The position numbers were made by a program, and so were the translations under genes. The notes beneath the pieces were generated by a model. The model did no database searches, was not told the origin of the DNA, and worked only from the letters and a program-made list of their open reading frames with translations. DNA of 64,000 nucleotides from Athripsodes cinereus (Eukaryota > Arthropoda > Insecta > Trichoptera > Leptoceridae): NCBI GenBank assembly GCA_947579605.1, contig OX388312.1, positions 22,653,313 through 22,717,312 on the forward strand, given 5' to 3'. Positions 1 through 64,000 of this stretch are shown in pieces; position 1 is the stretch's first letter; every line of letters starts with the position of its first letter.

Positions 1-1808
1 AATTATCATGTCATTTTTCCATATCGATAATAATGAGTAATTGCAAGTATGTTTTATAAAGTTATACGACGGTTATCAGTTGTAGTTTGTAGCGATGTTT
101 CCTGATTGGTGATTAATAATATGAAATATTGAATCACCTATCATTATTGCAGTAATAAGCACCGATAATACAAGTTCCATAAACATGTGTTAATATTGTG
201 TTGCAAAATATTTTACATTTATTTCATACACAATGTTATCGAGATTATTGATAAAATTTCCAAGTAGTCGAATATGTTGTTTAATTATTTTTATTTCATT
301 GTTATATTTGTTTGGTTTTTCAACAGGTTTTTACAAAAATAAATGTATATTATGTTATTGTTTGCTACCAACGTATTCGTTATACACTTTGGTAATTTGC
401 GGGACGTTAATTGGTTTACTTACTTATGAGATTTGAATGTTGATATTTATAGGTATTAAGTTAAACTGTTTGTGTCCTTTAAGACAATAAATATCTATGA
501 AATTCAAAATTAAAGAAAAGCTACTACATTTACACAAAACATCTTTCCAACATTGCCAGAATATTGAGGAATTAATATTATTTGCATCATAGAAATCACA
601 CTTTTTTCTTATCTTATATATGAAATTCCCACTGAATACAAATTTTAATATCCTTAATATATTCGTCAGCAAATAAACACGTTTAATTTTATACTAGTTA
701 AAAAGGTATTTTTTTAACCAAGCTTCATCTTAAATCTATCTTAAATAAAGAAAAATCATCTTTAGGCTTAAATATTAGATAATTATTTGTGAATTTAGGT
801 ATAACAATGCTCATTAAAAAATCCGATTACATATATTTTCAATCACGCCTGTAATTTAATACTTACAACAATGTAAATGATTAGATGACACATCAGTGAT
901 CATTTCTACACATCTAGCTTATTCTGTAGATGAAAATTAATGTTCAAAATCCATTATTGCTTAAGCTAAATTTAGTTTAGATTTTGTTTACATATATTAA
1001 TGCCTATTGTCATTAATCAACCCTGTATTTAAAACCAATGATAAGTATATAATCAACGATGAACTTCAAGTTAATATTTATAACTTCTATTCAATCAAAA
1101 AACTTGTTTTGAAGTGTTAAGTTATAATGAATATTATTTTATTTTTGGTCAAGTGATCTTTGACAAAATTATCACGACACATCTAATGTATACTTGCTCG
1201 AAAATAGTATAGTTAGTACATATTTAGTTTTTTATTTATCATTATTTTAACCGAATTTTTTTCCTGTTGAGTTCTTTTTTCATTCACAGCAGGTGTACTA
1301 ATCTCAAAATATTGATAGGCATCTATTTTCAAAGTCACATTGAAAATTATGAGTATTTATTGTCACTTTTTTAATAAGTAAAAAACTATGTACATATTTA
1401 CGCTTTTACGGTTCTTTAAAAAAACGACAAATAATTGACTAATTATCATAATATGATTTATGTTGGAAACATTACTGTTAATAAATAAAATAAAATAAAA
1501 AAAAATAACCGCTGTAAGCAAGTAAGCCTCAATGTCACTCTTTATTAGGTGTATTATTTTGATTGTTCTGAGTAATCAAACGGGTAATTTACTTGTTATT
1601 TCCAAGCAATTGAATCTATGATTGTAATGAGACAATAGGTACTTACGTACGTCTGATATCGGAATGATATGCAAAAGTGGACAGGTAATATTCAGAATTT
1701 TCAATGAACAATCACTCGTGTCGGCTGTATACCTACCTAAACCCAACATGAGATCTTGATATGGTTTGTGTATATTCACGGTTCTGCGAAATAACTGATT
1801 ATGTATTG
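1..1808. other. AT-rich non-coding sequence, probably intron
   Basis: I see no coding exon, RNA gene or clear repeat here. Short reading frames at 233-436 and 424-672 show no recognisable protein. It is probably intronic to ABCG gene 1, whose Walker A exon must lie further left. Confidence 0.4.
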
Positions 1809-2285
1809 ACATCATCATCACCCTCAACGCTCCTCTTGGGAGCACAAGGCAGAATCCAGCCTCCTCCATTCAGAGCGTCTCTGTGTCAATTGCGTTACCT
1901 CTTCCCACGACATTCCTTGCGCTCTGATGCCGTTGTCATAGGAACGGTGTATTGTGAAAGAAGTACTCCAGGGCCGACGGAACCCTCGCGGATGAATAAC
2001 AATGCTCGTTTTGGCCAACTATCATTGGACATTCTCAAAACATGATCCACCCAGGGCCATCGTCTCTCCTGTATCACGGAGATTACATATCTCTGCTGGG
2101 TGCGCCGACACACAGCATCATTTGTGACATGTTCATATCATTTAACATCGAAGATCCTCCAAAGACACTTGTTTTCAAAGCTTAGTATCTTAAAGTTAGT
2201 TTCATGGTATGGTAAAGGCGCAAGACTCACAGCCATATAGAAGGATTGGGATGAGACACGCGTTGAACAGGCGACATTTTCAAAC
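1809..2285 (-). mobile_element. LINE 3' fragment (reverse transcriptase C-terminus), degraded
   Basis: On the minus strand, frames with shifts between them give KILSFENKCLWRIFDV, then RRTQQRYVISVIQERRWPWV and DHVLRMSNDSWPKRALL, then GMSWEEVTQLTQRRSEWRRL and DSALCSQEER. This is the typical C-terminal tail of many insect non-LTR reverse transcriptases (W-GHVLRM, PKRAL, TWEE, LA--R--W). Stops and frameshifts show it is dead. The 3' end is a run of ATG/CAT triplets near 1810. Confidence 0.8.
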
Positions 2286-2309
2286 TATATGTATTGACAA
2301 AACAACATA

Positions 2310-2530
2310 AATCTCCGTCAGTCGCTCCTCAACACTCCTCCCGGAAATACAGGGTAGAAACCAGCCTCCTACATTTAGGGCGTCTTTGCGACAATCAAAT
2401 CACTTCCTTTTTCTCCGATACCTATACCTAGTGCTCTGATGCCGTTGTCACAGTGAAAGAAGGACACTTGATATTCTCAAAATGTGACCCAGACAGAATC
2501 ATCGTCTCCCCTGTTATATACATAGATAGC
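2310..2530 (-). mobile_element. Second copy of the same LINE tail, deleted
   Basis: This stretch repeats, with about one third different or missing, the segment 1825-2060: the stretches around CGCTCCTC, CAGCCTCCT, GTGCTCTGATGCCGTTGTCA and ATTCTCAAAATGTGA occur in the same order. It is a shortened, independently decayed copy right next to the first. Confidence 0.6.
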
Positions 2531-2539
2531 TACCTATTA

Positions 2540-3310
2540 ATATGGCCAATTATGGAAAATGAGTGTTAACCTGAAGACCTGATTAAGGAAAAAAGCGATG
2601 GGATATCTGTCATCGCTTATAGGAATGGAATGATTTAAATAGGAAACGGAAAGAAAATAATAAAATAATATTACGTGTTGACTGTTTATAAAGTTCTCTG
2701 TAAATTATTATCATCAATATAACTAGCAGCTCGTATTGTCAAAAGGTCGATATAAATGTTCCAGGAACACGTTTTAGTATAATTTAAAGACGAGATAGTA
2801 TTCTTGAATATGATAATTATATACCTACATAAGTTCTTGTATCAGCACTAAACAATTCAATTATATGGAAGTAAATCTAATTATGAACCCAAGGTACAAT
2901 AATGCAGAACTTCCTGAGGCAACTTGTGCGTGTTTATTTTATCAGAATAAAGTATACCTACTTTAAACAGGTCTCGGGCTATAAAAAGACAGACTTGGCA
3001 CTTGGCCAGGGTGCTAAATTCCAGAGAGCACAGATTCAAGAAAATATTTTGCCCTCTAACAAATTTGTAAAATCGTTTACAAAATCGAGAAGATTATTAA
3101 ATATATTAAATTACACCAATACCAAATCGAAAATATTTCGATGAAGGAGTTGAGATTTTGTGTGGGTGTCAAAAGATTACAAACTTTTGACAATTTAGAC
3201 CTTAAAACGTAAGGTCATACCCTTTTGAAAAATCGACTAACCCAACAACTCCAAATTCAGTAAATATTGTTTATTCGTGTAATAATGACGCTATTGTCAC
3301 ATAATTATGT
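2540..3310. other. No feature seen
   Basis: AT-rich sequence. The 80-codon frame at 2902-3144 has no recognisable motif, and I treat it as chance. Confidence 0.35.
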
Positions 3311-3314
3311 AAAT

Positions 3315-3518
3315 TTAACACATGAAACTACCATATACCTAAGGCTTAGAAAAGACAACGTCACCTTATTCGGTAGTGCCCCGGAAGGGATTTGAAACAG
3401 CATCACTCGGACACTCTTTGCAACAAAGTAGGGATGCAGGTTCAAGTCCCGTCCAGGACACTACCGAATAAGGTGACGTTGTCTTTTCTAAGCCTTAAAT
3501 GGTAGTTTCATGTGTTAA
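3315..3518. repeat. Fold-back element with tRNA-like loop
   Basis: Arms 3315-3378 and 3459-3518 are inverted copies of each other. They are identical except for a 4-5-base insertion near 3334 in the left arm, and both end in TTAA. The 80-bp loop (3379-3458) contains GGTTCAAGTCC, which fits an RNA polymerase III B box, after a segment like a tRNA anticodon arm. It is a small non-autonomous DNA element whose centre comes from, or captured, a tRNA-like sequence. Confidence 0.75.
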
Positions 3519-4409
3519 GTTCAGTTAATATTCTTTAACATAACTGAAAATGATATAATAATTATGATAATAAGGAGATCACAAAATATTTCGAATTCTT
3601 TACAAGATCGAAAATCTGGTAACAGGGGGGATTAGAAATTTTGAGTAAAATGGTAATTTTACTATTTTACTCAGGGCGTCAAACACTCTAGCTCGGAGCC
3701 TGACTTAATGATAATTATTTTAAACGTAAGGGACAAATTTGTTTACAAACACGCGTATTTATAACCAATACTAGCCTGAAGAGAACAATTTTTAAATACT
3801 CATAATAATGTTCAAAAGTAAGAAGTAAACAAAGTAGTATTGTATGATTCATCATGTACAACTTCGATAAGGTTCTTAAGTGATTCTTTTGTATTGCGTA
3901 TAAGTAGTATTATTCAATACACAGTCAAGAAATCATGAACTTGACAGATCAAGGAGATTGAGTATATTTTTATAAAGAACTTTTTATTTATTATTTGCAC
4001 TAGACAATTTTTTGATGTCAATTTGTTATTATTTGGATATATATGAATACCGATGTGTAATCATAGGCTTAACGACCAATTCACGTTTTTTTGTTGTTGT
4101 TATTCTTAACTTTTTTGTGCCTACTTATGAAATAATATATTTTGTAAAGAACAAATGTATCAACAGTTTTTATAGAAAAACAATACCTAATAAAATTACT
4201 ACCTAGATTTACTCAAAGAGTAGGTACATAAGTAATATAATGTGGAGAGGAGCAGATTGTTTTTTAGTTAGCCAAGATTTAATTCCAGTTAGCTGCATGA
4301 TATTGACCAAAAATAACCTGTAACTTATGTAAGATCTTAGGCTTTCGCGGCCGGTTTTATAAATCCCTTATATAAATTGCCGTGGAGACTACGGCCACTC
4401 AGTCCGGAA
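3519..4409. other. No feature seen
   Basis: AT-rich non-coding sequence. The 64-codon frame at 4012-4206 has no motif and a low-complexity hydrophobic composition. Confidence 0.35.
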
Positions 4410-4830
4410 GAAAATTTTATTTTGAATATTTCGAGTATTCCACAATGCATTTCCGTTACTTGATTATTTAAATCGCGATTGATTTCGGTTAACCTTTACC
4501 ACTGGCGGCGTACAGACAGCTGGATGTGAACGTCAATCATCAAGCAAAAATCTTAAATCTTTCGGCGACAATTCGGAGCATTCTCCGAAGAACTATTCGA
4601 ATGAATGCCTTCGTTACCCGTCCATGAGACGTAACGAAGGCATTCATTCGAATATTTCTTCGGAGAATGCTTCGAATTGTCACCGAAAGATTTAAGATTA
4701 ATGCTTGATGATTGACGTTCACATCCATCTGTCTGTACGCCGCAACTGACGAGCGACACAATCGATTTAAATAATCAAGTAACGGATAAGTGCACTGTGG
4801 AATACTCAAAACATTCAAAATTTCTCGAAA
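4410..4830. repeat. Large fold-back element, about 200-bp arms
   Basis: The left arm (about 4410-4617) and right arm (about 4631-4830) are imperfect reverse complements around a 13-bp centre. Inner parts such as ATGCCTTCGTTAC, CGGCGTACAGACAG and CTTGATTATTTAAATCG recur inverted, with differences in the outer parts. The two overlapping minus-strand frames here (4540-4818, 4553-4759) are side effects of the palindrome. The structure suggests an old fold-back MITE. Confidence 0.85.
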
Positions 4831-5404
4831 CTAATACAAAGTTAATCCTTCTAAAATAAATGATATATAGATAATTGTATTCCTATAATTTATATTCAAT
4901 GTAGATTACAGCAAATCGAATGTAAATTTTCGTCTAAAATTGATAAATAAAATCAGCGATGTTTATCCAATTTAATTAACTAACACCACGTGACTTTCAC
5001 CAGCGATGACAGTTAAATTTGGCGCGGAAGGCCAAAATAATTATGGCTAAATGGGTAGCGTGGCGGGTAAAAGTGATATTGTTACTTAAATTAGTTTATA
5101 CTTGATATGACTTGACTTGAGACTTGAGGAGTTGTAGGCGTATCTGGTTATTTGTTTCTATTCACTGTATACATGAGAGCTCAATGTTGTGTAAATATTG
5201 TTTATTTTTTCTTTAAGCTGTTTAATTGTATGCTATTGATTTATCTGCATATTTGAATGCATAAAATTATTTTAATTATACTTACCAATCCACGATTTAT
5301 TAAAATAAAATAACGAGTTTTCAACTGATGATTGGTTTTACAAATGATAACAAATATATTTTTTAGAAATACATAGATAATTATTTTTTCGAATGATGAC
5401 GTGT
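4831..5404. other. No feature seen
   Basis: AT-rich non-coding sequence without recognisable repeats or frames. Confidence 0.35.
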
Positions 5405-6240
5405 GTGTATGTAAATTGTGCGATTAATGGATTGAGAATGAATGCAAAAAAGACAAAAATCATGGTGTTTGAAAGAGGAAGTGAGAGAACAGTATGCCAG
5501 GTAATGATTGACAACGAAGTGTTAGAGCAAGTTGACGAATGTGCGTACTTAATGTAATGATTGACAACGAATGACAGGTAATGATTGACAACGAAGTGTT
5601 AGAGCAAGTTGACGAATGTGCGTACTTAGGTAGTTTGTTCACGAGAGATGGGAAGTGTGAAAGCGATATTGAAAGGAGAAAAGTTGCTGGCAATAAGGTC
5701 AATGGTGCAATCCGACCAATAATTGCAAATAGAAACATATCCACCACAGCTAAAAGGTTGGTGCACTCTGCTATCTTAGTGCCAACATTTATGTATGCAA
5801 GTGAAACGTGGACATGGTTAAAGAAGGATGAAAGTGGCATAAATGCAGTGGAAATGAGATCGTTGAGAAGGATGTGTGGGAAAAGTCTGAGAGATCGTGT
5901 GCGTAACAGTGATATACGAAAGGAATGTGGAATGAAAGTTGGTGTAATTACAATGATGAATGTAAATAAGTTAAGATGGTTTGGGCACGTGGAAAGAATG
6001 AATGAGGACAGAATGACTAAGAAGATATATTTGGCTGAGAGGAATGGTGCTCGGAGACGTGGACGTCCGAGGACTAAATGGCAAGATCATTTAAATCAAA
6101 TCCTACAGGACGGTGACGTGTTGGACACATTGAACAGGAGAGCATGCATGAGGAATTGTATGACAGTGACGGAAGCGAAAGATGTATGCAAGAATAGAAG
6201 GAAGTGGCGCTCGATCCTTAGGGAAGCGGCGTGATGGTAT
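5405..6240 (+). mobile_element. Non-LTR retrotransposon 3' fragment, RT C-terminal domain
   Basis: The frame 5581-6234 (217 codons) includes CAYLGSLFTRDGKCESDIER, ILVPTFMYASETWTW, LRWFGHVERMNEDR and RRRGRPRTKWQDHLNQ. These are the thumb and C-terminal motifs of insect non-LTR reverse transcriptases. Upstream, 5420-5498 encodes NGLRMNAKKTKIMVFERGS in another frame. The frame is broken by a 77-bp tandem duplication, since the segment from GTAATGATTGACAACG to CGTACTTA occurs at 5501-5551 and again at 5578-5628. The catalytic YADD region is absent, so the copy is 5'-truncated and dead. The 3' end runs into a short ATGT-rich tail (6234-6250). A sister copy lies at 51319-51645. Confidence 0.88.
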
Positions 6241-6250
6241 GTATGTATCT

Positions 6251-7094
6251 ATTATTTTTTTCGGATTCTTGTTGAACTAAGATCCAACAAAATATTATTA
6301 CTCATTCAATATGTACTCATAAATCTCATAGGTAGGTAGGTAGGTACCTACTAAGTTATTTTTACAAAAATTTCCTCAACATAACTGTTTATGATGTCGC
6401 ATATTTTACATTACTAAGCACTTAAATCTTTACTTTATATACCTCCAAAGTATCAAAAAATATACGAAAAGTAATTAATAACAGAAAATTCTCATAGATG
6501 ATCATCACAGATGATGCGCGATTGTCGAAAAACTAGTTTTGCAGATCTTGACCCTCAACAACAAGGATAAATTATTAAAAAAATAATTCTTATCAATTGG
6601 GGGCTATTTATTATGTTTTCCTTTTGTTATACTGGTTTTAGATGTAACATATAAATGACTATAAACAAATCTAATTTATTAAGTTATTTAATTTATACTT
6701 TTATTGAGTTACTCCACGTGTAAGTATTTTAAGAAACGATAAACAAAACTACTTAGGAACATAATATAATTTTGTTTTGTGTTAGATTTTGAATCTCAAA
6801 AATTTTCGAATGGTTCCCATGTCAAAATATTCCAAACAACCTGAATACACTAGAAGTAACAGTCCTAAACAAATGTGACTCCGTGTATAAATTTTGAGTA
6901 CCCTCAAAATGTCTTAAATGGTTCCCTCTACATAACTTTTGATCATACATAACGTTTGATAAACGCTCTGCCTAACACCCTGTATACACCAGAAGAAATA
7001 ATCTAAAGAAATTGTGATGCTCTATCTAAATATTGTTCATTGTATAACCTAAAAGCAATATCTGGGTACGCTAGCATTCTGTTGTTTTTATTTA
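6251..7094. other. No feature seen
   Basis: AT-rich sequence. It contains a GTAGGTAGGTAGGTACCTAC stretch near 6331-6351, a motif that recurs across the window. Confidence 0.4.
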
Positions 7095-7205
7095 TCGGCG
7101 AATAATCCTCTCGATAAATTGTACGTCGGTGAATTATCCTGTCGGTAAATTTTCCTATCGGTGAATTGTTGTCGTTAAATTATCCGTCGGTGAATTATCC
7201 GACTT
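7095..7205. repeat. Degenerate short tandem repeat
   Basis: The motif TCGGTGAATTATCC (with variants TCGATAAATT, TCGGTAAATT and TCGTTAAATT) repeats about seven times with a spacing of 15-20 bases. Confidence 0.6.
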
Positions 7206-7349
7206 CCATCTTTAAACGAAGAAGACGATGTGCATGATTATTACTGGCAGTTAGTTTGCTAGCTTATGAAATAAACCATGATGATATAAATTTATCGTTA
7301 GTTTTTTTTTTGTCGATGTTTTACTTTAATATATATATATGGAGAATTT

Positions 7350-7515
7350 GTAAAGCGCCGTTTACTCATAACATGACCTCAAGGGCGCTGTATAACGTAT
7401 CCATCACCCGAAACTCCCAGCAAAAAGGTGTGTCTTCAGCCCTCTTTTAAAACTCTCTCCATTCACCTCCTCTCGCAGACACAGAGGCAGCATGTTCCAA
7501 CATCTGGGACCCGCA
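7350..7515 (-). mobile_element. LINE 3' tail fragment
   Basis: On the minus strand the sequence resembles the last coding stretch and tail of a non-LTR element (fragments like MERVLKEG, then GVSGDGYVI), ending with the segment CATGTTATGAGTAAACGGCG. The same tail occurs on the plus strand at 20553-20610, which shows it is a dispersed element. Confidence 0.5.
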
Positions 7516-9780
7516 ACACTAAACGCTCTATCTCCAAAGATTACTCATAAACTAAATATTTAATAACTGAGTTCCTTGACCCTTTGTATTTAGTTAATCA
7601 GTACCTTAATCCTTCCATATCATATTAGTTTCCATAAAACAAAGGCAAGGACATAACACTTTTATAATAAATTCTTCAAACACTTACGATTTAAATATTC
7701 CGTGATTAAAGTCACGTACAAATAAGTTCAAATCAAAGGTATCTTAGTGATTTAATCGGCGTGAACTTTTTTGAAGAGAGACCGTCCTCATAAAATTTTG
7801 AATAATTAACTCAGATTGTGCGTCACAATAAAATAATTATTCACTAAGTATACTAAATCTTCTTTTTCTTAGCCTTCGCCTTAATACCATTTACTTGGGG
7901 TCGGCTCTCCTAGTCCCCATCTTCATCTTCCATTATTCGATTTATTAAATATTTAAAGTATTTATTTTTAATAGATTTAACATCATTTTGTAATACCGTC
8001 TCATTACTGTTGGTCGACAACATTTGACTGATTCTTTTTAGTCGATTTTTATGATAATGCATAATATTATTTTAGTGATTTATAGTGTCCCCCTTCAGCA
8101 CTATATACGATCAAAAACACAGAAAGTTAAAGATTTTTTTGTCAAAGAGGAAGGTTTAAGGAACTGACCCAAGGAAAGAGTGTTCTCCATCTATAAGAGA
8201 TAATGCCACACCGATTTATTTTTTACAAATATTCAATATGTACACAAAAATGCTGTAGTTTCAGTTTTATTAAATCTTCCTCTTTCCTCTAACAAATAAG
8301 TTCTAAAAAACTGATTTGGTATTAAAATCGCTTAAAGTAGAAATATTAAGGTTATATTTTCTCAGTTTCATACGTTCTAGGATCGACGTGTCTTTGCTTC
8401 TACACTCCTCACAATCTTTGTCATAGAAACAGTGCATTATTAATGACGGCAGTTCAATTCAGTCTTGCGGACAGAACAATGTTCCGAAATAATATTATTA
8501 TTATAAATGTATAAAAAACTTTTTTGGTACTCAGTTTCAAGTATTTTTAGATTTTATCAGACATGTCTACAAATATATTCATAAACAATTAAGTTTTAAG
8601 CACATGTAGGTATATATTTTATATACATAAAAAAAAATCACATGAATATAATTGGTCTGCTCAACAACATTTAACACAATGGGGTTTTAATTTTATGGAA
8701 CCTGTTATTGGTTTATATTATGGTGAATAATATTTTTTTATGTGAACTTATTTCCATTTTCTTGCTTGTATAATTTGAAATCCAGATAGCCTTCATTTTT
8801 TGTGGATTCTAATGCGCTTTTTTGATGATACAATCTGCCTACAAGACATTATCTTATGAATAATTCATAAAATCAAATTTGCTTCCCGACTAGAATACAT
8901 ATTTTTATATGACACAAAGACATGCCAATGTACTAATAAAATTAAAAGAGTTACTTTACAAGGAAACCATTTGCGTAAAAATCAAATAGACACATAGATA
9001 ATTCATTAAAATTTATTATTTTTGTTATTTAGAATAAATCCCGTCTGCGAGATAAACTCACCCTCCATATATTAATTTGTATTTAATTTAAAACTATTTT
9101 TATGAAAAATTGCTTTGCAATCTATGAACAATTAAGAATAAATATAAATTAGAATTTTGAATACCTTATAGGTATTATGAATCAGAAAATTAGAGCAGAT
9201 AAAAAATAATTAGGACAATGCCTTTATAAAAAAATCTGATTTTTTTTCTTATTGTAAATAAACTTCAGATTTTGATTATTATTATTATTAAAGGAGCTTG
9301 TTTCATAAAGAAATCGACTCTTGACATCCATACGATACTTTATTGTTGACATGCTGGTACAATAACAATGAACATGTGATGATTTTACAATGTTTCCAAC
9401 ATTTGATTAATCACTAGCCACAATCATACTAATCATAAAAGTCTTACTTTAATGTGGGTACAAATTAATTAATAAGTATTGTTATTACTTATTGTCAACC
9501 TTTTCATTAACAATTTATTATTATTAACCTTACAGGTTAATTGGTAATCGTTTATTTTACACATTTCAATTAATTGTCGTTAACGATAACAATAGGTATG
9601 TGTGGATTTGATGGAAAATTATATTTTAAACCTTTTTTGTTCGTGAGCTAAATTCGCTTGGGCTATGTGTTCAAAAGCGAGAAGTATAAATTACTCCCAC
9701 TGACCATTAAAGTAGAAGGTCGACGAGATGTTGGAAGATAGCAAATTTCCTGACTCCATAACATATAAAAATGGAGAGTT
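7516..9780. other. Mostly featureless AT-rich sequence
   Basis: No exon or RNA gene is seen. A short degraded repeat at about 7860-7930 (GGGGTCGGCTCTCCTAGTCC) looks like a piece of a dispersed insect repeat. The 8395-8460 stretch may be a LINE-tail remnant related to 1900-1960. Confidence 0.35.
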
Positions 9781-9781
9781 T

Positions 9782-9965
9782 CGAATATCGGTAGCCTAGA
9801 GGTAGAGTCTCAGTCTCATGCACAAGAGGTGTGCGGTTCGATCCCAGGTGCCGGCAAACTCCCCTTTTACGGCACAATCTTTTAGCTTACTGTGAAAGGT
9901 GTACCTAAAAGGTTGTATTTGGGTTTATAACAAAAACCAAGATGTATTTTCTTTATTAAAAAAAA
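9782..9965 (+). mobile_element. tRNA-derived SINE, near full length
   Basis: An A-box-like GGTAGCCTAGAGGTAGAG is followed about 40 bases later by the B box GGTTCGATCCC, then a non-tRNA body with TTTGGGTTTATAACAAAAACC and an A-rich 3' end. Related copies lie on the minus strand at 27695-27850, 28697-28882, 53648-53770 and 59412-59530. Confidence 0.85.
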
Positions 9966-11130
9966 GTAGTCTCGAGAAGCTATTTCGAGCTGCCCAGAGC
10001 GGATACATATTCTCTCATATGATAAAGGAGAACAATCAAAATGAAATTTTCGTAATAAGATTATAATATCTTATCTCCTCTCTCCACATCTACCCCATTC
10101 AGGGTCTTTCGGCTACTCTGCAGACTAATACGGTTCCGCCAATACTTTAATATTTATAAAGAGAAATAATGTTTGGATCGTCTAAGTATGTAATTGAGGT
10201 CTATAATCGATAAACTGCTTCGCAATATTTTTCTCTTTTTATTGCCAATTTAAACTTACCTGTTTTAAATAAATGTACATATGTACTACATACTACTCGA
10301 CACGTGTGTTTGCAAGAGAATCCTCAATAACTATACAATTTACAATACGCCATAACATTAAGAAATAATCAAGATTTGCATTTTATTATAACCTCAGAAT
10401 TTATTCTAAATTTATTCTAAATACCGACTGTGTGTAAGAGTACCTCTGACCAGGATCTAAACATTTGGGCACGATTACCAATTGTATTTTTCTATTTGCA
10501 TACATGTTTATTAAGATACACACAAAAATACAATTGTGTGAAATTTAGAAATCCAATTATTGGAATTATTATTGGAAAATTCGTTATCTGACATGAATAC
10601 TTATAAAAAATTCGCTTAAATATTTCATTACTTGGGTTCACTATTTCAGAAAGTTAATTATTCATTAAATAAGATAAATTAACCCAAATCTTCTTATTTC
10701 TATGCCCTCTTAGATCAGCAGTGTTGCTTTGCGGCTTTGTGCTGGCGGAAACAACCCTTTTACTTCTGTTTTCCCTGTTCAGTCTCTAATGTTACGCAGG
10801 AATAAAAACATCTGTGTTTGTATTCGTATGTGACCGTGTTCATTCTTTAATTTTGGAACAAATATACTCGTGCTGCGTTGTATAAATCCTGAAAATAAAT
10901 TATTGTTATTAGGCAACATTCAACAAGTGTTGTTTACGAGTCAAAACACCTCAAGGACACTATACAATTCATCAATTCAAGGACATTACATCCACGTCAT
11001 ATAACAAATATATATAAATATATACAATTAGATTAAATGAGAATCTCGGATACATTAAGATATCCACGTCAAAAATTACATAGGTATATTGTATTTCATA
11101 AATATCTAAACGATTCTCTCTTATTTTCAG
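9966..11130. other. No feature seen; ends in splice acceptor
   Basis: Non-coding sequence of the intron before the first visible ABCG exon. The polypyrimidine tract and CAG at 11115-11130 form the acceptor. Confidence 0.45.
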
Positions 11131-11317
11131 AACGAGTGGAGTGTCTGGAACAATAAGTAACAAAAACTGCGGTAGAAGCAGCATATACAAGAAGGAGTCG
11201 TGCTACATATTGCAGGATGATCATCTTTATCCATTATTCACTGTGGAAGAGATTATGATGATAGCTGCCAATCTTAAGCTGGGAAATAATTTATCGCATT
11301 ATGCAAAACAAACTGTG
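11131..11317 (+). CDS. ABCG gene 1, exon with Q-loop region
   Basis: The acceptor is ttattttcag and the donor gtaaga. The exon starts on the third base of a codon and ends in phase 0, giving residues 1-62 of the visible protein. It includes [20 protein letters not shown], the conserved stretch after Walker A in ABCG proteins (S/Y-I-x-Q-D-D). The frame reads through the donor only as far as a stop in the intron. Confidence 0.92.
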
Positions 11318-14300
11318 GTAAGAATCCGGGAATTTTAATCTTTGATTATTTATGTCACCTTTAGACGTTTATAAATTCAAAATTAACATATAAAAGTGGC
11401 ATAATAAATTCATTATTATTCGGTGACGTCTCCGGTAAATAAGATCTTCCACTCTTTTTCGTTGGTTTTTTAATAACCCGTAAAAGGCAGGTATTCGTAA
11501 AATATCACGTTTAAGATATTTAATACCTTCAGTTTAGCGATGAGGTAAACCACCCATCCTAAATGATTTAACTTTTATTGCCACATTAAGGACAACTTGC
11601 ATATTTATTACACGCATTCAATTGTTCTAGGCTTTCTTTCATGTTGATTTATTTATTTATTTATAGATATTTATGGCCAAAGCTTTTTACATGTTAAACC
11701 TCTGTATAGATATACATAACATTGTTTTATGTTCAGGTAAACCGGGTCTGACTCATCTCCTTCCTCCTATCCAGCAACAAAATAAACTTAGTTCAAAACT
11801 GACATTTCATTTCTACATCCATTTTTACCACATAATTACATTTCCTTTATCGCTGGTATCATTTATAGTTTTTCTTTTATGTATCTTAGTTCAAACATAT
11901 TAAAATTAAAATAAACATGTGTAAGCGACATCTATTTTATATAGGTTTTCTTTTTCAGATTCAAAATATACTCGAGACTCTAGGCCTAGTCGGAACTAAA
12001 TTAACTAAATGTGCAAAGCTCTCAGGAGGGCAAAGGAAAAGACTATCTATAGCTCTTGAATTAATTGATAATCCTCCTGTCATGTTCCTAGATGAGCCCA
12101 CGACGTAAGTATTTAACGAAAATTTTAATCCAATAATATGCTTCATCATCATCATCATCATCATCGCCCTCAACGCTCCTCTCGGGAGCACAGGGCAGAA
12201 ACATGCTTAGCTAATCAAAAAATAAAATGGAATTATTTGGTTTTATACATACTTTATTAAAGTACCTCGAATTTCGACTTGTAATGTCTGCGAAAGAGTG
12301 CGTGTGAAAAATGAGTAAAACCAAATATTCACATTTAATTTTTGAATGAAATTTTACAAAATAAAAACCAATAAAATCCGATATGCCTTCCTATCTCTCT
12401 TTTTTGGCATTGCACCCAATATATGAGTGATGCTGCAATATGCTTTCCTAGTTATTATTTTACAAATAAAAACGAATTGCATTTTTTGTGATGAAACTAT
12501 CTATTTTCGTATAGTGTTAGTAATATGAATAAATAATTTTTATATTGCATCTCATAGGTTATAAGTTTATAGATAATAACTGACATAAAAAATATGTATC
12601 TATTTAAAAATGGGTAGGTACCTACAAATCATATAACATTAACGTTTTTTAAATATTACTTCCACTTTTGTTTTATAGCACAAATTTTATTTTTTATTAT
12701 TGAACTAATATTTGTTTATCTATATTGTTAAAGGCTTTGCTGTTCATAAAATGAAATAAATTATTTTTTGCAGATTTCTACATACAAAGCGCGTTTTGTT
12801 GGTGTAGCTATATGTACTAGTCAATAATTAAATTGGTGAACTAATAATATTATAGGCTTCATATAGTTAATATTGTCAACCGACGGTACTTGGTGGATGT
12901 TCATGGAAAATTACTAAAAAAAAATTAAAAATCATACCTCTCATAAAATAGGTATTCTACAAAGTGTAACTGCAATAACCACAATTTTATGCGTTACAAA
13001 CCAAACAAAATAAACTTTAAATATTTAGTATTATTAATGAGGTGTAATATTATTCTTAAGGTCAGTGTTATACCTCAGTTGGAATTATTAGGTACTACAA
13101 TTCAGTGGCGGAACTATTTTAATTCACCACGTTTTTGCAATGAATATTTAGTCACTGAAGAAAGAAAACTTTTAGGGTAGGCAGTAAGTGTTATATAAAA
13201 GTTTTGGGATTTTGGCACTTTATAAGATTGTTGTCGATAGATTTTCATTTTAACCCATTACCTCCCACTGTACTCACATGGGTACACTTGTTAAAGGCGT
13301 GATTTCATTTTTTTTATTATGATTTTCCTGTAAGTAGTGACTTATTTCAACAATAGATAGCACTAGTAGTCTACGAAAAAAATCAATATGGCGGCAACGC
13401 AATCATAACCGTTATTAATGACAGTTTGATTTTTGGCTTGCGAGCACGTGTACACAGGTAGAATAAATATATATTTTTTTATAATAACCAAAAAAATATT
13501 TTTACTATTTCTTTATTGTAATATACAATTAGACTATAGTGAAACAAGTGATGATATTATTTTTACAGTTTGTTAAGATTACAATGCAGTAGGCTGCATT
13601 TTATTGCACTGTACTCAAGTGAGTACAATGGGCAGATCTGTACTAAAATTATTCATATTTTGTAGCATCCCCAAAGTTTCTATAATGGCATCCCGTCGCA
13701 TCTTTACAAGTCAAAATAACTGTTTAGGACTAGAAGAAGCTCTCGAATCGATAATGGATGATGATAATGATAATGAGGAGTACGATGTTCTCTTGGTTCC
13801 ACCAGATCCTGCTCTCGTGAGTGATGAAGAAGAAGGAAATAATGAGGATGATGTTACCTCTTCAACTCTTCCAAGAGATGTACCATGTACTATCTCAATC
13901 TTGAGTATTCAGGCCGAAATGGCGAGGATGATATACCACTTTCTAATTATGTAAGACCTGCGAAACGAGCTAGAAAATATGATTGTGAGGAACCTGTATG
14001 GAGGAAAACTTTGCCTTCATACAGTACAAAGTACAAGCCATGACATTACCAATGTTATTTAGAATAGACAAAAAAGTCTTGTGAATTCAATAAAATATCA
14101 CAACCAGCCTATCGGCCGACGGCTATCTCAGTCGACTTGCATCATCGAGGTCCTGGGTTCGATTCCCAGCTGGGTCGCGGAGTTTAGTAAGGAATATTCG
14201 AAAACAAAAAAACTGTCTCAGCAAAATTGAGACAGCACTGGTTGTCTGGAAGAAATTACGTAAGTAAAAAGTCCGCCAGCTATGTATAGAAAAGATTTTT

Positions 14301-17300
14301 TTTTAATAAAAAGACCACAAACCTATTATTTTGTTCGGAAATTTTTTTGATGAAAGTGTAATGAACCGTGTTGAAAGTGTATTGAAAACAGTGTTTTGTA
14401 CGCAAATCAAAATAACAGATTTTGAAATGAATCAAGCAGATTTGAAGAATTTTTTGGGAATAATAATCTTAACAGGTTATCATAAATTGCCTACTGAGCG
14501 TGCTTATTGTAGTTTGGATGAAGATTTTGGCATTCCATTGGTATAGAAGTGTATGCCACACAACAGATTTCAAGAAATTAAAAGAAACCTACATTTTGTT
14601 GACAATACTCAAGCTACAAGTTTGAATGATAAAATGTTCAAAGTCAGACCAAGGAACAAAACGAGATAATAGAACAAAGAAATGTCCACTCACAGATGTG
14701 AAGAAAATGAAAAAACAACCTAGAGCTGAGTATGATTACCGATTTGATACCAAAAATGAAATTATAATTGTACGTTCGAAGTATAACAATGTTGTTACTT
14801 CTGGATCCAATTTTGATCATGTAGAGCCTGTGGATAAAGTGAAAAGGTGGTGTAATGCTCAAAAGCAAAAGGTTGATTTCAATATCCCGAGACATTTAAT
14901 AAACTATAACAAAGTAATGGGTGGTGTCGACCAAATGGATCAATCTATCAATCTGTACTGGGTGTCTATATGTGGAAAAAAATTGTGGTGGGTTATCTTT
15001 ACTTACTTATTGGATATGGCCATTTCTAATGCATGGCGGCTACATGTTTTGATTAGTAAGACTGGATGAGGTGACATATATGGACCAGTTAGCATTCAGA
15101 CGAATAATTTCACGAGCGTATCTACAACCGAAAAGTACAAAAAGTCGTCCAACATCATCAACAGTTCAGGGAGTGGATAAAAAAACGATGGTCATAATCC
15201 AGAGCAAATTGAAAACCAATTGTGTTGTGTTATTTGCCACAATCGGATCCGCTGCCGATGTGAAAAATGCAAAAAAACGACTTTATGTTGAATGATCTTG
15301 TATAGGGCAATTACACTCCTAATCTGCCCATTGTACCCGGCTGAGTACACCCCTCTATTTTTTTGGCTGTGTGATTTTCCCCTAATTTTTTGTTATAGAT
15401 GTTCTAATTTACCCAATATGTCATAATAAATAACGATTAAAAGTAATTTTTACGTGTAGTTTTCTTTTGGGCGTTAAAGGGTTAATATAGAAATCTGAGA
15501 AAACGATCATTTCATTGTTGCATTGGAATTTCAAAACCAATATCTCTTATTATCTAATGTAAATTTGCATACAAGATTTTTTGTAAAGAGAAACAAGAAA
15601 TGCCTGTCCATAAACCCATGTTTATATAAAACATGTTGGTACCTATGTATTCAAAAAAAATATTAATAATACTCTAATGAATGGATAGTTTTGAGAAGAA
15701 TAGAATAGAATAGATTAGTACTCTAATGTAGAAATACGGTGTGAAGGCAGAGAGATGGGTTAAAAATTAAAAGACACTTCTCACTAAGGAGGATTAATGC
15801 CGACTAGATTATTCCCACAAAATCAAAACCACAAGTTGTGGCATCAGACAGGGTTGCCATATTAATAAATTATGCCAACGAGGTGCTTTTGCATACATAT
15901 ATCGAAAGCCACTCCACTGCTAAAACTTACGTTGGTACAGTGTTGTCCGGCAGATTGTTCTACTGTCACTTTGAATTTTATATTATATAAATTATATTAC
16001 TTATAATAATAAAATAATATCAATTCACGGAGGTATAAAAGCTATTCAGCAGCAAGTTCTTTCAAGGTTATACATAGATATTCATTATGCAGTAGACATC
16101 TGTTTAATTAATTATTAAATCTAGTTTTTAGTATAATATAATGACTATGGCGTTTTCCCTTCTTGCCCTTGTGCACGTGAATATAATTTCATCTTATCAG
16201 CATTGATTAGCATTTCTAAGATTTATAATTAATGTTTAACCTCTTTTTTAATGATACTCCGTTACTTTGATTGAAATAAAACAGATAATTATACGATTCT
16301 TTAGTTATGACACAAGCAATAATGGTATTATTTATCACTACATTTGTATCTTATCTAAACTAATCATACTTCAATGCTCCTCACGAGAGAACAGAACAGA
16401 AACCTTAATCATTGTTATAAGAACGGTTTGACGTGAAAGAGTAGGAATCCTTTTAAACTAGTGATTCCCAAAGTGGTCCATATGGACCTCCAGGGGTCCA
16501 CGGGAGACTCGACGGGGGTCCACGATGGCGTGACTAAAAAATGGGGGCCCACGAGTTATAAAAGGGGGTCCACGAATCCATAGCTAAAGTATTGGATATT
16601 CGGTAAAAGCACCAGATCACCAGATATTGACATAAACAATAGTCGGTACAAATACCCATTACATTGTAGAAAAAGGTAATGTGAGAAAATATTCTGTAAG
16701 AAAACCGAGGAGTTTTTGAAATATTTTAAATAATTATACCATTTCGAAAATTTAACGACGGGGGGGGGGGTAGAAATACAAGGGGTCCACCAGTACCAGA
16801 AATTTTTTAAAAGTGATATGCTATGAGAAAAAAAGTTTGGGAACCTCTGTTTTAAACGATAGAATAGTGTTCTTTTTGACATTCTTTCACTTACTCTTGA
16901 ATAAAAGATGACAAAAAAACGTTATATATTTTAAAATTTTGTTATGAATGACCGAAGGTACTTGTTGGAAGTCCATTTCATTGAACTGTAGTAATTTATT
17001 TTGAAAACCTTGTTATTTATTTTGTTTCTACCAAAACAATTCCTCCCTATTTAAATAAACCCAAAGATCTATTTTATTTTGTTTTTTTTTATAATCTTCT
17101 TCTATCAGTGCCGTATCAAGTCCCCCCGACGTTGGCGATCACTCTAGAGAATACCTCCCTGTCTCGCGCTGTGCGGACTAGGTTCTCCCATCCATGTTAT
17201 TCCGGTCCATTGCCATAGTATTTTAAAATAAGGACATAATAATTAATACCTATCAGATTTCAACCATTATTAAGCCTTAATCCAATATTTCATTAGGTAT

Positions 17301-20300
17301 GTTCAGAAATATGCAAATAATTTCCATATATAATATTTTTAGTTATTTAGTTAGTATTAAACCTTGACATATAAATATCTTATCTAATTATAAGTCCTTT
17401 AGTAGAATACAAGTAACTTCATGATATTTAAGATTTATAATTTATCATGCTATATAAGTTTATTTACGTTCATATAATATTGCAAATAATCTTAAGTATG
17501 ATTTATTTATGTCGTACGAAGAAATACTACAGAAGATCAATGTTTTTATAATTATTTTTTAATCCATAGATGAATAATTATAATGAATAACGATGAGTAG
17601 ATGATAATTTTCTACAATAAAAACATGCAATTAAATACGTCACCTCCATATCAATAAGTTTAGCGTCATTGATAAGAATTGTATTGGAATTCAATGAGAA
17701 ATTCTAACTCGACAGTTAACTGTTCTTCTTCTGCGTCGCTTACCTCAATGCTAATGATTGTCATCTGTCAAGTATTTTTATCCCTACTACATGATTTGTT
17801 TACAATCTTAATGATTGATCATGGTTCTCCAGTCCTCTCAACTAGCCGCAGTCTTTATTGCTTCCACCACTGTTAAACCAGTAGCAAACCTAACATGACC
17901 TGTCCACATCGGGAGGAATCGTCTTCTTTCCCTTGCCCCTTCTAAGCCAATAGTGATGATCAATATTTCAATGCCTTCTTCTCTTCTTCTGACGTTTCCA
18001 AAAAACTAGAGTTGGAGAACATTTCAAACGGATGGATGAGAGTCTGTCTTTGATCTTTATTTCTTAGGAGATAGAGATGTTTGTGTTCCGTACTGTTCAT
18101 GAAAGTCCAGCATCACATCCTATCAGTGTCCGACACCACATCTCAAACGCATCTTTTTTTTAACCAATTTCTGGCTAAAGAAAGATGCGTTTGAGATGTG
18201 GTCTACAAAAATATGAAGAATAGCAGTACTGGTAAAAGACGAAGTTTTCTTTGGCGATATTTCCAGTTATCAAAAACAAACTCATTCCTGCGGAATTCGT
18301 AACAATGATAGAGAATTTCTAAATTTATGACATCGTAATAAGCATATTATTACTGTGAACTTATTTATAGAAGTTATTTATAGATAATGAACTTATGTAC
18401 TTAGTTCATTGGCCACGATTCGTTGAAGTCATTAATTGCAAATATTTTAAATGCACAAAAAAATTTAAAGGAAAAGAATTAATATTATTATATATTTATC
18501 CTTAATGATATTGTCGTGATGGAGGTGATGCATAAATAAGTGAATTATCATCATAGTCGACAAAATCATTATACCTGTATTAAAGTAATCACAGTAATCA
18601 CAGTATCTATTCAAGAATGAATGCCATAGGGTTTCGAAATAGTTATATGAGGCTTTATAATGATTTTTAATATAGAATTATTGTGAAATTTTACCTTGAT
18701 TATACATAAACTCATTTAGCTTTCGTTCGTAACAAATAACACCTAATAATACATAAGTACGTATGATACAATCTCATTATAATAATATAAAATGAACTAG
18801 CATTTATATTGATATAATATACTAGCTGATCCGGCAAACGTTGTTTTGCCATAAACATTATGATATATACATTTGCCATATACTAATATCGCTATTAAAA
18901 AATAGGGGTTGATGGTAGAAGGGTGAAAATTTAGGGCTGTATGTATTTTTTAATGCCTCAACATAAAAAAAAATAAAAAAAATTGTCCAAAAAATAAAAA
19001 TAAAAAATTCGGGGTGAACCACCCTTAATTTTAGAGGGTATGAAAAATAGATGTTGACTGATTCTCAAACCTACCCGATAAGCACACAAAATTTCATTAA
19101 AATCGGTACAGCCGTTTCGGATGAGTATGATAACAAACACCGTGCCACAAGAATTTTATATACATATATTAGATGATAAATGTTTCAAAATTATTGCATA
19201 TTTTTATTATATTACGAGTTCGTTGGATCGTTAAAATACACGTCCAGCAGTTGTACTATAAAACTTTGTACTTTGCGGTTACATCGTAAAACGTTTTACA
19301 TTTCTTAGGGTAAATTGTTAGATTTCTTTTAAGGAAATAACTAGTTTTAATATTTAAAACAATAATTTTGAAGGAAAAACAAAAAAGAATTCAGTTGGAT
19401 TGTTTAATGCAAAAAAGGGATATTAAGATAGACGAGGAAGTGTGTAAGAAAAGATAATAAAATAAATTGACCTGGCATTCCGTGCATGCAGAATGAGAAT
19501 GTAGGATAGGATTATTCTTAATTGTCACCGATAATTCATCTTTTTAATGTTGATTCTAAACAAATATGCTTCCAATTTTTTCAGTGGGTTAGATAGCTTG
19601 TCATCTGTCCAGGTCATCACAATGCTGAAGAACTTGGCTAAAGCTGGAAGAACAATCATCTGCACGATACATCAACCTTCAGCCACATTGTATGAGATGT
19701 TTGACCATGTTTATATCCTTGCAGAGGGGATGTGCATATATCAAGGAGGAAGTTCTAGAATAGTAGACTATTTAAAAAAATTCGGAATGGAATGTCCTAA
19801 ATATCACAATCCAGCTGATTATGGTTAGTTTTCATATTGCTATAGGTATTTTCATTGTTTTTTTTTTATTTACGAATTAATATAAATATTAATAAATTCA
19901 TATACTTATAGGTACTATATAAGGAAAATGTGAATATTGTAAAATAAATAATAATATTATTAAATAATGAGCACTTTAAAAATGTCGAATTTAATTGATG
20001 AGAGCACTCAATTTATGTAAATATAATGCTAAAAATAAACAGTTTTATTCTTTAATTATTAAATATTCTATATTAAAGTAAATATTTTTACAAATAATTA
20101 AATTCGATACTAAATGTTATTTCTTTCCTTTTTGACAATTGTCAAAAATAAGTTTGCACTATTATTTGGATATTATGTGGTAATCAACACTGTCATAATT
20201 TTAAATTTTTGCATTTGAGTCGTGTTTATTTTACTAACTTTATCAACTCAATCGTCTGTACACAATTTTATGTTAAAATTTAGTTTTTTGTTCTTTACTA

Positions 20301-23300
20301 TTTACATTCAAATAATAGATGTTCGTCTTTTTAATTATAATAGGAATGCATTTAATTATAATATCTCCATTTGGGTACAGTAAATTTCTTGAAATTATGT
20401 GAATTAAATTAACCAAATATTAATTATTTACTGTGTCGGTGTTTAGAAAGTACAATTCCATAGCGAAATAAATAAAACAAATGTTTTCTGTATTGGTACA
20501 GAAGTAATAGAATTCTATAATTATGGACAAATAAAAAGCTGAAAACATGCCTTCTGGCGCCTTTGAGTTCATGTTATAAGTAAACGGCGCTTTATAAATT
20601 GTCCGTATGTGTATAAAGAAGCATATTTGTACGAAACATCCCTAATAAAAGAAATAACCTGAGTTTATAAATTGGATACACCTAATATTTTTTTTACGTT
20701 TTCAGTCTTAGAGATAGCAAACTGTGAATATGGTAATTTTAATAAGAAACTATCATCGCATTCTTCAACCAGTGATTGGAGGAAGGAATTTGGAAATTCA
20801 GAAGAACTGCCTACCGATGGGGATGCCCCTACGCTGGCTCATAGGGTAGTAAATGAATTCAAAACATCCGTATTAGATTCCTGTAAAGCTACTGTCTTAG
20901 TCCACCCACCTAATGAAATGTTCAAGTTCTGGATTTTATTAAATCGATGTCTTATATTACAGTACAGAGATTGGGTAAGATAATTTTTATTTATTTACTA
21001 TTTTTTCTTACCAAATCATTTAAAATGTAAATTTGTGGAAATACTTATACCTGTTTATCAATTTATACCATCATGTCATCTTCCATAAATCAGGAAGCAA
21101 GCTTACTAGCTGCATCTGCATGTAATTGACGTACAGGTCCTCTTTTCCGTGCTTTTAAAATAATATATTCAACATCTGGCTTTTCCGGAACATGATACTT
21201 TACAAAAAAGAGTTAGTTACCTATTCCTTGCACAAGGGTTTACTCCGTGCGAGTACAGAGAGAAGTCTCTTCTACAGAGGCTTCAGACTCTTCAACGATT
21301 TGCCGTCACATATAAGATCTGCGCCGAATGTACCGACCTTTCGTGGTGGGTGCATAAAATTTTTGTTAGAAAAAAATAATTTTGATGATTGGGTATCGTG
21401 ACACCCTGTATGAATGTAATGTATGAATGTTGGGAATGGAAGGCGACTGAGCGAGTGTATTGTTGTAAGTTTAGTAAGTAAGTTAGACTAAAATTTATGT
21501 TTGTTATAAGTTATTTTTAAGGTATAATTATAACTTTATAAAATTAAATAAATAAATAAATTGAGAGAAATGTCGCGATGGGATATAAAATCTTTCATCT
21601 GAAAAGCTTTATATCCATCATAAAACTTTTTTCAGACTGTTACTCATCTGAAAGCTGTTGTTCATTGTCTAGTAGGATTGTTCTTAGGAGTATTTTTCAT
21701 GGCTCATGGATACGATGCTGGAAAAGTTATTGGCAACGTTGGATTTCTTATGGTTGGAATCACCTACTTGTCTTATACTTCAATAATGCCGGCAGTACTA
21801 CGGTGTAAGTATTTATCATATTATAATCAAAATATTATTACTTTTTACGGAATTCACAAACAATTCATCCAATAATAATTTACAAGTCAGCTGAATCACC
21901 TTTTCATAACTGTTCATTTTGGTTTCAGTTCCTCAAGAACTTTTAATATTGAAGAAAGAAAATTTCAACAATTGGTATAAACTAAGAACGTATTATGCAG
22001 CGACTATAATATGCAGTATTCCAAGTCAGGTAAGATATCCACACATAAATATTTTAATACGCACCTACATAACTTTGTCCTCGACAGACTCTGTAACAAA
22101 GAGAGACAAAGGTAAAATAATATACTCTATACCAGATCATAATATATTCTGGTGAGAATTATTAAAAATTTAATAAAATTTACTAAAAAAATGCGCACTC
22201 ATTTTATTGGATTAATTTTATGATGGGGTGTAGTAGTAACTATAATTATAGTGAAATCCAATGTTCCAAATTATTTTGATAATAAAATATTGCGCTTACT
22301 TATGATAAAAATCCTGAATTATGTGAATTAACATTGCATACCTACCTACTTATTGATATTATGGTTTATTTTCATAATGGAGAACATGTCAATCCATAGA
22401 AATCTATACACTGTTGAATAGAATGTATGACCTATGTACTAGATTTATTTATTTATTTATCATCTTAAAGGACACAAGCAGTTCATCATAATAAATTTCG
22501 AATTGAATTTTATATTCAATAATCAAATCTCAACAATAAACAAACCGACCAAGGTCCCACAAATAACCAAAGCGTATGACGAACACGTTGCTAGTAAACA
22601 AAACATAATAATATATATATATATTTTTTTCAATAATTAAAAACAAAAACAAGATGAAAGATCCATAAACAATATTATGAAAAAGTATATACTCGTAGGC
22701 GCCTGGTTACTTACTTGCTCCGAATGATGCCGGGGTATAAAAGCTAGTTTTCAATAACTACAGCAGTAGTCAAAACACATTTTAGCGTTATATAGTCGTT
22801 CGACTATCGACGATATATCTGTGTACAGTTACGAAATTGGTACTTTCTCGCAAAGTCGTCTATAGTCGAACGACTTCATAACGCTAAAATGTGTTGTCTG
22901 TCAGACAAAAATTTCAACGAATGCACAAATTTGCAACAAAATAAAAAAGCTCCATTATTATTCTGATTTGCAATTTACAAATACATATCCAAATGAATAT
23001 CTTATGCTTTATTGTAATTTAAATTTGATTGCATTGATTTATTGTTTAATTATAGGTAATTATTGTTGTATTGCGAAGCGATTGTTGTGTCAATAAAAAT
23101 ATTATTTTAATATTGCATATATCGGTTTTATTTTCAGATTTTTTTCGTTACTCTGTATACAAGCTGTTCGTACTTCCTTTCATCTCAACCACCTGAAGTT
23201 TGGAGATTCCTTATGAGTGTATTTACTCTTTTGACTGTCTCACTTGTTGCTGAAGCTGGAGGACATATTATTGGAACTCTTACTAATCCAGTGGTAAGTT

Positions 23301-26300
23301 TAGAGTCTATGATCAACCTGTATCTGAAGAGTTATGACGTGGGAGCTGAATTATTTTAAAAAAAACATACGGCGAGAGCCTTTTACATGTTTAGAATAAA
23401 AGAGGTAACTGTCTCATTGAATTTTGTGCCAAAAATAAAATGTTTGTAGCCAATACGTGTTTTCAACACCACTTTAGACATCGCTCGGTATACATGGAAA
23501 TCTCCCGGAGACAGATTTCGATTACGGATTGATTACATTCTAACGCGTCAACGATATAGGAATCAAAGCAAAGATTGCAGGAGCTATGCAGGTCTGGACA
23601 TTGATAGCGATCATTATATGGTTGTGACGGAAACCATTCTGAAATTCAAAAGGCTCGAGAAGAGGACCACAAAGAAAATGGGACCTAAAGCTGCAAAAAT
23701 AAAAGAAGTTAAAGAAAAATACGACGAAAGAACTAAGATATGCGATTTTGAGAGTAATGAAAATGTAGATGGGGGAAAATTAAAGAGAAAATAACCGCAG
23801 CGGCAGACGAGGTAATAGAGAAAATAAAACCGCAAGCTAGGAAATAATGAATCACGGACGACATTTTAAAAATGATCGAAGAAAGAAGGAAGTTAAGAAC
23901 TCTAAAACAGAATAAGGGAAAAAGGAATATAAAGTCCTTAGAAATAAAATTAACAGAGAGGCCAAGCTGAGAAAGGAATGTTTTTTGCAAGAAAAATGCA
24001 AAAATATCAACAGAAATATGAAACAAAGGAAATTCGAAACCGCATACTCTTAAGTAAAGATTTTTTCAATGACAAAACACAGCCACGGAAATATATACTA
24101 TAGGATATATAGTATATATTTCCTCCAGGAAAGCAAAGCACTAGAAACAGAATATGACGTAGAAAATAATGGAGATGACATCTTAAGAAGTGAATTTGAT
24201 ATTGCATTAGCAAAGTTGAAAGACGGCAAAGCACCAGGTATCGACCTGATTCCATCAGAGCTGCTTAAATGCGCGGGAAAAAGGCATGCTTGACACATTG
24301 TATAAGCTTGTCTGCAAAATATATGACACAGGAGAGATACCTGAGGACTTTGCCAAATGTCTGATATGAGCGCTTCCTAAAAAAGCAGACACGACAAAGT
24401 GCGAGCAACACAGAGCATTAAGCATGATATCACACGCTTCTAAGATACTCACCAAAATTATAATGAAAAGGGCAGAAAATAAAATCAACGAAACACTTTC
24501 AGAAGATCAATTTGGATTCAGCAAGGAGACAGGTACAAGAGATGCAATCCTGAGTCTAAGACTATTCTAGAAAAGAGAATAACGATAATTAAAAACACAT
24601 ATATAGCATTCATCGACCTAGAAAAAGCATTCGATAAAGTAGAATGGGAACAACTTTTTCACACTCTAAACCAGATAGGAGTGAGTTATAAAGACAGAAG
24701 AGCAATCTGGAGCTTATACAAGAACGAAATGGCTGTAATTAAAAGCGGAGAGAGCTGCGCAGAAGCAATGGTCGAACAAGGTGTGAGACAGGGATGCTCA
24801 GTGTCGCCAGCTCTCTTTTACTGTTATATACAGCGAGCTATTGATGAATGGAGAGAAGAGATGAAGAACTGGACAGAAGTAAAAATAAATGGGAAAAAGG
24901 TCGACATGATTAGATATGCTGACGACAAAGCACTGCTCGCAGACTCCGAGATGGAGCTGAACGAAGTCTTACGAAAAACAGAAAGTATACTGCTGTCAAA
25001 GTACAACATGAAAATAAATAAAGACAAAACAAAATGTATGGTCGTTGGAAGGGAGGAAGCGACTGCGAACATTGCCATAAATGGAGTGAGCATCAAACAA
25101 GTGAGAGAATTCATGTACTTGGGCAGCAGAATAAACCAGGATGGACGCTCCAAATCGGAAATTGTGAGCAGAATAAACCAGGCAAGGATTGCCCTTAGCA
25201 AAAAATCTAAGATATTGTAATCCCCAAATATTGATTTAAGCGTAAGGAAGAAACTTACTAAAGCCATTGTATGGTTGTGAGACGTGGACTATCAGCAAGA
25301 GTGAAAGCGAACGGTTGGCGCCTTTGAGATGTGGTGCTACAGATGCATGCTGAAGATCCATTGGTCGGAACACGTCGAAAATGAAGAAGTATTAACCAGG
25401 GTAGGCGAAAAAAGGCAACTTCTTAAGAGAATCAGCCAACAACGAAATAACTGGATTGGCCACAACATCAGGCACTCAGGACTATTCATCGCCATCGCGG
25501 AGGGTAAGACCGAGGGGACAAATGGCAGAGGCCGACCAAAAGATGCGTATATGGACCAACTGAAGAGGGACATGAGCTGTGGCTCATACATGGAGCTGAA
25601 AAGACTGGCTGAGAATAGGGAGGAATGGAGAAAAATTCCAAACTCGTTGCAGACCAATCCAATGAATTTTAACTCATTATATATAATAAATAGACAGAGA
25701 AATAAAGAATTATAAGCATCGATATGAGAGTAGTGAGATTAGATGGAACTGGTGAACGTTGCTATGATATTAAGCGTTTAAGTCATCTCTTTCTCTCTAT
25801 AATAATTATCTTACATCTGGGTTACCTACCTTTTCGAATTAATGGTTTTGCTTGGTATGTCTGTAATTTATAGTTGTATAATTTTTTATACAGAGTAACT
25901 GTTTCCACCAAGTAACCGTACCTAAAATAATATTCGCAATATAACCGTTTTTATGTACGCATTGCGTTTGGTTAAAAATAAAATTTTATTACCGCCGATA
26001 CGTCTCATAACATTTGCCATGACATATGTGGGCATATGTAAATATTGCATTGGGCAGATGTGTATACCTCTAGAAACAATTATGACCTGAAAACCTGAAA
26101 TGAACTTTTAACTAGTCCTTCGCACTCGAATACCTGCCTTTTGTATTATTATAGATATAATCGATTGTAGTTTATATTGATGATTAACATTAAGACACAC
26201 TGTTTATATTTTTTATTCTAAGTTTATACTGTCTTTTCAACTGCCTGTCTTTTTAAATGACACATCATTTATAAAAACAAATTAATGTTGTGCCGTCGCT

Positions 26301-28259
26301 TTGTCTGGCTTCGATAATTCTTTGCTTTCAACTACTTTTGACTCATTCTGAGAATGGAAAAATCGCTGCTTTTTGACAAATTGAAAAAGCAGTCTATATA
26401 ATGAGGAAGGCAAAGAGGACAGATTGCCATATAGAACTATCCTTACATAATTATTTCGCTTCTTTTACATTCATACAATTTTTCATAGACGCATTTATTT
26501 TATTCAACGCACACCATGGTTTCTCATATACCCTCATTCTTCAGAAATCTTTCTCACACAATCCCAAAGTTTTTCCTTTTATGTCTCCATGACATCATTT
26601 CCAGGACCGTTCCCAGCTATAAGTAAAATCCTAGTCATCCTCATTTCGAAATGGATCCAGATTAGCCCGGGTCTAAGACATTCATACCCTTTCATACATT
26701 CACTCTTACTTTTGGATAAAAGGGCATCCACAGCTTGACATGCATATTGTGAACCTGGGACACCAAACCACAAATATCTCTTTCATCAATTCCACATTCT
26801 TTCCTTCACATACCCATAAAAATCTTATTTTCTCACCACTAGAAGACCTCTGCGCTCTATGGAACTGGCCGTGAATAGACTTACTGAGCCCAATAGAGCC
26901 GCTAAGTCCAACTTCTACGAGAGGGCCTTTGGTGTTGGAATCGCCTACCGGTGCTGCTGAGAGATGGTCAGACGATCACTAGCTTCAGAGGCAAATTAAA
27001 AACTAAACTCTTCACTGACGCCCTTGAGACGGTCTAGAGATTGTAAAACGGCGTCATAAATAAAATAAAATCATCCAAAATCATCATCATCATCATCCTT
27101 CCACTCACATTCAAAACCCCAAACCTGCATTCCATTCTCCTCTTTGTATCCTTCTCACACTTTTCACAATATTTATATTAATGATAAATTTGATATTTCG
27201 TTAAAATATTGAGTAAATGCAACATAGAACCTTTTTATGAATAAAGTTTAGTTTAATAAGGGATGATAAATTCTCACAGTATACAAAGTCCCGATAATCA
27301 GATCTAAATACACAAATACTTTTTTATGAGCACGTGGAAATTACACAAAAATTACAGTGGAATTACAAACTTCATATTAAATTTTGACCTGCCTTAATTC
27401 ATGTATTTATCTCACTAATTTTTTTTTCAGACTGGTACATTCTTTGGCGCTATAATAACATGTGTATGTTTACTGTTTGCTGGTTTCCTCGCCCTCTTCA
27501 GTCACATGTCCTCTTTCATGTACAGCATCTCATATATGTCAGTCTTTAGATATGCCCTGGAATCTTTGGTGATTGCTTTATATGGTTTCAATCGTGAACC
27601 ACTTATTTGTCCAGACGATGCCATCTATTGTCATCTCAAGTAAGCATATTTCAATATTTTCATTAGATACTCTTGTACAACTTTAATTTAATACAAAATG
27701 TGTATCTGGGTTTTTTCTTATAAACCCAAGTACTAACTTATAAACATTTCATAGTAAACTTAAAATCTTGTGTCGTGAAAAGGGACTTTACTGGCTGCCA
27801 CCTTTTATGCATAAGACCGAGATTCTACCTCCATGCTACCGACGAATTTAGTTATATTTCTGACTCATCGTAGAATATTTTTTTTTATATTTTTACATTT
27901 TCAATATCTTCTTATCTTAGTTCTTTAAAACAATAAACCTATTCTAGTACTAACTTATCAACTGAACTTAAGTTCATTTCTGTTATTCATATTAACAATA
28001 AAACTCTAGCATTGCTGCGTTTATATTTCTCTTATTCTTTGAGTATATTTTTTGTTCAAACTACTCGATAACATAAATAATCAATTAGTCAATAATTCAT
28101 TTTTATTATTTTTTTTGCAGAAATCCATCTAAATTACTAGAAGAGCTGAAAATGTCTCACGTCAGCTATTGGGAAGATATGGGAATTCTCATGTTCAGTT
28201 TAATAGTGCTGAAGACAATTGCGTACTTTACACTTCGTAGAAATCTTCGATCAAGTTAG
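11131..28259 (+). CDS. ABCG-subfamily half-transporter, 3' part of gene (nine exons)
   Basis: Joined exons 11131-11317, 11959-12104, 19585-19823, 20706-20974, 21636-21804, 21929-22029, 23138-23293, 27431-27639 and 28121-28259 give an uninterrupted 537-residue reading frame. All junctions are AG/GT and all phases agree. In residue order it has a Q-loop region ([13 protein letters not shown]), the ABC signature LSGGQRKR (83-90), Walker B ending in D107-E108, the D-loop GLDS, the H-loop H140, a linker, and a White-type membrane domain from about residue 281 to the stop. This is the order of ABCG half-transporters (NBD before TMD), closest in my judgement to the ABCG1/ABCG4 group, which act as dimers moving sterols or other lipids. 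Substrate and symbol cannot be assigned from sequence. About 120-140 N-terminal residues, including Walker A, are missing, because their exon lies left of the window. No stop or frameshift is seen, so the gene looks functional. Introns are swollen by transposons, chiefly introns 2 and 7. Confidence 0.93.
11430..11640 (+). repeat. Dispersed repeat family D, copy in intron 1
   Basis: Ordered landmarks of the family are present: CCGTAAAAGGCAGGTATTCG, AAATATCACGTTTAAGA, TTTAGCGATGAGGTAAACC, ACCCATCCTAAATG, AAGGACAACTTGCAT and TTTATTACACGCA. At least ten further copies or fragments occur in this window. The family has no visible tRNA promoter or coding capacity. Confidence 0.75.
11645..11790 (-). 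mobile_element. Probable LINE tail, antisense
   Basis: It begins TTTATTTATTTATTTATAG, the complement of an AAATA-type tail, followed by CCAAAGCTTTTTACATGTTA and CGGGTCTGACTCATCTCCT. The same order (TTTTACATGTT after a TTATTT run) recurs near 23375 and 63650. Family not identified. Confidence 0.4.
11959..12104 (+). CDS. ABCG gene 1, exon with ABC signature and Walker B
   Basis: The acceptor is tttttcag and the donor gtaagt. It encodes residues 63-110 plus two bases of codon 111. LSGGQRKR is the ABC signature (C-loop), and [11 protein letters not shown] is Walker B with its catalytic glutamate. The split codon AC/T is completed by the exon at 19585, restoring DEPTTGLDS. Intron 2 that follows is about 7.5 kb and contains piggyBac and hAT insertions. 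Confidence 0.96.
12139..12205 (-). mobile_element. LINE 3' tip in intron 2
   Basis: A run of CATCAT triplets is followed by CGCCCTCAACGCTCCTCTCG and GGAGCACAGGGCAGAAAC. This is the antisense 3' tip of the LINE family at 1809-2285. Confidence 0.75.
12206..13249. other. Intron 2 sequence without recognised feature
   Basis: AT-rich. A GTAGGTACCTAC palindrome sits near 12614. The short frame 12989-13180 has no motif. Confidence 0.35.
13685..15297 (+). pseudogene. piggyBac transposase (PGBD-like), pseudogene
   Basis: The N-terminal part, from MASRRIF, has an acidic region ([20 protein letters not shown]) typical of PGBD-type transposases. A frameshift near 13880 moves it into [21 protein letters not shown] interrupts it at about 14101-14275. 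It resumes at 14331 with [18 protein letters not shown] and [17 protein letters not shown], then from 14660 [48 protein letters not shown] and [14 protein letters not shown]. Between FKVRP (about 14650) and TKKCPL about 150 residues are missing compared with the family, and these include the first two catalytic aspartates. The last, in the GGVDQMD motif, remains. Together with the stops, this shows it makes no active transposase. Confidence 0.88.
14101..14275 (+). mobile_element. tRNA-derived SINE inserted in piggyBac pseudogene
   Basis: CCTGGGTTCGATTCCCAGC contains a perfect B box within a TPSI-arm-like hairpin. An A-box-like GGCTATCTCAGTCG lies upstream. The tail contains an inverted pair CTGTCTCA/TGAGACAG. 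It interrupts the transposase frame, so it inserted after the piggyBac element was in place. This SINE type differs from the one at 9782. Confidence 0.75.
15486..16458. other. Intron 2 sequence, one possible LINE scrap
   Basis: AT-rich. The stretch 16371-16450 (AATGCTCCTCACGAGAG, ACAGAACAGAAACC, TTATAAGAACGG) looks like a decayed antisense scrap of the 1809-2285 LINE. Nothing else is recognised. Confidence 0.35.
16459..16849. mobile_element. Non-autonomous hAT element with 8-bp target duplication
   Basis: TTTTAAAC occurs at 16451-16458 and at 16850-16857, directly flanking the element. The ends are imperfect inverted repeats: TAGTGATTCCCAAAGT at left and CAGAGGTTCCCAAACT read from the right. 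The size is 391 bp with no transposase. Internal GGGGTCCACG-like repeats and a 10-base G run (around 16760) lie inside. Confidence 0.9.
16858..18130. other. Intron 2 sequence, mostly featureless
   Basis: The only structured piece is 17095-17215 (CCCCCGACGTTGGCGATCAC and following), which looks like a fragment of a dispersed insect repeat, perhaps the coding tail of a retroelement. I cannot place it further. Confidence 0.3.
18135..18202. repeat. Short inverted repeat
   Basis: ACCACATCTCAAACGCATCT (18135) recurs inverted at 18181-18202 around a 21-bp loop. The arms are 22-23 bp and perfect. The flanking 17880-18130 looks like decayed LINE coding sequence. Confidence 0.7.
18832..19172 (+). repeat. 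Dispersed insect repeat (CTAGCTGATCCGGCAAACG type)
   Basis: It begins CTAGCTGATCCGGCAAACGT and contains GGTGAACCACCCTTAATTTT, then CACAAAATTTCATTAAAATC, GGTACAGCCGTTTCGGATGA and a TATA-rich end. I recognise this as a very common repeat in moth and butterfly genomes, likely the 3' end of a retroelement-type repeat, from general knowledge rather than a search. Internal A/T runs appear expanded. Confidence 0.65.
19173..19584. other. End of intron 2, no feature seen
   Basis: AT-rich intron sequence ending in the acceptor at 19576-19584. Confidence 0.4.
19585..19823 (+). CDS. ABCG gene 1, exon with D-loop and H-loop
   Basis: The acceptor is ttttttcag and the donor gttagt. It encodes residues 111-190, with GLDS right after Walker B, then [19 protein letters not shown] containing the switch histidine (H140) and the ABCG-typical HQPS. 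It ends with the conserved [10 protein letters not shown] stretch. One base is left over and completes a valine codon in the next exon. Confidence 0.95.
20428..20525 (-). mobile_element. 3'-terminal fragment of Penelope-like family P1
   Basis: ACTGTGTCGGTGTTTAG, then CAATTCCATAGCGAAATAAA, matches the heads of the fold-back elements at 35931 and 58530 and the head fragment at 29889. In element sense (minus strand) this is the 3' end without the ribozyme part. Confidence 0.6.
20553..20610 (+). mobile_element. LINE tail fragment in intron 3
   Basis: GGCGCCTTTGAGTTCATGTT and AAGTAAACGGCGCTTTATAA match, in opposite orientation, the tail at 7350-7400. Confidence 0.55.
20706..20974 (+). CDS. ABCG gene 1, exon of NBD-TMD linker
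   Basis: The acceptor is acgttttcag and the donor gtaaga. It encodes residues 191-280. It starts with LEIANCEYG, the counterpart of the MEVASGEYG segment of ABCG1-like proteins. A variable polar linker follows, then [18 protein letters not shown], the amphipathic connecting helix that precedes the first membrane segment. Confidence 0.92.
21170..21566 (+). mobile_element. LINE 3' end in intron 4
   Basis: The translation from 21192 reads [20 protein letters not shown], then [20 protein letters not shown] and a stop. This is the characteristic last coding stretch of CR1/Jockey-like reverse transcriptases (SLFY-G---FN-LP--I, F----K--L). It is followed by about 160 bp of 3' UTR and an AAATAAATAAATAAAT tail at 21542-21560. 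It is 5'-truncated and sense to the host gene. Confidence 0.8.
21636..21804 (+). CDS. ABCG gene 1, exon with membrane segments 1-2
   Basis: The acceptor is ttttttcag. The donor is placed after the T of CGGT because the next exon then reads LRFPQELLI without a break. It encodes residues 281-336 plus one base. Two hydrophobic stretches are visible, [17 protein letters not shown] and [18 protein letters not shown], matching membrane helices 1 and 2 of the ABC2-type domain. Confidence 0.92.
21929..22029 (+). CDS. ABCG gene 1, short exon of the TMD
   Basis: The acceptor is ggtttcag and the donor gtaaga. It encodes residues 337-370, [20 protein letters not shown] and the following tyrosine-rich stretch. 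This is the conserved intracellular segment (FP-E---L-KE---NWY---AYY) between membrane helices 2 and 3 of ABCG proteins. The preceding intron is the shortest in the gene, 124 bp. Confidence 0.92.
22441..22570 (-). mobile_element. Probable LINE tail, antisense, intron 6
   Basis: It begins TTTATTTATTTATTTATCAT, followed by CTTAAAGGACACAAGCAGTT and a complex sequence ending near CCGACCAAGGTCCC. The layout is an inverted A-rich tail plus retroelement 3' UTR. Family unknown. Confidence 0.4.
22774..22895. repeat. Fold-back MITE in intron 6
   Basis: AACACATTTTAGCGTTAT and GTCGTTCGACTAT at the left recur inverted at the right (ATAGTCGAACGAC, then ATAACGCTAAAATGTGTT). The arms are about 40 bp around a 35-45-bp loop, with a few differences. 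No coding capacity. Confidence 0.8.
23138..23293 (+). CDS. ABCG gene 1, exon with membrane segments 3-4
   Basis: The acceptor is ttattttcag and the donor gtaagt, with both ends in phase 0. It encodes residues 371-422. Hydrophobic stretches [16 protein letters not shown] and [19 protein letters not shown] flank a short loop with [17 protein letters not shown] matches the conserved region ahead of helix 5. Intron 7 that follows is 4.1 kb and holds a LINE. Confidence 0.92.
23375..25712 (+). mobile_element. Non-LTR retrotransposon (endonuclease + reverse transcriptase), degraded, intron 7
   Basis: The upstream part (about 23440-23640) encodes the end of an APE-type endonuclease: [19 protein letters not shown], then [12 protein letters not shown]. 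From 24130 the RT begins with [20 protein letters not shown]. It continues through [62 protein letters not shown] and the catalytic [13 protein letters not shown] (YADD near 24917), to [17 protein letters not shown]. The end (25329-25713) has [18 protein letters not shown] and [16 protein letters not shown]. At least four stops or frameshifts (for example near 24290, 24367, 24570 and 25218) show it is dead. An inserted short palindrome lies at 24088-24123. It is sense to the ABCG gene. A decayed relative of the tail lies at 44765-45005. Confidence 0.9.
25713..26829. other. Intron 7 sequence without recognised feature
   Basis: AT-rich. The frames at 26401-26592 (+) and 26579-26773 (-) show no motif. 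Part of 26560-26820 may be antisense retroelement coding sequence, but I cannot align it. Confidence 0.3.
26830..27105 (+). mobile_element. LINE 3' end with CAT-repeat tail, intron 7
   Basis: CTCTATGGAACTGGCCGTGA, then ACTTCTACGAGAGGGCCTTT and TTCAGAGGCAAATTAAAAAC, encode in shifting frames SNFYERAF and [15 protein letters not shown], typical of the last coding stretch of CR1/Jockey-type LINEs. AAATAAAATAAAATCATCC and (CAT)n follow at 27057-27100. Confidence 0.7.
27431..27639 (+). CDS. ABCG gene 1, exon with membrane segment 5 and extracellular loop
   Basis: The acceptor is ttttttttcag and the donor gtaagc. It encodes residues 423-491 plus two bases. It reads [20 protein letters not shown], then a loop and [19 protein letters not shown], matching the helix 5 to re-entrant region of ABCG proteins (SYxRYxxExxxxxxYG). 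Cysteines in [13 protein letters not shown] match the extracellular loop that carries conserved disulfide cysteines in this family. Confidence 0.93.
27695..27850 (-). mobile_element. tRNA-derived SINE, decayed, intron 8
   Basis: Same family as 9782-9965 but antisense. It has TATCTGGG, TATAAACCCAAGTACTAAC, TTGTGTCGTGAAAAGGGAC and GACCGAGATTCTACCTCCAT. The B box is mutated. Confidence 0.75.
28121..28259 (+). CDS. ABCG gene 1, terminal exon with last membrane segment and stop
   Basis: The acceptor is tttttttgcag. The exon completes a lysine codon (AA/A) and encodes residues 492-537, ending in TAG at 28257-28259. [20 protein letters not shown] is the last membrane helix. The tail [10 protein letters not shown] is short and basic, as is usual at the C terminus of ABCG1-like proteins. 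Confidence 0.94.
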
Positions 28260-28498
28260 CATTACACTTTCACTACATCACTGAAAAAAGTGCAATGTCT
28301 TATAGTCATGAAATGTATGCTACTAATAAGTTAAGTATGTGAGTATAATTAAGTATTTAAAATCAGACTGTCTTAACTTGTAATCTTGACTTTAAAAGCA
28401 TATTGTTGCTATATTAGGATTATTAGTTAATATTTTAACTAAAAATTTACTGTTTCAGCAGAAATTCAGTGAATTTTGATACAAATCGTCGTTGCAGG

Positions 28499-28504
28499 AA
28501 TAAA
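28499..28504 (+). promoter_or_regulatory. Candidate polyadenylation signal for ABCG gene 1
   Basis: This is the first AATAAA after the stop codon, about 240 bases downstream. Other AATAAA copies follow (for example near 29676), and AATAAA is common by chance in such AT-rich DNA, so the real 3' end is uncertain. Confidence 0.25.
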
Positions 28505-28696
28505 ACCTCTAATTCCCCCACGTTGGAAATATAGGTATATCTATACCATCACAGCATATCCCTTGAGAAAAACTGCAAGTTATTAGCATACAGGTCGCCC
28601 TCTTTGTACTGTAATTAATAAGGCTTACCTTATCGCTGGATTAAAGATGTCAAATGTCTTATATAGAAAATAGGTTCTTATAATAATGGTAAGTGA

Positions 28697-28882
28697 GTAG
28701 ATTTTTTTTTTTTTAAATAAAAGATATATCTGGGTTTTGTTATAAACCCAAATACAACTTTATACACCTTCCACAGTAAGCTAAAAGCTTGTGTCGTGAA
28801 AGGGGAGTTTGCCGGCACCTGGGATCGAACCGCGGACCCCTTGTTCAAGAGGCCGAGACTCTACTTCCAGGCTACCGACGAA
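28697..28882 (-). mobile_element. tRNA-derived SINE downstream of ABCG gene 1
   Basis: GGGATCGAACC on the plus strand is a perfect antisense B box, and TCTACTTCCAGGCTACCGAC is the antisense A-box part. The body contains GGTTTTGTTATAAACCC and GCTTGTGTCGTGAAAGGGGA. A long T run at 28700 is the complement of the A-rich tail. The frame 28789-29016 across it is chance. Confidence 0.88.
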
Positions 28883-31800
28883 TTATTTTTAGACTTTCAA
28901 ATTTAAAAAAACTTGCCTTTAGGTATGTATTACATATGAAAAAAATCAATTACTATTCGAAGTTTTTAGATTATCTCATAGATACATCAGGCTATGTTAG
29001 AGTACAAAGCTATTAAATTTTCACAAAAACTATGAAACTTTTGGAGCCAATTTATTTCTCAACTCATTGAATAAAAATTATTGTTTCCTTTATTATCTCT
29101 AACAAAAAAAAAGTGCTACAGGTAAAGATATAATTTGTGTTAAAACAGTCACAATATGTGGTATAAGTAAAATAATGGATTATCCATAGTCATAATTCAC
29201 ATAAATTTAACTTGCGTAGTAAATGGATAAATGTTAATTTTGAATATTTACTCTAACTTCATTACTTTTATACACTGAATTCCTCATAGTTGGGTAAATA
29301 ACCAAAGTAAAGCATTTATTTTACATATTATTTACTTTAAAATGTTTTCATCATGTCGAATATTATAATATTCTTTTATACAATAAATATCTTACTATTT
29401 AGGTATTAAGTCTATTAATGTGATGTCTTAGTTATGTAAGAAACATTGTTTTACAATTTAAATGGTTGTGTGATGCACGTAGTCTTATTATTGGTTTAGC
29501 AATATAATTTAATTAATTCTTATGTAAGTATTTTATTTGAATGGATATGTTAAGGAATATATTTAATTATATTCTCCAATATCTTCCATCCACCGTAATC
29601 ATATTTTCAAGATGTTTAATTTATAACAATTAGAATAAATATATTATATTATTATAATATAATTTAAATTTATTAAATAAATCCTTGTTTCTTATTTCCA
29701 ATAATTGTATCTTTATTAATTATTGAATTTATAACCAATTGAGTGGATCAGAGTAAAAATGTCCTAGCTAAATCGATCTGGGTCACCTGCATTAACGTTA
29801 GTACTTTCTTCAAAATATACCCTTTACGAGTCTTCCACCATACATTTTTACACCCGCTCTTACCAAGTTCTTCACAATTTTATTTCCTCACTGTGTCGGT
29901 GTTTAGGTAGTAGAACTCCATAGCGAAATAAATTAAACAAATGTCAAATGACAGATTACTAAGATCTTATTGGCAGCCCTAGCAGCCTTACTTTGTGATT
30001 TTTGCGAGTAGTTTGTATTATTACTAATTACACCAACTGACTGATTTGAAAGATTTTTTGTAATAAATCATAAGTACAAAGTTATTACTAATAAAATATG
30101 GTGCGAGAATAAATATAACTTTCAGAGAACAAAATTCTTATTCACGTATAAAATCTTATTAATAATATTAATTAAATACCTTCTGCCTATATGGATAAAG
30201 GATAAAATTATAGTCAAATTAATTATTTATTTTAAGTATATTATGCCTGTGATGCATCCTTAATATTTTAAGTGAATAGTGAAAATATTAGAATAAAATG
30301 AAACACGATATTTATAATATTTGCTCAATTATTGTAATAAGTATATTATGTATTTGGATATTACATAAGATATATCTAGTATATTTGTAGTTCATAGCAT
30401 AGACGCCCAACAAGACCGAGTTATCTTTTAATTTTTGATTAGTGATATTACTGTGTGAACAAGCAAATTTCACATCACACTTGGGATTACCACCGAAGAC
30501 CAGCAAAGTAAAAATATTGTTATCTTGAAGTTCGTCAAGCAGAATAAAGTTCTAAATGATGAAGGTTCAAATCTTATTACCTATCGAACCCATAGATATC
30601 AGTGATTACTTTAAACCAAGTGTGATTAACTATACATCTTACATTATATTTTCATTCGATATATAATCTCAAAATAGGTATTTAAAAACTACGTTTGTAT
30701 GAACGTTTAAAACTTTGAAAAGTATGGTGCAATTGTCACATATTTATTACAATATGACCACAATGTATCACTCATATCGGGTGAATTGTCTCAAATGATA
30801 CAGGTAATAATAATAACTTCTTTAAGTACTAAATTATTTTTTATGTATGGATTATCACCTTCACAAAATCACTATTCAATGCAAATATTACTTACCTACT
30901 TGTCGAAGGTATAATTATTATGTAATAATTTATGGCACATTTAGCATTTAGTATTTGCACTTTTATGTTGTGATCACGTCGTAATAAAATTCTGGTAATT
31001 TATCATCACAATATTTTGTTTTATTCACCCTTGAAAAGCTTACATATATTTTAATAAAGCATGACGCTTTCAGTAAAGAAATAAATAAAATTTAAGAAAT
31101 ATTTTTCTTATTTATTGTCTTGTATTTAATTGGTATTTTTTTTTTGTAAAACTCCATGTTGATCATAAAATAAAATAAAATTTGTTGATCATCAAAAAGA
31201 CGTTCTAATAATTAAAACAATCTTATAGTGGAATGAAACAGTATTTGATTTAATTTTAAATATTATTTTTTATAATGCATTTCCACAAAGTTACACTTGA
31301 AAATATAGAATAAATAAAATTTGTTTAAAGTATTACTAACTAAATATTAAACATATTTTATTTTTTGGTTTATTTATTGTCATTTTTTAAATTCCACCCG
31401 CAAGACATATTATTTTCATGACATAAACTTTCATGTTATGTTTGAAAAACAGTAACTAGTAAAGTAACAATCTTGTCAATACGCAGTAGCACTACATTGA
31501 TCAAGTTAGTATTAAAATTCGAATGCGCTTCATAGGTATGTAGGTACATAATTTACTAATTTATTTTCTATTCAATACATTGCCATCTAGCGTAACATCT
31601 AAGAAATAATACAACAAAATAACTCGATACAAACCGTAAAGTAACAACCTTTTCGTCATCATTTGATTATTTTATTGTTGGATACATAATAATCTCCTTC
31701 CAAGATAACCATCAATGAAAATATAATCCACAATTAGAAAATAAAAATACATACTTATAATTCTTATAATATTTTTTTTAATTTATATATTCGATTTATT

Positions 31801-32540
31801 GGCAGTTGTCCTTGTTACTTTGTATTTACTAATAGACTTCAACGCATCTGTGTATTTCTCATTCATTTCGATAGATGGACTTAATGCCTTTAATTAGACA
31901 CATTAATAATTATGTCTTACAGAGACAATTTAATTTCAATTTTATTAATATGCAGATTTCATAATATTATTTATCTACGTGATTTTCAATAAAATTATGC
32001 ATTTCTCTATCTGTATTCCTTTGATGTCTTATATCGAAATTGATTTGCCGCTCAATCATCTGAAACAAAGTTAATTATTTTAATACTAATGTCATTGCAA
32101 TGGATATTCACAGATCGTTTTTATTGTCACGCATACTAAATTCTTGTAATATGGAAAAGTGATAAGTGAAACATATAAGGCAGGTATTTGTGTGACAGAC
32201 ATAATGAGCGATTACCTTGTGAATTATTGTTAATCTATTTTTGTTAATCGATGAATAAGATTATTAAAATTGATGTAGGTAGGTACATTTTTTATCATTA
32301 TTTAGGCAATCCACCCAATATTGAGTGATTTTTCAGGGCAGGTACCGTTCATCGTCGTTTCTTCATAGCATTAAGTAGGTAGGTACCTACTAACTTACAT
32401 ACCTATGTACGTACATAATATTATTATGAAATACAACGTAGTTCAATACAGATTTGGATCCATCAAAAATTTCATCCTGCCAAATGACAGCAGGCTTAAA
32501 ACATAGATCTTTCTTCTTACGAAAATCATCTAGCGAAATA
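28883..32540. other. Start of intergenic spacer, almost featureless
   Basis: Very AT-rich sequence with many AATAAA and TATA-like strings. Apart from the scrap at 29889 and a GTAGGTAGGTACCTAC near 32376 I see no gene, RNA or repeat. Confidence 0.35.
29889..29945 (-). mobile_element. 3'-terminal scrap of Penelope-like family P1
   Basis: CACTGTGTCGGTGTTTAGG, then TAGTAGAACTCCATAGCGAA, matches the head of the element at 35931. Only about 57 bp remain. Confidence 0.65.
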
Positions 32541-32785
32541 CTATTCCGTGGAACAACCGGCGAAAATTGGTCTCTTAATCTTTTTCATAATATTTTGAGT
32601 GTCCATTTGAAGGCATATGCTTTAAAACATATGCTTTAAAACATATGCTTAAAAACATTTAACATCTTAAATTCAACGGTGATGTTTGCCACCCGTACTG
32701 TATATCTTGATTTTTGTTGACACACAGAGGACAGCTTGCATGTTTATTACACGCATTTGGCCCTTTGGCTATTTCACCTTTTGAT
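32541..32785 (+). repeat. Dispersed repeat family D, copy with internal 16-bp tandem repeat
   Basis: The order CCGGCGAAAATTGGTCTC, TTTTGAGTGTCC, ATTTAACATCTTAAATTCA, GTTTGCCACCC, TTGTTGACACACAGAGGACA and TTTATTACACGCA follows the family. ACATATGCTTTAAAAC is repeated about three times at 32613-32658, inside the place where other copies have the GTAAAACATCACG segment. Confidence 0.7.
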
Positions 32786-33729
32786 TCCCATAAGAAATTT
32801 AAAATTTAGTTAATTATCTAGCATTTTATTCTTCTTTAATTTGGGTTTTCTGTTATTTCTCCATTTCGCAATAAGGTGAATACCGGAGAAGGTAGATATT
32901 TATTATTTTTCTTTAAATTCTTCTCTTTTGAATCCGTCTACAGTTCAATCCGGAATCACTTATCAATAGATTTTTATCAGTGAATTATAATTACTTACTT
33001 TCTTATCAACACGGGCTTCTCCCAATATGCCTTGTTCAAACTTTATAAAACTGCTTGTCTCTGAATCTTATTTCAATTTTTCTTATAGCCTAATGATGGA
33101 ATCGAGAGTCTCCTTATACTAGTAAGCGATATAAGGGCTCTAGTAAGCGATATTTATAAAGTCGTTTGGTTAACTACATAATATGTTTTTCTTTCAATTT
33201 ATCTTAAAATGTACTTCCAAATGACCTTTGGTCAATAACATTGAAATTTTTCATGATAGTTTAGACAAACATAAATATCAAACGCAAACCTATAATTTTT
33301 GTGCATTTTGTAGATTGCAAACATATCGATGTTTTTGTGAAACGTCATGACATTCAACAATCATTTCATACCTTCATTATAACAATAATATTTAACCATC
33401 TATCAGCTGAATATTCTTTTTATCTGTACTTTTAACATTAGTATCACAACATTTGTATCGATTATGGTAATATATTTGTTATTGTATAAATTTATCACGT
33501 GTTGATTACATCTGTGGTGTAGCTGATAATTATCAGAGATAAGCAGTTAAGTAACATCCTCGCCGTTTCCTGTAATGTAATTGATATCCATCATAAAGAA
33601 TTTTCCGAGATTATAATTAATCTCGTCAATTAAACCATTGTATGCTGAAAAGGAATTATAACCTGTTTGTTATATTATAGCAAATTATTCACTTGTTTAA
33701 CCAATATACGGCAGTCGTATATCACTATA
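32786..33729. other. No feature seen
   Basis: AT-rich spacer. AGTAAGCGATAT occurs twice near 33122-33152. No coding sequence is recognised. Confidence 0.35.
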
Positions 33730-34105
33730 ATTATAATGGTAGTTCTGGCAGGGAATAGATCTTTCGGGCATTGATCATGTTCATTCCGTCTTACATCCAA
33801 CATTCTCATAAAACACTTGCTATCAGAGCTTAGTATCTTCCACTCTTGAGTCTTAGTCAGGTGCCATATAGAACGATTGATGTCACGAATGACGCTGTGC
33901 GCCGACGCACTCAGCAGTGCACTGAGCACTGATTTTCCATTTGCAAGGGTTCCAACGGCCGGGCACCCCTCTTTCGCAATACACTGTTCCTATAACAACG
34001 ACATCGGAGCGCTGGTGACGCAATTGGCGTAGAGTAGCTCTGAATGGAGAAAGCTGGTTTCTGCTCTGTGCTCCCGAGATAGCGTTGAGGGCGACGATAA
34101 TATCT
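33730..34105. mobile_element. LINE 3' end with 5' inversion
   Basis: 33745-33885 is the minus-strand sense of the 1809-2285 family (WKILSSDSKCFMRMLDVRRN, NEHDQC). From about 33886 the same element runs on the plus strand (AATGACGCTGTGCGCCGACG, CAATACACTGTTCCTATAAC, AGCTCTGAATGGAGAAAGC, GTGCTCCCGAGATAGCGTTG). The two parts are adjacent in the parent element but inverted relative to each other. This is the signature of twin priming during target-primed reverse transcription. Confidence 0.75.
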
Positions 34106-34290
34106 GGCAAGTGTTCGTCCTTAAATATCGCACGTATAAGACATATACCTACTATTTACAATTCAGCGATGAGGTATGCCGCTTATCCTGAGTGTCTTAA
34201 TTTTATGCTGGCATAGATAAATGAACTTGCGTGTTAATTGCGTGCAGTTAGCCTGCTGGCAACCCAGATTATGAGATATGCCGTGACAAT
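34106..34290 (+). repeat. Dispersed repeat family D copy
   Basis: It contains GTGTTCGTCC, CAATTCAGCGATGAGGTATG, CTTATCCTGAGTGTCTTAAT, GCGTGCAGTTAGCCTGCTGG and GATATGCCGTGA. It directly follows the 3' tip of the LINE at 33730. Confidence 0.8.
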
Positions 34291-34765
34291 ACAAATAGAG
34301 AGATAATAATATTATTAAGTGTACCAGCGCTTCATCTTTGAGTGGCATAAAATTCCTCATATTTTTTTGATGCCATTTTGTAGAAGAAATTTGGTTAATT
34401 TATTTGTGATTAACTTCAGCAGCAATGCATTTATTTATAAAAAAATTTCCTAGGCATTTAATTATGATTTTTTTCCTTTGCATTAAATTAAGAAATATTT
34501 TCCTTTACCCTATTCTTTGAATCGGGTTATTGAAATCAATAAAATTACTTACTACTGCAATTGAAATAAACCTAGTTTATGCAGCTCATCCATAAACTAC
34601 TAAATAGGTTAATTGTCCACTAGAATAAAATAAAAATTACCATAATGCTATCAATAAAATGTGTGACAGTATTATACCCAGTATGAAAATAAAACGTTAT
34701 TTATTTACTTGCTTATGTAACAATACTTGAGAAAGATTGGTAACAGAGCTAACATGTAAAAAGTA

Positions 34766-34810
<45 letters not shown>

Positions 34811-34919
34811 AATGCTTTGATTTTCGTATTAAACTGGTTATTTGCACTTACGTATGTGAATTATATGTGAGAAGTAACACGATAGGTATGATTTTAACAT
34901 GAAGCTAAGCATCACTTGC
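34291..34919. other. AT-rich spacer with TA microsatellite
   Basis: A (TA)n run lies at about 34772-34806. No gene is seen. Confidence 0.6.
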
Positions 34920-35175
34920 AGAGTAGAGAGAAAGTATTAGGTGTCCCGATGCTTACGAATCGGCTCTGGCTGGCTTAAGCGCTTTACACCATGGTAACGT
35001 TCACCCATTCCACCTTTTCTCTCTTATGCTTCTCTCATATACTCCTTTCAGAGCGGGTGACTGCACTCATCGCTGAAAAGCGACTTCGTCCAGCCAACCG
35101 CACCTACTAGGAATCGAACCCGGTACCCCTGTGTTACGAGTCAAGCACTCTAACCGTTAGGCCACTGAGGTATGC
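34920..35175 (-). mobile_element. tRNA-derived SINE, third type
   Basis: Read on the minus strand: TGGCCTAACGGTTAGAGTGC (A box), an anticodon-arm-like segment, then GGGTTCGATTCCTAGTAGG (B box), 60-odd bases apart as in a tRNA. A non-tRNA body runs down to CTTTCTCTCTACTCT. The tRNA-like part at 35100-35172 folds like a tRNA but continues into SINE body and lacks a clean acceptor stem, so I do not call it a tRNA gene. Confidence 0.85.
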
Positions 35176-35361
35176 GGGTAGGTCGAGAGTATGTAGGTAT
35201 TATTAATAATAACTCACCCATTGCACAAATTCATTTGTTTAGTAAAAATTCTCCCATGTTTATTTTCAAATGTTATTCTTTTGTGTAAAAATATTTTTAT
35301 TATTATTATTTTTACATTCAAAATAAGAAGCAAACCTCACTCTTTACCGTATTTTTTTGTG

Positions 35362-35480
35362 TGTCTCGTAAAAGGCAGGTGTTTTACATCTTAAATGCAG
35401 CGATGAGCTTAGCCACCCATCCTGAATGTCTTATTTTTTATTGAAACATGAAGAGGACAGCTTGCATGTTTATTACACCC
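35362..35480 (+). repeat. Dispersed repeat family D copy, feeding into tandem array
   Basis: CGTAAAAGGCAGGTGTTTTA, GCAGCGATGAGCTTAGCCAC, CCATCCTGAATGTCTTA and AGAGGACAGCTTGCATGTTT match the family. The copy continues without a break into the first unit of the 78-bp array. Confidence 0.8.
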
Positions 35481-35930
35481 AGCTTATCTGTTGACTACCC
35501 CACTTGTGGGCTATTCCGTGATGGTACCCATATTAGTAGTATGGTACTTTTTTATTACACCCAGCTTATCTGTTGGCTTCCCCACTTGTGGGTTATTCCG
35601 TGATGGTATATTAGTAGTATGGTACTTTTTTATTACACCCAGCTTATCTGTTGGCTTCCCTACTTGTGGGTTATTTCGTGATGGTATATTAGTAGTATGG
35701 TACTTTTTATTACACCCAGCTTATCTGTTGGCAACCCCACTTGTGGGATATTCCGTGATGGTATATTAGTAGTATGGTACTTTTTTATTACACCCAGCTT
35801 ATCTGTTGGCTTCCCCACTTGTGGGTTATTCCGTGATGGTATATTAGTAGTATGGTACTTTTTTATTACACCCAGCTTATCTGTTGGCTTCCCCACTTGT
35901 GGGATATTCCGTGATGGTATATTATTTTAG
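35465..35930 (+). repeat. 78-bp tandem array, six units
   Basis: The unit runs from TATTACACCCAGCTTATCTG through CCCCACTTGTGGG and CCGTGATGGTATATTAGTAG to TATGGTACTTTTT. Unit starts (AGCTTATCTG) fall at 35481, 35563, 35641, 35718, 35796 and 35874, giving periods of 82, 78, 77, 78 and 78. The unit is the 3' part of repeat family D (compare 55791-55855). Frames such as 35491-35769 over the array are not genes. Confidence 0.93.
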
Positions 35931-36150
35931 TCACTGTGTCGGTGTTTAGGTAGTAGAATTCCATATCGAAATAAATAAAACAAGTGTTTTATTCTACTAT
36001 TGATTTATTCGATGAGAGAGACGTCTTTCGTCTTATGAGGACATTGTCAATCGTCGACAATCGATTGACAATGTCCTCATAAGACGAAAGACGTCTCTCT
36101 CATCGAATAAATCAATAGTAGAATAAAACACTTGTTTTATTTATTTCGAT
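35931..36150 (-). mobile_element. Fold-back Penelope-like terminus, perfect 91-bp arms
   Basis: ATTATTTTAG flanks the insert at 35921-35930 and 36151-36160. Arms 35963-36053 and 36062-36152 are perfect reverse complements around an 8-bp spacer. The 32-bp head (35931-35962, TCACTGTGTCGGTGTTTAGG onward) is unpaired and is the antisense 3' end of family P1. The right arm holds a hammerhead-like core: GTC/GAC stem II (36073-36075, 36083-36085), GAA (36086-36088), palindromic stem III AGACGTCT (36089-36096) and cleavage base C (36097). The upstream CTGATGA is degenerate (TTGACAA). Confidence 0.85.
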
Positions 36151-36160
36151 ATTATTTTAG

Positions 36161-37084
36161 TAGTATGGTACTTAGATATAATAACGTAAAAATTCTGTAT
36201 CCAAGTTTTCGCAGATGCGTAGTCAGGAGGATGAAGATTTCTGCCTCCTCGATGAAATAGTAGCAAAAGTAAATAAAAATAATAACTAATGTAGGTACCT
36301 ACTTGTTAAATGTTTCCGTTTATCAATTTATTCAACTTTTTCCACATCCCATATTTTTTTCTCTTCGCAGACATTAATAAACATTTTTTCAGAACTAGAT
36401 TACATAGCTGTATTTTTATCATCAAATCCTAATAATGAGTTTCAAAGTATGAATTACTGTTTTTTATCCATATTTTGATATATATGTATGATAAACAATT
36501 ACTATGGAGTGTGTACGTACTCGTATGTAACTAGACGCCTACATAACTAATCAAGGAGAATGACATAACCGTCAAATACGATGACATTACCACCAACATA
36601 TTATTTACATTTATAGTTAGAGGCAGGTGCTATTATTTACAGGTAGAAATATAATAATAACTATAGGTAGGTAGGTACCTACTCAGTGTAATGACAATAG
36701 GCTCTAAGGTCAAACACTTACCTTCAAATAAGAAAAATCAGTTTTATTAAAATACACCACTTCTTCACACTGGCTTAGTATCCATAAATTTCAATGAATT
36801 ACAATATTTTCTCAGTGCTTTGGGTGTTAGGTTTGCCTAGACCTATGTCTGACTCAGAGATTAACCAAAAATGCCTGTAATAGGGCGCATCTTTTATCAA
36901 ATTCTTTTTCTATTATTTACCTTCTGTTTTATTATATGTATTTGATGTGCCTGACAGAATTTGAGATAGGAAATAGCTGTAGTAACGGAGACGAATAAGG
37001 AAGATTATTATTACAAGAACTCCACTCCTACCCCTTCACCTTCATTGTAAATCTTAAAATATTGTTTTTGTTTTATTCAGTATA
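36161..37084. other. No gene seen
   Basis: AT-rich spacer. GTAGGTAGGTACCTAC occurs near 36667 and GTAGGTACCTAC near 36291. The left edge retains the tail of the 78-bp unit (TAGTAGTATGGTACTT). Confidence 0.4.
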
Positions 37085-37190
37085 GATCAGCACCTGATGA
37101 TGCGAACTTGGAGTCTGCGAAACCGGTCGTGTGTTAGTCATACTCAATAGTAACATCAAACAATACTATAAAATATAAAAAACACTGTTT
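37085..37190 (+). mobile_element. Penelope-like 3' terminus with hammerhead-like motif
   Basis: CTGATGA (37094-37100), GAA (37119-37121), self-complementary ACCGGT (37122-37127) and C (37128) are in hammerhead order. Stem I can form between CAC (37091-37093) and GTG (37129-37131). Stem II is weak. The AT-rich 3' end abuts the inverted element at 37190. Confidence 0.65.
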
Positions 37191-37300
37191 TTTTGTTTCA
37201 CATTAATGTATACCAAAGTATACCACAATTACGCCTAGCGCTTTCACCAATACATTGGCATCATCAGGGCGGAGTATAAATTATATTATTAAAATGTTTT
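37191..37300 (-). mobile_element. Second Penelope-like terminus with hammerhead-like motif, tail to tail
   Basis: On the minus strand: CTGATGA (37267-37261), stem II GCCAAT-GT-ATTGGT, GAA (37245-37243), palindromic stem III AGCGCT (37242-37237) and cleavage base A (37236). Stem I pairs CGCC (minus strand, before CTGATGA) with GGCG (37235-37232). All conserved core positions are present. Confidence 0.72.
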
Positions 37301-37835
37301 TTTCACAATGTCAGCACTGAAACATTAAATTCAATTCACATTGAACAATAATAATAAATATTCATTTCATTTAATAATCATCACATTTTCGTCTATTCCG
37401 AATATGGAGAAAACTATAAGTGTGACTTTTTTTAAAATCATTTAATCATACGTTCTATACAGGAGCTTCGTTTTAAGAATCTGTTACTGTCTCAAGATAA
37501 CCGTGCGACTCTTAATTATTTTCGCTTTTATTTTTATTACCTTGTTTATTAACAGACGTAAGAGAAATGAAATGCAATATTAAGTAACATTATATTTATT
37601 ATGATGTAGTTTATTCTTCTGCAACTCTATTACAAAATAAAACTTTATCTCACAATTCCCAACTAGTTTCCATGTCATCGTTATCAAATATAATATTATC
37701 GCATTATAAATATGATGTAATAATAAATACTCACTTCGAATTATAGATTGTTATATTACAAATCCTGAACATTTCTTACTATTGAAATAAGAAGATGAAA
37801 AAAATACCTACATCAAACATAATGTAGGCATTCCT
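37301..37835. other. No feature seen
   Basis: AT-rich spacer. Confidence 0.35.
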
Positions 37836-37980
37836 CTTCCTCTGCTTCAGTTAGGACTATGTCCTGTGATTCTCGGAGCCTGCTCTTGGGAGGTGGATGC
37901 CCAGCTATCCCTCCATAGTTTAGGTGGTCTTCCTGGGGGTCTGTTTCCTGTCATGCGTTCGTCTGTTGTAGGTACTCAAG
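37836..37980 (-). mobile_element. LINE fragment, RT C-terminus
   Basis: The minus-strand translation gives TGNRPPGRPPKLWRDSW, then ASTSQEQAPRI. The GRP-(K/R)-WRD motif is the usual C-terminal stretch of non-LTR reverse transcriptases. Confidence 0.6.
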
Positions 37981-38533
37981 TACAATTAATAGACAGCTAG
38001 ATTGGCCAATGCAGAAGTATGAAGTTTTCGTTATATTCAATTTTATGAAGTAAAACCTACACAAAAATCCATTATAAATGTTTTCATCGTCATTCTGATA
38101 TAGGACAGAAACTGAAAAAAGCTCTCTTGAATGTTTTTATTCTTTATCTATCCTTTGATTAAGCAATATGACTAAATCATGATGATATTATTGGCAATCA
38201 TTTTTAATAAGTAGATGTACAAACATCGTGAATAACGCAACAATATCAAACACAATTATTTATAGAAGTTATAGCTTATCTTATAGTTAGTATAGAATTA
38301 CCTTACAAACAACCAATGAAAGTAGCGAATTGAATAATAACATTACTGTGTACCCACGTGAGTGTTTGTTTACATACATAATATAATAATATGATTATGA
38401 CTATTTCACTGCATTCTTGGTACATTATGCTTGCCTATATTGACTTATGTAATTGTCGTAACACATTGTGTAAAGCGCTACATAGTAGATACTGCACTAT
38501 TTGATATTATACAGATGAAGCTACTAACATTAT

Positions 38534-39142
38534 AATTGAATCGTGATCTGCAAAAACCACACATGTTACAAAATCAATGTTCTCCAGAAATTAAAAAAAA
38601 AACCTTTCTATTTTTTAACTTAAAGCAAATCGTTACGGGTTTTGTTATATTTTAAAATCCTCAATGGTCCTGGTTGCAACCATGTTTATAAGTTTTATTT
38701 TTATATAACATTTTATTTTTTATTCGTTTTTTTTAATATTAACAAGTGTGGTTTTTCTTGACCATCACTTACTTCAAAGAAACATCCAACAATATTTTGG
38801 ACATACAAGCTTATTATTGAAAACAAAGGTCCATAAATGGTAGCATGAAATGGTATTTTTGGCATTTACTGCATATTATGTCTATTTGAGGGTGGCCATA
38901 ACGTTTACACTGCACATCTACCATAGTTTCATACAATTACGTAATGTATTGCATAAGTATTGTTTTTACAATCACGCGAAAATCACATATTTATTTAAGG
39001 ATGATAATGTAAGGAACTATGGTAGATGTATGGCTTTTACAGAATAACATAGATAGATACCGGACATTAGGAACATTTTTTGTAATAACATGGAAAATGA
39101 AAAAATGCGACATGTGTGGTTTTTGCAGACCACGATTCAATT
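38534..39142. mobile_element. 609-bp element with 33-bp terminal inverted repeats
   Basis: The left end is AATTGAATCGTGATCTGCAA, continuing to ACATGT at 38566. The right end, 39110-39142, is its reverse complement with one mismatch. A nested inverted pair (CACATCTACCATAGTT at about 38914, AACTATGGTAGATGT at about 39014) lies inside. No transposase is recognisable, and the 65-codon frame 38850-39047 has no motif. Non-autonomous DNA transposon of unknown superfamily. Confidence 0.8.
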
Positions 39143-39393
39143 TTGTTTAAGCTAGTACGTAGACGTGAAGCGTTATAACATATATGTATATTTTTGTTAC
39201 TTGATGCAACTGCGTTATAATCATCACGTTAAATGATGCAGGAAAATAAGATGATAAAACATGTTTCATAAACGTAGAAAATAATTGTACCACCTATATC
39301 CATCTAATTTAAAAGAGGTTATCGATAACCTGTTATAAATTAATTCTTACACACGAGATATTCAGGATTTTATTTTTTGCCTTTGCGCTTCTA

Positions 39394-39620
39394 CACTGAG
39401 AAAAATACTAACGAAATTTCATAACGAATCATTGGTACGTACCTACTATCAGATTAGGACCAGAGATAGTACAAACGATTCATTAGTATTCATGATTTTA
39501 GGATTCATGATTTGTTTGCTAAGAGTTATTACAGATTCGTACTAATGAATCGTTTGTACTATCTGTGGTCCCAATCTGATAGTACGTACCAATGATTCGT
39601 TGTGAGTATTTTTCTCAGTG
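39394..39620. mobile_element. Fold-back MITE with TA target site
   Basis: CACTGAGAAAAATACT at the left and its complement at the right (AGTATTTTTCTCAGTG) are flanked by TA. The inner arms (ACGAATCATTGGTACGTAC; ACAAACGATTCATTAGTA) continue the pairing with small gaps, leaving a loop near 39500-39530. TA flanks and size suggest a Tc1/mariner-type MITE. Confidence 0.82.
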
Positions 39621-39704
39621 TACCGACATATACAAACTTCATAATACAAACAAAAGCTTACTATTATCACAAAGTTCAATACAATTATTGCTTTCTTTAA
39701 GGAT

Positions 39705-39840
39705 CATAATAATAATAATAAACTTTATTGTGCAAAATATTTAGACAAGAATAATAGGATAACAACATCGTATAGGTATATAATAATATATACAAATGAT
39801 TTTGCACAATGGGCGAGTTCATCGCACTTGATATCTTTCA
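39705..39840 (-). mobile_element. LINE tail, antisense
   Basis: AATAATAATAATAAACTTTA, then TTGTGCAAAA, is the complement of a TTTTGCACAATAAAGTTTAT-type 3' end with triplet tail. TTTTGCACAATGGGCGAGTT at 39800 continues the element. Confidence 0.5.
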
Positions 39841-40056
39841 ACTAACCCAAATCATCGTAGATAATATTTTTGATGAATAATAGATTACTAAACTTATCAA
39901 GTAGTCATACACACTTTGATACATACATCCTGATCTTTTATCATATACAATAGGTACATACTATACCCAGGTTTTGTAAAAATAAAAAAATTGAATTTAT
40001 TTTGCAATCAAAATCTGTGAACATTATAATATCTACAAAGTTCATATATTTCAAAT

Positions 40057-40736
40057 TATTGTGCTTATTATACTGTTAAATTATGTTGCAACCTATTTGA
40101 ATATAGATTATAAAAGTTTAGCTAACCATACAAAAGAAGTGATAATTTTCTTTAGGTAACTACAATGGAAATTTTACCACAAAAAATTAAATATATTTTT
40201 ACCACAGAAATGTAAATATTATTACCACAGAAATCGGTACCTACCAAGAATAACTAATCAATAATAGTCTATCTTTTGTTTTTACGACGATTGTTTTGAA
40301 CTTTGGTTTATGTTTAGACAAAACATACTTCATACATAGGTTAATAAATAAGCATAGGTACTTACTAATTGAATTATGTAAACTTCAATGAAAAATTATT
40401 GTGCTTATTATACTGTTAAATTATGTTGCAACCTATTTGAATATAGATTATAAAAGTTTAGCTAACCATACAAAAGAAGTGATCATTTTCTTTAGGTAAC
40501 TATAATGGAAATTTTACCACAAAAAAATAAATATATTTATACCACAGAAATGTAAATATTATTACCACAGAAATCGGTACCTTCCAAGAATAACTAATCA
40601 ATAATAGTCTATCTTTTGTTTTTACGACGATTGTTTTGAACTCTGGTTTAGGTTTAGACAAAATATACTTCATACATAGGTGAATAAATAAGCATAGGTA
40701 CTTACTAATTGAATTATGTAAACTTCAATGAAAAAT
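40057..40736. repeat. 340-bp tandem duplication
   Basis: The segment starting ATTGTGCTTATTATACTG at 40057 recurs 340 bases later at 40397 and runs to 40736 with few differences (for example GATAATTTTC/GATCATTTTC and TTTGGTTTATGT/TCTGGTTTAGGT). Two units only. Each contains three TTACCACA motifs. Confidence 0.93.
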
Positions 40737-41129
40737 TCAACTTGATTTGTGTTAAGTACCTACTTTCACTTAGCAAGTAAGACCTACTGTAATACTTTAT
40801 GCCAAAAGCATTATAAGTTAAGTTAACAAACTAAGAAAGTTGATCAAATAATAGATTTGAATCGCCCACTGAATTTAAAAATTAGTTGTCAAATGTTTAA
40901 CATAAATAATCATACGTGAAAATTAAACAGTGTTTAGTTTAATATTTTAAAACTCATATTAAAATGAATTTTCACAATTACTTTAAATTTAATAAAACTT
41001 TTTTGGATTTGAAATACTTTGAAACATATCTTATTCGATCCCAAAGAATAGGCAATTAATAAGACTTACTACCCGTACATGAATAAAAAAGTAAAGTAAT
41101 ATTTTGGATATATGTAGGAATATTTCTCA

Positions 41130-41240
41130 TAAACTCTGTTAGTTTTCGAGTGTTTTAACTTCTATTGGCACAGAGTGAACAGCTTGAATGTTTGATGCTT
41201 GCAGTTGGTCCGCTGACTATTCCACTTGTGGAAAATGCCT
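41130..41240 (+). repeat. Dispersed repeat family D, deleted copy
   Basis: TTTTCGAGTGTTTTAACTTC, GGCACAGAGTGAACAGCTTG, CAGTTGGTCCGCTGACTATT and CCACTTGTGG are in family order, but the middle 100 bp are missing. Confidence 0.65.
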
Positions 41241-41289
41241 TTTTAATAACTTTTATCAGACAGGTAATAAAGAAATTGATACCCTCTAT

Positions 41290-41590
41290 TCGATCTAATA
41301 TTTATTGAGCGTGGTCGTGAGAATGGTCTTGAATGGGCCATGTTTTGAGAATGTCGAGTGATAAAATGCTTAAAAAGGCACTCTGTACTTTTGTCCACAA
41401 GGGTTCCCACGGTCCGAACATCCCTCTTCCACAATACATCGTTCCTACCATTCCTACGACAACGGCATCATAATGCCAGAAATGTTGTGGGAAGAGATGA
41501 CTCAATTGGCACAAAGACGCTCAGATTGAAAGAGGTTGGTTACTGCCCTGTGCTCCCGAGAGGCTCGTTAAAGGGCGAGATAAATGAATG
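41290..41590 (+). mobile_element. LINE 3' fragment, same family as 1809-2285
   Basis: GGGCCATGTTTTGAGAATGT, CACAAGGGTTCCCACGGTCC, CACAATACATCGTTCC, AATGTTGTGGGAAGAG, CTCAATTGGCACAAAGACGC and CTGTGCTCCCGAGAGGCTCG follow the family order. The coding frames are shifted, so it is dead. Overlapping frames on both strands here are shadows. Confidence 0.75.
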
Positions 41591-42439
41591 AATGATATTC
41601 ATAAACATCTATAGATTATTCTAAATCACTCGCTTACGAGATGATGGCCTTCAGAGAAATTGAATAAAACAAAATAAAATATAGGTAGGTAGTAGATAAT
41701 ATTATTTTGCAATGTCAAACAGCGTTTGGTTTGAATATTTACGTTTATAAATTCATATTGTACCAACACAATTTTCATTGGCTCAGGTCCAAATATGGCA
41801 TTTATGCATATATCAATGCCCTGAAAATATTATTGAAGGTTATGGTACAAGTTTAGAAGGTAAACTAAATTTAAAATGTGATCAGTCATTCACACTATCG
41901 TCAAGAAGTAATATTAAATTACGTAATATATTTTAATTTAGCAAGCATTACTATTTATATCTTCAAATCGATAAATGTAGAATCGATCAAAGCTAGACGA
42001 GCAAAATACATTAAGCAGTAAATTATAATCTGAACCAATGCATTTTGTATGCGTCCACGATGCTATTTGAAACTGTTTTTACATAATAATTAATCGTGAT
42101 TTAACGAAACGTTTGTTTAAAAGAATGTTTGTTTAATCTGAGAATAATACATACAAAATTCCTTAATTTTTTATTTAGTAAGTAATGAGGTATAATTTAA
42201 ATATAACTTGATATAGAGTGATCAACAGTGCTGGAAGCTACACCACAAAACAAAAATAAAAAAAAGTCAGCAATAAAATTCCTTAGAATGTTTATTGAAT
42301 TGTTGCTATACCATTATTTCGTATGAGTTTATTAGGTACATAATAGATTGAGTAATAAAATAATTCAATTATGGTAAGTAAATTAATAATTAATAAAATA
42401 CTCGTTCAATCATTCATACTAGTAAGGCATTTGCCACAA

Positions 42440-42625
42440 ATGGGGTAGCCAGCGGACCAACTGCACGTAACGAACATGAAAGCTGTCCTTTCCGTGCTAA
42501 TAAAGATTAAGGCATTCAGGATGAGTGGTATAGCTCATCGCTGAACTGAAGTTGTTAAATGTCTTAAACGTGATGTTTTTCGAATATGTGCCTTTACAGG
42601 ACACTCGAAGGCCTAGAGAGATTCT
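42440..42625 (-). repeat. Dispersed repeat family D copy, minus strand
   Basis: The complement of the family is seen in order: CACAAATGGGGTAGCCAGCG, ACCAACTGCACGTAA, GAAAGCTGTCCTTTCC, GGCATTCAGGATGAGTGG, GCTCATCGCTGAACTGAAG, AAACGTGATG and AGGACACTCGAA. Confidence 0.82.
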
Positions 42626-42703
42626 GGTTAATTTCTACTATAGGCTATCCAACAGTATTCGGTTAGGAAATATATATTGATGATTATAGTTGTATTTATT
42701 TTA

Positions 42704-42943
42704 TTTATCTTTCACTGTACACTGTTACAAGATATCATTGAGCATCCAAAAAAATATGATTTAAGAGAGGGGTACACCGGTACAAGTTATATTTATATAA
42801 TGATCTAATATTCCTCTACATAGAAGAACTTCATGGCATAATTATGCATTTAAATAATATTGCAATCACTGGACAAGATACACCCCCTCGCCCCCATATG
42901 GTTTTTGTGATATCTTGTTACGGTATACAGCGAAAGATAATAA
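42704..42943. mobile_element. MITE with about 36-bp terminal inverted repeats
   Basis: TTATCTTTCACTGTACACTG and TTACAAGATATCA at the left (42705-42738) pair with the right end (GATATCTTGTTACGGTATAC and AGCGAAAGATAA, 42910-42941) with a few mismatches. The two overlapping frames at 42844-43044 are shadows of this structure. Confidence 0.78.
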
Positions 42944-43434
42944 CAATCAATACAACTTTGATCACCAATATATATTTTCGTAATGGATACTACTGGATAA
43001 CCTATAGTAGATATATTCCGATATTTTAAATATTTTTTATTCATACATTTTACGGCTAGTAAGTCTTTTTAATAGCCCTATGATGGAGCAATTATTTTAT
43101 AAATATTTAATATATTTATACCTTAGTAAGTATCTATGTAATGAATAACTTACTATGAGAAGCAGTATCGATCGAAGCAAGAAACATTACATATGAAGAA
43201 ACTCATATTCAATATGAATAAATAACAAGTTTTAAGAATACCTAATTATTTAAATATATCTTATAAGCCCACTGTCTACACCAGTCGTAGAATATTTTTA
43301 TTGATTGTACAAAAAAATAACACGAGTCGATATCAACGCGAAATTAATAGTGTCACAATTCAGATTTCGTTCAAATTTGATAATACAAGATACATACAAC
43401 TTCTCCCATTATTCTAGTTAGGTTGAGGGCCCAT

Positions 43435-43620
43435 TCAATACATAGACATACTAGACTTGCAGCGTGGTACATTTTTTCGAAATTTTTGTGTTCCGACATC
43501 GATGTCCTTCAAGCATTAGTAATGTATTGTCTTACAACCAACGTCAGTTGGGTGCAAAATTTGATGGGCCGCATGACCGATTTTTTTCTTTGAATTAGGT
43601 ACTGATCTAGTAGGTATTAT
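43435..43620 (+). repeat. Unclassified dispersed repeat, copy 1
   Basis: CATACTAGACTTGCAGCGTG, GTACATTTTTTCGAAATTTT, ACATCGATGTCCTTCAAGCA and CGCATGACCGATTTTTTTC, in that order, match the inverted sequence at 56930-57095 at roughly 80 percent. No frame, promoter box or terminal repeat explains it. Confidence 0.75.
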
Positions 43621-43690
43621 CTTTGATTCAATCTAGGAACTTCATCCAGAGATCCCTGTCTATTGCTGCTTCCAGGTCCTCTGTCCACTA
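43610..43690 (-). mobile_element. LINE fragment, antisense
   Basis: The minus-strand translation is WTEDLEAAIDRDLWMKFLD followed by a stop. It resembles the final residues of retroelement open reading frames. Short and tentative. Confidence 0.35.
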
Positions 43691-43754
43691 CAAACTAAAT
43701 ATTTCAACATACATAATAACAATGTATTGATCCTACTTTAAGAAGTATTTTTCA

Positions 43755-43897
43755 GATTAGGTAATTCGAGATTGATAATGAACTGATGAGTCAAAAGACG
43801 TCTCTCTTGTGATCAATAACTTATAGTAGAAAGGAACACTTGATTCAAATTACCTAATTATGGAATTCTACTAAGTGTGCACCGTCACAATTAATAT
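43755..43897 (+). mobile_element. Penelope-like family P1 copy, plus strand
   Basis: CTGATGA (43784-43790), GTC, AAA in place of GAA, then stem III AGACGTCT (43797-43804) and C, then ATTATGGAATTCTACTAAGT and GTGCACCGTCAC. The order matches the sense strand of the 35931 element. AATTACCTAAT also occurs inverted at both sides (43758 and 43851). Confidence 0.65.
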
Positions 43898-44479
43898 TTT
43901 TCAAATATCTAGTTGACGTTCAAATTGAAAATATTTTGAATTATTCTTAAAGATATAAATGGGAACCTAACAATTTCCATTCCTGTGCTGTTTCAGAATA
44001 AAATACAACTCATAAGACACTCTACATGATCTACATATAGTGTCCTTTGAATTCAATTAAATTAATAAAAATCATCTTCAATGAGGCAATCAGTAATCTT
44101 TCTCATTCTGAATCACTGTTGGCACAAGAATAATGTTATGCATAAATATGCATAATATTTATGCATCAAAGTCTACCATGTTATAAACAAAATTAATAAA
44201 CAAATGAAATCTATATAGGATATTCACCACTGCACGTGTTTTAGTTTATAGAGCTATAAATTTTATTATATTTAGAACCTAGCTTTTAATTTAAGCATAT
44301 TACCTACATGATGCAAAAACAGTACATAACAAAATGTGAGTAGGTACGTAATGCTAAGAAATTTGCATTTGCATGGTCGACCAATTTTCATACATATTTT
44401 TTTATATAAAAGGTAAATGTTTACCTTTAGCTAATTTAACTTGCGATTTTTTCTTGAATACATAATAAGTATTCATGTC

Positions 44480-44590
44480 CACAGTAGCCTGATGATGACA
44501 GTGAGAATTCTTGAAAACCGGTTCGTGACGAATAAAATCACATATTCAACGAATTCAAAATAAACTTCCGTCAAGTACCTACTGTTTGTT
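44480..44590 (+). mobile_element. Penelope-like terminus with hammerhead-like motif
   Basis: CTGATGA (44489-44495), GAA (44513-44515), self-complementary AACCGGTT (44516-44523), cleavage base C (44524). Stem I and stem II pairings are poor, so this copy is probably decayed. Confidence 0.55.
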
Positions 44591-44639
44591 ATCCACGCGA
44601 TAAAGAAAAGATGATGATTAGCTGTATACTAATAAATCC

Positions 44640-44692
44640 TTCATTTTATCACCCTTTAGGGCTCCTTTCGGGAACACAGGATGTCAGTTAAA
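44640..44692 (-). mobile_element. LINE 3' tip
   Basis: CACCCTTTAGGGCTCCTTTC and GGGAACACAGGATG match the antisense 3' tip of the 1809-2285 LINE family. Confidence 0.5.
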
Positions 44693-44764
44693 AGATTTAT
44701 CTTCAATGAATACACGACCACCTAAAGTGTTTTATCAGAACTGAAATAGGAATTCTTTAAAGAT

Positions 44765-45005
44765 ATACGAAAACGAAAAGGCGTTGATCAGGGTAGACTA
44801 CTCAGAAATATTAGACAACAATGAGCAAATTGGATTAGCCACAACCCAAGCCTTATAAACACCATCACGGTGGGCAAGATCGAAAGCAGAAATGGTAGAA
44901 GCCAACCAACAGATACCTATTTATCAAGTGAGGAAGGACATGATTAACTGTGGCACATCCATAGAATTTAAGGAGACGAGCAGGAAATAGGATAAAGTAG
45001 ACATG
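44765..45005 (+). mobile_element. Decayed tail of the intron-7 LINE family
   Basis: GGGTAGACTACTCAGAAATA, GAGCAAATTGGATTAGCCAC, AGAAATGGTAGAAGCCAACC and GTGAGGAAGGACATGATTAA follow 25400-25620 in order. They correspond to [15 protein letters not shown] and [16 protein letters not shown], with stops. Confidence 0.65.
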
Positions 45006-45449
45006 TTAATCTTCTATGCATTAAAAAATATTGTCGCTTTATTATTTATAATTATAATTCAATTATACATAGATAGTAAACGAATATTGAGAATCTTAAA
45101 TCATTGAGTTTATTTACAATTATAGTACCTAATATGCAAAATAAATATGTGTATTGATTTTGCTGTTGTTTGATAAATATTGTTTGTTAAATAATATGTT
45201 AATTGGCAAAAACTACTTCCCTAATTGTCATTGACACTGAGACAACGTCCTGGTATAAGTTACGTAACCAACTTATATTACTTACGTCACGTAGAGCTTA
45301 GACTAGGCGCAAATACTACAAAAAATTTTAAACTCAAGTTTATCTAAATTACTTATTCTGCTAGCTTTTGTCTATCAGCTGCTGGATAGAGGCTTCTTTT
45401 AAAATTTTCCATTTTCACTTTCCTGAGCAACACGAACAATATAATAATA

Positions 45450-45815
45450 TAATATTTACTACGTAGGTGGGCGGAGGATCCGCAAATAAGCGAACCTTTC
45501 CTACCCCAAGAACACCTTGCTGCAGGAGGCGATCTAGACTATGGGACATGGAAAACCCTAAATCGACTGAGATCTGGTGTAGGAAACTGCCGCGACAATA
45601 GAGAACGATGGGGCTTCCTACAGGACGAATCCGGAGCATGTGACTGTGGTGCAGCACAGACTATGCCACACTTATTGGAGTGTCCATTGTGCCCTGTCCC
45701 TTGCACTATGGAGGATATTTTTAACGCATCTCCACCTGCTGTGCGTTTTGCGCAGTACTGGAAATCAGTTTGATGGGTTTTTTCTCTGGGTTTCGACACG
45801 ATAAATAAATAAATA
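45450..45815 (+). mobile_element. LINE ORF2 C-terminus with zinc-knuckle-like motif
   Basis: The plus-strand frame ending at TGA 45771-45773 reads AEDPQISEPFLPQEHLAAGG, WKTLNRLRSGVGNCRDN and RERWGFLQDESGACDCGAAQ, then TMPHLLECPLCPVPCTMEDI and VRFAQYWKSV. The CDCGxxQTxxHLxxCP motif is the C-terminal cysteine-histidine motif of several insect LINE ORF2 proteins. About 105 codons are open, then a short 3' UTR and an ATAAATAAATAAATA tail (45801-45815). 5'-truncated. The two minus-strand frames here are shadows. Confidence 0.8.
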
Positions 45816-45864
45816 ATATTTACTATTACACCTATATTATGATAAAATATTATTTACCACTATA

Positions 45865-46060
45865 ACATCGCCGAATATCCCGCTAGTGAAGAAGCCAGCA
45901 GACCAGCCACACGGAACAAACATACAAGCCATCCTCTCAGTGCCAACAAAAAAACCTAGAAATTAAGATGGGTGGTAAATATCATCGCTGAATTTAAGAT
46001 GTTAAATGTATTTATTTTTCTAACTCTTGCCTTTTACAGGACACTCGAAAACTTATAGAG
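45865..46060 (-). repeat. Dispersed repeat family D copy, minus strand
   Basis: GAAGAAGCCAGCAGACCAGC, CATACAAGCCATCCTCTCAG, GATGGGTGGTAAATATCATC, GCTGAATTTAAGATGTTAAA and CAGGACACTCGAAAACTTA are the reversed family landmarks. Confidence 0.78.
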
Positions 46061-46910
46061 AAGAGTGAAAGAATTCTTTGCTGGTTGCTACCTGGAATAA
46101 TCCTTATCCTTATATCTTATAAAAATGATTTTTGAATTTACATACTAACGAAGACCGGGCTATACTCGCCCATTTCAAAGAATTTGCGTTCCATTGACCT
46201 GACCATTACAAGATGAGGTATCTATTTCAAATAAAAACCCACTAAATGCCGTACTTTCTTTTAAAGAAGCGAGAAAAACAGCAAAAAAGAGTGTAAAAAA
46301 AAAGTGTGAATGAGATAAAAAATACGTTTTTTGCGTGAGTTTGAAAGAGTGCAAAAATGTTTTTTACCGCCAAAATTGTGTGCCATAAGATATTGCCATA
46401 TTAAAATTAATTATGAAAAGTACTATAAATATTTATGATTAATTTCTAAAAAATAAGCACAATCAGACTTTTTTTAAGTTCATGCAAATAAAAACATTTA
46501 AAATATTTTTAATTTCGTGCAAATAAACACATTTAAAATATTTTTTGCGTAAATAATCCAATTTAAAAATATTAAGCACGTGCTAATTGAAAAGCCAAAA
46601 ACAATATGTTATTCGTCTGGCAATTATTTGTGTCATTATAACATTTCAAAATGGCGATTAATGAACGATGTGTCAAAAAGTACGTTCAATATTTAATTTA
46701 ACATCAGGTGAGAATTAATTTACGTTTTCTATCTAATTAATTTTTCTATCTAATCTATTAAACCTGCTTTACATTTTTATTACTAAAGAGTTAACAGTAT
46801 ATTTTTTTGCAGAAACACAAAACGGTGCATTGCGATCTGGATTTTTCAATGATGAAATTAATGATTAAGAAATTAGAAATTAAATTGATAATAAATTAAT
46901 GACAACGACA
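46061..46910. other. No feature seen
   Basis: AT-rich spacer. AATAAACACATTTAAAATAT-like text is repeated twice near 46490-46545. Confidence 0.35.
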
Positions 46911-46990
46911 TTATGGCTTTAGGAATGTCGTGGGAAGAAGTGACAATCATTGCAAAGAATCTGAACGGAAAAGACTGTATTCTCTTCTCT
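46911..46990 (+). mobile_element. LINE scrap
   Basis: It encodes ALGMSWEEVTIIAKNLNGKD and CILFSSFPGKS. The GMSWEE start matches the C-terminal stretch of the 1809-2285 LINE family. Confidence 0.5.
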
Positions 46991-48125
46991 TCGTTCCCAG
47001 GAAAATCTTGAAGGTTGATCGAGTAGTTGTTTTATGAATTTTTGATGCAATAAATGAATTAACATAATAAAACTTTCTCTTTTCCTATGATGTTTTATAA
47101 AATATGTAGTTGAATAGGAAATTAAGAAAAAATAGGTGAGTATCCATTATTTTTATGCAATGATTACGTTCTGGTTATATTTTTTGATGTGACATGACAT
47201 GATTTATATTTTTGCAAAGTATCTTAATTACAAAAAAGGAGAAGGTATGTATTGTTCTTCTATTTTAATGTTCCCTTTATGCTTTGTGTGGAAATATGAA
47301 AATTTTGACTTATTTTGAAATGCTTTTAAGCCTCAGATTTCAAAAATATAGTAGACCTTTATTATTTCTTAGTATTTGTGGGAATCGGCACAAATATTTG
47401 AGCCCGTACATATCCCTAATTTAGGAAAGGCAAGTTGAATAATAAACTCTATACATAATCACAGACTCCAGGCCAAAAATATTTCAAATATCTTATTTAT
47501 TGACAAAGATATCAACATTTTAATGAGGTAATGAATGAAAATTTGACTTCCTGATTGCCGAAATCGTAGACAAAACATTTTCATCATATTGAATTAATTT
47601 CAAAATGGAAGTGATAAAAAATACAACAAAACTGAATCTTAAAGCTTGGAGATTATTTTGGTTTTAAAACATCATGCTTGCACATCATGAAAACTACTAA
47701 TTTGTGTAAATTAGAATTGCATAATTTCGGCATATTTTCATTCAATTTCATAGACCACATATGACAGACTAAATATGACACATGAGAAAAAAAAACAAAG
47801 AAAAATAATTGTGAAAAAGGAATTATGAAATTCATAGACAATATTGTAGGTATGCGTTTTCCAATAAATACATAGGTAGGTACTTTTCTCAATCAACGAG
47901 TAGTATTTATTTTGACCTAATATTTTCATGAATCTTTAAAAAAAATCTGATGGAAGTATTTCAATTAAAAATATAATACTTCAGAATATTGAAGAATGTA
48001 CATTCATTCATCCATCATTTCTTTTGGGAATACAGGGAGGGAATGCCTATATAGGAAACATTAATTGTTTCGTTCCTTTTTAAGAACTGTTTTCCTTATA
48101 GGTACCTATGTATATATACATATAT
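46991..48125. other. No feature seen
   Basis: AT-rich spacer ahead of the large tandem array. The minus-strand frames at 47653-47929 show no motif. GGGAATACAGG near 48027 may be a last trace of a LINE tip. Confidence 0.35.
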
Positions 48126-48128
48126 TTT

Positions 48129-51100
48129 TTTAGTACTTTTATCCACGTAGGTACCTACCCATTTTTTTTTATTGAAATATGGCCGTGTGGGATGTCAAAC
48201 TTCAAGATTTTACAGTGGGAAAAGGATTTCAGTACTTTTATCCACATAGGTACCTACCCATTTTATTTATTGAAATATGGCCGTGGGGGATGTCAAACTT
48301 CAAGATTTTACAGTGGGAAAAGGATTTCGGTACTTTTATCTACGTAGGTACCTACCCATTTTTTTATTGGAATATGGCCGTGTGGGATGTCAAACTTCAA
48401 GATTTTACAGTGGGATTTCAGTACTTTTATCCACATAGGTACCTACCCATTTTTTTTATTGAAATATGGCCGTGGGGGATGTCAAACTTCAAGATTTTAC
48501 AGTGGGAAAAGGATTTTAGTACTTTTATCCACGAAGGTACCTACCCATTTTATTTATTGTAATATAGCCGTGTGGGATGTCAAACTTCAAGATTTTACAG
48601 TGGGAAAAGGATTTTAGTACTTTTATCCACGTAGGTACCTACCCATTTTATTTGTTGAAATATGGCCGTGTGGGATGTCAAACTTCAAGATTTTACAGTG
48701 GGAAAAGGATTTTAGTACTTTTATCCACGTAGGTACCTACCCATTCTTTTTATTGAAATATGGCCGTGTGGGATGTCAAACTTCAAAATTTTACAGTGGA
48801 AAGGGGATTTCAGTACTTTTATCCACGTAGGTACCTACCCATTTTTTTATTGAAATATGGCCGAGTGGGATGTCAAACTTCAAGATTTTACAGTGGGAAG
48901 AGGATTTTAGTACTTTTATCCACGTAGGTACCTTCCCATTTTATTTATTGAAAAATGGCCGTGTGGGATGTCAATCTTCAAGCTTTTACAAAGGGAAAAG
49001 GTTTTCAGTACTTTTATCCACGTAGGTACCTACCCATTTTTTTTATCGAAATATGGCCGTGTGGGATGTCAAACTTCAAGATTTTACAGTGGGAAAAGGA
49101 TTTTAGTACTTTTATCCACGTAGGTACCTACCCATTTTATTTATTGAAATATAGCCGTGTGGGATGTCAAACTTCAAGATTTTACAGTGGGAAAAGGATT
49201 TTAGTACTTTTATCCACGTAGGTACCTACCCATTTTTTTTTATTGAAATATGGCCGTGTGGGATGTCAAACTTCAAGATTTTACAGTGGGAAAAGGTTTT
49301 CAGTACTTTTGTCCACGTAGGTACCTACACATTTTTTTATTGAAATATGGCCGAGTGGGATGTCAAACTTCAAGATTTTACAGTGGGAAGAGGATTTTAC
49401 TACTTTTATCCACGTAGGTACCTACCTATTTTATTTATTGAAATATGGCCGTGTGGGATGTCAATCTTCAAGCTTTTACTGAGTTTAAAGGTTTTCAGTA
49501 CTTTTATCCGTGAAATATGGCCGTGTGGGATGTCAAACTTCAAGATTTTACAGTGGGATTTCAGTACTTTTATCCACATAGGTACCTACCCATTTTTTTT
49601 ATTGAAATATGGCCATGGGGGATGTCAAACTTCAAGATTTTACAGTGGGAAAAGGATTTCGGTACTTTTATCCACGTAGGTACCTACCCATTTTTTTATT
49701 GGAATATGGCCGTGTGGGATGTCAAACTTCAAGATTTTACAGTGGGAAAAGGATTTCGGTACTTTTATCCACGTAGGTACCTACCCATTTTATTTATTGA
49801 AATATGGCCGTGTGGGATGTCAAACTTCAAGATTTTACAGTGGGAAAAGGATTTTAGTACTTTTATCCACGTAGGTACCTACCCATTTTATTTGTTGAAA
49901 TATGGCCGTGTGGGATGTCAAACTTCAAGATTTACAGTGGGAAAAGGATTTTAGTACTTTTATCCACGTAGGTACCTACCCATTCTTTTTATTGAAATAT
50001 GGCCGTGTGGGATGTCAAACTTCAAAATTTTACAGTGGAAAGGGGATTTCAGTACTTTTATCCACGTAGGTACCTACCCATTTTTTTATTGAAATATGGC
50101 CGAGTGGGATGTCAAACTTCAAGATTTTACAGTGGGAAGAGGATTTTAGTACTTTTATCCACGTAGGTACCTTCCCATTTTATTTATTGAAAAATGGCCG
50201 TGTGGGATGTCAATATTCAAGCTTTTACAAAGGGAAAAGGTTTTCAGTACTTTTATCCACGTAGGTACCTACCCATTTTTTTATCGAAATATGGCCGTGT
50301 GGGATGTCAAACTTCAAGATTTTACAGTGGGAAAAGGATTTTAGTACTTTTATCCACGTAGGTACCTACCCATTTTATTTATTGAAATATAGCCGTGTGG
50401 GATGTCAAACTTCAAGATTTTACAGTGGGAAAAGGATTTCGGTACTTTTATCCACGTAGGTACCTACCCATTTTTTTATTTAAATATGGCCGAGTGGGAT
50501 GTCAAACTTCAAGATTTTACAGTGGGAAGAGGATTTTAGTACTTTTATCCACGTAGGTACCTACCCATTTTATTGAAATATGGCCGTGTGGGATGTCAAA
50601 CTTCAAGATTTTACAGTGGGAAAAGGATTTTAGTACTTTTATCCACGTAGGTACCTACCCATTTTATTGAAATATGGCCGTGTGGGATGTCAAACTTCAA
50701 GATTTTACAGTGGGAAAAGGATTTTAGTACTTTTATCCACGTAGGTACCTACCCATTTTTTTATCGAAATATGGCCGTGTGGGATGTCAAACTTCAAGAT
50801 TTTACAGTGGGAAAAGGATTTTAGTACTTTTATCCACGTAGGTACCTACCCATTTTTTTATCGAAATATGGCCGTGTGGGATGTCAAACTTCAAGATTTT
50901 ACAGTGGGAAAAGGTTTTCAGTACTTTTATCCACGTAGGTACCTACCCATTTTTTTATTGAAATATGGCCGTGTGGGATGTCAAGTTTCAATATTTTACA
51001 GTGGGAAAAGGATTTCAGTACTTTTATCCACGTAGGTACCTACCCATTTTATTTATTGAAATATGGCCGTGTGGGATGTCAAGTTTCAATATTTTACAGT

Positions 51101-51295
51101 GGGAAAAGGATTTTAGTACTTTTATCCACGTAGGTACCTACCCATTTTTTTTATTGAAATATGGCCGTGTGGGATGTCAAACTTCAAGATTTTACAGTGG
51201 GAAGAGGATTTTAGTACCTTTATCCACGTAGATACTTCCCATTTTTTTATTGAAATATGGCCGTGTGGGATGTCAAACTTCAAGATTTCAATACC
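48129..51295 (+). repeat. Large tandem array, unit about 97 bp, about 32-33 copies
   Basis: Each unit contains TAGTACTTTTATCCAC, the 12-bp palindrome GTAGGTACCTAC, CCATTTTTTTATTGAAATAT, GGCCGTGTGGGATGTCAAAC and TTCAAGATTTTACAGTGGGA with AAAGGATT. GTACCTACCC starts at 48151, 48250, 48348 and 48439, so periods vary (99, 98, 91) through T-run length and small deletions. Variant units recur about 1240 bp apart (TTTGTTGAAA at 48651 and 49891; CCATTCTTTT at 48741 and 49980), showing multi-unit duplication. Frame-open repeats such as AVWDVKLQDF appear in all frames and shift with unit length, so this is non-coding satellite. Confidence 0.95.
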
Positions 51296-51318
51296 CATTT
51301 TTTTTTAATTTACATAAA

Positions 51319-51645
51319 TATGAGCTGAAAAGGATGTGTAGTAAAAGTCTGAGAGATTGTGTGCGTAACAGTAATATACAAAAGGAATGTGGAATGAAAG
51401 TTGGTGTAATTACAAGGATGAATGTGAATAAGTTAAGATGACAAGCTCATTTAAATCAAATTCTACAGGACGGTCACGTGTTGAGCACATTGAACAGGAG
51501 AGGATGCATGAGGAATTGTATGACAGTGACGGAAGCGAAAGATGTATGCAAGGATAGAAGAAAGTGGCTCTCGATCCTTTCTGTCTACCCCGCGAGGAAA
51601 GCGGCGTAATGTTATGTATGTATGTATGTGTATGTAATGTAGGTA
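51319..51645 (+). mobile_element. LINE 3' fragment next to the satellite, internal deletion
   Basis: From GAGCTGAAAAGGATGTGTAG it follows 5862-6240 closely (CTGAGAGATTGTGTGCGTAA, GAATGTGGAATGAAAGTTGG, ATTGTATGACAGTGACGGAA, GATGTATGCAAGGATAGAAG). About 102 bp, matching roughly 5979-6080, are missing, with ATG on both sides of the breakpoint. It ends in an ATGT-rich tail (51610-51640). Its left edge joins a degraded last satellite unit. Confidence 0.85.
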
Positions 51646-51774
51646 TATTGTTATAATTTTATATACTGTTAGTCTCACTAACATATATTCTATTATATGT
51701 TCTCTACTTTAATGTGACACTGTGTATATAGTTGATACAAAAATTATTGCTGCCTACATAAAATAACTTTTATT

Positions 51775-52343
51775 TATATATCGTTGCCGTGGATGTGAAG
51801 TGATCCAACCCACAAAACAGACATTCCGAGAAAAAGGGTGTTGAAGTTACGCTGTTACATCCGAAAATACTAATCTTACAATAACTAAGTTATTTTTGCA
51901 TGGATTTCGCTAAAAAATTTACACAATATTCCTGATCACATATTCCACTAATATAAATAACAAAATATTAAAGAATTTATATATTTTAGAAGTAAACGCG
52001 AATTTATCACTTGGGTTATTTCACCACTGTAGCTGAGAAAGATCCACCTGTAAAAAAAATGTTAGAAAGTTACGCGCTATGCGGCTAAGATCTTTTCACT
52101 TCTATAATTTAATTAAACTATTTGTTCCTATATGCGTTAGTGAAATGCTCTAACATACTTGAAATGATTGTAAAAACACTTAACATCTCTTCAAAATCTT
52201 CCAAAAATGCCCTTTAGGAATATCAAATCACTTATTTCTCTTCACCACTATGTTCTCCGTGGTTTTCTGAACAAAACTGCAAACTTAACCCATTTTTCAA
52301 AAAAGTGTGGCTTGGATCACCTCCACGGCAACGATATACACTA
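51775..52343. mobile_element. Element with about 40-bp terminal inverted repeats
   Basis: The left end TATATCGTTGCCGTGGATGT, then GTGATCCAACCCACA, pairs with the right end GTGTGGCTTGGATCACCTCC, then ACGGCAACGATATA, with a 6-base insertion and a few mismatches. It is 569 bp with no transposase. The frames at 52207-52404 and 52305-52634 are not convincing. Confidence 0.75.
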
Positions 52344-52359
52344 CTTACTGTTTTTTTTG

Positions 52360-52420
52360 TATATATTTCCCGTATTCCCGTGCAACGCCGGGTATTTAAG
52401 CTAGTACTATATATTTATAT
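52360..52420 (-). repeat. Short end of a common insect repeat
   Basis: CCCGTGCAACGCCGGGTATT, then TAAGCTAGTA, is the complement of an ACTAGCTTAAATACCCGGCG start, a commonly dispersed insect repeat edge related in style to the one at 18832. Confidence 0.5.
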
Positions 52421-52829
52421 TATTACACTTATACTGTCAAAGATTCTTCTTCTTTTAGCATTGCCATTTGTGTTGTCTCTTTTCCCGCCAATCTTACCTC
52501 TATGTTACAGTGATTTGGAACCTAGGGTGACAAAAAATAGGAATATACCACTGCTCACGAGAACCCTCGTCAAAACATTATTCTTGTCTCACATAACTCT
52601 TTATAGTTTAGTGTTGTTGATAAGCCCTTTTTGAATATGAACAACCAATATTCTGCATTTTTTATGCTTTTACTCTTACCGCTCATGAAAATAAATACCG
52701 ATATTTATACATACGTTTTATCTAGACCCGTGCCTTAAAATTAATGGAACTGGTTAGTATTAATTATTTTATTTTATTCACTTAATGTCAAAGAACCATG
52801 AAAATACTAGAATGTATAAATATTTTAAA
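52421..52829. other. No feature recognised
   Basis: The plus-strand frame 52305-52634 continues here as a leucine-rich chance frame. I see no conserved motif. Confidence 0.35.
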
Positions 52830-52842
52830 TAACGTTATCGTT

Positions 52843-53070
52843 AATTTTGTTTTCACTAAATGAGTAAAACTCCATTTTTAAATTAAAAAATTAATAAGTA
52901 AAAAATACTTAAGAGTTTTAAATTTCTTTATTTATCAGTTACACGTGTTTCGGGTTGCAAGCCCATATTCATACTGGAATGGTATGAATATGGGCTTGCA
53001 ACCCGAAACACGTGTAACTGATAAATAAAGAAATTTAAAACTCTTAAGTATTTTTTACTTATTAATTTTT
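52843..53070 (-). mobile_element. Fold-back Penelope-like terminus, perfect 92-bp arms
   Basis: TAACGTTATCGTT flanks the insert at 52830-52842 and 53071-53083 (13 bp). Arms 52883-52974 and 52982-53073 are perfect reverse complements with a 7-bp spacer. The unpaired head is 52843-52882. The right arm has stem II GGG/CCC (52992-52994, 53002-53004), GAA (53005-53007), palindromic stem III ACACGTGT (53008-53015) and cleavage base A (53016). The CTGATGA position reads ATGAATA. Sequence otherwise unrelated to the 35931 element. Confidence 0.85.
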
Positions 53071-53647
53071 TAACGTTATCGTTGACTAATAGGCTGAATA
53101 AATAACTTTTTTTATTTAATAAGAATATATTATTTTTTTATATCTTACGTATATAAACATTGTTGTCATATACTTACATCAATTTGTATGTAAATTATTT
53201 TCTTTTTTATATTTTATGATGTAGTTTTTTATTATATTTTTCACTGACCATTGGTTACAACATTTACAATCAAAACAAAGTAGGAATCATAAAAATATTA
53301 GTTATACAATTCATTGTAGAGAGGACGAGTTTATCACTAGAATGAGATGTCTTCCAAACAACCCGGTCATTAAACTAAAAAAAGAAGAAACATAGTTACA
53401 TATACATCAACAGAAATACTAGAAATAAAAATAAAACATAAACACACATTTAGACCATAAGCAAGCATTATAATGTATAAATAAACGTGTATAAAAAAAA
53501 ACAAATAAAAGTAATAAACGTACATGCAAACAATAATGTACTTAATGATTCATATAATAATAAAAAGAGCAGTATACTCGTATTATTATAATGCAGCAAG
53601 TACATGCATAAAGGAATGGAGTTTATGAGATACATAAATCCTCATTT

Positions 53648-53770
53648 TTTTTTTTTTTAAAAAGATATACCTATCTGGGTTTTGTTACAATTCTTTTTTT
53701 TAAAAGATATATCTGGGTTTTGTTATAAACCCAAATACAACCTTATACACCTTTCACAGTATACACCTTT
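53648..53770 (-). mobile_element. tRNA-derived SINE, truncated and partly duplicated
   Basis: GATATATCTGGGTTTTGTTA and TAAACCCAAATACAACCTTA match the SINE body at 28730. The leading part (TATCTGGGTTTTGTTA) appears twice, at about 53671 and 53706. The tRNA-like part is missing. Confidence 0.75.
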
Positions 53771-55004
53771 CAATAAGAGGAAATGACTTTGAATTGTTTA
53801 TCTAAAAGAATGAAAGGTTGTTGTCATCCTAATTTTCGAAGATAATTATTATTATAAGATGGAAGACAATAATTATCATTTGACATAAAAACGTACCTAC
53901 TCGTAATTTGATGATGTATGTAAAAATAAAAGCTCAAATAATTTCAAAATATAATTTTTAATAAGCACCTAGACACATCTTCAAATATTAGCGGTAATTA
54001 AGTCCCACAACTACAGTATCTCTAGGCGTGTAAATAATTTTATTTTATGAAAATATCCAAATAAAGATTCGTTTCATGTTGTGTTCCAGGTTTTGACATT
54101 CCTTACACCCCAATACTTCCTTGTGGCGTAACTATGCATTCCTCATCTGCACTCGTTATAACAAAACAATAGACACAATAAGTCATTAAAATAGTGTATA
54201 GTAATTACTTCCTAATAAATTTGGTATTAATTAAGTAGGAACTCGTACGTACGGAGTTATTCAGTTAATACAAGATGATGGGTAAGTAAGTACCTACTTG
54301 GATACTGAGTACTTAGGTGATTATATAATTTTAGTTCTAAGATAAATCACAACATATGATTCTAAAGGCATGTAGAATGTAGATATTAAATATAATATGT
54401 ATATTTTGACTACACCTTAGAACGTGATGCTCTAGCTAAGTAGGTACTTATTTAAAACAGTTCTAATACTATAGGAAATTTTATTGCAGTTGAATTTTAC
54501 TAGATATTAGTATTAGCAGAGTTGCTCCGGCGACGCCGAAGGGTGGTCGTGCGCTTAGATCAATAGAAATATTATTATCGATATAATGGATATTCAATAG
54601 TCGTATTGGAATATACAGAAATTATTTCAAAATTCAAATCTAATACGAAGTGTTAATTATTCTAATTTTTATTAAATTTGCTATTAATGATTGATGTGCA
54701 CGACAAAAATATCACAAAAAATGAGACGATGAAACAAAGTTTTATCGAGTGCATTTCTAAATAAAGACAAATTTCGTGTTTATGAATATTTTGTTGTTGT
54801 GAATTTTCCGCTGGCCGGTTGAAATTATACTATTTACATAAATTTAGTGAATACATTTAGAATAAGTTTTTAATCAAATGATTTTTTTATCGATTATTAA
54901 AACAAACATACACTTGTTTGTATTGTGACCAAGATAAATTGCATTATTGTTTATATTAAATGTAAGTACAAATATTTTATTATTAAAATTTTTGTGTCAT
55001 TTAA
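53771..55004. other. Spacer, one short repeat edge
   Basis: AT-rich. GAGTTGCTCCGGCGACGCCG near 54520 is GC-rich for this region and looks like the edge of a dispersed repeat. Nothing else is recognised. Confidence 0.35.
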
Positions 55005-55095
55005 CTTGAGGAGAGAACGACCTGCATATTTATTACGTGCAGTTAATCTGCTGGCTACCCCACTTGTAAGAAATACAGTGATGATATAGATAGGT
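55005..55095 (+). repeat. Dispersed repeat family D, 3' part
   Basis: GAGGAGAGAACGACCTGCAT, TTATTACGTGCAGTTAATCT and GCTGGCTACCCCACTTGTAA, then CAGTGATG. Confidence 0.75.
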
Positions 55096-55364
55096 TTATA
55101 TACAATTATTCTTGTGGTGACAATAATTTGATAATTTTTTTGAAGTCAGTAATCAGTGAGCCCTTACTATGTTTTATTTTTGTTATGTATAATTGTTTTA
55201 TTTTTCTAGTAATTGACTCATGTGTCCTGCTATATGAATAAAATATTTTTTAACAAAATGCCATAATTCAAAAACACAAAGGAGCTCTACTTTCTTTTGT
55301 GAATTTTTTACGTCCTGAAAAAAACGGCGATCGATAGTAATTTTCTAATTTCTATTCTTTCGGC

Positions 55365-55515
55365 TGTTAAATTTAAAAATAAAATCATAAAGTTTAACGA
55401 TGAGAACAAGCTACTAATCCTAAATGTATTAATTTTTGGAGTACAGAAAAGAAGCTCTGTGTATTTAGTACATGCAGTTGATTCACTGACTACTTTACGG
55501 GAGACGCCTTAATGA
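55365..55515 (+). repeat. Dispersed repeat family D, old copy
   Basis: AAAGTTTAACGATGAGAAC, CTAATCCTAAATG, TTTAGTACATGCAGTTGATT and CACTGACTACTTTACGGGAG follow the family order with many changes. Confidence 0.55.
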
Positions 55516-55654
55516 TCTAGATTCTAGATTGAAGTTAATTTGGCGACTTATTTTCAAAATGTTTTTGTTTTATGTAGTGATCTCGCTTCCTGTTTTTTTT
55601 AAACATTAGACATATCTGAAAAATAAGTATGATTTGGGGATCTTTAACGAAAAT

Positions 55655-55860
55655 TTTCGAGTGTCCTGTAGGTATAAGGCAAATGTTCAAAAAATAAAGA
55701 CTTTCTATACCTCAAATTCAGCAATTAGGTTTGCCACTCATCCTGAATGTCTTATTTTTTTGTTGACATAGAGAAGACGGCTTGCATATTTATTACATTC
55801 AGCTGGTCTGCTGGCTACCCCACTTGTGGGATATGCCGTGATGGTTTATATTAGTAGCTT
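55655..55860 (+). repeat. Dispersed repeat family D copy
   Basis: TTTTCGAGTGTCCTGTAGGT, AATTAGGTTTGCCACTCATC, CTGAATGTCTTATTTTTTTG, CAGCTGGTCTGCTGGCTACC and CACTTGTGGGATATGCCGTG, ending in ATATTAGTAG. The end is the closest single-copy match to the 78-bp array unit. Confidence 0.85.
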
Positions 55861-56925
55861 ATTTATTTATTATTGACATTTATTTATGTAAATAATAATA
55901 CAATAAAATATTATTAATTACGTATAATAACAAAATCCAAGAGTTCGTCACTCTAAGATTCAAAATGTTGTGTATTTTTCAAAATTCATTCAGACCATCA
56001 CGGCATTGACTGCATGCAATAAATAAGCAATTAAAAGTTTATGAGCCATTAAAAATTTACAAAAATGTGGGGTGGCATGTGGTTACTAAAATATATATTA
56101 CAAAGTATTTTTCAAAAATACGTTGGTCGACTAAATAATGGACGAAGTCTCCAGAAAAAAACACGTGTTAAACAAGAAAAATCGACGTGTTGGCTTGAAT
56201 AAATATAAGCAAAACACAGAGAAACCCAAAGATACGAAAGAATGAGCTTTTCTGATAATCCATTTTCTCTACATTTTCCTGGAAATGCGGTATTTGAGTC
56301 CAGTAAACAGATAAGTATGTAAATTATGTAGATACAAAGAAATCGTCCAAATAAAAACCCACCCATGGCCCACCCTCTGATTTTTATTCTATCATCTTAA
56401 ATTACATATGTATGTATGTGTTCACCAATATATTTTTTCACCTATATTTATAATCTTTTTTAGTTTATTTATTTATTTTATTCAATAATTTATAGGTAAT
56501 GTGTTTAGCTCTACCCATTTTATGAAAGATGCAGTGAATAGTTTGGAATCGATATACCTACATTATCGTAGAAACGTCAGTAAAATTTAGCCATAAAATA
56601 ATTCTACTTATAATAGTATGTACGATAACAATACACAATATAATATTATTATTATTGACTCTCCTTGGCACCATTCAACGTTCATAGTGATGATTAGAGT
56701 GCATGTAAATAAAATATCCATCTATTTTCTTTACAGTTACATATATGTGCATAGAATATATCCACAACATTTCCTACATGTGAGATAATAACGATAGTGG
56801 TCTCACCGCTTACTTGTTACAAACGAATGTGCGTAAAATCATGCAAGCGGTATAAGAAATCAACAGATACAGAATTAGTGGCGTGTCTTTAAAGATACTA
56901 AATGGTCAATTTCTCACAAAGATAT
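55861..56925. other. Spacer, possible LINE tail at left
   Basis: TTATTTATTTATTATTGACA at 55859 resembles an antisense retroelement tail. The rest is featureless. The minus-strand frame 56112-56366 has no motif. Confidence 0.35.
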
Positions 56926-56929
56926 ATTA

Positions 56930-57100
56930 GATCAGTAATTCAAAGAAAAAATCGGTCATGCAGCCGATCAAATTTTGCATTCAGTTTTAAAATGACGTTG
57001 GTTGACAGTACATTGCTAATGCTTGAAGGTCATCGATGTTGGAACACATAAATTCCGAAAAAATGTACCGCGTTGCAAGTTTAGTATGCAGACCATATCC
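56930..57100 (-). repeat. Unclassified dispersed repeat, copy 2
   Basis: Inverted relative to 43435-43620: AAAATCGGTCATGCAGCCGA, GCTTGAAGGTCATCGATGTT, GAAAAAATGTACCGCGTTGC and AAGTTTAGTATGC correspond in reverse order. Confidence 0.75.
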
Positions 57101-57737
57101 TACATGTGAGAAAACCTAAATTTGGTTCACTGAATTATTATTATTACGAACATTGAAGGGAGACTCACCTCACACCTGAATATTGTAAGAGTCGTAGACT
57201 CCTATTTATCCGTACATTCAAACCAAAATTGTCCTCACTACTTATTTATCTTCTGTGTTCCTTTTTGGAGAGACAATATAAGTAAATTTATGAAAAATAA
57301 AAGGATACAATAGTTGAGTACAATCTTATTTTTTATGCTACCTATCGCTGAATTCAAAATGTTTATTGTCAAATGTGTGAATTTTACGAAATTTTTCTGC
57401 ATGTGAGAAAACCAAAGTACCAAAGTCCTGTCCATAGTATAAAAAAATAATAAAATCAAGAATAGTGACACATCTCAGCGCTGATTTAAATGAATATTGC
57501 TCTTTATGTGGAAGTTTTTGTGAGCATTCGCCGAACAACACTCAATTTTTTTTTTGATATTTAGAACCTTCACAGTGAATTTATTATTCGCAAGCTGACT
57601 TTCAAGAGCTTTCGCCCTCATCGAAAGACTATGGTGAAGAATTGGTCATCCACTCATCCACACTCGAATTGTTGCAGGAAAATGCTAAACTTCTATTCTC
57701 TTTCGGTAATTCATGAGTTTAAATTAAACGTATTTTA
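57101..57737. other. No gene seen
   Basis: AT-rich spacer. The minus-strand frames 57238-57541 have no motif. TCCTACATGTGAGAAAACC (57100) echoes TTCCTACATGTGAGATAA at 56770, perhaps a further trace of an unlisted repeat. Confidence 0.35.
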
Positions 57738-57962
57738 ATAACTCTAAAGTTTGTACATTCACAGAGTGAAAATTCATTATGATGATATTATACTTTAAAT
57801 AACACACAGTTTACTTTTCACTAAGATTTATTCTAACCTCGAGCGCTTTCGTCAATGTTAATGAATTGACATTTTCAAGAGAACTGAACTAGTTCTCTTG
57901 AAAATGTCAATTCATTAACATTGACGAAAGCGCTCGAGGTTAGAATAAATCTTAGTGAAAAG
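57738..57962 (-). mobile_element. Fold-back Penelope-like terminus, perfect 77-bp arms
   Basis: TAAACGTATTTTA flanks the insert at 57725-57737 and 57963-57975 (13 bp). Arms 57809-57885 and 57891-57967 are perfect reverse complements around a 5-bp spacer. The unpaired head is 57738-57808. The right arm has stem II GTCAAT/ATTGAC (57906-57911, 57920-57925), GAA (57926-57928), palindromic stem III AGCGCT (57929-57934) and C (57935). The CTGATGA position reads TTGAAAA. Confidence 0.85.
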
Positions 57963-57984
57963 TAAACGTATTTTATTTATTTCC

Positions 57985-58150
57985 GTGGAGCACCCGGCAA
58001 AGAATTGGTCTCCCACTCTTTTCCGTAAGTTTTCGAGTGTCAAAAATAAGGATTATTTCAGCAATGAAGTTTGCCACCCATCCTGAAGGCCTTTATAGGT
58101 ATATTGCTGTCGGAGAAGACGACTTGCATGTTTGTTTCACGCGGTTGGTA
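57985..58150 (+). repeat. Dispersed repeat family D copy
   Basis: GGAGCACCCGGCAAAGAATT, GGTCTCCCACTC, GTTTTCGAGTGTC, AGCAATGAAGTTTGCCACCC, ATCCTGAAGGCC and GACGACTTGCATGTTTG. This copy shows the 5' part of the family best. Confidence 0.8.
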
Positions 58151-58529
58151 AAGTAATAGTATTTTGTTCATAGTTTTTATAGATATTTTGAATGAATCAA
58201 AATATGTCTGTGGTTTATTTATATGTTTAGAATTTAGTTGTTTCATCAAAATTTAATGTTAAATAATATATTATTATCTACCTAATTAGTTTGTTTACTT
58301 CCTAAGAAGTGCAATGAAACGTGAACGTCCGAGAATCACGTTGCACGACCACGTGGACCGGAATCTCATGGACGAATCTGTAATACTTATTCTTCTTGAT
58401 TATTAACAGAATAAGATTGTGCTGATGCAAGAACCTGAATGGTGATGTGCAAAAATAAAAAAAATAATTACAAGTGTGACAAACCAACTTAACATAATCA
58501 AATAAATTTTTAACGCAAGGTCATTAAAA

Positions 58530-59366
58530 CTATCCACTGTTTCGGTGTTTAGGTAATAGAATTCCATAATGAGATCCAAATATAAATGTTTTTTAGAGAC
58601 GGCTTTTACATCACAATGTCAATTGAGATTAGGGTTGCCACCTTTTTTTTCTGCAGATAAAGTACATTGGTCATTATAGGCAAGAAAAAAAAAGTACGTA
58701 GTGTCAAAATAAAGTACAATTTATTTTTCATTATTTTTATTTAAAAAACATGTTTCTATGCTTTTTGCAGTTTGTATCAAATAAATATCTCTACTGAACA
58801 AGTGCACAGCATCTTAACAGTCTATATTTAAATTTAAGTAAATAAGTATTTTTTTAAAACATTTTTTCGGTGTAACACATTCACTATCTAGTTGATCTGT
58901 TTCACTATTGAAATTACGTTTCTAGGTTTATGTAGAGCATGGGTGGCCAACCTTTTCAGCAGCCGGGCCATATTTCAGAAATGAGATTTTCTACAGGGCC
59001 ATGCAACAATTTACTCCATATACGGAAAAATTTACAATTTTACTTCACCTTAAAAACATCAGAGATGTGGCGCTGGCGACTGGCGACGTCGATTCAGCAC
59101 CAATTGATAAATTTCGTTTAACGAAAAAATACTTACAACTAAACTTTCCAAAATCCCAAAGATATCAAATCATGCGAAATAAAGTATTTTCGCGTACTTT
59201 ATTTTTCTCATAAAGTATAAAGTACGATTACCTGAAATAACGTACAATACTTTATAATAAAGTACGGGTGGCAACCCTAATTGAGATTGACAATATCCTT
59301 ATAAAATGAAAGACGTCTCTCTCAATAAAACATATAGTGGGAAAAAACGTTTATTTTTTTAATTTC
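58530..59366 (-). mobile_element. Fold-back Penelope-like P1 element split by a hAT insertion
   Basis: GTCATTAAAA flanks it at 58520-58529 and 59367-59376 (10 bp). The head CACTGTTTCGGTGTTTAGG (58534) is family P1. An imperfect fold-back follows: AGAGACG and AATGTCAATT on the left pair with ATTGACAAT and GACGTCTCT on the right. GAA plus stem III AGACGTCT lies at 59308-59318. Without the nested hAT and its duplicated 8 bp, the insert would be about 179 bp. It is more decayed than the other three fold-backs. Confidence 0.8.
58630..59279. mobile_element. Non-autonomous hAT element nested in the fold-back element
   Basis: ATTGAGAT is duplicated at 58622-58629 and 59280-59287. The ends TAGGGTTGCCACC and GGTGGCAACCCTA are perfect 13-bp inverted repeats. 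It is 650 bp with no transposase. The interior has AAAGTAC motifs in both orientations near the ends (subterminal repeats). The frames 58939-59213 have no recognisable domain. Confidence 0.92.
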
Positions 59367-59411
59367 GTCATTAAAAATATTTTAAGATATTATCTATATA
59401 TACTTATATAT

Positions 59412-59530
59412 ATTTTTTTTTTTGAAAAGATATATCTGGGTTTTGTTTTTTATAAACCCAAATACAACCTTATACACCTTTCACAGTAAGCTACTAAAAG
59501 CTTGTGTCGTGAAAGGGGAGTTTGCCGACT
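59412..59530 (-). mobile_element. tRNA-derived SINE, truncated
   Basis: GATATATCTGGGTTTTG, TATAAACCCAAATACAACCT, CTTGTGTCGTGAAAGGGGAG and TTTGCCG match 28720-28812. The tRNA-related 5' part is absent. Confidence 0.8.
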
Positions 59531-59793
59531 GGGAGTTCATATTATAAAGAGGAAATATTTGATTGTTTTCATTGAATAGGCTCCAAAACTACTGAACCAG
59601 CTTGAAAAAACTCTAATAATAAATGTTATATTAGATTCTGCTAAACTATTCTATTTTTTCCATATATAAGCTTTTTCTTATCTATAAAACATAATTATTA
59701 TATAATTTTGTTGTTATTATCAAGCACGATATAAAATGATTTTTTTAAACGAATGTATTTTGTACTTTTATTAACTTACTTAATGATTTTACG

Positions 59794-60705
59794 CAGAGGC
59801 GGCTCTTTGATAATGAGCGGCGGTTCAAACGCACCCCCAATTTAAAAGATAGAAACCTAACAATATGTAATAATTAAAATTAAAAAATATTAATAAATTT
59901 TTCCATGAACAATATAATAATATTATTCAAGTTACCATATGAACAACACAGTCATCACATTCACTATTGCTTTGCAACATGCAGCGCTACTATTCGTTAG
60001 AATATTTTAGTGCGGATGTTGAGCGAACTAGCGGTGCAAAATCTAATATCGCACCGATAATCCATACATTTCGTAAAACTTCAATACTAAGTTCGTGGTG
60101 CTAAGATTGTATGGAGATATTAAAAATATATGGGATATTTTGAGCATTGAACACAACTATGCTCACACGTAAAAAGGAGTAAGAGATACGCCTTGTAGCA
60201 TTTTGTCGTACATTGACGGAAATTTTTTGACTAGTGTGTTTTTTTATGTGAAGGGATTCCTGTTATTAGTTATGTGGACGCGATGAATAAGTACCTACCA
60301 AGCGTGTCAAAATGCATAGATTGACGTCGTGAGGTTCATAGGTCAGCCGTATACACTGTAATTACTTATTACTTAGTGGTAAAATTTCTATAGACAGTTA
60401 CCGCTAGTCGCGATTGTGTTATGCAGATAATTAGTTATTTGTAAGATTTTTTATATTCGAGCGCGCTTATATCGACATGTTACATGCAATTTAAAGAATC
60501 TACGATATACCTATATAAAATTGATATAATATTAATTATTATCGTTTTAGCTTATAGATTACTATTAAAATGGGTGAATTAAACGTAGAATAAGTAATAG
60601 TAAATGAAGTGTTCGCTAATGGTAAAGAGAGAAGGGTAGAATTTCTTTATAAGGATGTTTTTTTTTTACCGAACCCCCGCAAATACATATTGCCGGCCGC
60701 CTCTG
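59794..60705. mobile_element. Non-autonomous hAT element with 8-bp target duplication
   Basis: ATTTTACG is duplicated at 59786-59793 and 60706-60713. The ends CAGAGGCGGC and GCCGCCTCTG are inverted repeats of the hAT type. It is 912 bp, and no transposase frame is visible. Confidence 0.9.
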
Positions 60706-61014
60706 ATTTTACGTACACCTTTCTCTATTTAAATTTTCCTGATCAAAAATCCATGTACTTTATTTTATTTCTATAAGAAAATAGGTGAGTGGTTATTTGT
60801 TACAAGGTCTTCAAAGTCAAGTGTAATAAATTATTATAAATTACAAATCAAACAGGATTTAATTTTCGCTAGCTTGCTTTGTTTTATTGCATTGTAAAAT
60901 AAGATTTAGAGTTGGCAATAATTTTTTAATATATTTTGCTTAAGAAACATATTTGGCCAATGTATGAACACAAATTCCTTCATTCAACTTATTAGGAAAC
61001 ACTTGAGAGGAAAA

Positions 61015-61110
61015 TGAGTTTCCGGCAAAAAATAGGACTTTCGTTTTTATCTGTAAATTTTCGAGTGTCCTGTAAATGGCAGATATTCATAAAACATCAT
61101 CATCAACAGG
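61015..61110 (+). repeat. Dispersed repeat family D, 5' part
   Basis: TCCGGCAAAAAATAGGACTT, AAATTTTCGAGTGTCCTGTA, AATGGCAGATATTCATAAAA and CATCATC match the 5' half of the family. Confidence 0.75.
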
Positions 61111-61169
61111 ATATTTTAAATTTCAATTCAGGTATCAAATATACTCGTACGAATATGTAAATGTTATTT

Positions 61170-61415
61170 GAATATTATTTATTTATTTCTTAAATTACAA
61201 TTCACATACATTTTTATTGATGCTGCCCAACTAGGTAGATCCTGTACTAGGGCAAACATCTCACAAACATTTCAATCATATACAAACATATACACAATTA
61301 CAAAAAGCATTCATCTCCGACATATACAAAATCACAATCATAACAAGAAAATACTGCACTGTAAACTGTCCAAACATGAAATAATAGGTACACAAACCAT
61401 TTCTCCATATAAAAT
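61170..61415 (-). mobile_element. Probable LINE tail, antisense
   Basis: It starts with TTATTTATTTATTTCTTAAA (antisense A-rich tail), followed by CAACTAGGTAGATCCTGTAC and a CA-rich body. The plus-strand frame 61168-61419 has no motif. The 5' UTR exon and promoter of ABCG gene 2 may lie around here but are not recognisable. Confidence 0.4.
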
Positions 61416-61759
61416 TTAAAAAAAAATATTTGACACAGATAATTTTGTACACTTACGTTTTTGCATTTGTAGAATTGTAATTATAATGAGTATTCACTGA
61501 ATTTCATTAAGACGTGTATAATCAATAGAAAAACAAATATTTGAGGTAAAAGGTGCCATGTAAATACGAGTCTTAAATTTGTTTAGCAAGATTAAAAAAA
61601 AGGTCAATTTATTGATTTTATGGTATTTTTATCCTTAACGTAGGTGTATTTTATATTATGTTATGTAAATGATGCTATGCAAGAGGAATAAAATAATTCA
61701 ATAAATGTATTGCTCTAGCAGTTACATTTGTTAATTTTGGAATATTTGTTCATTTTCAG

Positions 61760-62018
61760 ATGAATGAAAACAGCAGGACTAAAAAACCCTCTATAACAGC
61801 GGGTATGGATGCGAGAAAAAACTCCATGAAGATGGAAGAGAGGAAAATCTCCGTAAAATCAGAAAGGAATGAGTCTCTTCCTGAAGAAAAAGATCCTTTT
61901 CTACTTGTGGATGAAATTGGAAAATCTCTGAAGACCCTAAATACGATGGCTAAAAGACCTGCAGTTGATATTGAGTTTAGGAACTTGGAGTACACAGTTT
62001 CAGATAATAAAAATGCCG
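61760..62018 (+). CDS. Second ABCG transporter gene, N-terminal exon
   Basis: The frame opens with ATG immediately after the acceptor cattttcag and runs 86 codons plus one base to the donor gtaagt at 62019. The N-terminal 60 residues are charged and low in hydrophobicity (MNENSRTKK, then many K, E and S). They are followed by RPAVDIEFRNLEYTVSD, which matches the first beta strand of ABCG1/White nucleotide-binding domains. Walker A would lie in the next exons, right of the window. Since splicing joins directly at the ATG, any 5' UTR must come from an upstream non-coding exon that I could not locate. The orientation matches ABCG gene 1, so this is probably the downstream member of a tandem pair. 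An alternative is one exon of a longer isoform whose upstream coding exons lie elsewhere. Confidence 0.8.
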
Positions 62019-62984
62019 GTAAGTGTTTACATAATATTGTTTTATACCCGCCTATTCAGTATAATATAAAGTACAAAAGAAAACTTCAGGTTTATAATTT
62101 TATTAGGTAGGTAGGTGTAAAGTTAGTTTCCGATTCTTGTGAAATAGAGAAAACAGAAAAATCATTGACCGAGCCTACCAGGAAAACATAAAGTGAAATA
62201 GGTACATGTCTCGACTGAGAATTCATTTTGATCAGAGGTCATTTAATTTTTGAAAGGTACACTTACTAAGCCATTCAGAAGGACTGCTCTGCTAGTTTAA
62301 AATTTTACAAAGTGGAAGTGTTTTTTTTTTCTTTAAATCATTTTTCTATTATCGAGTCAAACTTTGACAAACTTAAAAAAATGCGAGATTCTGTGACTTT
62401 ATTTAAGGGAGTAAATATTTATATGTTTACAGTAAAAAATCCAAATAATCTTTATGTCTACTCATTTATAAATAGATTTTAATCCATTGATTAAATGTAC
62501 AAATAATATATTTAGTTATACGCAATACACATTTAAATTACAGTACACAATATTACTGGGTACTTCACAACATAAATGACATTAGCGTAATTACATACAT
62601 ATATCATTACGTAATAGGAATTGTTGTCACAGATGAGAGAGTATAGGTATAATACTCTACATAATTTCATCATTGTTATGATGACAATATGAATAATAAT
62701 AAATGGTCATTTTATTTAGTGTCTAGACTAGACAAGACTTCTGAGAGTATTACACATTTTTTTTAAATATCACTAATTGCAGTATTAACCCATTTCTAGA
62801 TATAATCTACAATATCTAATCAAAGAGAAAGATTGCTTTTGTTGATGTTGATATTATTATTCTTTTTGCTCATCATCCACCATTAATCTGATTTAAATAT
62901 TATTAGTATGTAATAATTCCTTCAATTCGGTATGAGTTTGGACCTCGTTGAGTCTCTGATAAAGAATAAAGCACACACTCTTTA
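62019..62984. other. First visible intron of ABCG gene 2
   Basis: It begins with the donor GTAAGT. AT-rich, with no further exon recognised; in particular no Walker A sequence is seen. Confidence 0.5.
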
Positions 62985-63115
62985 ATGTAAGTTTAAAGTG
63001 TCCAGTAAAAGACAAGTGTTCGTAAAACATCACGTATAAAACAATAAACCTCTACAATTAAACAATGGGGCATACCTCCCATCCTAAATATCTTATTAAT
63101 CTTCTTATCTCAAAT
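62985..63115 (+). repeat. Dispersed repeat family D copy in gene 2 intron
   Basis: AGTGTCCAGTAAAAGACAAG, TGTTCGTAAAACATCACGTA, TACAATTAAACAATGGGGCA and CCTCCCATCCTAAATATCTT follow the family order. Confidence 0.75.
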
Positions 63116-64000
63116 TTTCAATTAAAAGGGTGAAATGATAATAAAGCATGTATATATTGTGAACACATTCATATCTGTACAAAAGCATGACAAATGAATA
63201 GTATATTTCCACCTCTGCTTGAGTGCCTATCGTTTCATTCAGCGCCCACAATACGACAAGTAATCACATTAAATTGCTCGAATTAAATTATAAATGCATT
63301 GAATTTGCATACAAAGTACAACATACCTACAGAAAATCAATACAAAGATGATACGAGTACCTACTTAACCTTTCTACGATAACAACCTTGGTAAAAGTGC
63401 AAGATCTATTATTGTACCATGAGAAATTATCTACCTAACCACTTGAAGCAGTCGATCTTATCAATACTAATAATGATGGGTACTAACTACTTGTTTAAAT
63501 TCTTATGACTGATCACGGTCTAACATTGAAACTTGATGACCAAGTTATAATTACCTACTTAAATATGATTTCACAAATATAAATTCAATGGCTATTGATT
63601 TAAATCTGTCCCATTTATAATCTGAAACAAAATCCATGAAACTATTATTATTTATTTTATTTACATATATTCACGGCGTTAGCCTTTGACATGTTAACAA
63701 TCAAATTAAAATAGAGAACAACAACATAAAAAAAATACAATTAATGTGTCGAATCAAAAATAATCATACAGGTTAAATAAATGTATATGAGTTAAATCTT
63801 ATAAATATGTCACACCAAAATATTCAATCAAGTCATTTTAAATAAAGGATTCATAAATATATAGTCATACAGGTAAAAAAAAGGTAGCGAGATAATTATT
63901 ATTTGTCAATCAATAATACTTAATAAATTCAATGTCAATAGAGAGTTAATATTTATTGTCAAAAAGGTAAAATAAGTGTAAGTGAGATAATTATTATATG
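63116..64000. other. Intron of ABCG gene 2, possible LINE tail
   Basis: Mostly featureless AT-rich sequence. 63645-63720 (TTATTTTATTTACATATATT, then GCCTTTGACATGTTAACAAT) resembles the antisense tail at 11645. Confidence 0.35.

Follow-up and report, generated by a model that had tools for sequence, protein, structure and literature searches.

The fold-back inserts described here from Athripsodes cinereus are most likely Penelope-type mRNA leaders, copied to the 5' end of the RNA, and not 3' ends. We put at about 60% the probability that each holds two head-to-head insertions of the 5' leader from the mRNA of a Penelope-like element (PLE), made through two separately primed starts of reverse transcription (RT). 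PLEs are a poorly understood class that may start RNA copying from both sides of a chromosome break, and their integration route is largely open; a new copy is described as arising by additional steps that await experimental validation (PMC11167929). Since a single read of a leader-only unit, free of coding sequence, takes in both ends and the turn, the two-start, two-sided model could become testable from assemblies alone.

Architecture and families of the inserts

The window, by which we mean the whole 64,000-nucleotide stretch analysed, holds the following loci.

35932..36148, sense on the minus strand: insert I1, 217 bp; arms 35963-36053 and 36062-36152, spacer 36054-36061
35919..35931, no strand: I1 target-site duplication, left copy ATATTATTTTAGT
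36149..36161, no strand: I1 target-site duplication, right copy; its first 4 nt overlap the arm (microhomology)
35469..35924, no strand: 78-bp tandem array hosting I1
52843..53070, minus strand: insert I2, 228 bp; arms 52883-52974 and 52982-53073
52830-52842 and 53071-53083: 13-bp duplications of I2
57738..57962, minus strand: insert I3, 225 bp; arms 57809-57885 and 57891-57967
57725-57737 and 57963-57975: 13-bp duplications of I3
58530..59366, minus strand: insert I4, 179 bp when its nested element is left out; an old member of the I1 family
58520-58529 and 59367-59376: 10-bp duplications of I4
58630..59279, no strand: hAT-like non-autonomous element nested in I4, 650 bp; 8-bp duplication ATTGAGAT
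43755..43894, plus strand: V5, a decayed fifth I1-family unit, fold-back mostly deleted
43746-43754 and 43895-43903: 9-bp duplications of V5, TATTTTTCA
43756-43766, pairing with 43848-43858: 11-bp remnant of the V5 inverted arm
43824-43831 and 43866-43873: V5 stem
29889..29944, minus strand: V6, I1-family tail plus about 20 nt
20430..20540, minus strand: V7, I1-family tail with a second, degenerate tail before it in tandem
about 40908..40975, plus strand: V8, related to I3 in stem and tail (76%); ATG at 40964, 9-bp stem GTGAAAATT/AATTTTCAC

The four fold-back inserts of the initial annotation are real, and I1, I2 and I3 have perfect inverted arms of 91, 92 and 77 nt around spacers of 8, 7 and 5 nt, as described there. 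The duplication lengths given there were 10, 13, 13 and 10 bp; all stand except the first, which is 13 bp. Across I1-I4 and V5 the duplications span 9-13 bp, and they overlap the arms by 4, 3 and 5 nt in I1, I2 and I3. The unpaired head seen on one side of each insert is likewise present, as a one-sided tail in I1-I4 and V5. Five other units of the array can be aligned across the point where I1 inserted and serve as paralogous empty sites; they show 90-93% identity with 1-6 gap positions, and only 12 bp of the match lie past the junction.

I4 measures 179 bp, as initially given, once the 650-bp element (termini TAGGG...CCCTA) and one copy of its 8-bp duplication are subtracted. Its arms are decayed, only pieces of 17 and 28 bp standing out when half is compared with half, and we call it a fold-back mainly because its halves align to I1 in opposing orientations, one at 79% over 87 bp and the other at 82% over 62 bp. 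The arms of at least three inserts do differ, as had been noted, with I1 and I4 forming one sequence family and I2 and I3 two others.

V5, V6, V7 and V8 had been missed in the initial annotation. Neither a fold-back nor a duplication was found around V6, V7 or V8, which may be fragments and only in part amount to the copies lacking the fold-back that had been named as refuting evidence. Tandem tails occur in V7 only (two, by inspection). A V7 duplication at 20991 was rejected, as the insert would then enclose a likely host exon, and the ends of V6 and V7, being set by our own cut, were excluded from the counts of end positions.

A hammerhead-like motif and a shared stem

The features of the leader, all on the minus strand, are as follows.

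36008..36058: I1 hammerhead-like motif, UUGACAA-U-GUC(7)GAC-GAA-AGACGUCU-C^
35951..35999: I1 long-range stem TAGTAGAAT/ATTCTACTA, starting 18 nt past the predicted cut
35932..35966: I1 tail; its ATG at 35964 begins a frame (MEFYYLNTDTV) that stays open as far as the insert end
52936..52978: I2 hammerhead-like motif, CAGU-AUGAAUA-U-GGG(7)CCC-GAA-ACACGUGU-A^ACUG
52865..52920: I2 long-range stem TAAAACTC/GAGTTTTA, 19 nt past the cut; ATG at 52875 (MEFYSFSENKI)
57838..57882: I3 hammerhead-like motif, CUC-UUGAAAA-U-GUCAAU(8)AUUGAC-GAA-AGCGCU-C^GAG
57765..57822: I3 long-range stem AGTGAAAA/TTTTCACT, 18 nt past the cut; ATG at 57777 (MNFHSVNVQTLEL)

I1, I2 and I3 share a plan in which a hammerhead-like core is accompanied by an extra U and a palindromic stem III, and the GAA, self-complementary stem III and following C, A, C and C reported for the right arms are all there. 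Positions in the I1 motif (3, 8 and so on) are those that we take to correspond under hammerhead numbering. I1 and I3 have a short stem I, which in I1 is weak (2 contiguous pairs by eye). The cores read UUGACAA, AUGAAUA and UUGAAAA, each followed by the extra U, in place of the canonical CUGANGA...GAA, and their 3-8 pair is U3-A8 or A3-U8, still complementary despite the non-canonical core. U3-A8 hammerheads are found in nature, and 3-8 pairs that covary show activity in vitro (PMC3088659). The U-A and A-U pairs would be natural tests of how far the hammerhead core tolerates change.

The proposed covariance scan gave no significant match: the Rfam hammerhead models found nothing at E<=5 in the window and, when I1, I2 and V5 were scanned singly, reached at best 13.4 bits (E 3.9, in I1) with no match in I2 or V5. 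Canonical hammerhead identity was rejected on this basis. A CUGAUGA in V5 was also rejected as a canonical core, since its aligned counterpart in I1 is loop II and no GAA comes after it. Strong microRNA-family scores in the same scans are, in our reading, the palindrome fitting hairpin models. The motif adjoins the turn, where a ribozyme had been placed. Its predicted cut, though, falls some 35-45 nt within the arm; to judge from that position, the ribozyme had not cut the template.

Beyond the predicted cut I1, I2 and I3 have 18-19 nt and then a stem of 8-9 bp around a 31-42-nt loop; counting V5, the stem starts at 18, 19, 18 and 19 nt (I1, I2, I3, V5). Shuffled sequences had a stem of at least 8 bp at that place in 7/4000 (I1), 136/4000 (I2) and 29/4000 (I3) cases, the I2 stem alone being common in shuffles when allowed anywhere (759/2000). 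A descriptor of the 3' half (GAA, palindrome, H and a stem of at least 7 bp 16-22 nt on) was passed by 6 loci, with 1.68 expected per simulated 64 kb. With stem II and an NTGANNA core added, only I1, I2 and I3 passed (0.04 expected), this ribozyme-plus-stem descriptor having been drawn up after they had been seen.

In each of I1, I2 and I3 the first copy extends from a point slightly 5' of the hammerhead-like motif to the end of the tail. The second, inverted copy has almost the same 5' starting point but terminates sooner, within the loop of the shared stem. These tailless ends lie 51-57 nt after the predicted cut in I1 and I2 and 27-32 nt after it in I3; those of I1 and I4, in different targets, are about 1 nt apart by eye, and that of V5 is close by. 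At the other end, inserts stop 86, 97, 103 and 90 nt after the predicted cut. The tail ATG lies 33-40 nt before the insert end in I1, I2 and I3, and in all five duplication-flanked copies (I1, I2, I3, I4 and V5, in that order) the tail ends at +33, +33, +40, +38 and +35 relative to it. The frame of the ATG inside the hammerhead is short, meeting a stop after 3 codons in I1, 12 in I2 and 4 in I3, and the second ATG is the one near the tail.

Comparison with Penelope elements and retrozymes

The closest parallel is PAc, a biochemically active Penelope/Poseidon PLE of Anolis carolinensis (Frangieh et al. 2024; PMC11167929), which cuts and extends both target strands and has two RT start sites bounding its tail. 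Its RNA reads CUGAGGA, U, stem II, GAA, ACGU and C, with the cut 26 nt after AUG and the RT start 82-89 nt after the cut (PMC11167929). Scanning it for stems of at least 6 bp with loops of at least 20 nt, we found CAUGGCC/GGCCAUG, 20-70 nt after the cut, as the sole one in the scanned range; 18/4000 shuffles had at least 7 bp at that place. PAc resembles the inserts in the extra U of its AUG, the palindromic stem III, a stem 18-20 nt after the cut, two start sites bounding the tail and AT-rich targets. This shared stem is a candidate protein-binding or start-selecting structure. We read the inserts as Penelope-type leaders because the PAc leader RNA has the same plan and an RT start near the insert ends, and the unit, initially taken for a retroelement 3' end, corresponds to the 5' leader and the start of the ORF in such an mRNA.

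The likeness has limits. The RT start of PAc (82-89 nt) and the insert ends (86-103 nt) are close, not identical, I2 and I3 ending 8-14 nt past the PAc range, and the PAc core has C3-G8 where the inserts have U-A or A-U. The PAc ORF begins inside the hammerhead and continues, whereas that of I1-I3 stops early, and unlike PAc the window showed no ORF-bearing copy, a tblastn search of it with 196 PLE-type proteins giving no match better than E 0.03. Leader-only copies need not carry the ORF for a telomerase-like RT and GIY-YIG endonuclease that marks a PLE. The tail peptides (MEFY, MEFY and MNFH) were considered as a PLE N-terminus and set aside as suggestive, partly forced by the stem and without database protein support: as queries they gave no candidate protein, and an M[EN]F[YH] start occurred in 0/196 PLE-type proteins, many of them truncated. 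PLE DNA in viral, bacterial and phage records yielded nothing useful, and a PLE-bearing contig in a bacterial bin (L001) lacked such a leader on its plus strand.

Small PLE-tied hammerhead variants that cleave as dimers have reportedly been found, to go by the title of the 2017 work of Lunse et al., and the palindromic stem III of the inserts would fit such variants. The Adineta vaga Penelope (Arkhipova et al. 2013; PMC3846280) has a head-to-head, inverted, shorter pLTR, junction palindromes, a 31-bp one-sided tail and 8-10-bp duplications. The inserts share the inverted shorter copy, one-sided tail, duplications and junction palindromes; the Adineta pLTR is, however, described with ORF-bearing copies, whereas the units here consist of leader only, and the word hammerhead is absent from the main text of that paper. 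Several features expected of a PLE leader or pLTR are found: the hammerhead layout (with a differing 3-8 pair), the one-sided tail with ends close to the RT start sites, the inverted shorter copy and variable duplications. Inverted, tailed, palindromic Penelope copies were already known; what the inserts add is units made of leader only, a stem in common and an exchanged core pair.

Proposed integration model and alternatives

According to our model, the PLE protein would cut both target strands, and each target 3' end would prime reverse transcription of a leader RNA. The outer start would yield the tailed end, and the inner start, inside the stem-loop, the tailless end with its 3-5 nt of target homology; each cDNA would end where its template does, at the RNA 5' terminus, the two would be joined head to head, and the staggered cut would be filled in. 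With a single leader in the transcript, no more than about 130-150 nt would lie 5' of the start sites, so that copies would be short, near-uniform and probably dead; a full copy would need a tandem transcript. We tentatively extend this, at somewhat less than even odds, to symmetric PLE integration, in which both target ends prime at two set sites, one on each side of a single conserved stem in the leader, and the resulting cDNAs come together head to head at the 5' terminus of the RNA; leader-only units would then be fossil footprints that record the RNA 5' end within a few bases.

The initial annotation had invoked snap-back copying. In the form weighed here, a single target-primed PLE leader cDNA would reach the RNA 5' end, fold through the spacer loop and copy itself, breaking off before the tail and joining the other target end by microhomology. 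The perfect arms, the loop-sized spacers of 5-8 nt in 3/3 young copies and the 3-5-nt microhomology at the tailless end all speak for this route, identical arms fitting it at least as well as they fit two starts, and self-priming has been proposed for the Adineta Penelope palindromes (PMC3846280). We nonetheless regard it as doubtful, because the inverted arm should then equal the first strand in length, whereas it breaks off short of the tail. It leaves unexplained that this stop is near-constant in the first family (I1, I4 and V5) and lies inside the loop of the same stem in I1, I2 and I3, where a tailless end is expected if each insert end is a separate RT start and is not predicted by plain snap-back; nor does it account for the two-strand extension of PAc from two starts (PMC11167929).

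The inserts also resemble animal retrozymes (Cervera and de la Pena 2020; PMC7229834), which are small and non-coding with type I hammerheads and duplications >4 bp. This likeness, together with near-uniform lengths (217, 228, 225 and 179 bp) and the occurrence of four copies from three families in 64 kb, would suit a self-propagating, SINE- or retrozyme-like non-autonomous class that copies the fold-back units themselves. Retrozymes, however, are direct tandem repeats with canonical cores, whereas the inserts are inverted and have neither a canonical hammerhead core nor a multimer array; I1-family copies are 73-93% like I1, as if from changing sources, and nothing 5' of the presumed RNA start is retained. 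Such a class is improbable and not needed, and of the two outcomes initially offered a by-product of PLE reverse transcription is the more likely.

Long inverted repeats and flanking duplications are also what transposase-moved fold-back or miniature DNA transposons would show, but with symmetric ends and duplications of fixed length, where we find 9, 10 and 13 bp, a one-sided tail and Penelope-like RNA anatomy; we consider this origin very improbable. Retro-insertion with target duplication, the Penelope affinity and the hammerhead-like core with palindromic stem III, all proposed at the outset, are supported. Perfect palindromes can arise in libraries; an assembly or library artefact is the least credible explanation, given that the duplications lie outside the palindromes, that the tail is one-sided and that I4, an old copy of the same plan, holds a later nested insertion.

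Fold-back inserts and their relatives

The evidence considered here consists of eight copies within one window, of which I4 and V5-V8 were placed in families by BLAST of the units against it, together with one published RNA.

35932..36148 (-), I1, fold-back insert, 217 bp
52843..53070 (-), I2, fold-back insert, 228 bp
57738..57962 (-), I3, fold-back insert, 225 bp
58530..59366 (-), I4, fold-back insert, 179 bp without its nested element and that element's 8-bp duplication; I1 family, 79% identity to I1
43755..43894 (+), V5, I1 family, 73% identity to I1
29889..29944 (-), V6, I1 family, 93% identity to I1
20430..20540 (-), V7, I1 family, 91% identity to I1
40908..40975 (+), V8, relative of I3 (76%, E 5e-5)

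The inverted repeats described in the initial annotation are real, with perfect arms of 91, 92 and 77 nt around spacers of 8, 7 and 5 nt in I1, I2 and I3, and its length of 179 bp for I4 minus the nested hAT was borne out. Target duplications measure 13, 13, 13 and 10 bp in I1 to I4, which agrees with the earlier lengths for I2, I3 and I4 and replaces the 10 bp once given for I1. The arm overlaps the duplication by 4, 3 and 5 nt in I1, I2 and I3. V5 retains a 9-bp duplication and an 11-bp inverted-arm remnant, and its fold-back has therefore decayed; in I4, the evidence is mainly that its two halves match I1 in opposite directions. A fold-back is present in five of the eight copies (intact in I1-I3, decayed in I4 and V5), and neither a fold-back nor a convincing duplication was found in V6, V7 or V8. 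The element nested in I4 (58630-59279) is a 650-bp hAT-like non-autonomous element, TAGGG...CCCTA, with the 8-bp duplication ATTGAGAT.

I1 is inserted in the final unit of an array of 78-bp tandem repeats, and its joined flanks align over the insertion point to five other array units (90-93% identity, 1-6 gap positions); these serve as paralogous empty sites, matching only 12 bp past the junction, where the array ends. Five bp are probably older than the insertion, since both duplication copies have them and most array units do not. No empty sites were found for the other inserts.

The ribozyme-like core and the downstream stem

In the orientation that puts the tail (the one-sided end without an inverted counterpart) last, I1, I2 and I3 share, in order, NUGANNA, one extra U, stem II (3 or 6 bp), GAA, a stem III of self-complementary sequence, and then C or A. 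Positions 3-8 are U-A, A-U and U-A, respectively; PMC3088659 reports U3-A8 in natural hammerheads and in vitro activity with covarying 3-8 pairs. By eye, stem I reaches 4 bp in I2; I1 and I3 each have only 2-3 contiguous pairs there. A descriptor of this core, defined post hoc from I1-I3 themselves, matches only these three in the window (on both strands, via the palindrome), with 0.03 (3-8 pair included) to 0.09 matches expected per simulated 64 kb. The earlier hammerhead proposal stands in I1-I3 as regards the order GAA, stem III, C or A; Rfam left the cores unrecognised in a scan of the window and, singly, of I1, I2 and V5. Ribozyme and cleavage site (hereafter, the cut) are predictions from sequence.

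Four units carry a stem of 8-9 bp 3' of the predicted cut.

Stem strands and distance from the predicted cut
I1: TAGTAGAAT/ATTCTACTA, starts 18 nt after the cut
I2: TAAAACTC/GAGTTTTA, starts 19 nt after the cut
I3: AGTGAAAA/TTTTCACT, starts 18 nt after the cut
V5: TAGTAGAA/TTCTACTA, starts 19 nt after the cut

Shuffled sequences reached the same stem length anywhere in the 3' part in 16, 759, 139 and 68 of 2000 cases (I1, I2, I3 and V5), so that the I2 stem is weak taken alone. At the shared place, which was picked from the very units tested, a stem of that length arose in only 7 (I1), 136 (I2) and 29 (I3) of 4000 shuffles. By inspection, paired bases differ between families on both strands at some positions. 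A wider descriptor (GAA, palindrome, H, stem) finds six places in the window against 1.68 expected; with stem II and the core added it finds three, namely I1, I2 and I3, against 0.04.

At, or slightly 5' of, the stem's 3' strand lies an ATG, a candidate start codon. Its frame is open up to the duplication in I1-I4 (MEFYYLNTDTV, MEFYSFSENKI, MNFHSVNVQTLEL and MEFYYLNTETVD), and is closed in V5 by a stop directly following MEFY; across the pieces of V6, V7 and V8, whose bounds were set by hand, it stays open. Copies with duplications end at +33, +33, +40, +38 and +35 from this ATG (I1-I4 and V5); V6 (+33) and V7 (+32) are consistent, yet their ends are hand-set. By inspection, V7 comprises two I1-family tails in tandem, as in tandem arrays of Penelope-like elements (PLEs), and sits between an ABC-transporter-like stretch (19535-19825; PF19055) and a possible host exon without a Pfam match (20663-20980).

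Relation to Penelope-like elements and origin of the inverted copy

In PAc, the biochemically active Anolis Penelope element, the leader RNA given in the Methods of PMC11167929 scans as CUGAGGA followed by the U of AUG, stem II and GAA, after which come ACGU, which is palindromic, and C, with a cut 26 nt past the start codon, in agreement with that paper. Its stem CAUGGCC/GGCCAUG extends from 20 to 70 nt past the cut and is the sole one of at least 6 bp with a loop of at least 20 nt in the scanned range; 18 of 4000 shuffles had a stem of at least 7 bp at the same place. The main-text portions covered mention an AC-rich stem-loop at the start of reverse transcription and do not describe the long stem. 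The reported start of reverse transcription lies 82-89 nt after the cut, as compared with unit ends at 86, 97, 103 and 90 nt (I1, I2, I3 and V5). The paper also reports cutting and extension of both strands of the target, initiation of reverse transcription at two adjacent sites with the tail between them, and unprocessed RNA as the seemingly dominant in vitro substrate.

In I1 and I2 the tailless ends lie 51-57 nt past the cut, in V5 about 54 nt (by inspection) and in I3 27-32 nt, within the stem's loop in each. Alongside the observed anatomy, duplications, ends and arm-duplication overlap, we favour a reading in which 5' leaders of PLE mRNA are joined head to head: reverse transcription would be primed from both sides, run off at the RNA 5' end, and the two copies would then be joined. 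The template had been left uncut by the predicted ribozyme, because the ribozyme's 5' part is found in the insert. The inverted copy might instead derive from a single cDNA that copied itself back (snap-back), an origin whose chief support is the perfect arms and loop-sized spacers; it does not predict, however, where the inverted copy stops, and we regard it as rather unlikely.

Hammerheads in PLEs have been described in several papers, and PMC3846280 already describes, for Adineta Penelope, an inverted pLTR, a shorter inverted copy, a tail, duplications and palindromic junctions. Among the literature titles listed, in a survey that did not extend to the texts of Lunse 2017, Cervera 2014 and Craig 2021, none names leader-only fold-back units; we make no claim of their absence from print.

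No autonomous partner was found in the window. The tail peptides did not have three 5-residue words in common with any protein, and no similar N-terminus occurred among 196 listed proteins, many incomplete (120 listed of 7972 PLE-motif-bait matches and 120 listed of 3008 Papilio-PLE matches), the nearest being one MIFH; tblastn of these 196 against the window gave no match better than E 0.03.

Other features of the window

Remnants at 14626-15066 and 24483-25217 match DDE_Tnp_1_7 (PF13843) and RVT_1 (PF00078). A palindrome at 3320-3520 has the tRNA box-B-like GGTTCAAGTCC close to its centre; ARAGORN called no tRNA in the window. The imperfect palindrome at 4400-4850 (inner arms of 118 nt, 93% complementary, seemingly extended outwards) is perhaps a miniature hairpin transposon. 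A tandem duplication of 340 bp with 97% matches occupies 40053-40737, and a long array with a unit of roughly 97 bp, parts of which open as NMAVWDVKLQDFTVGKGF, spans 48128-51288.
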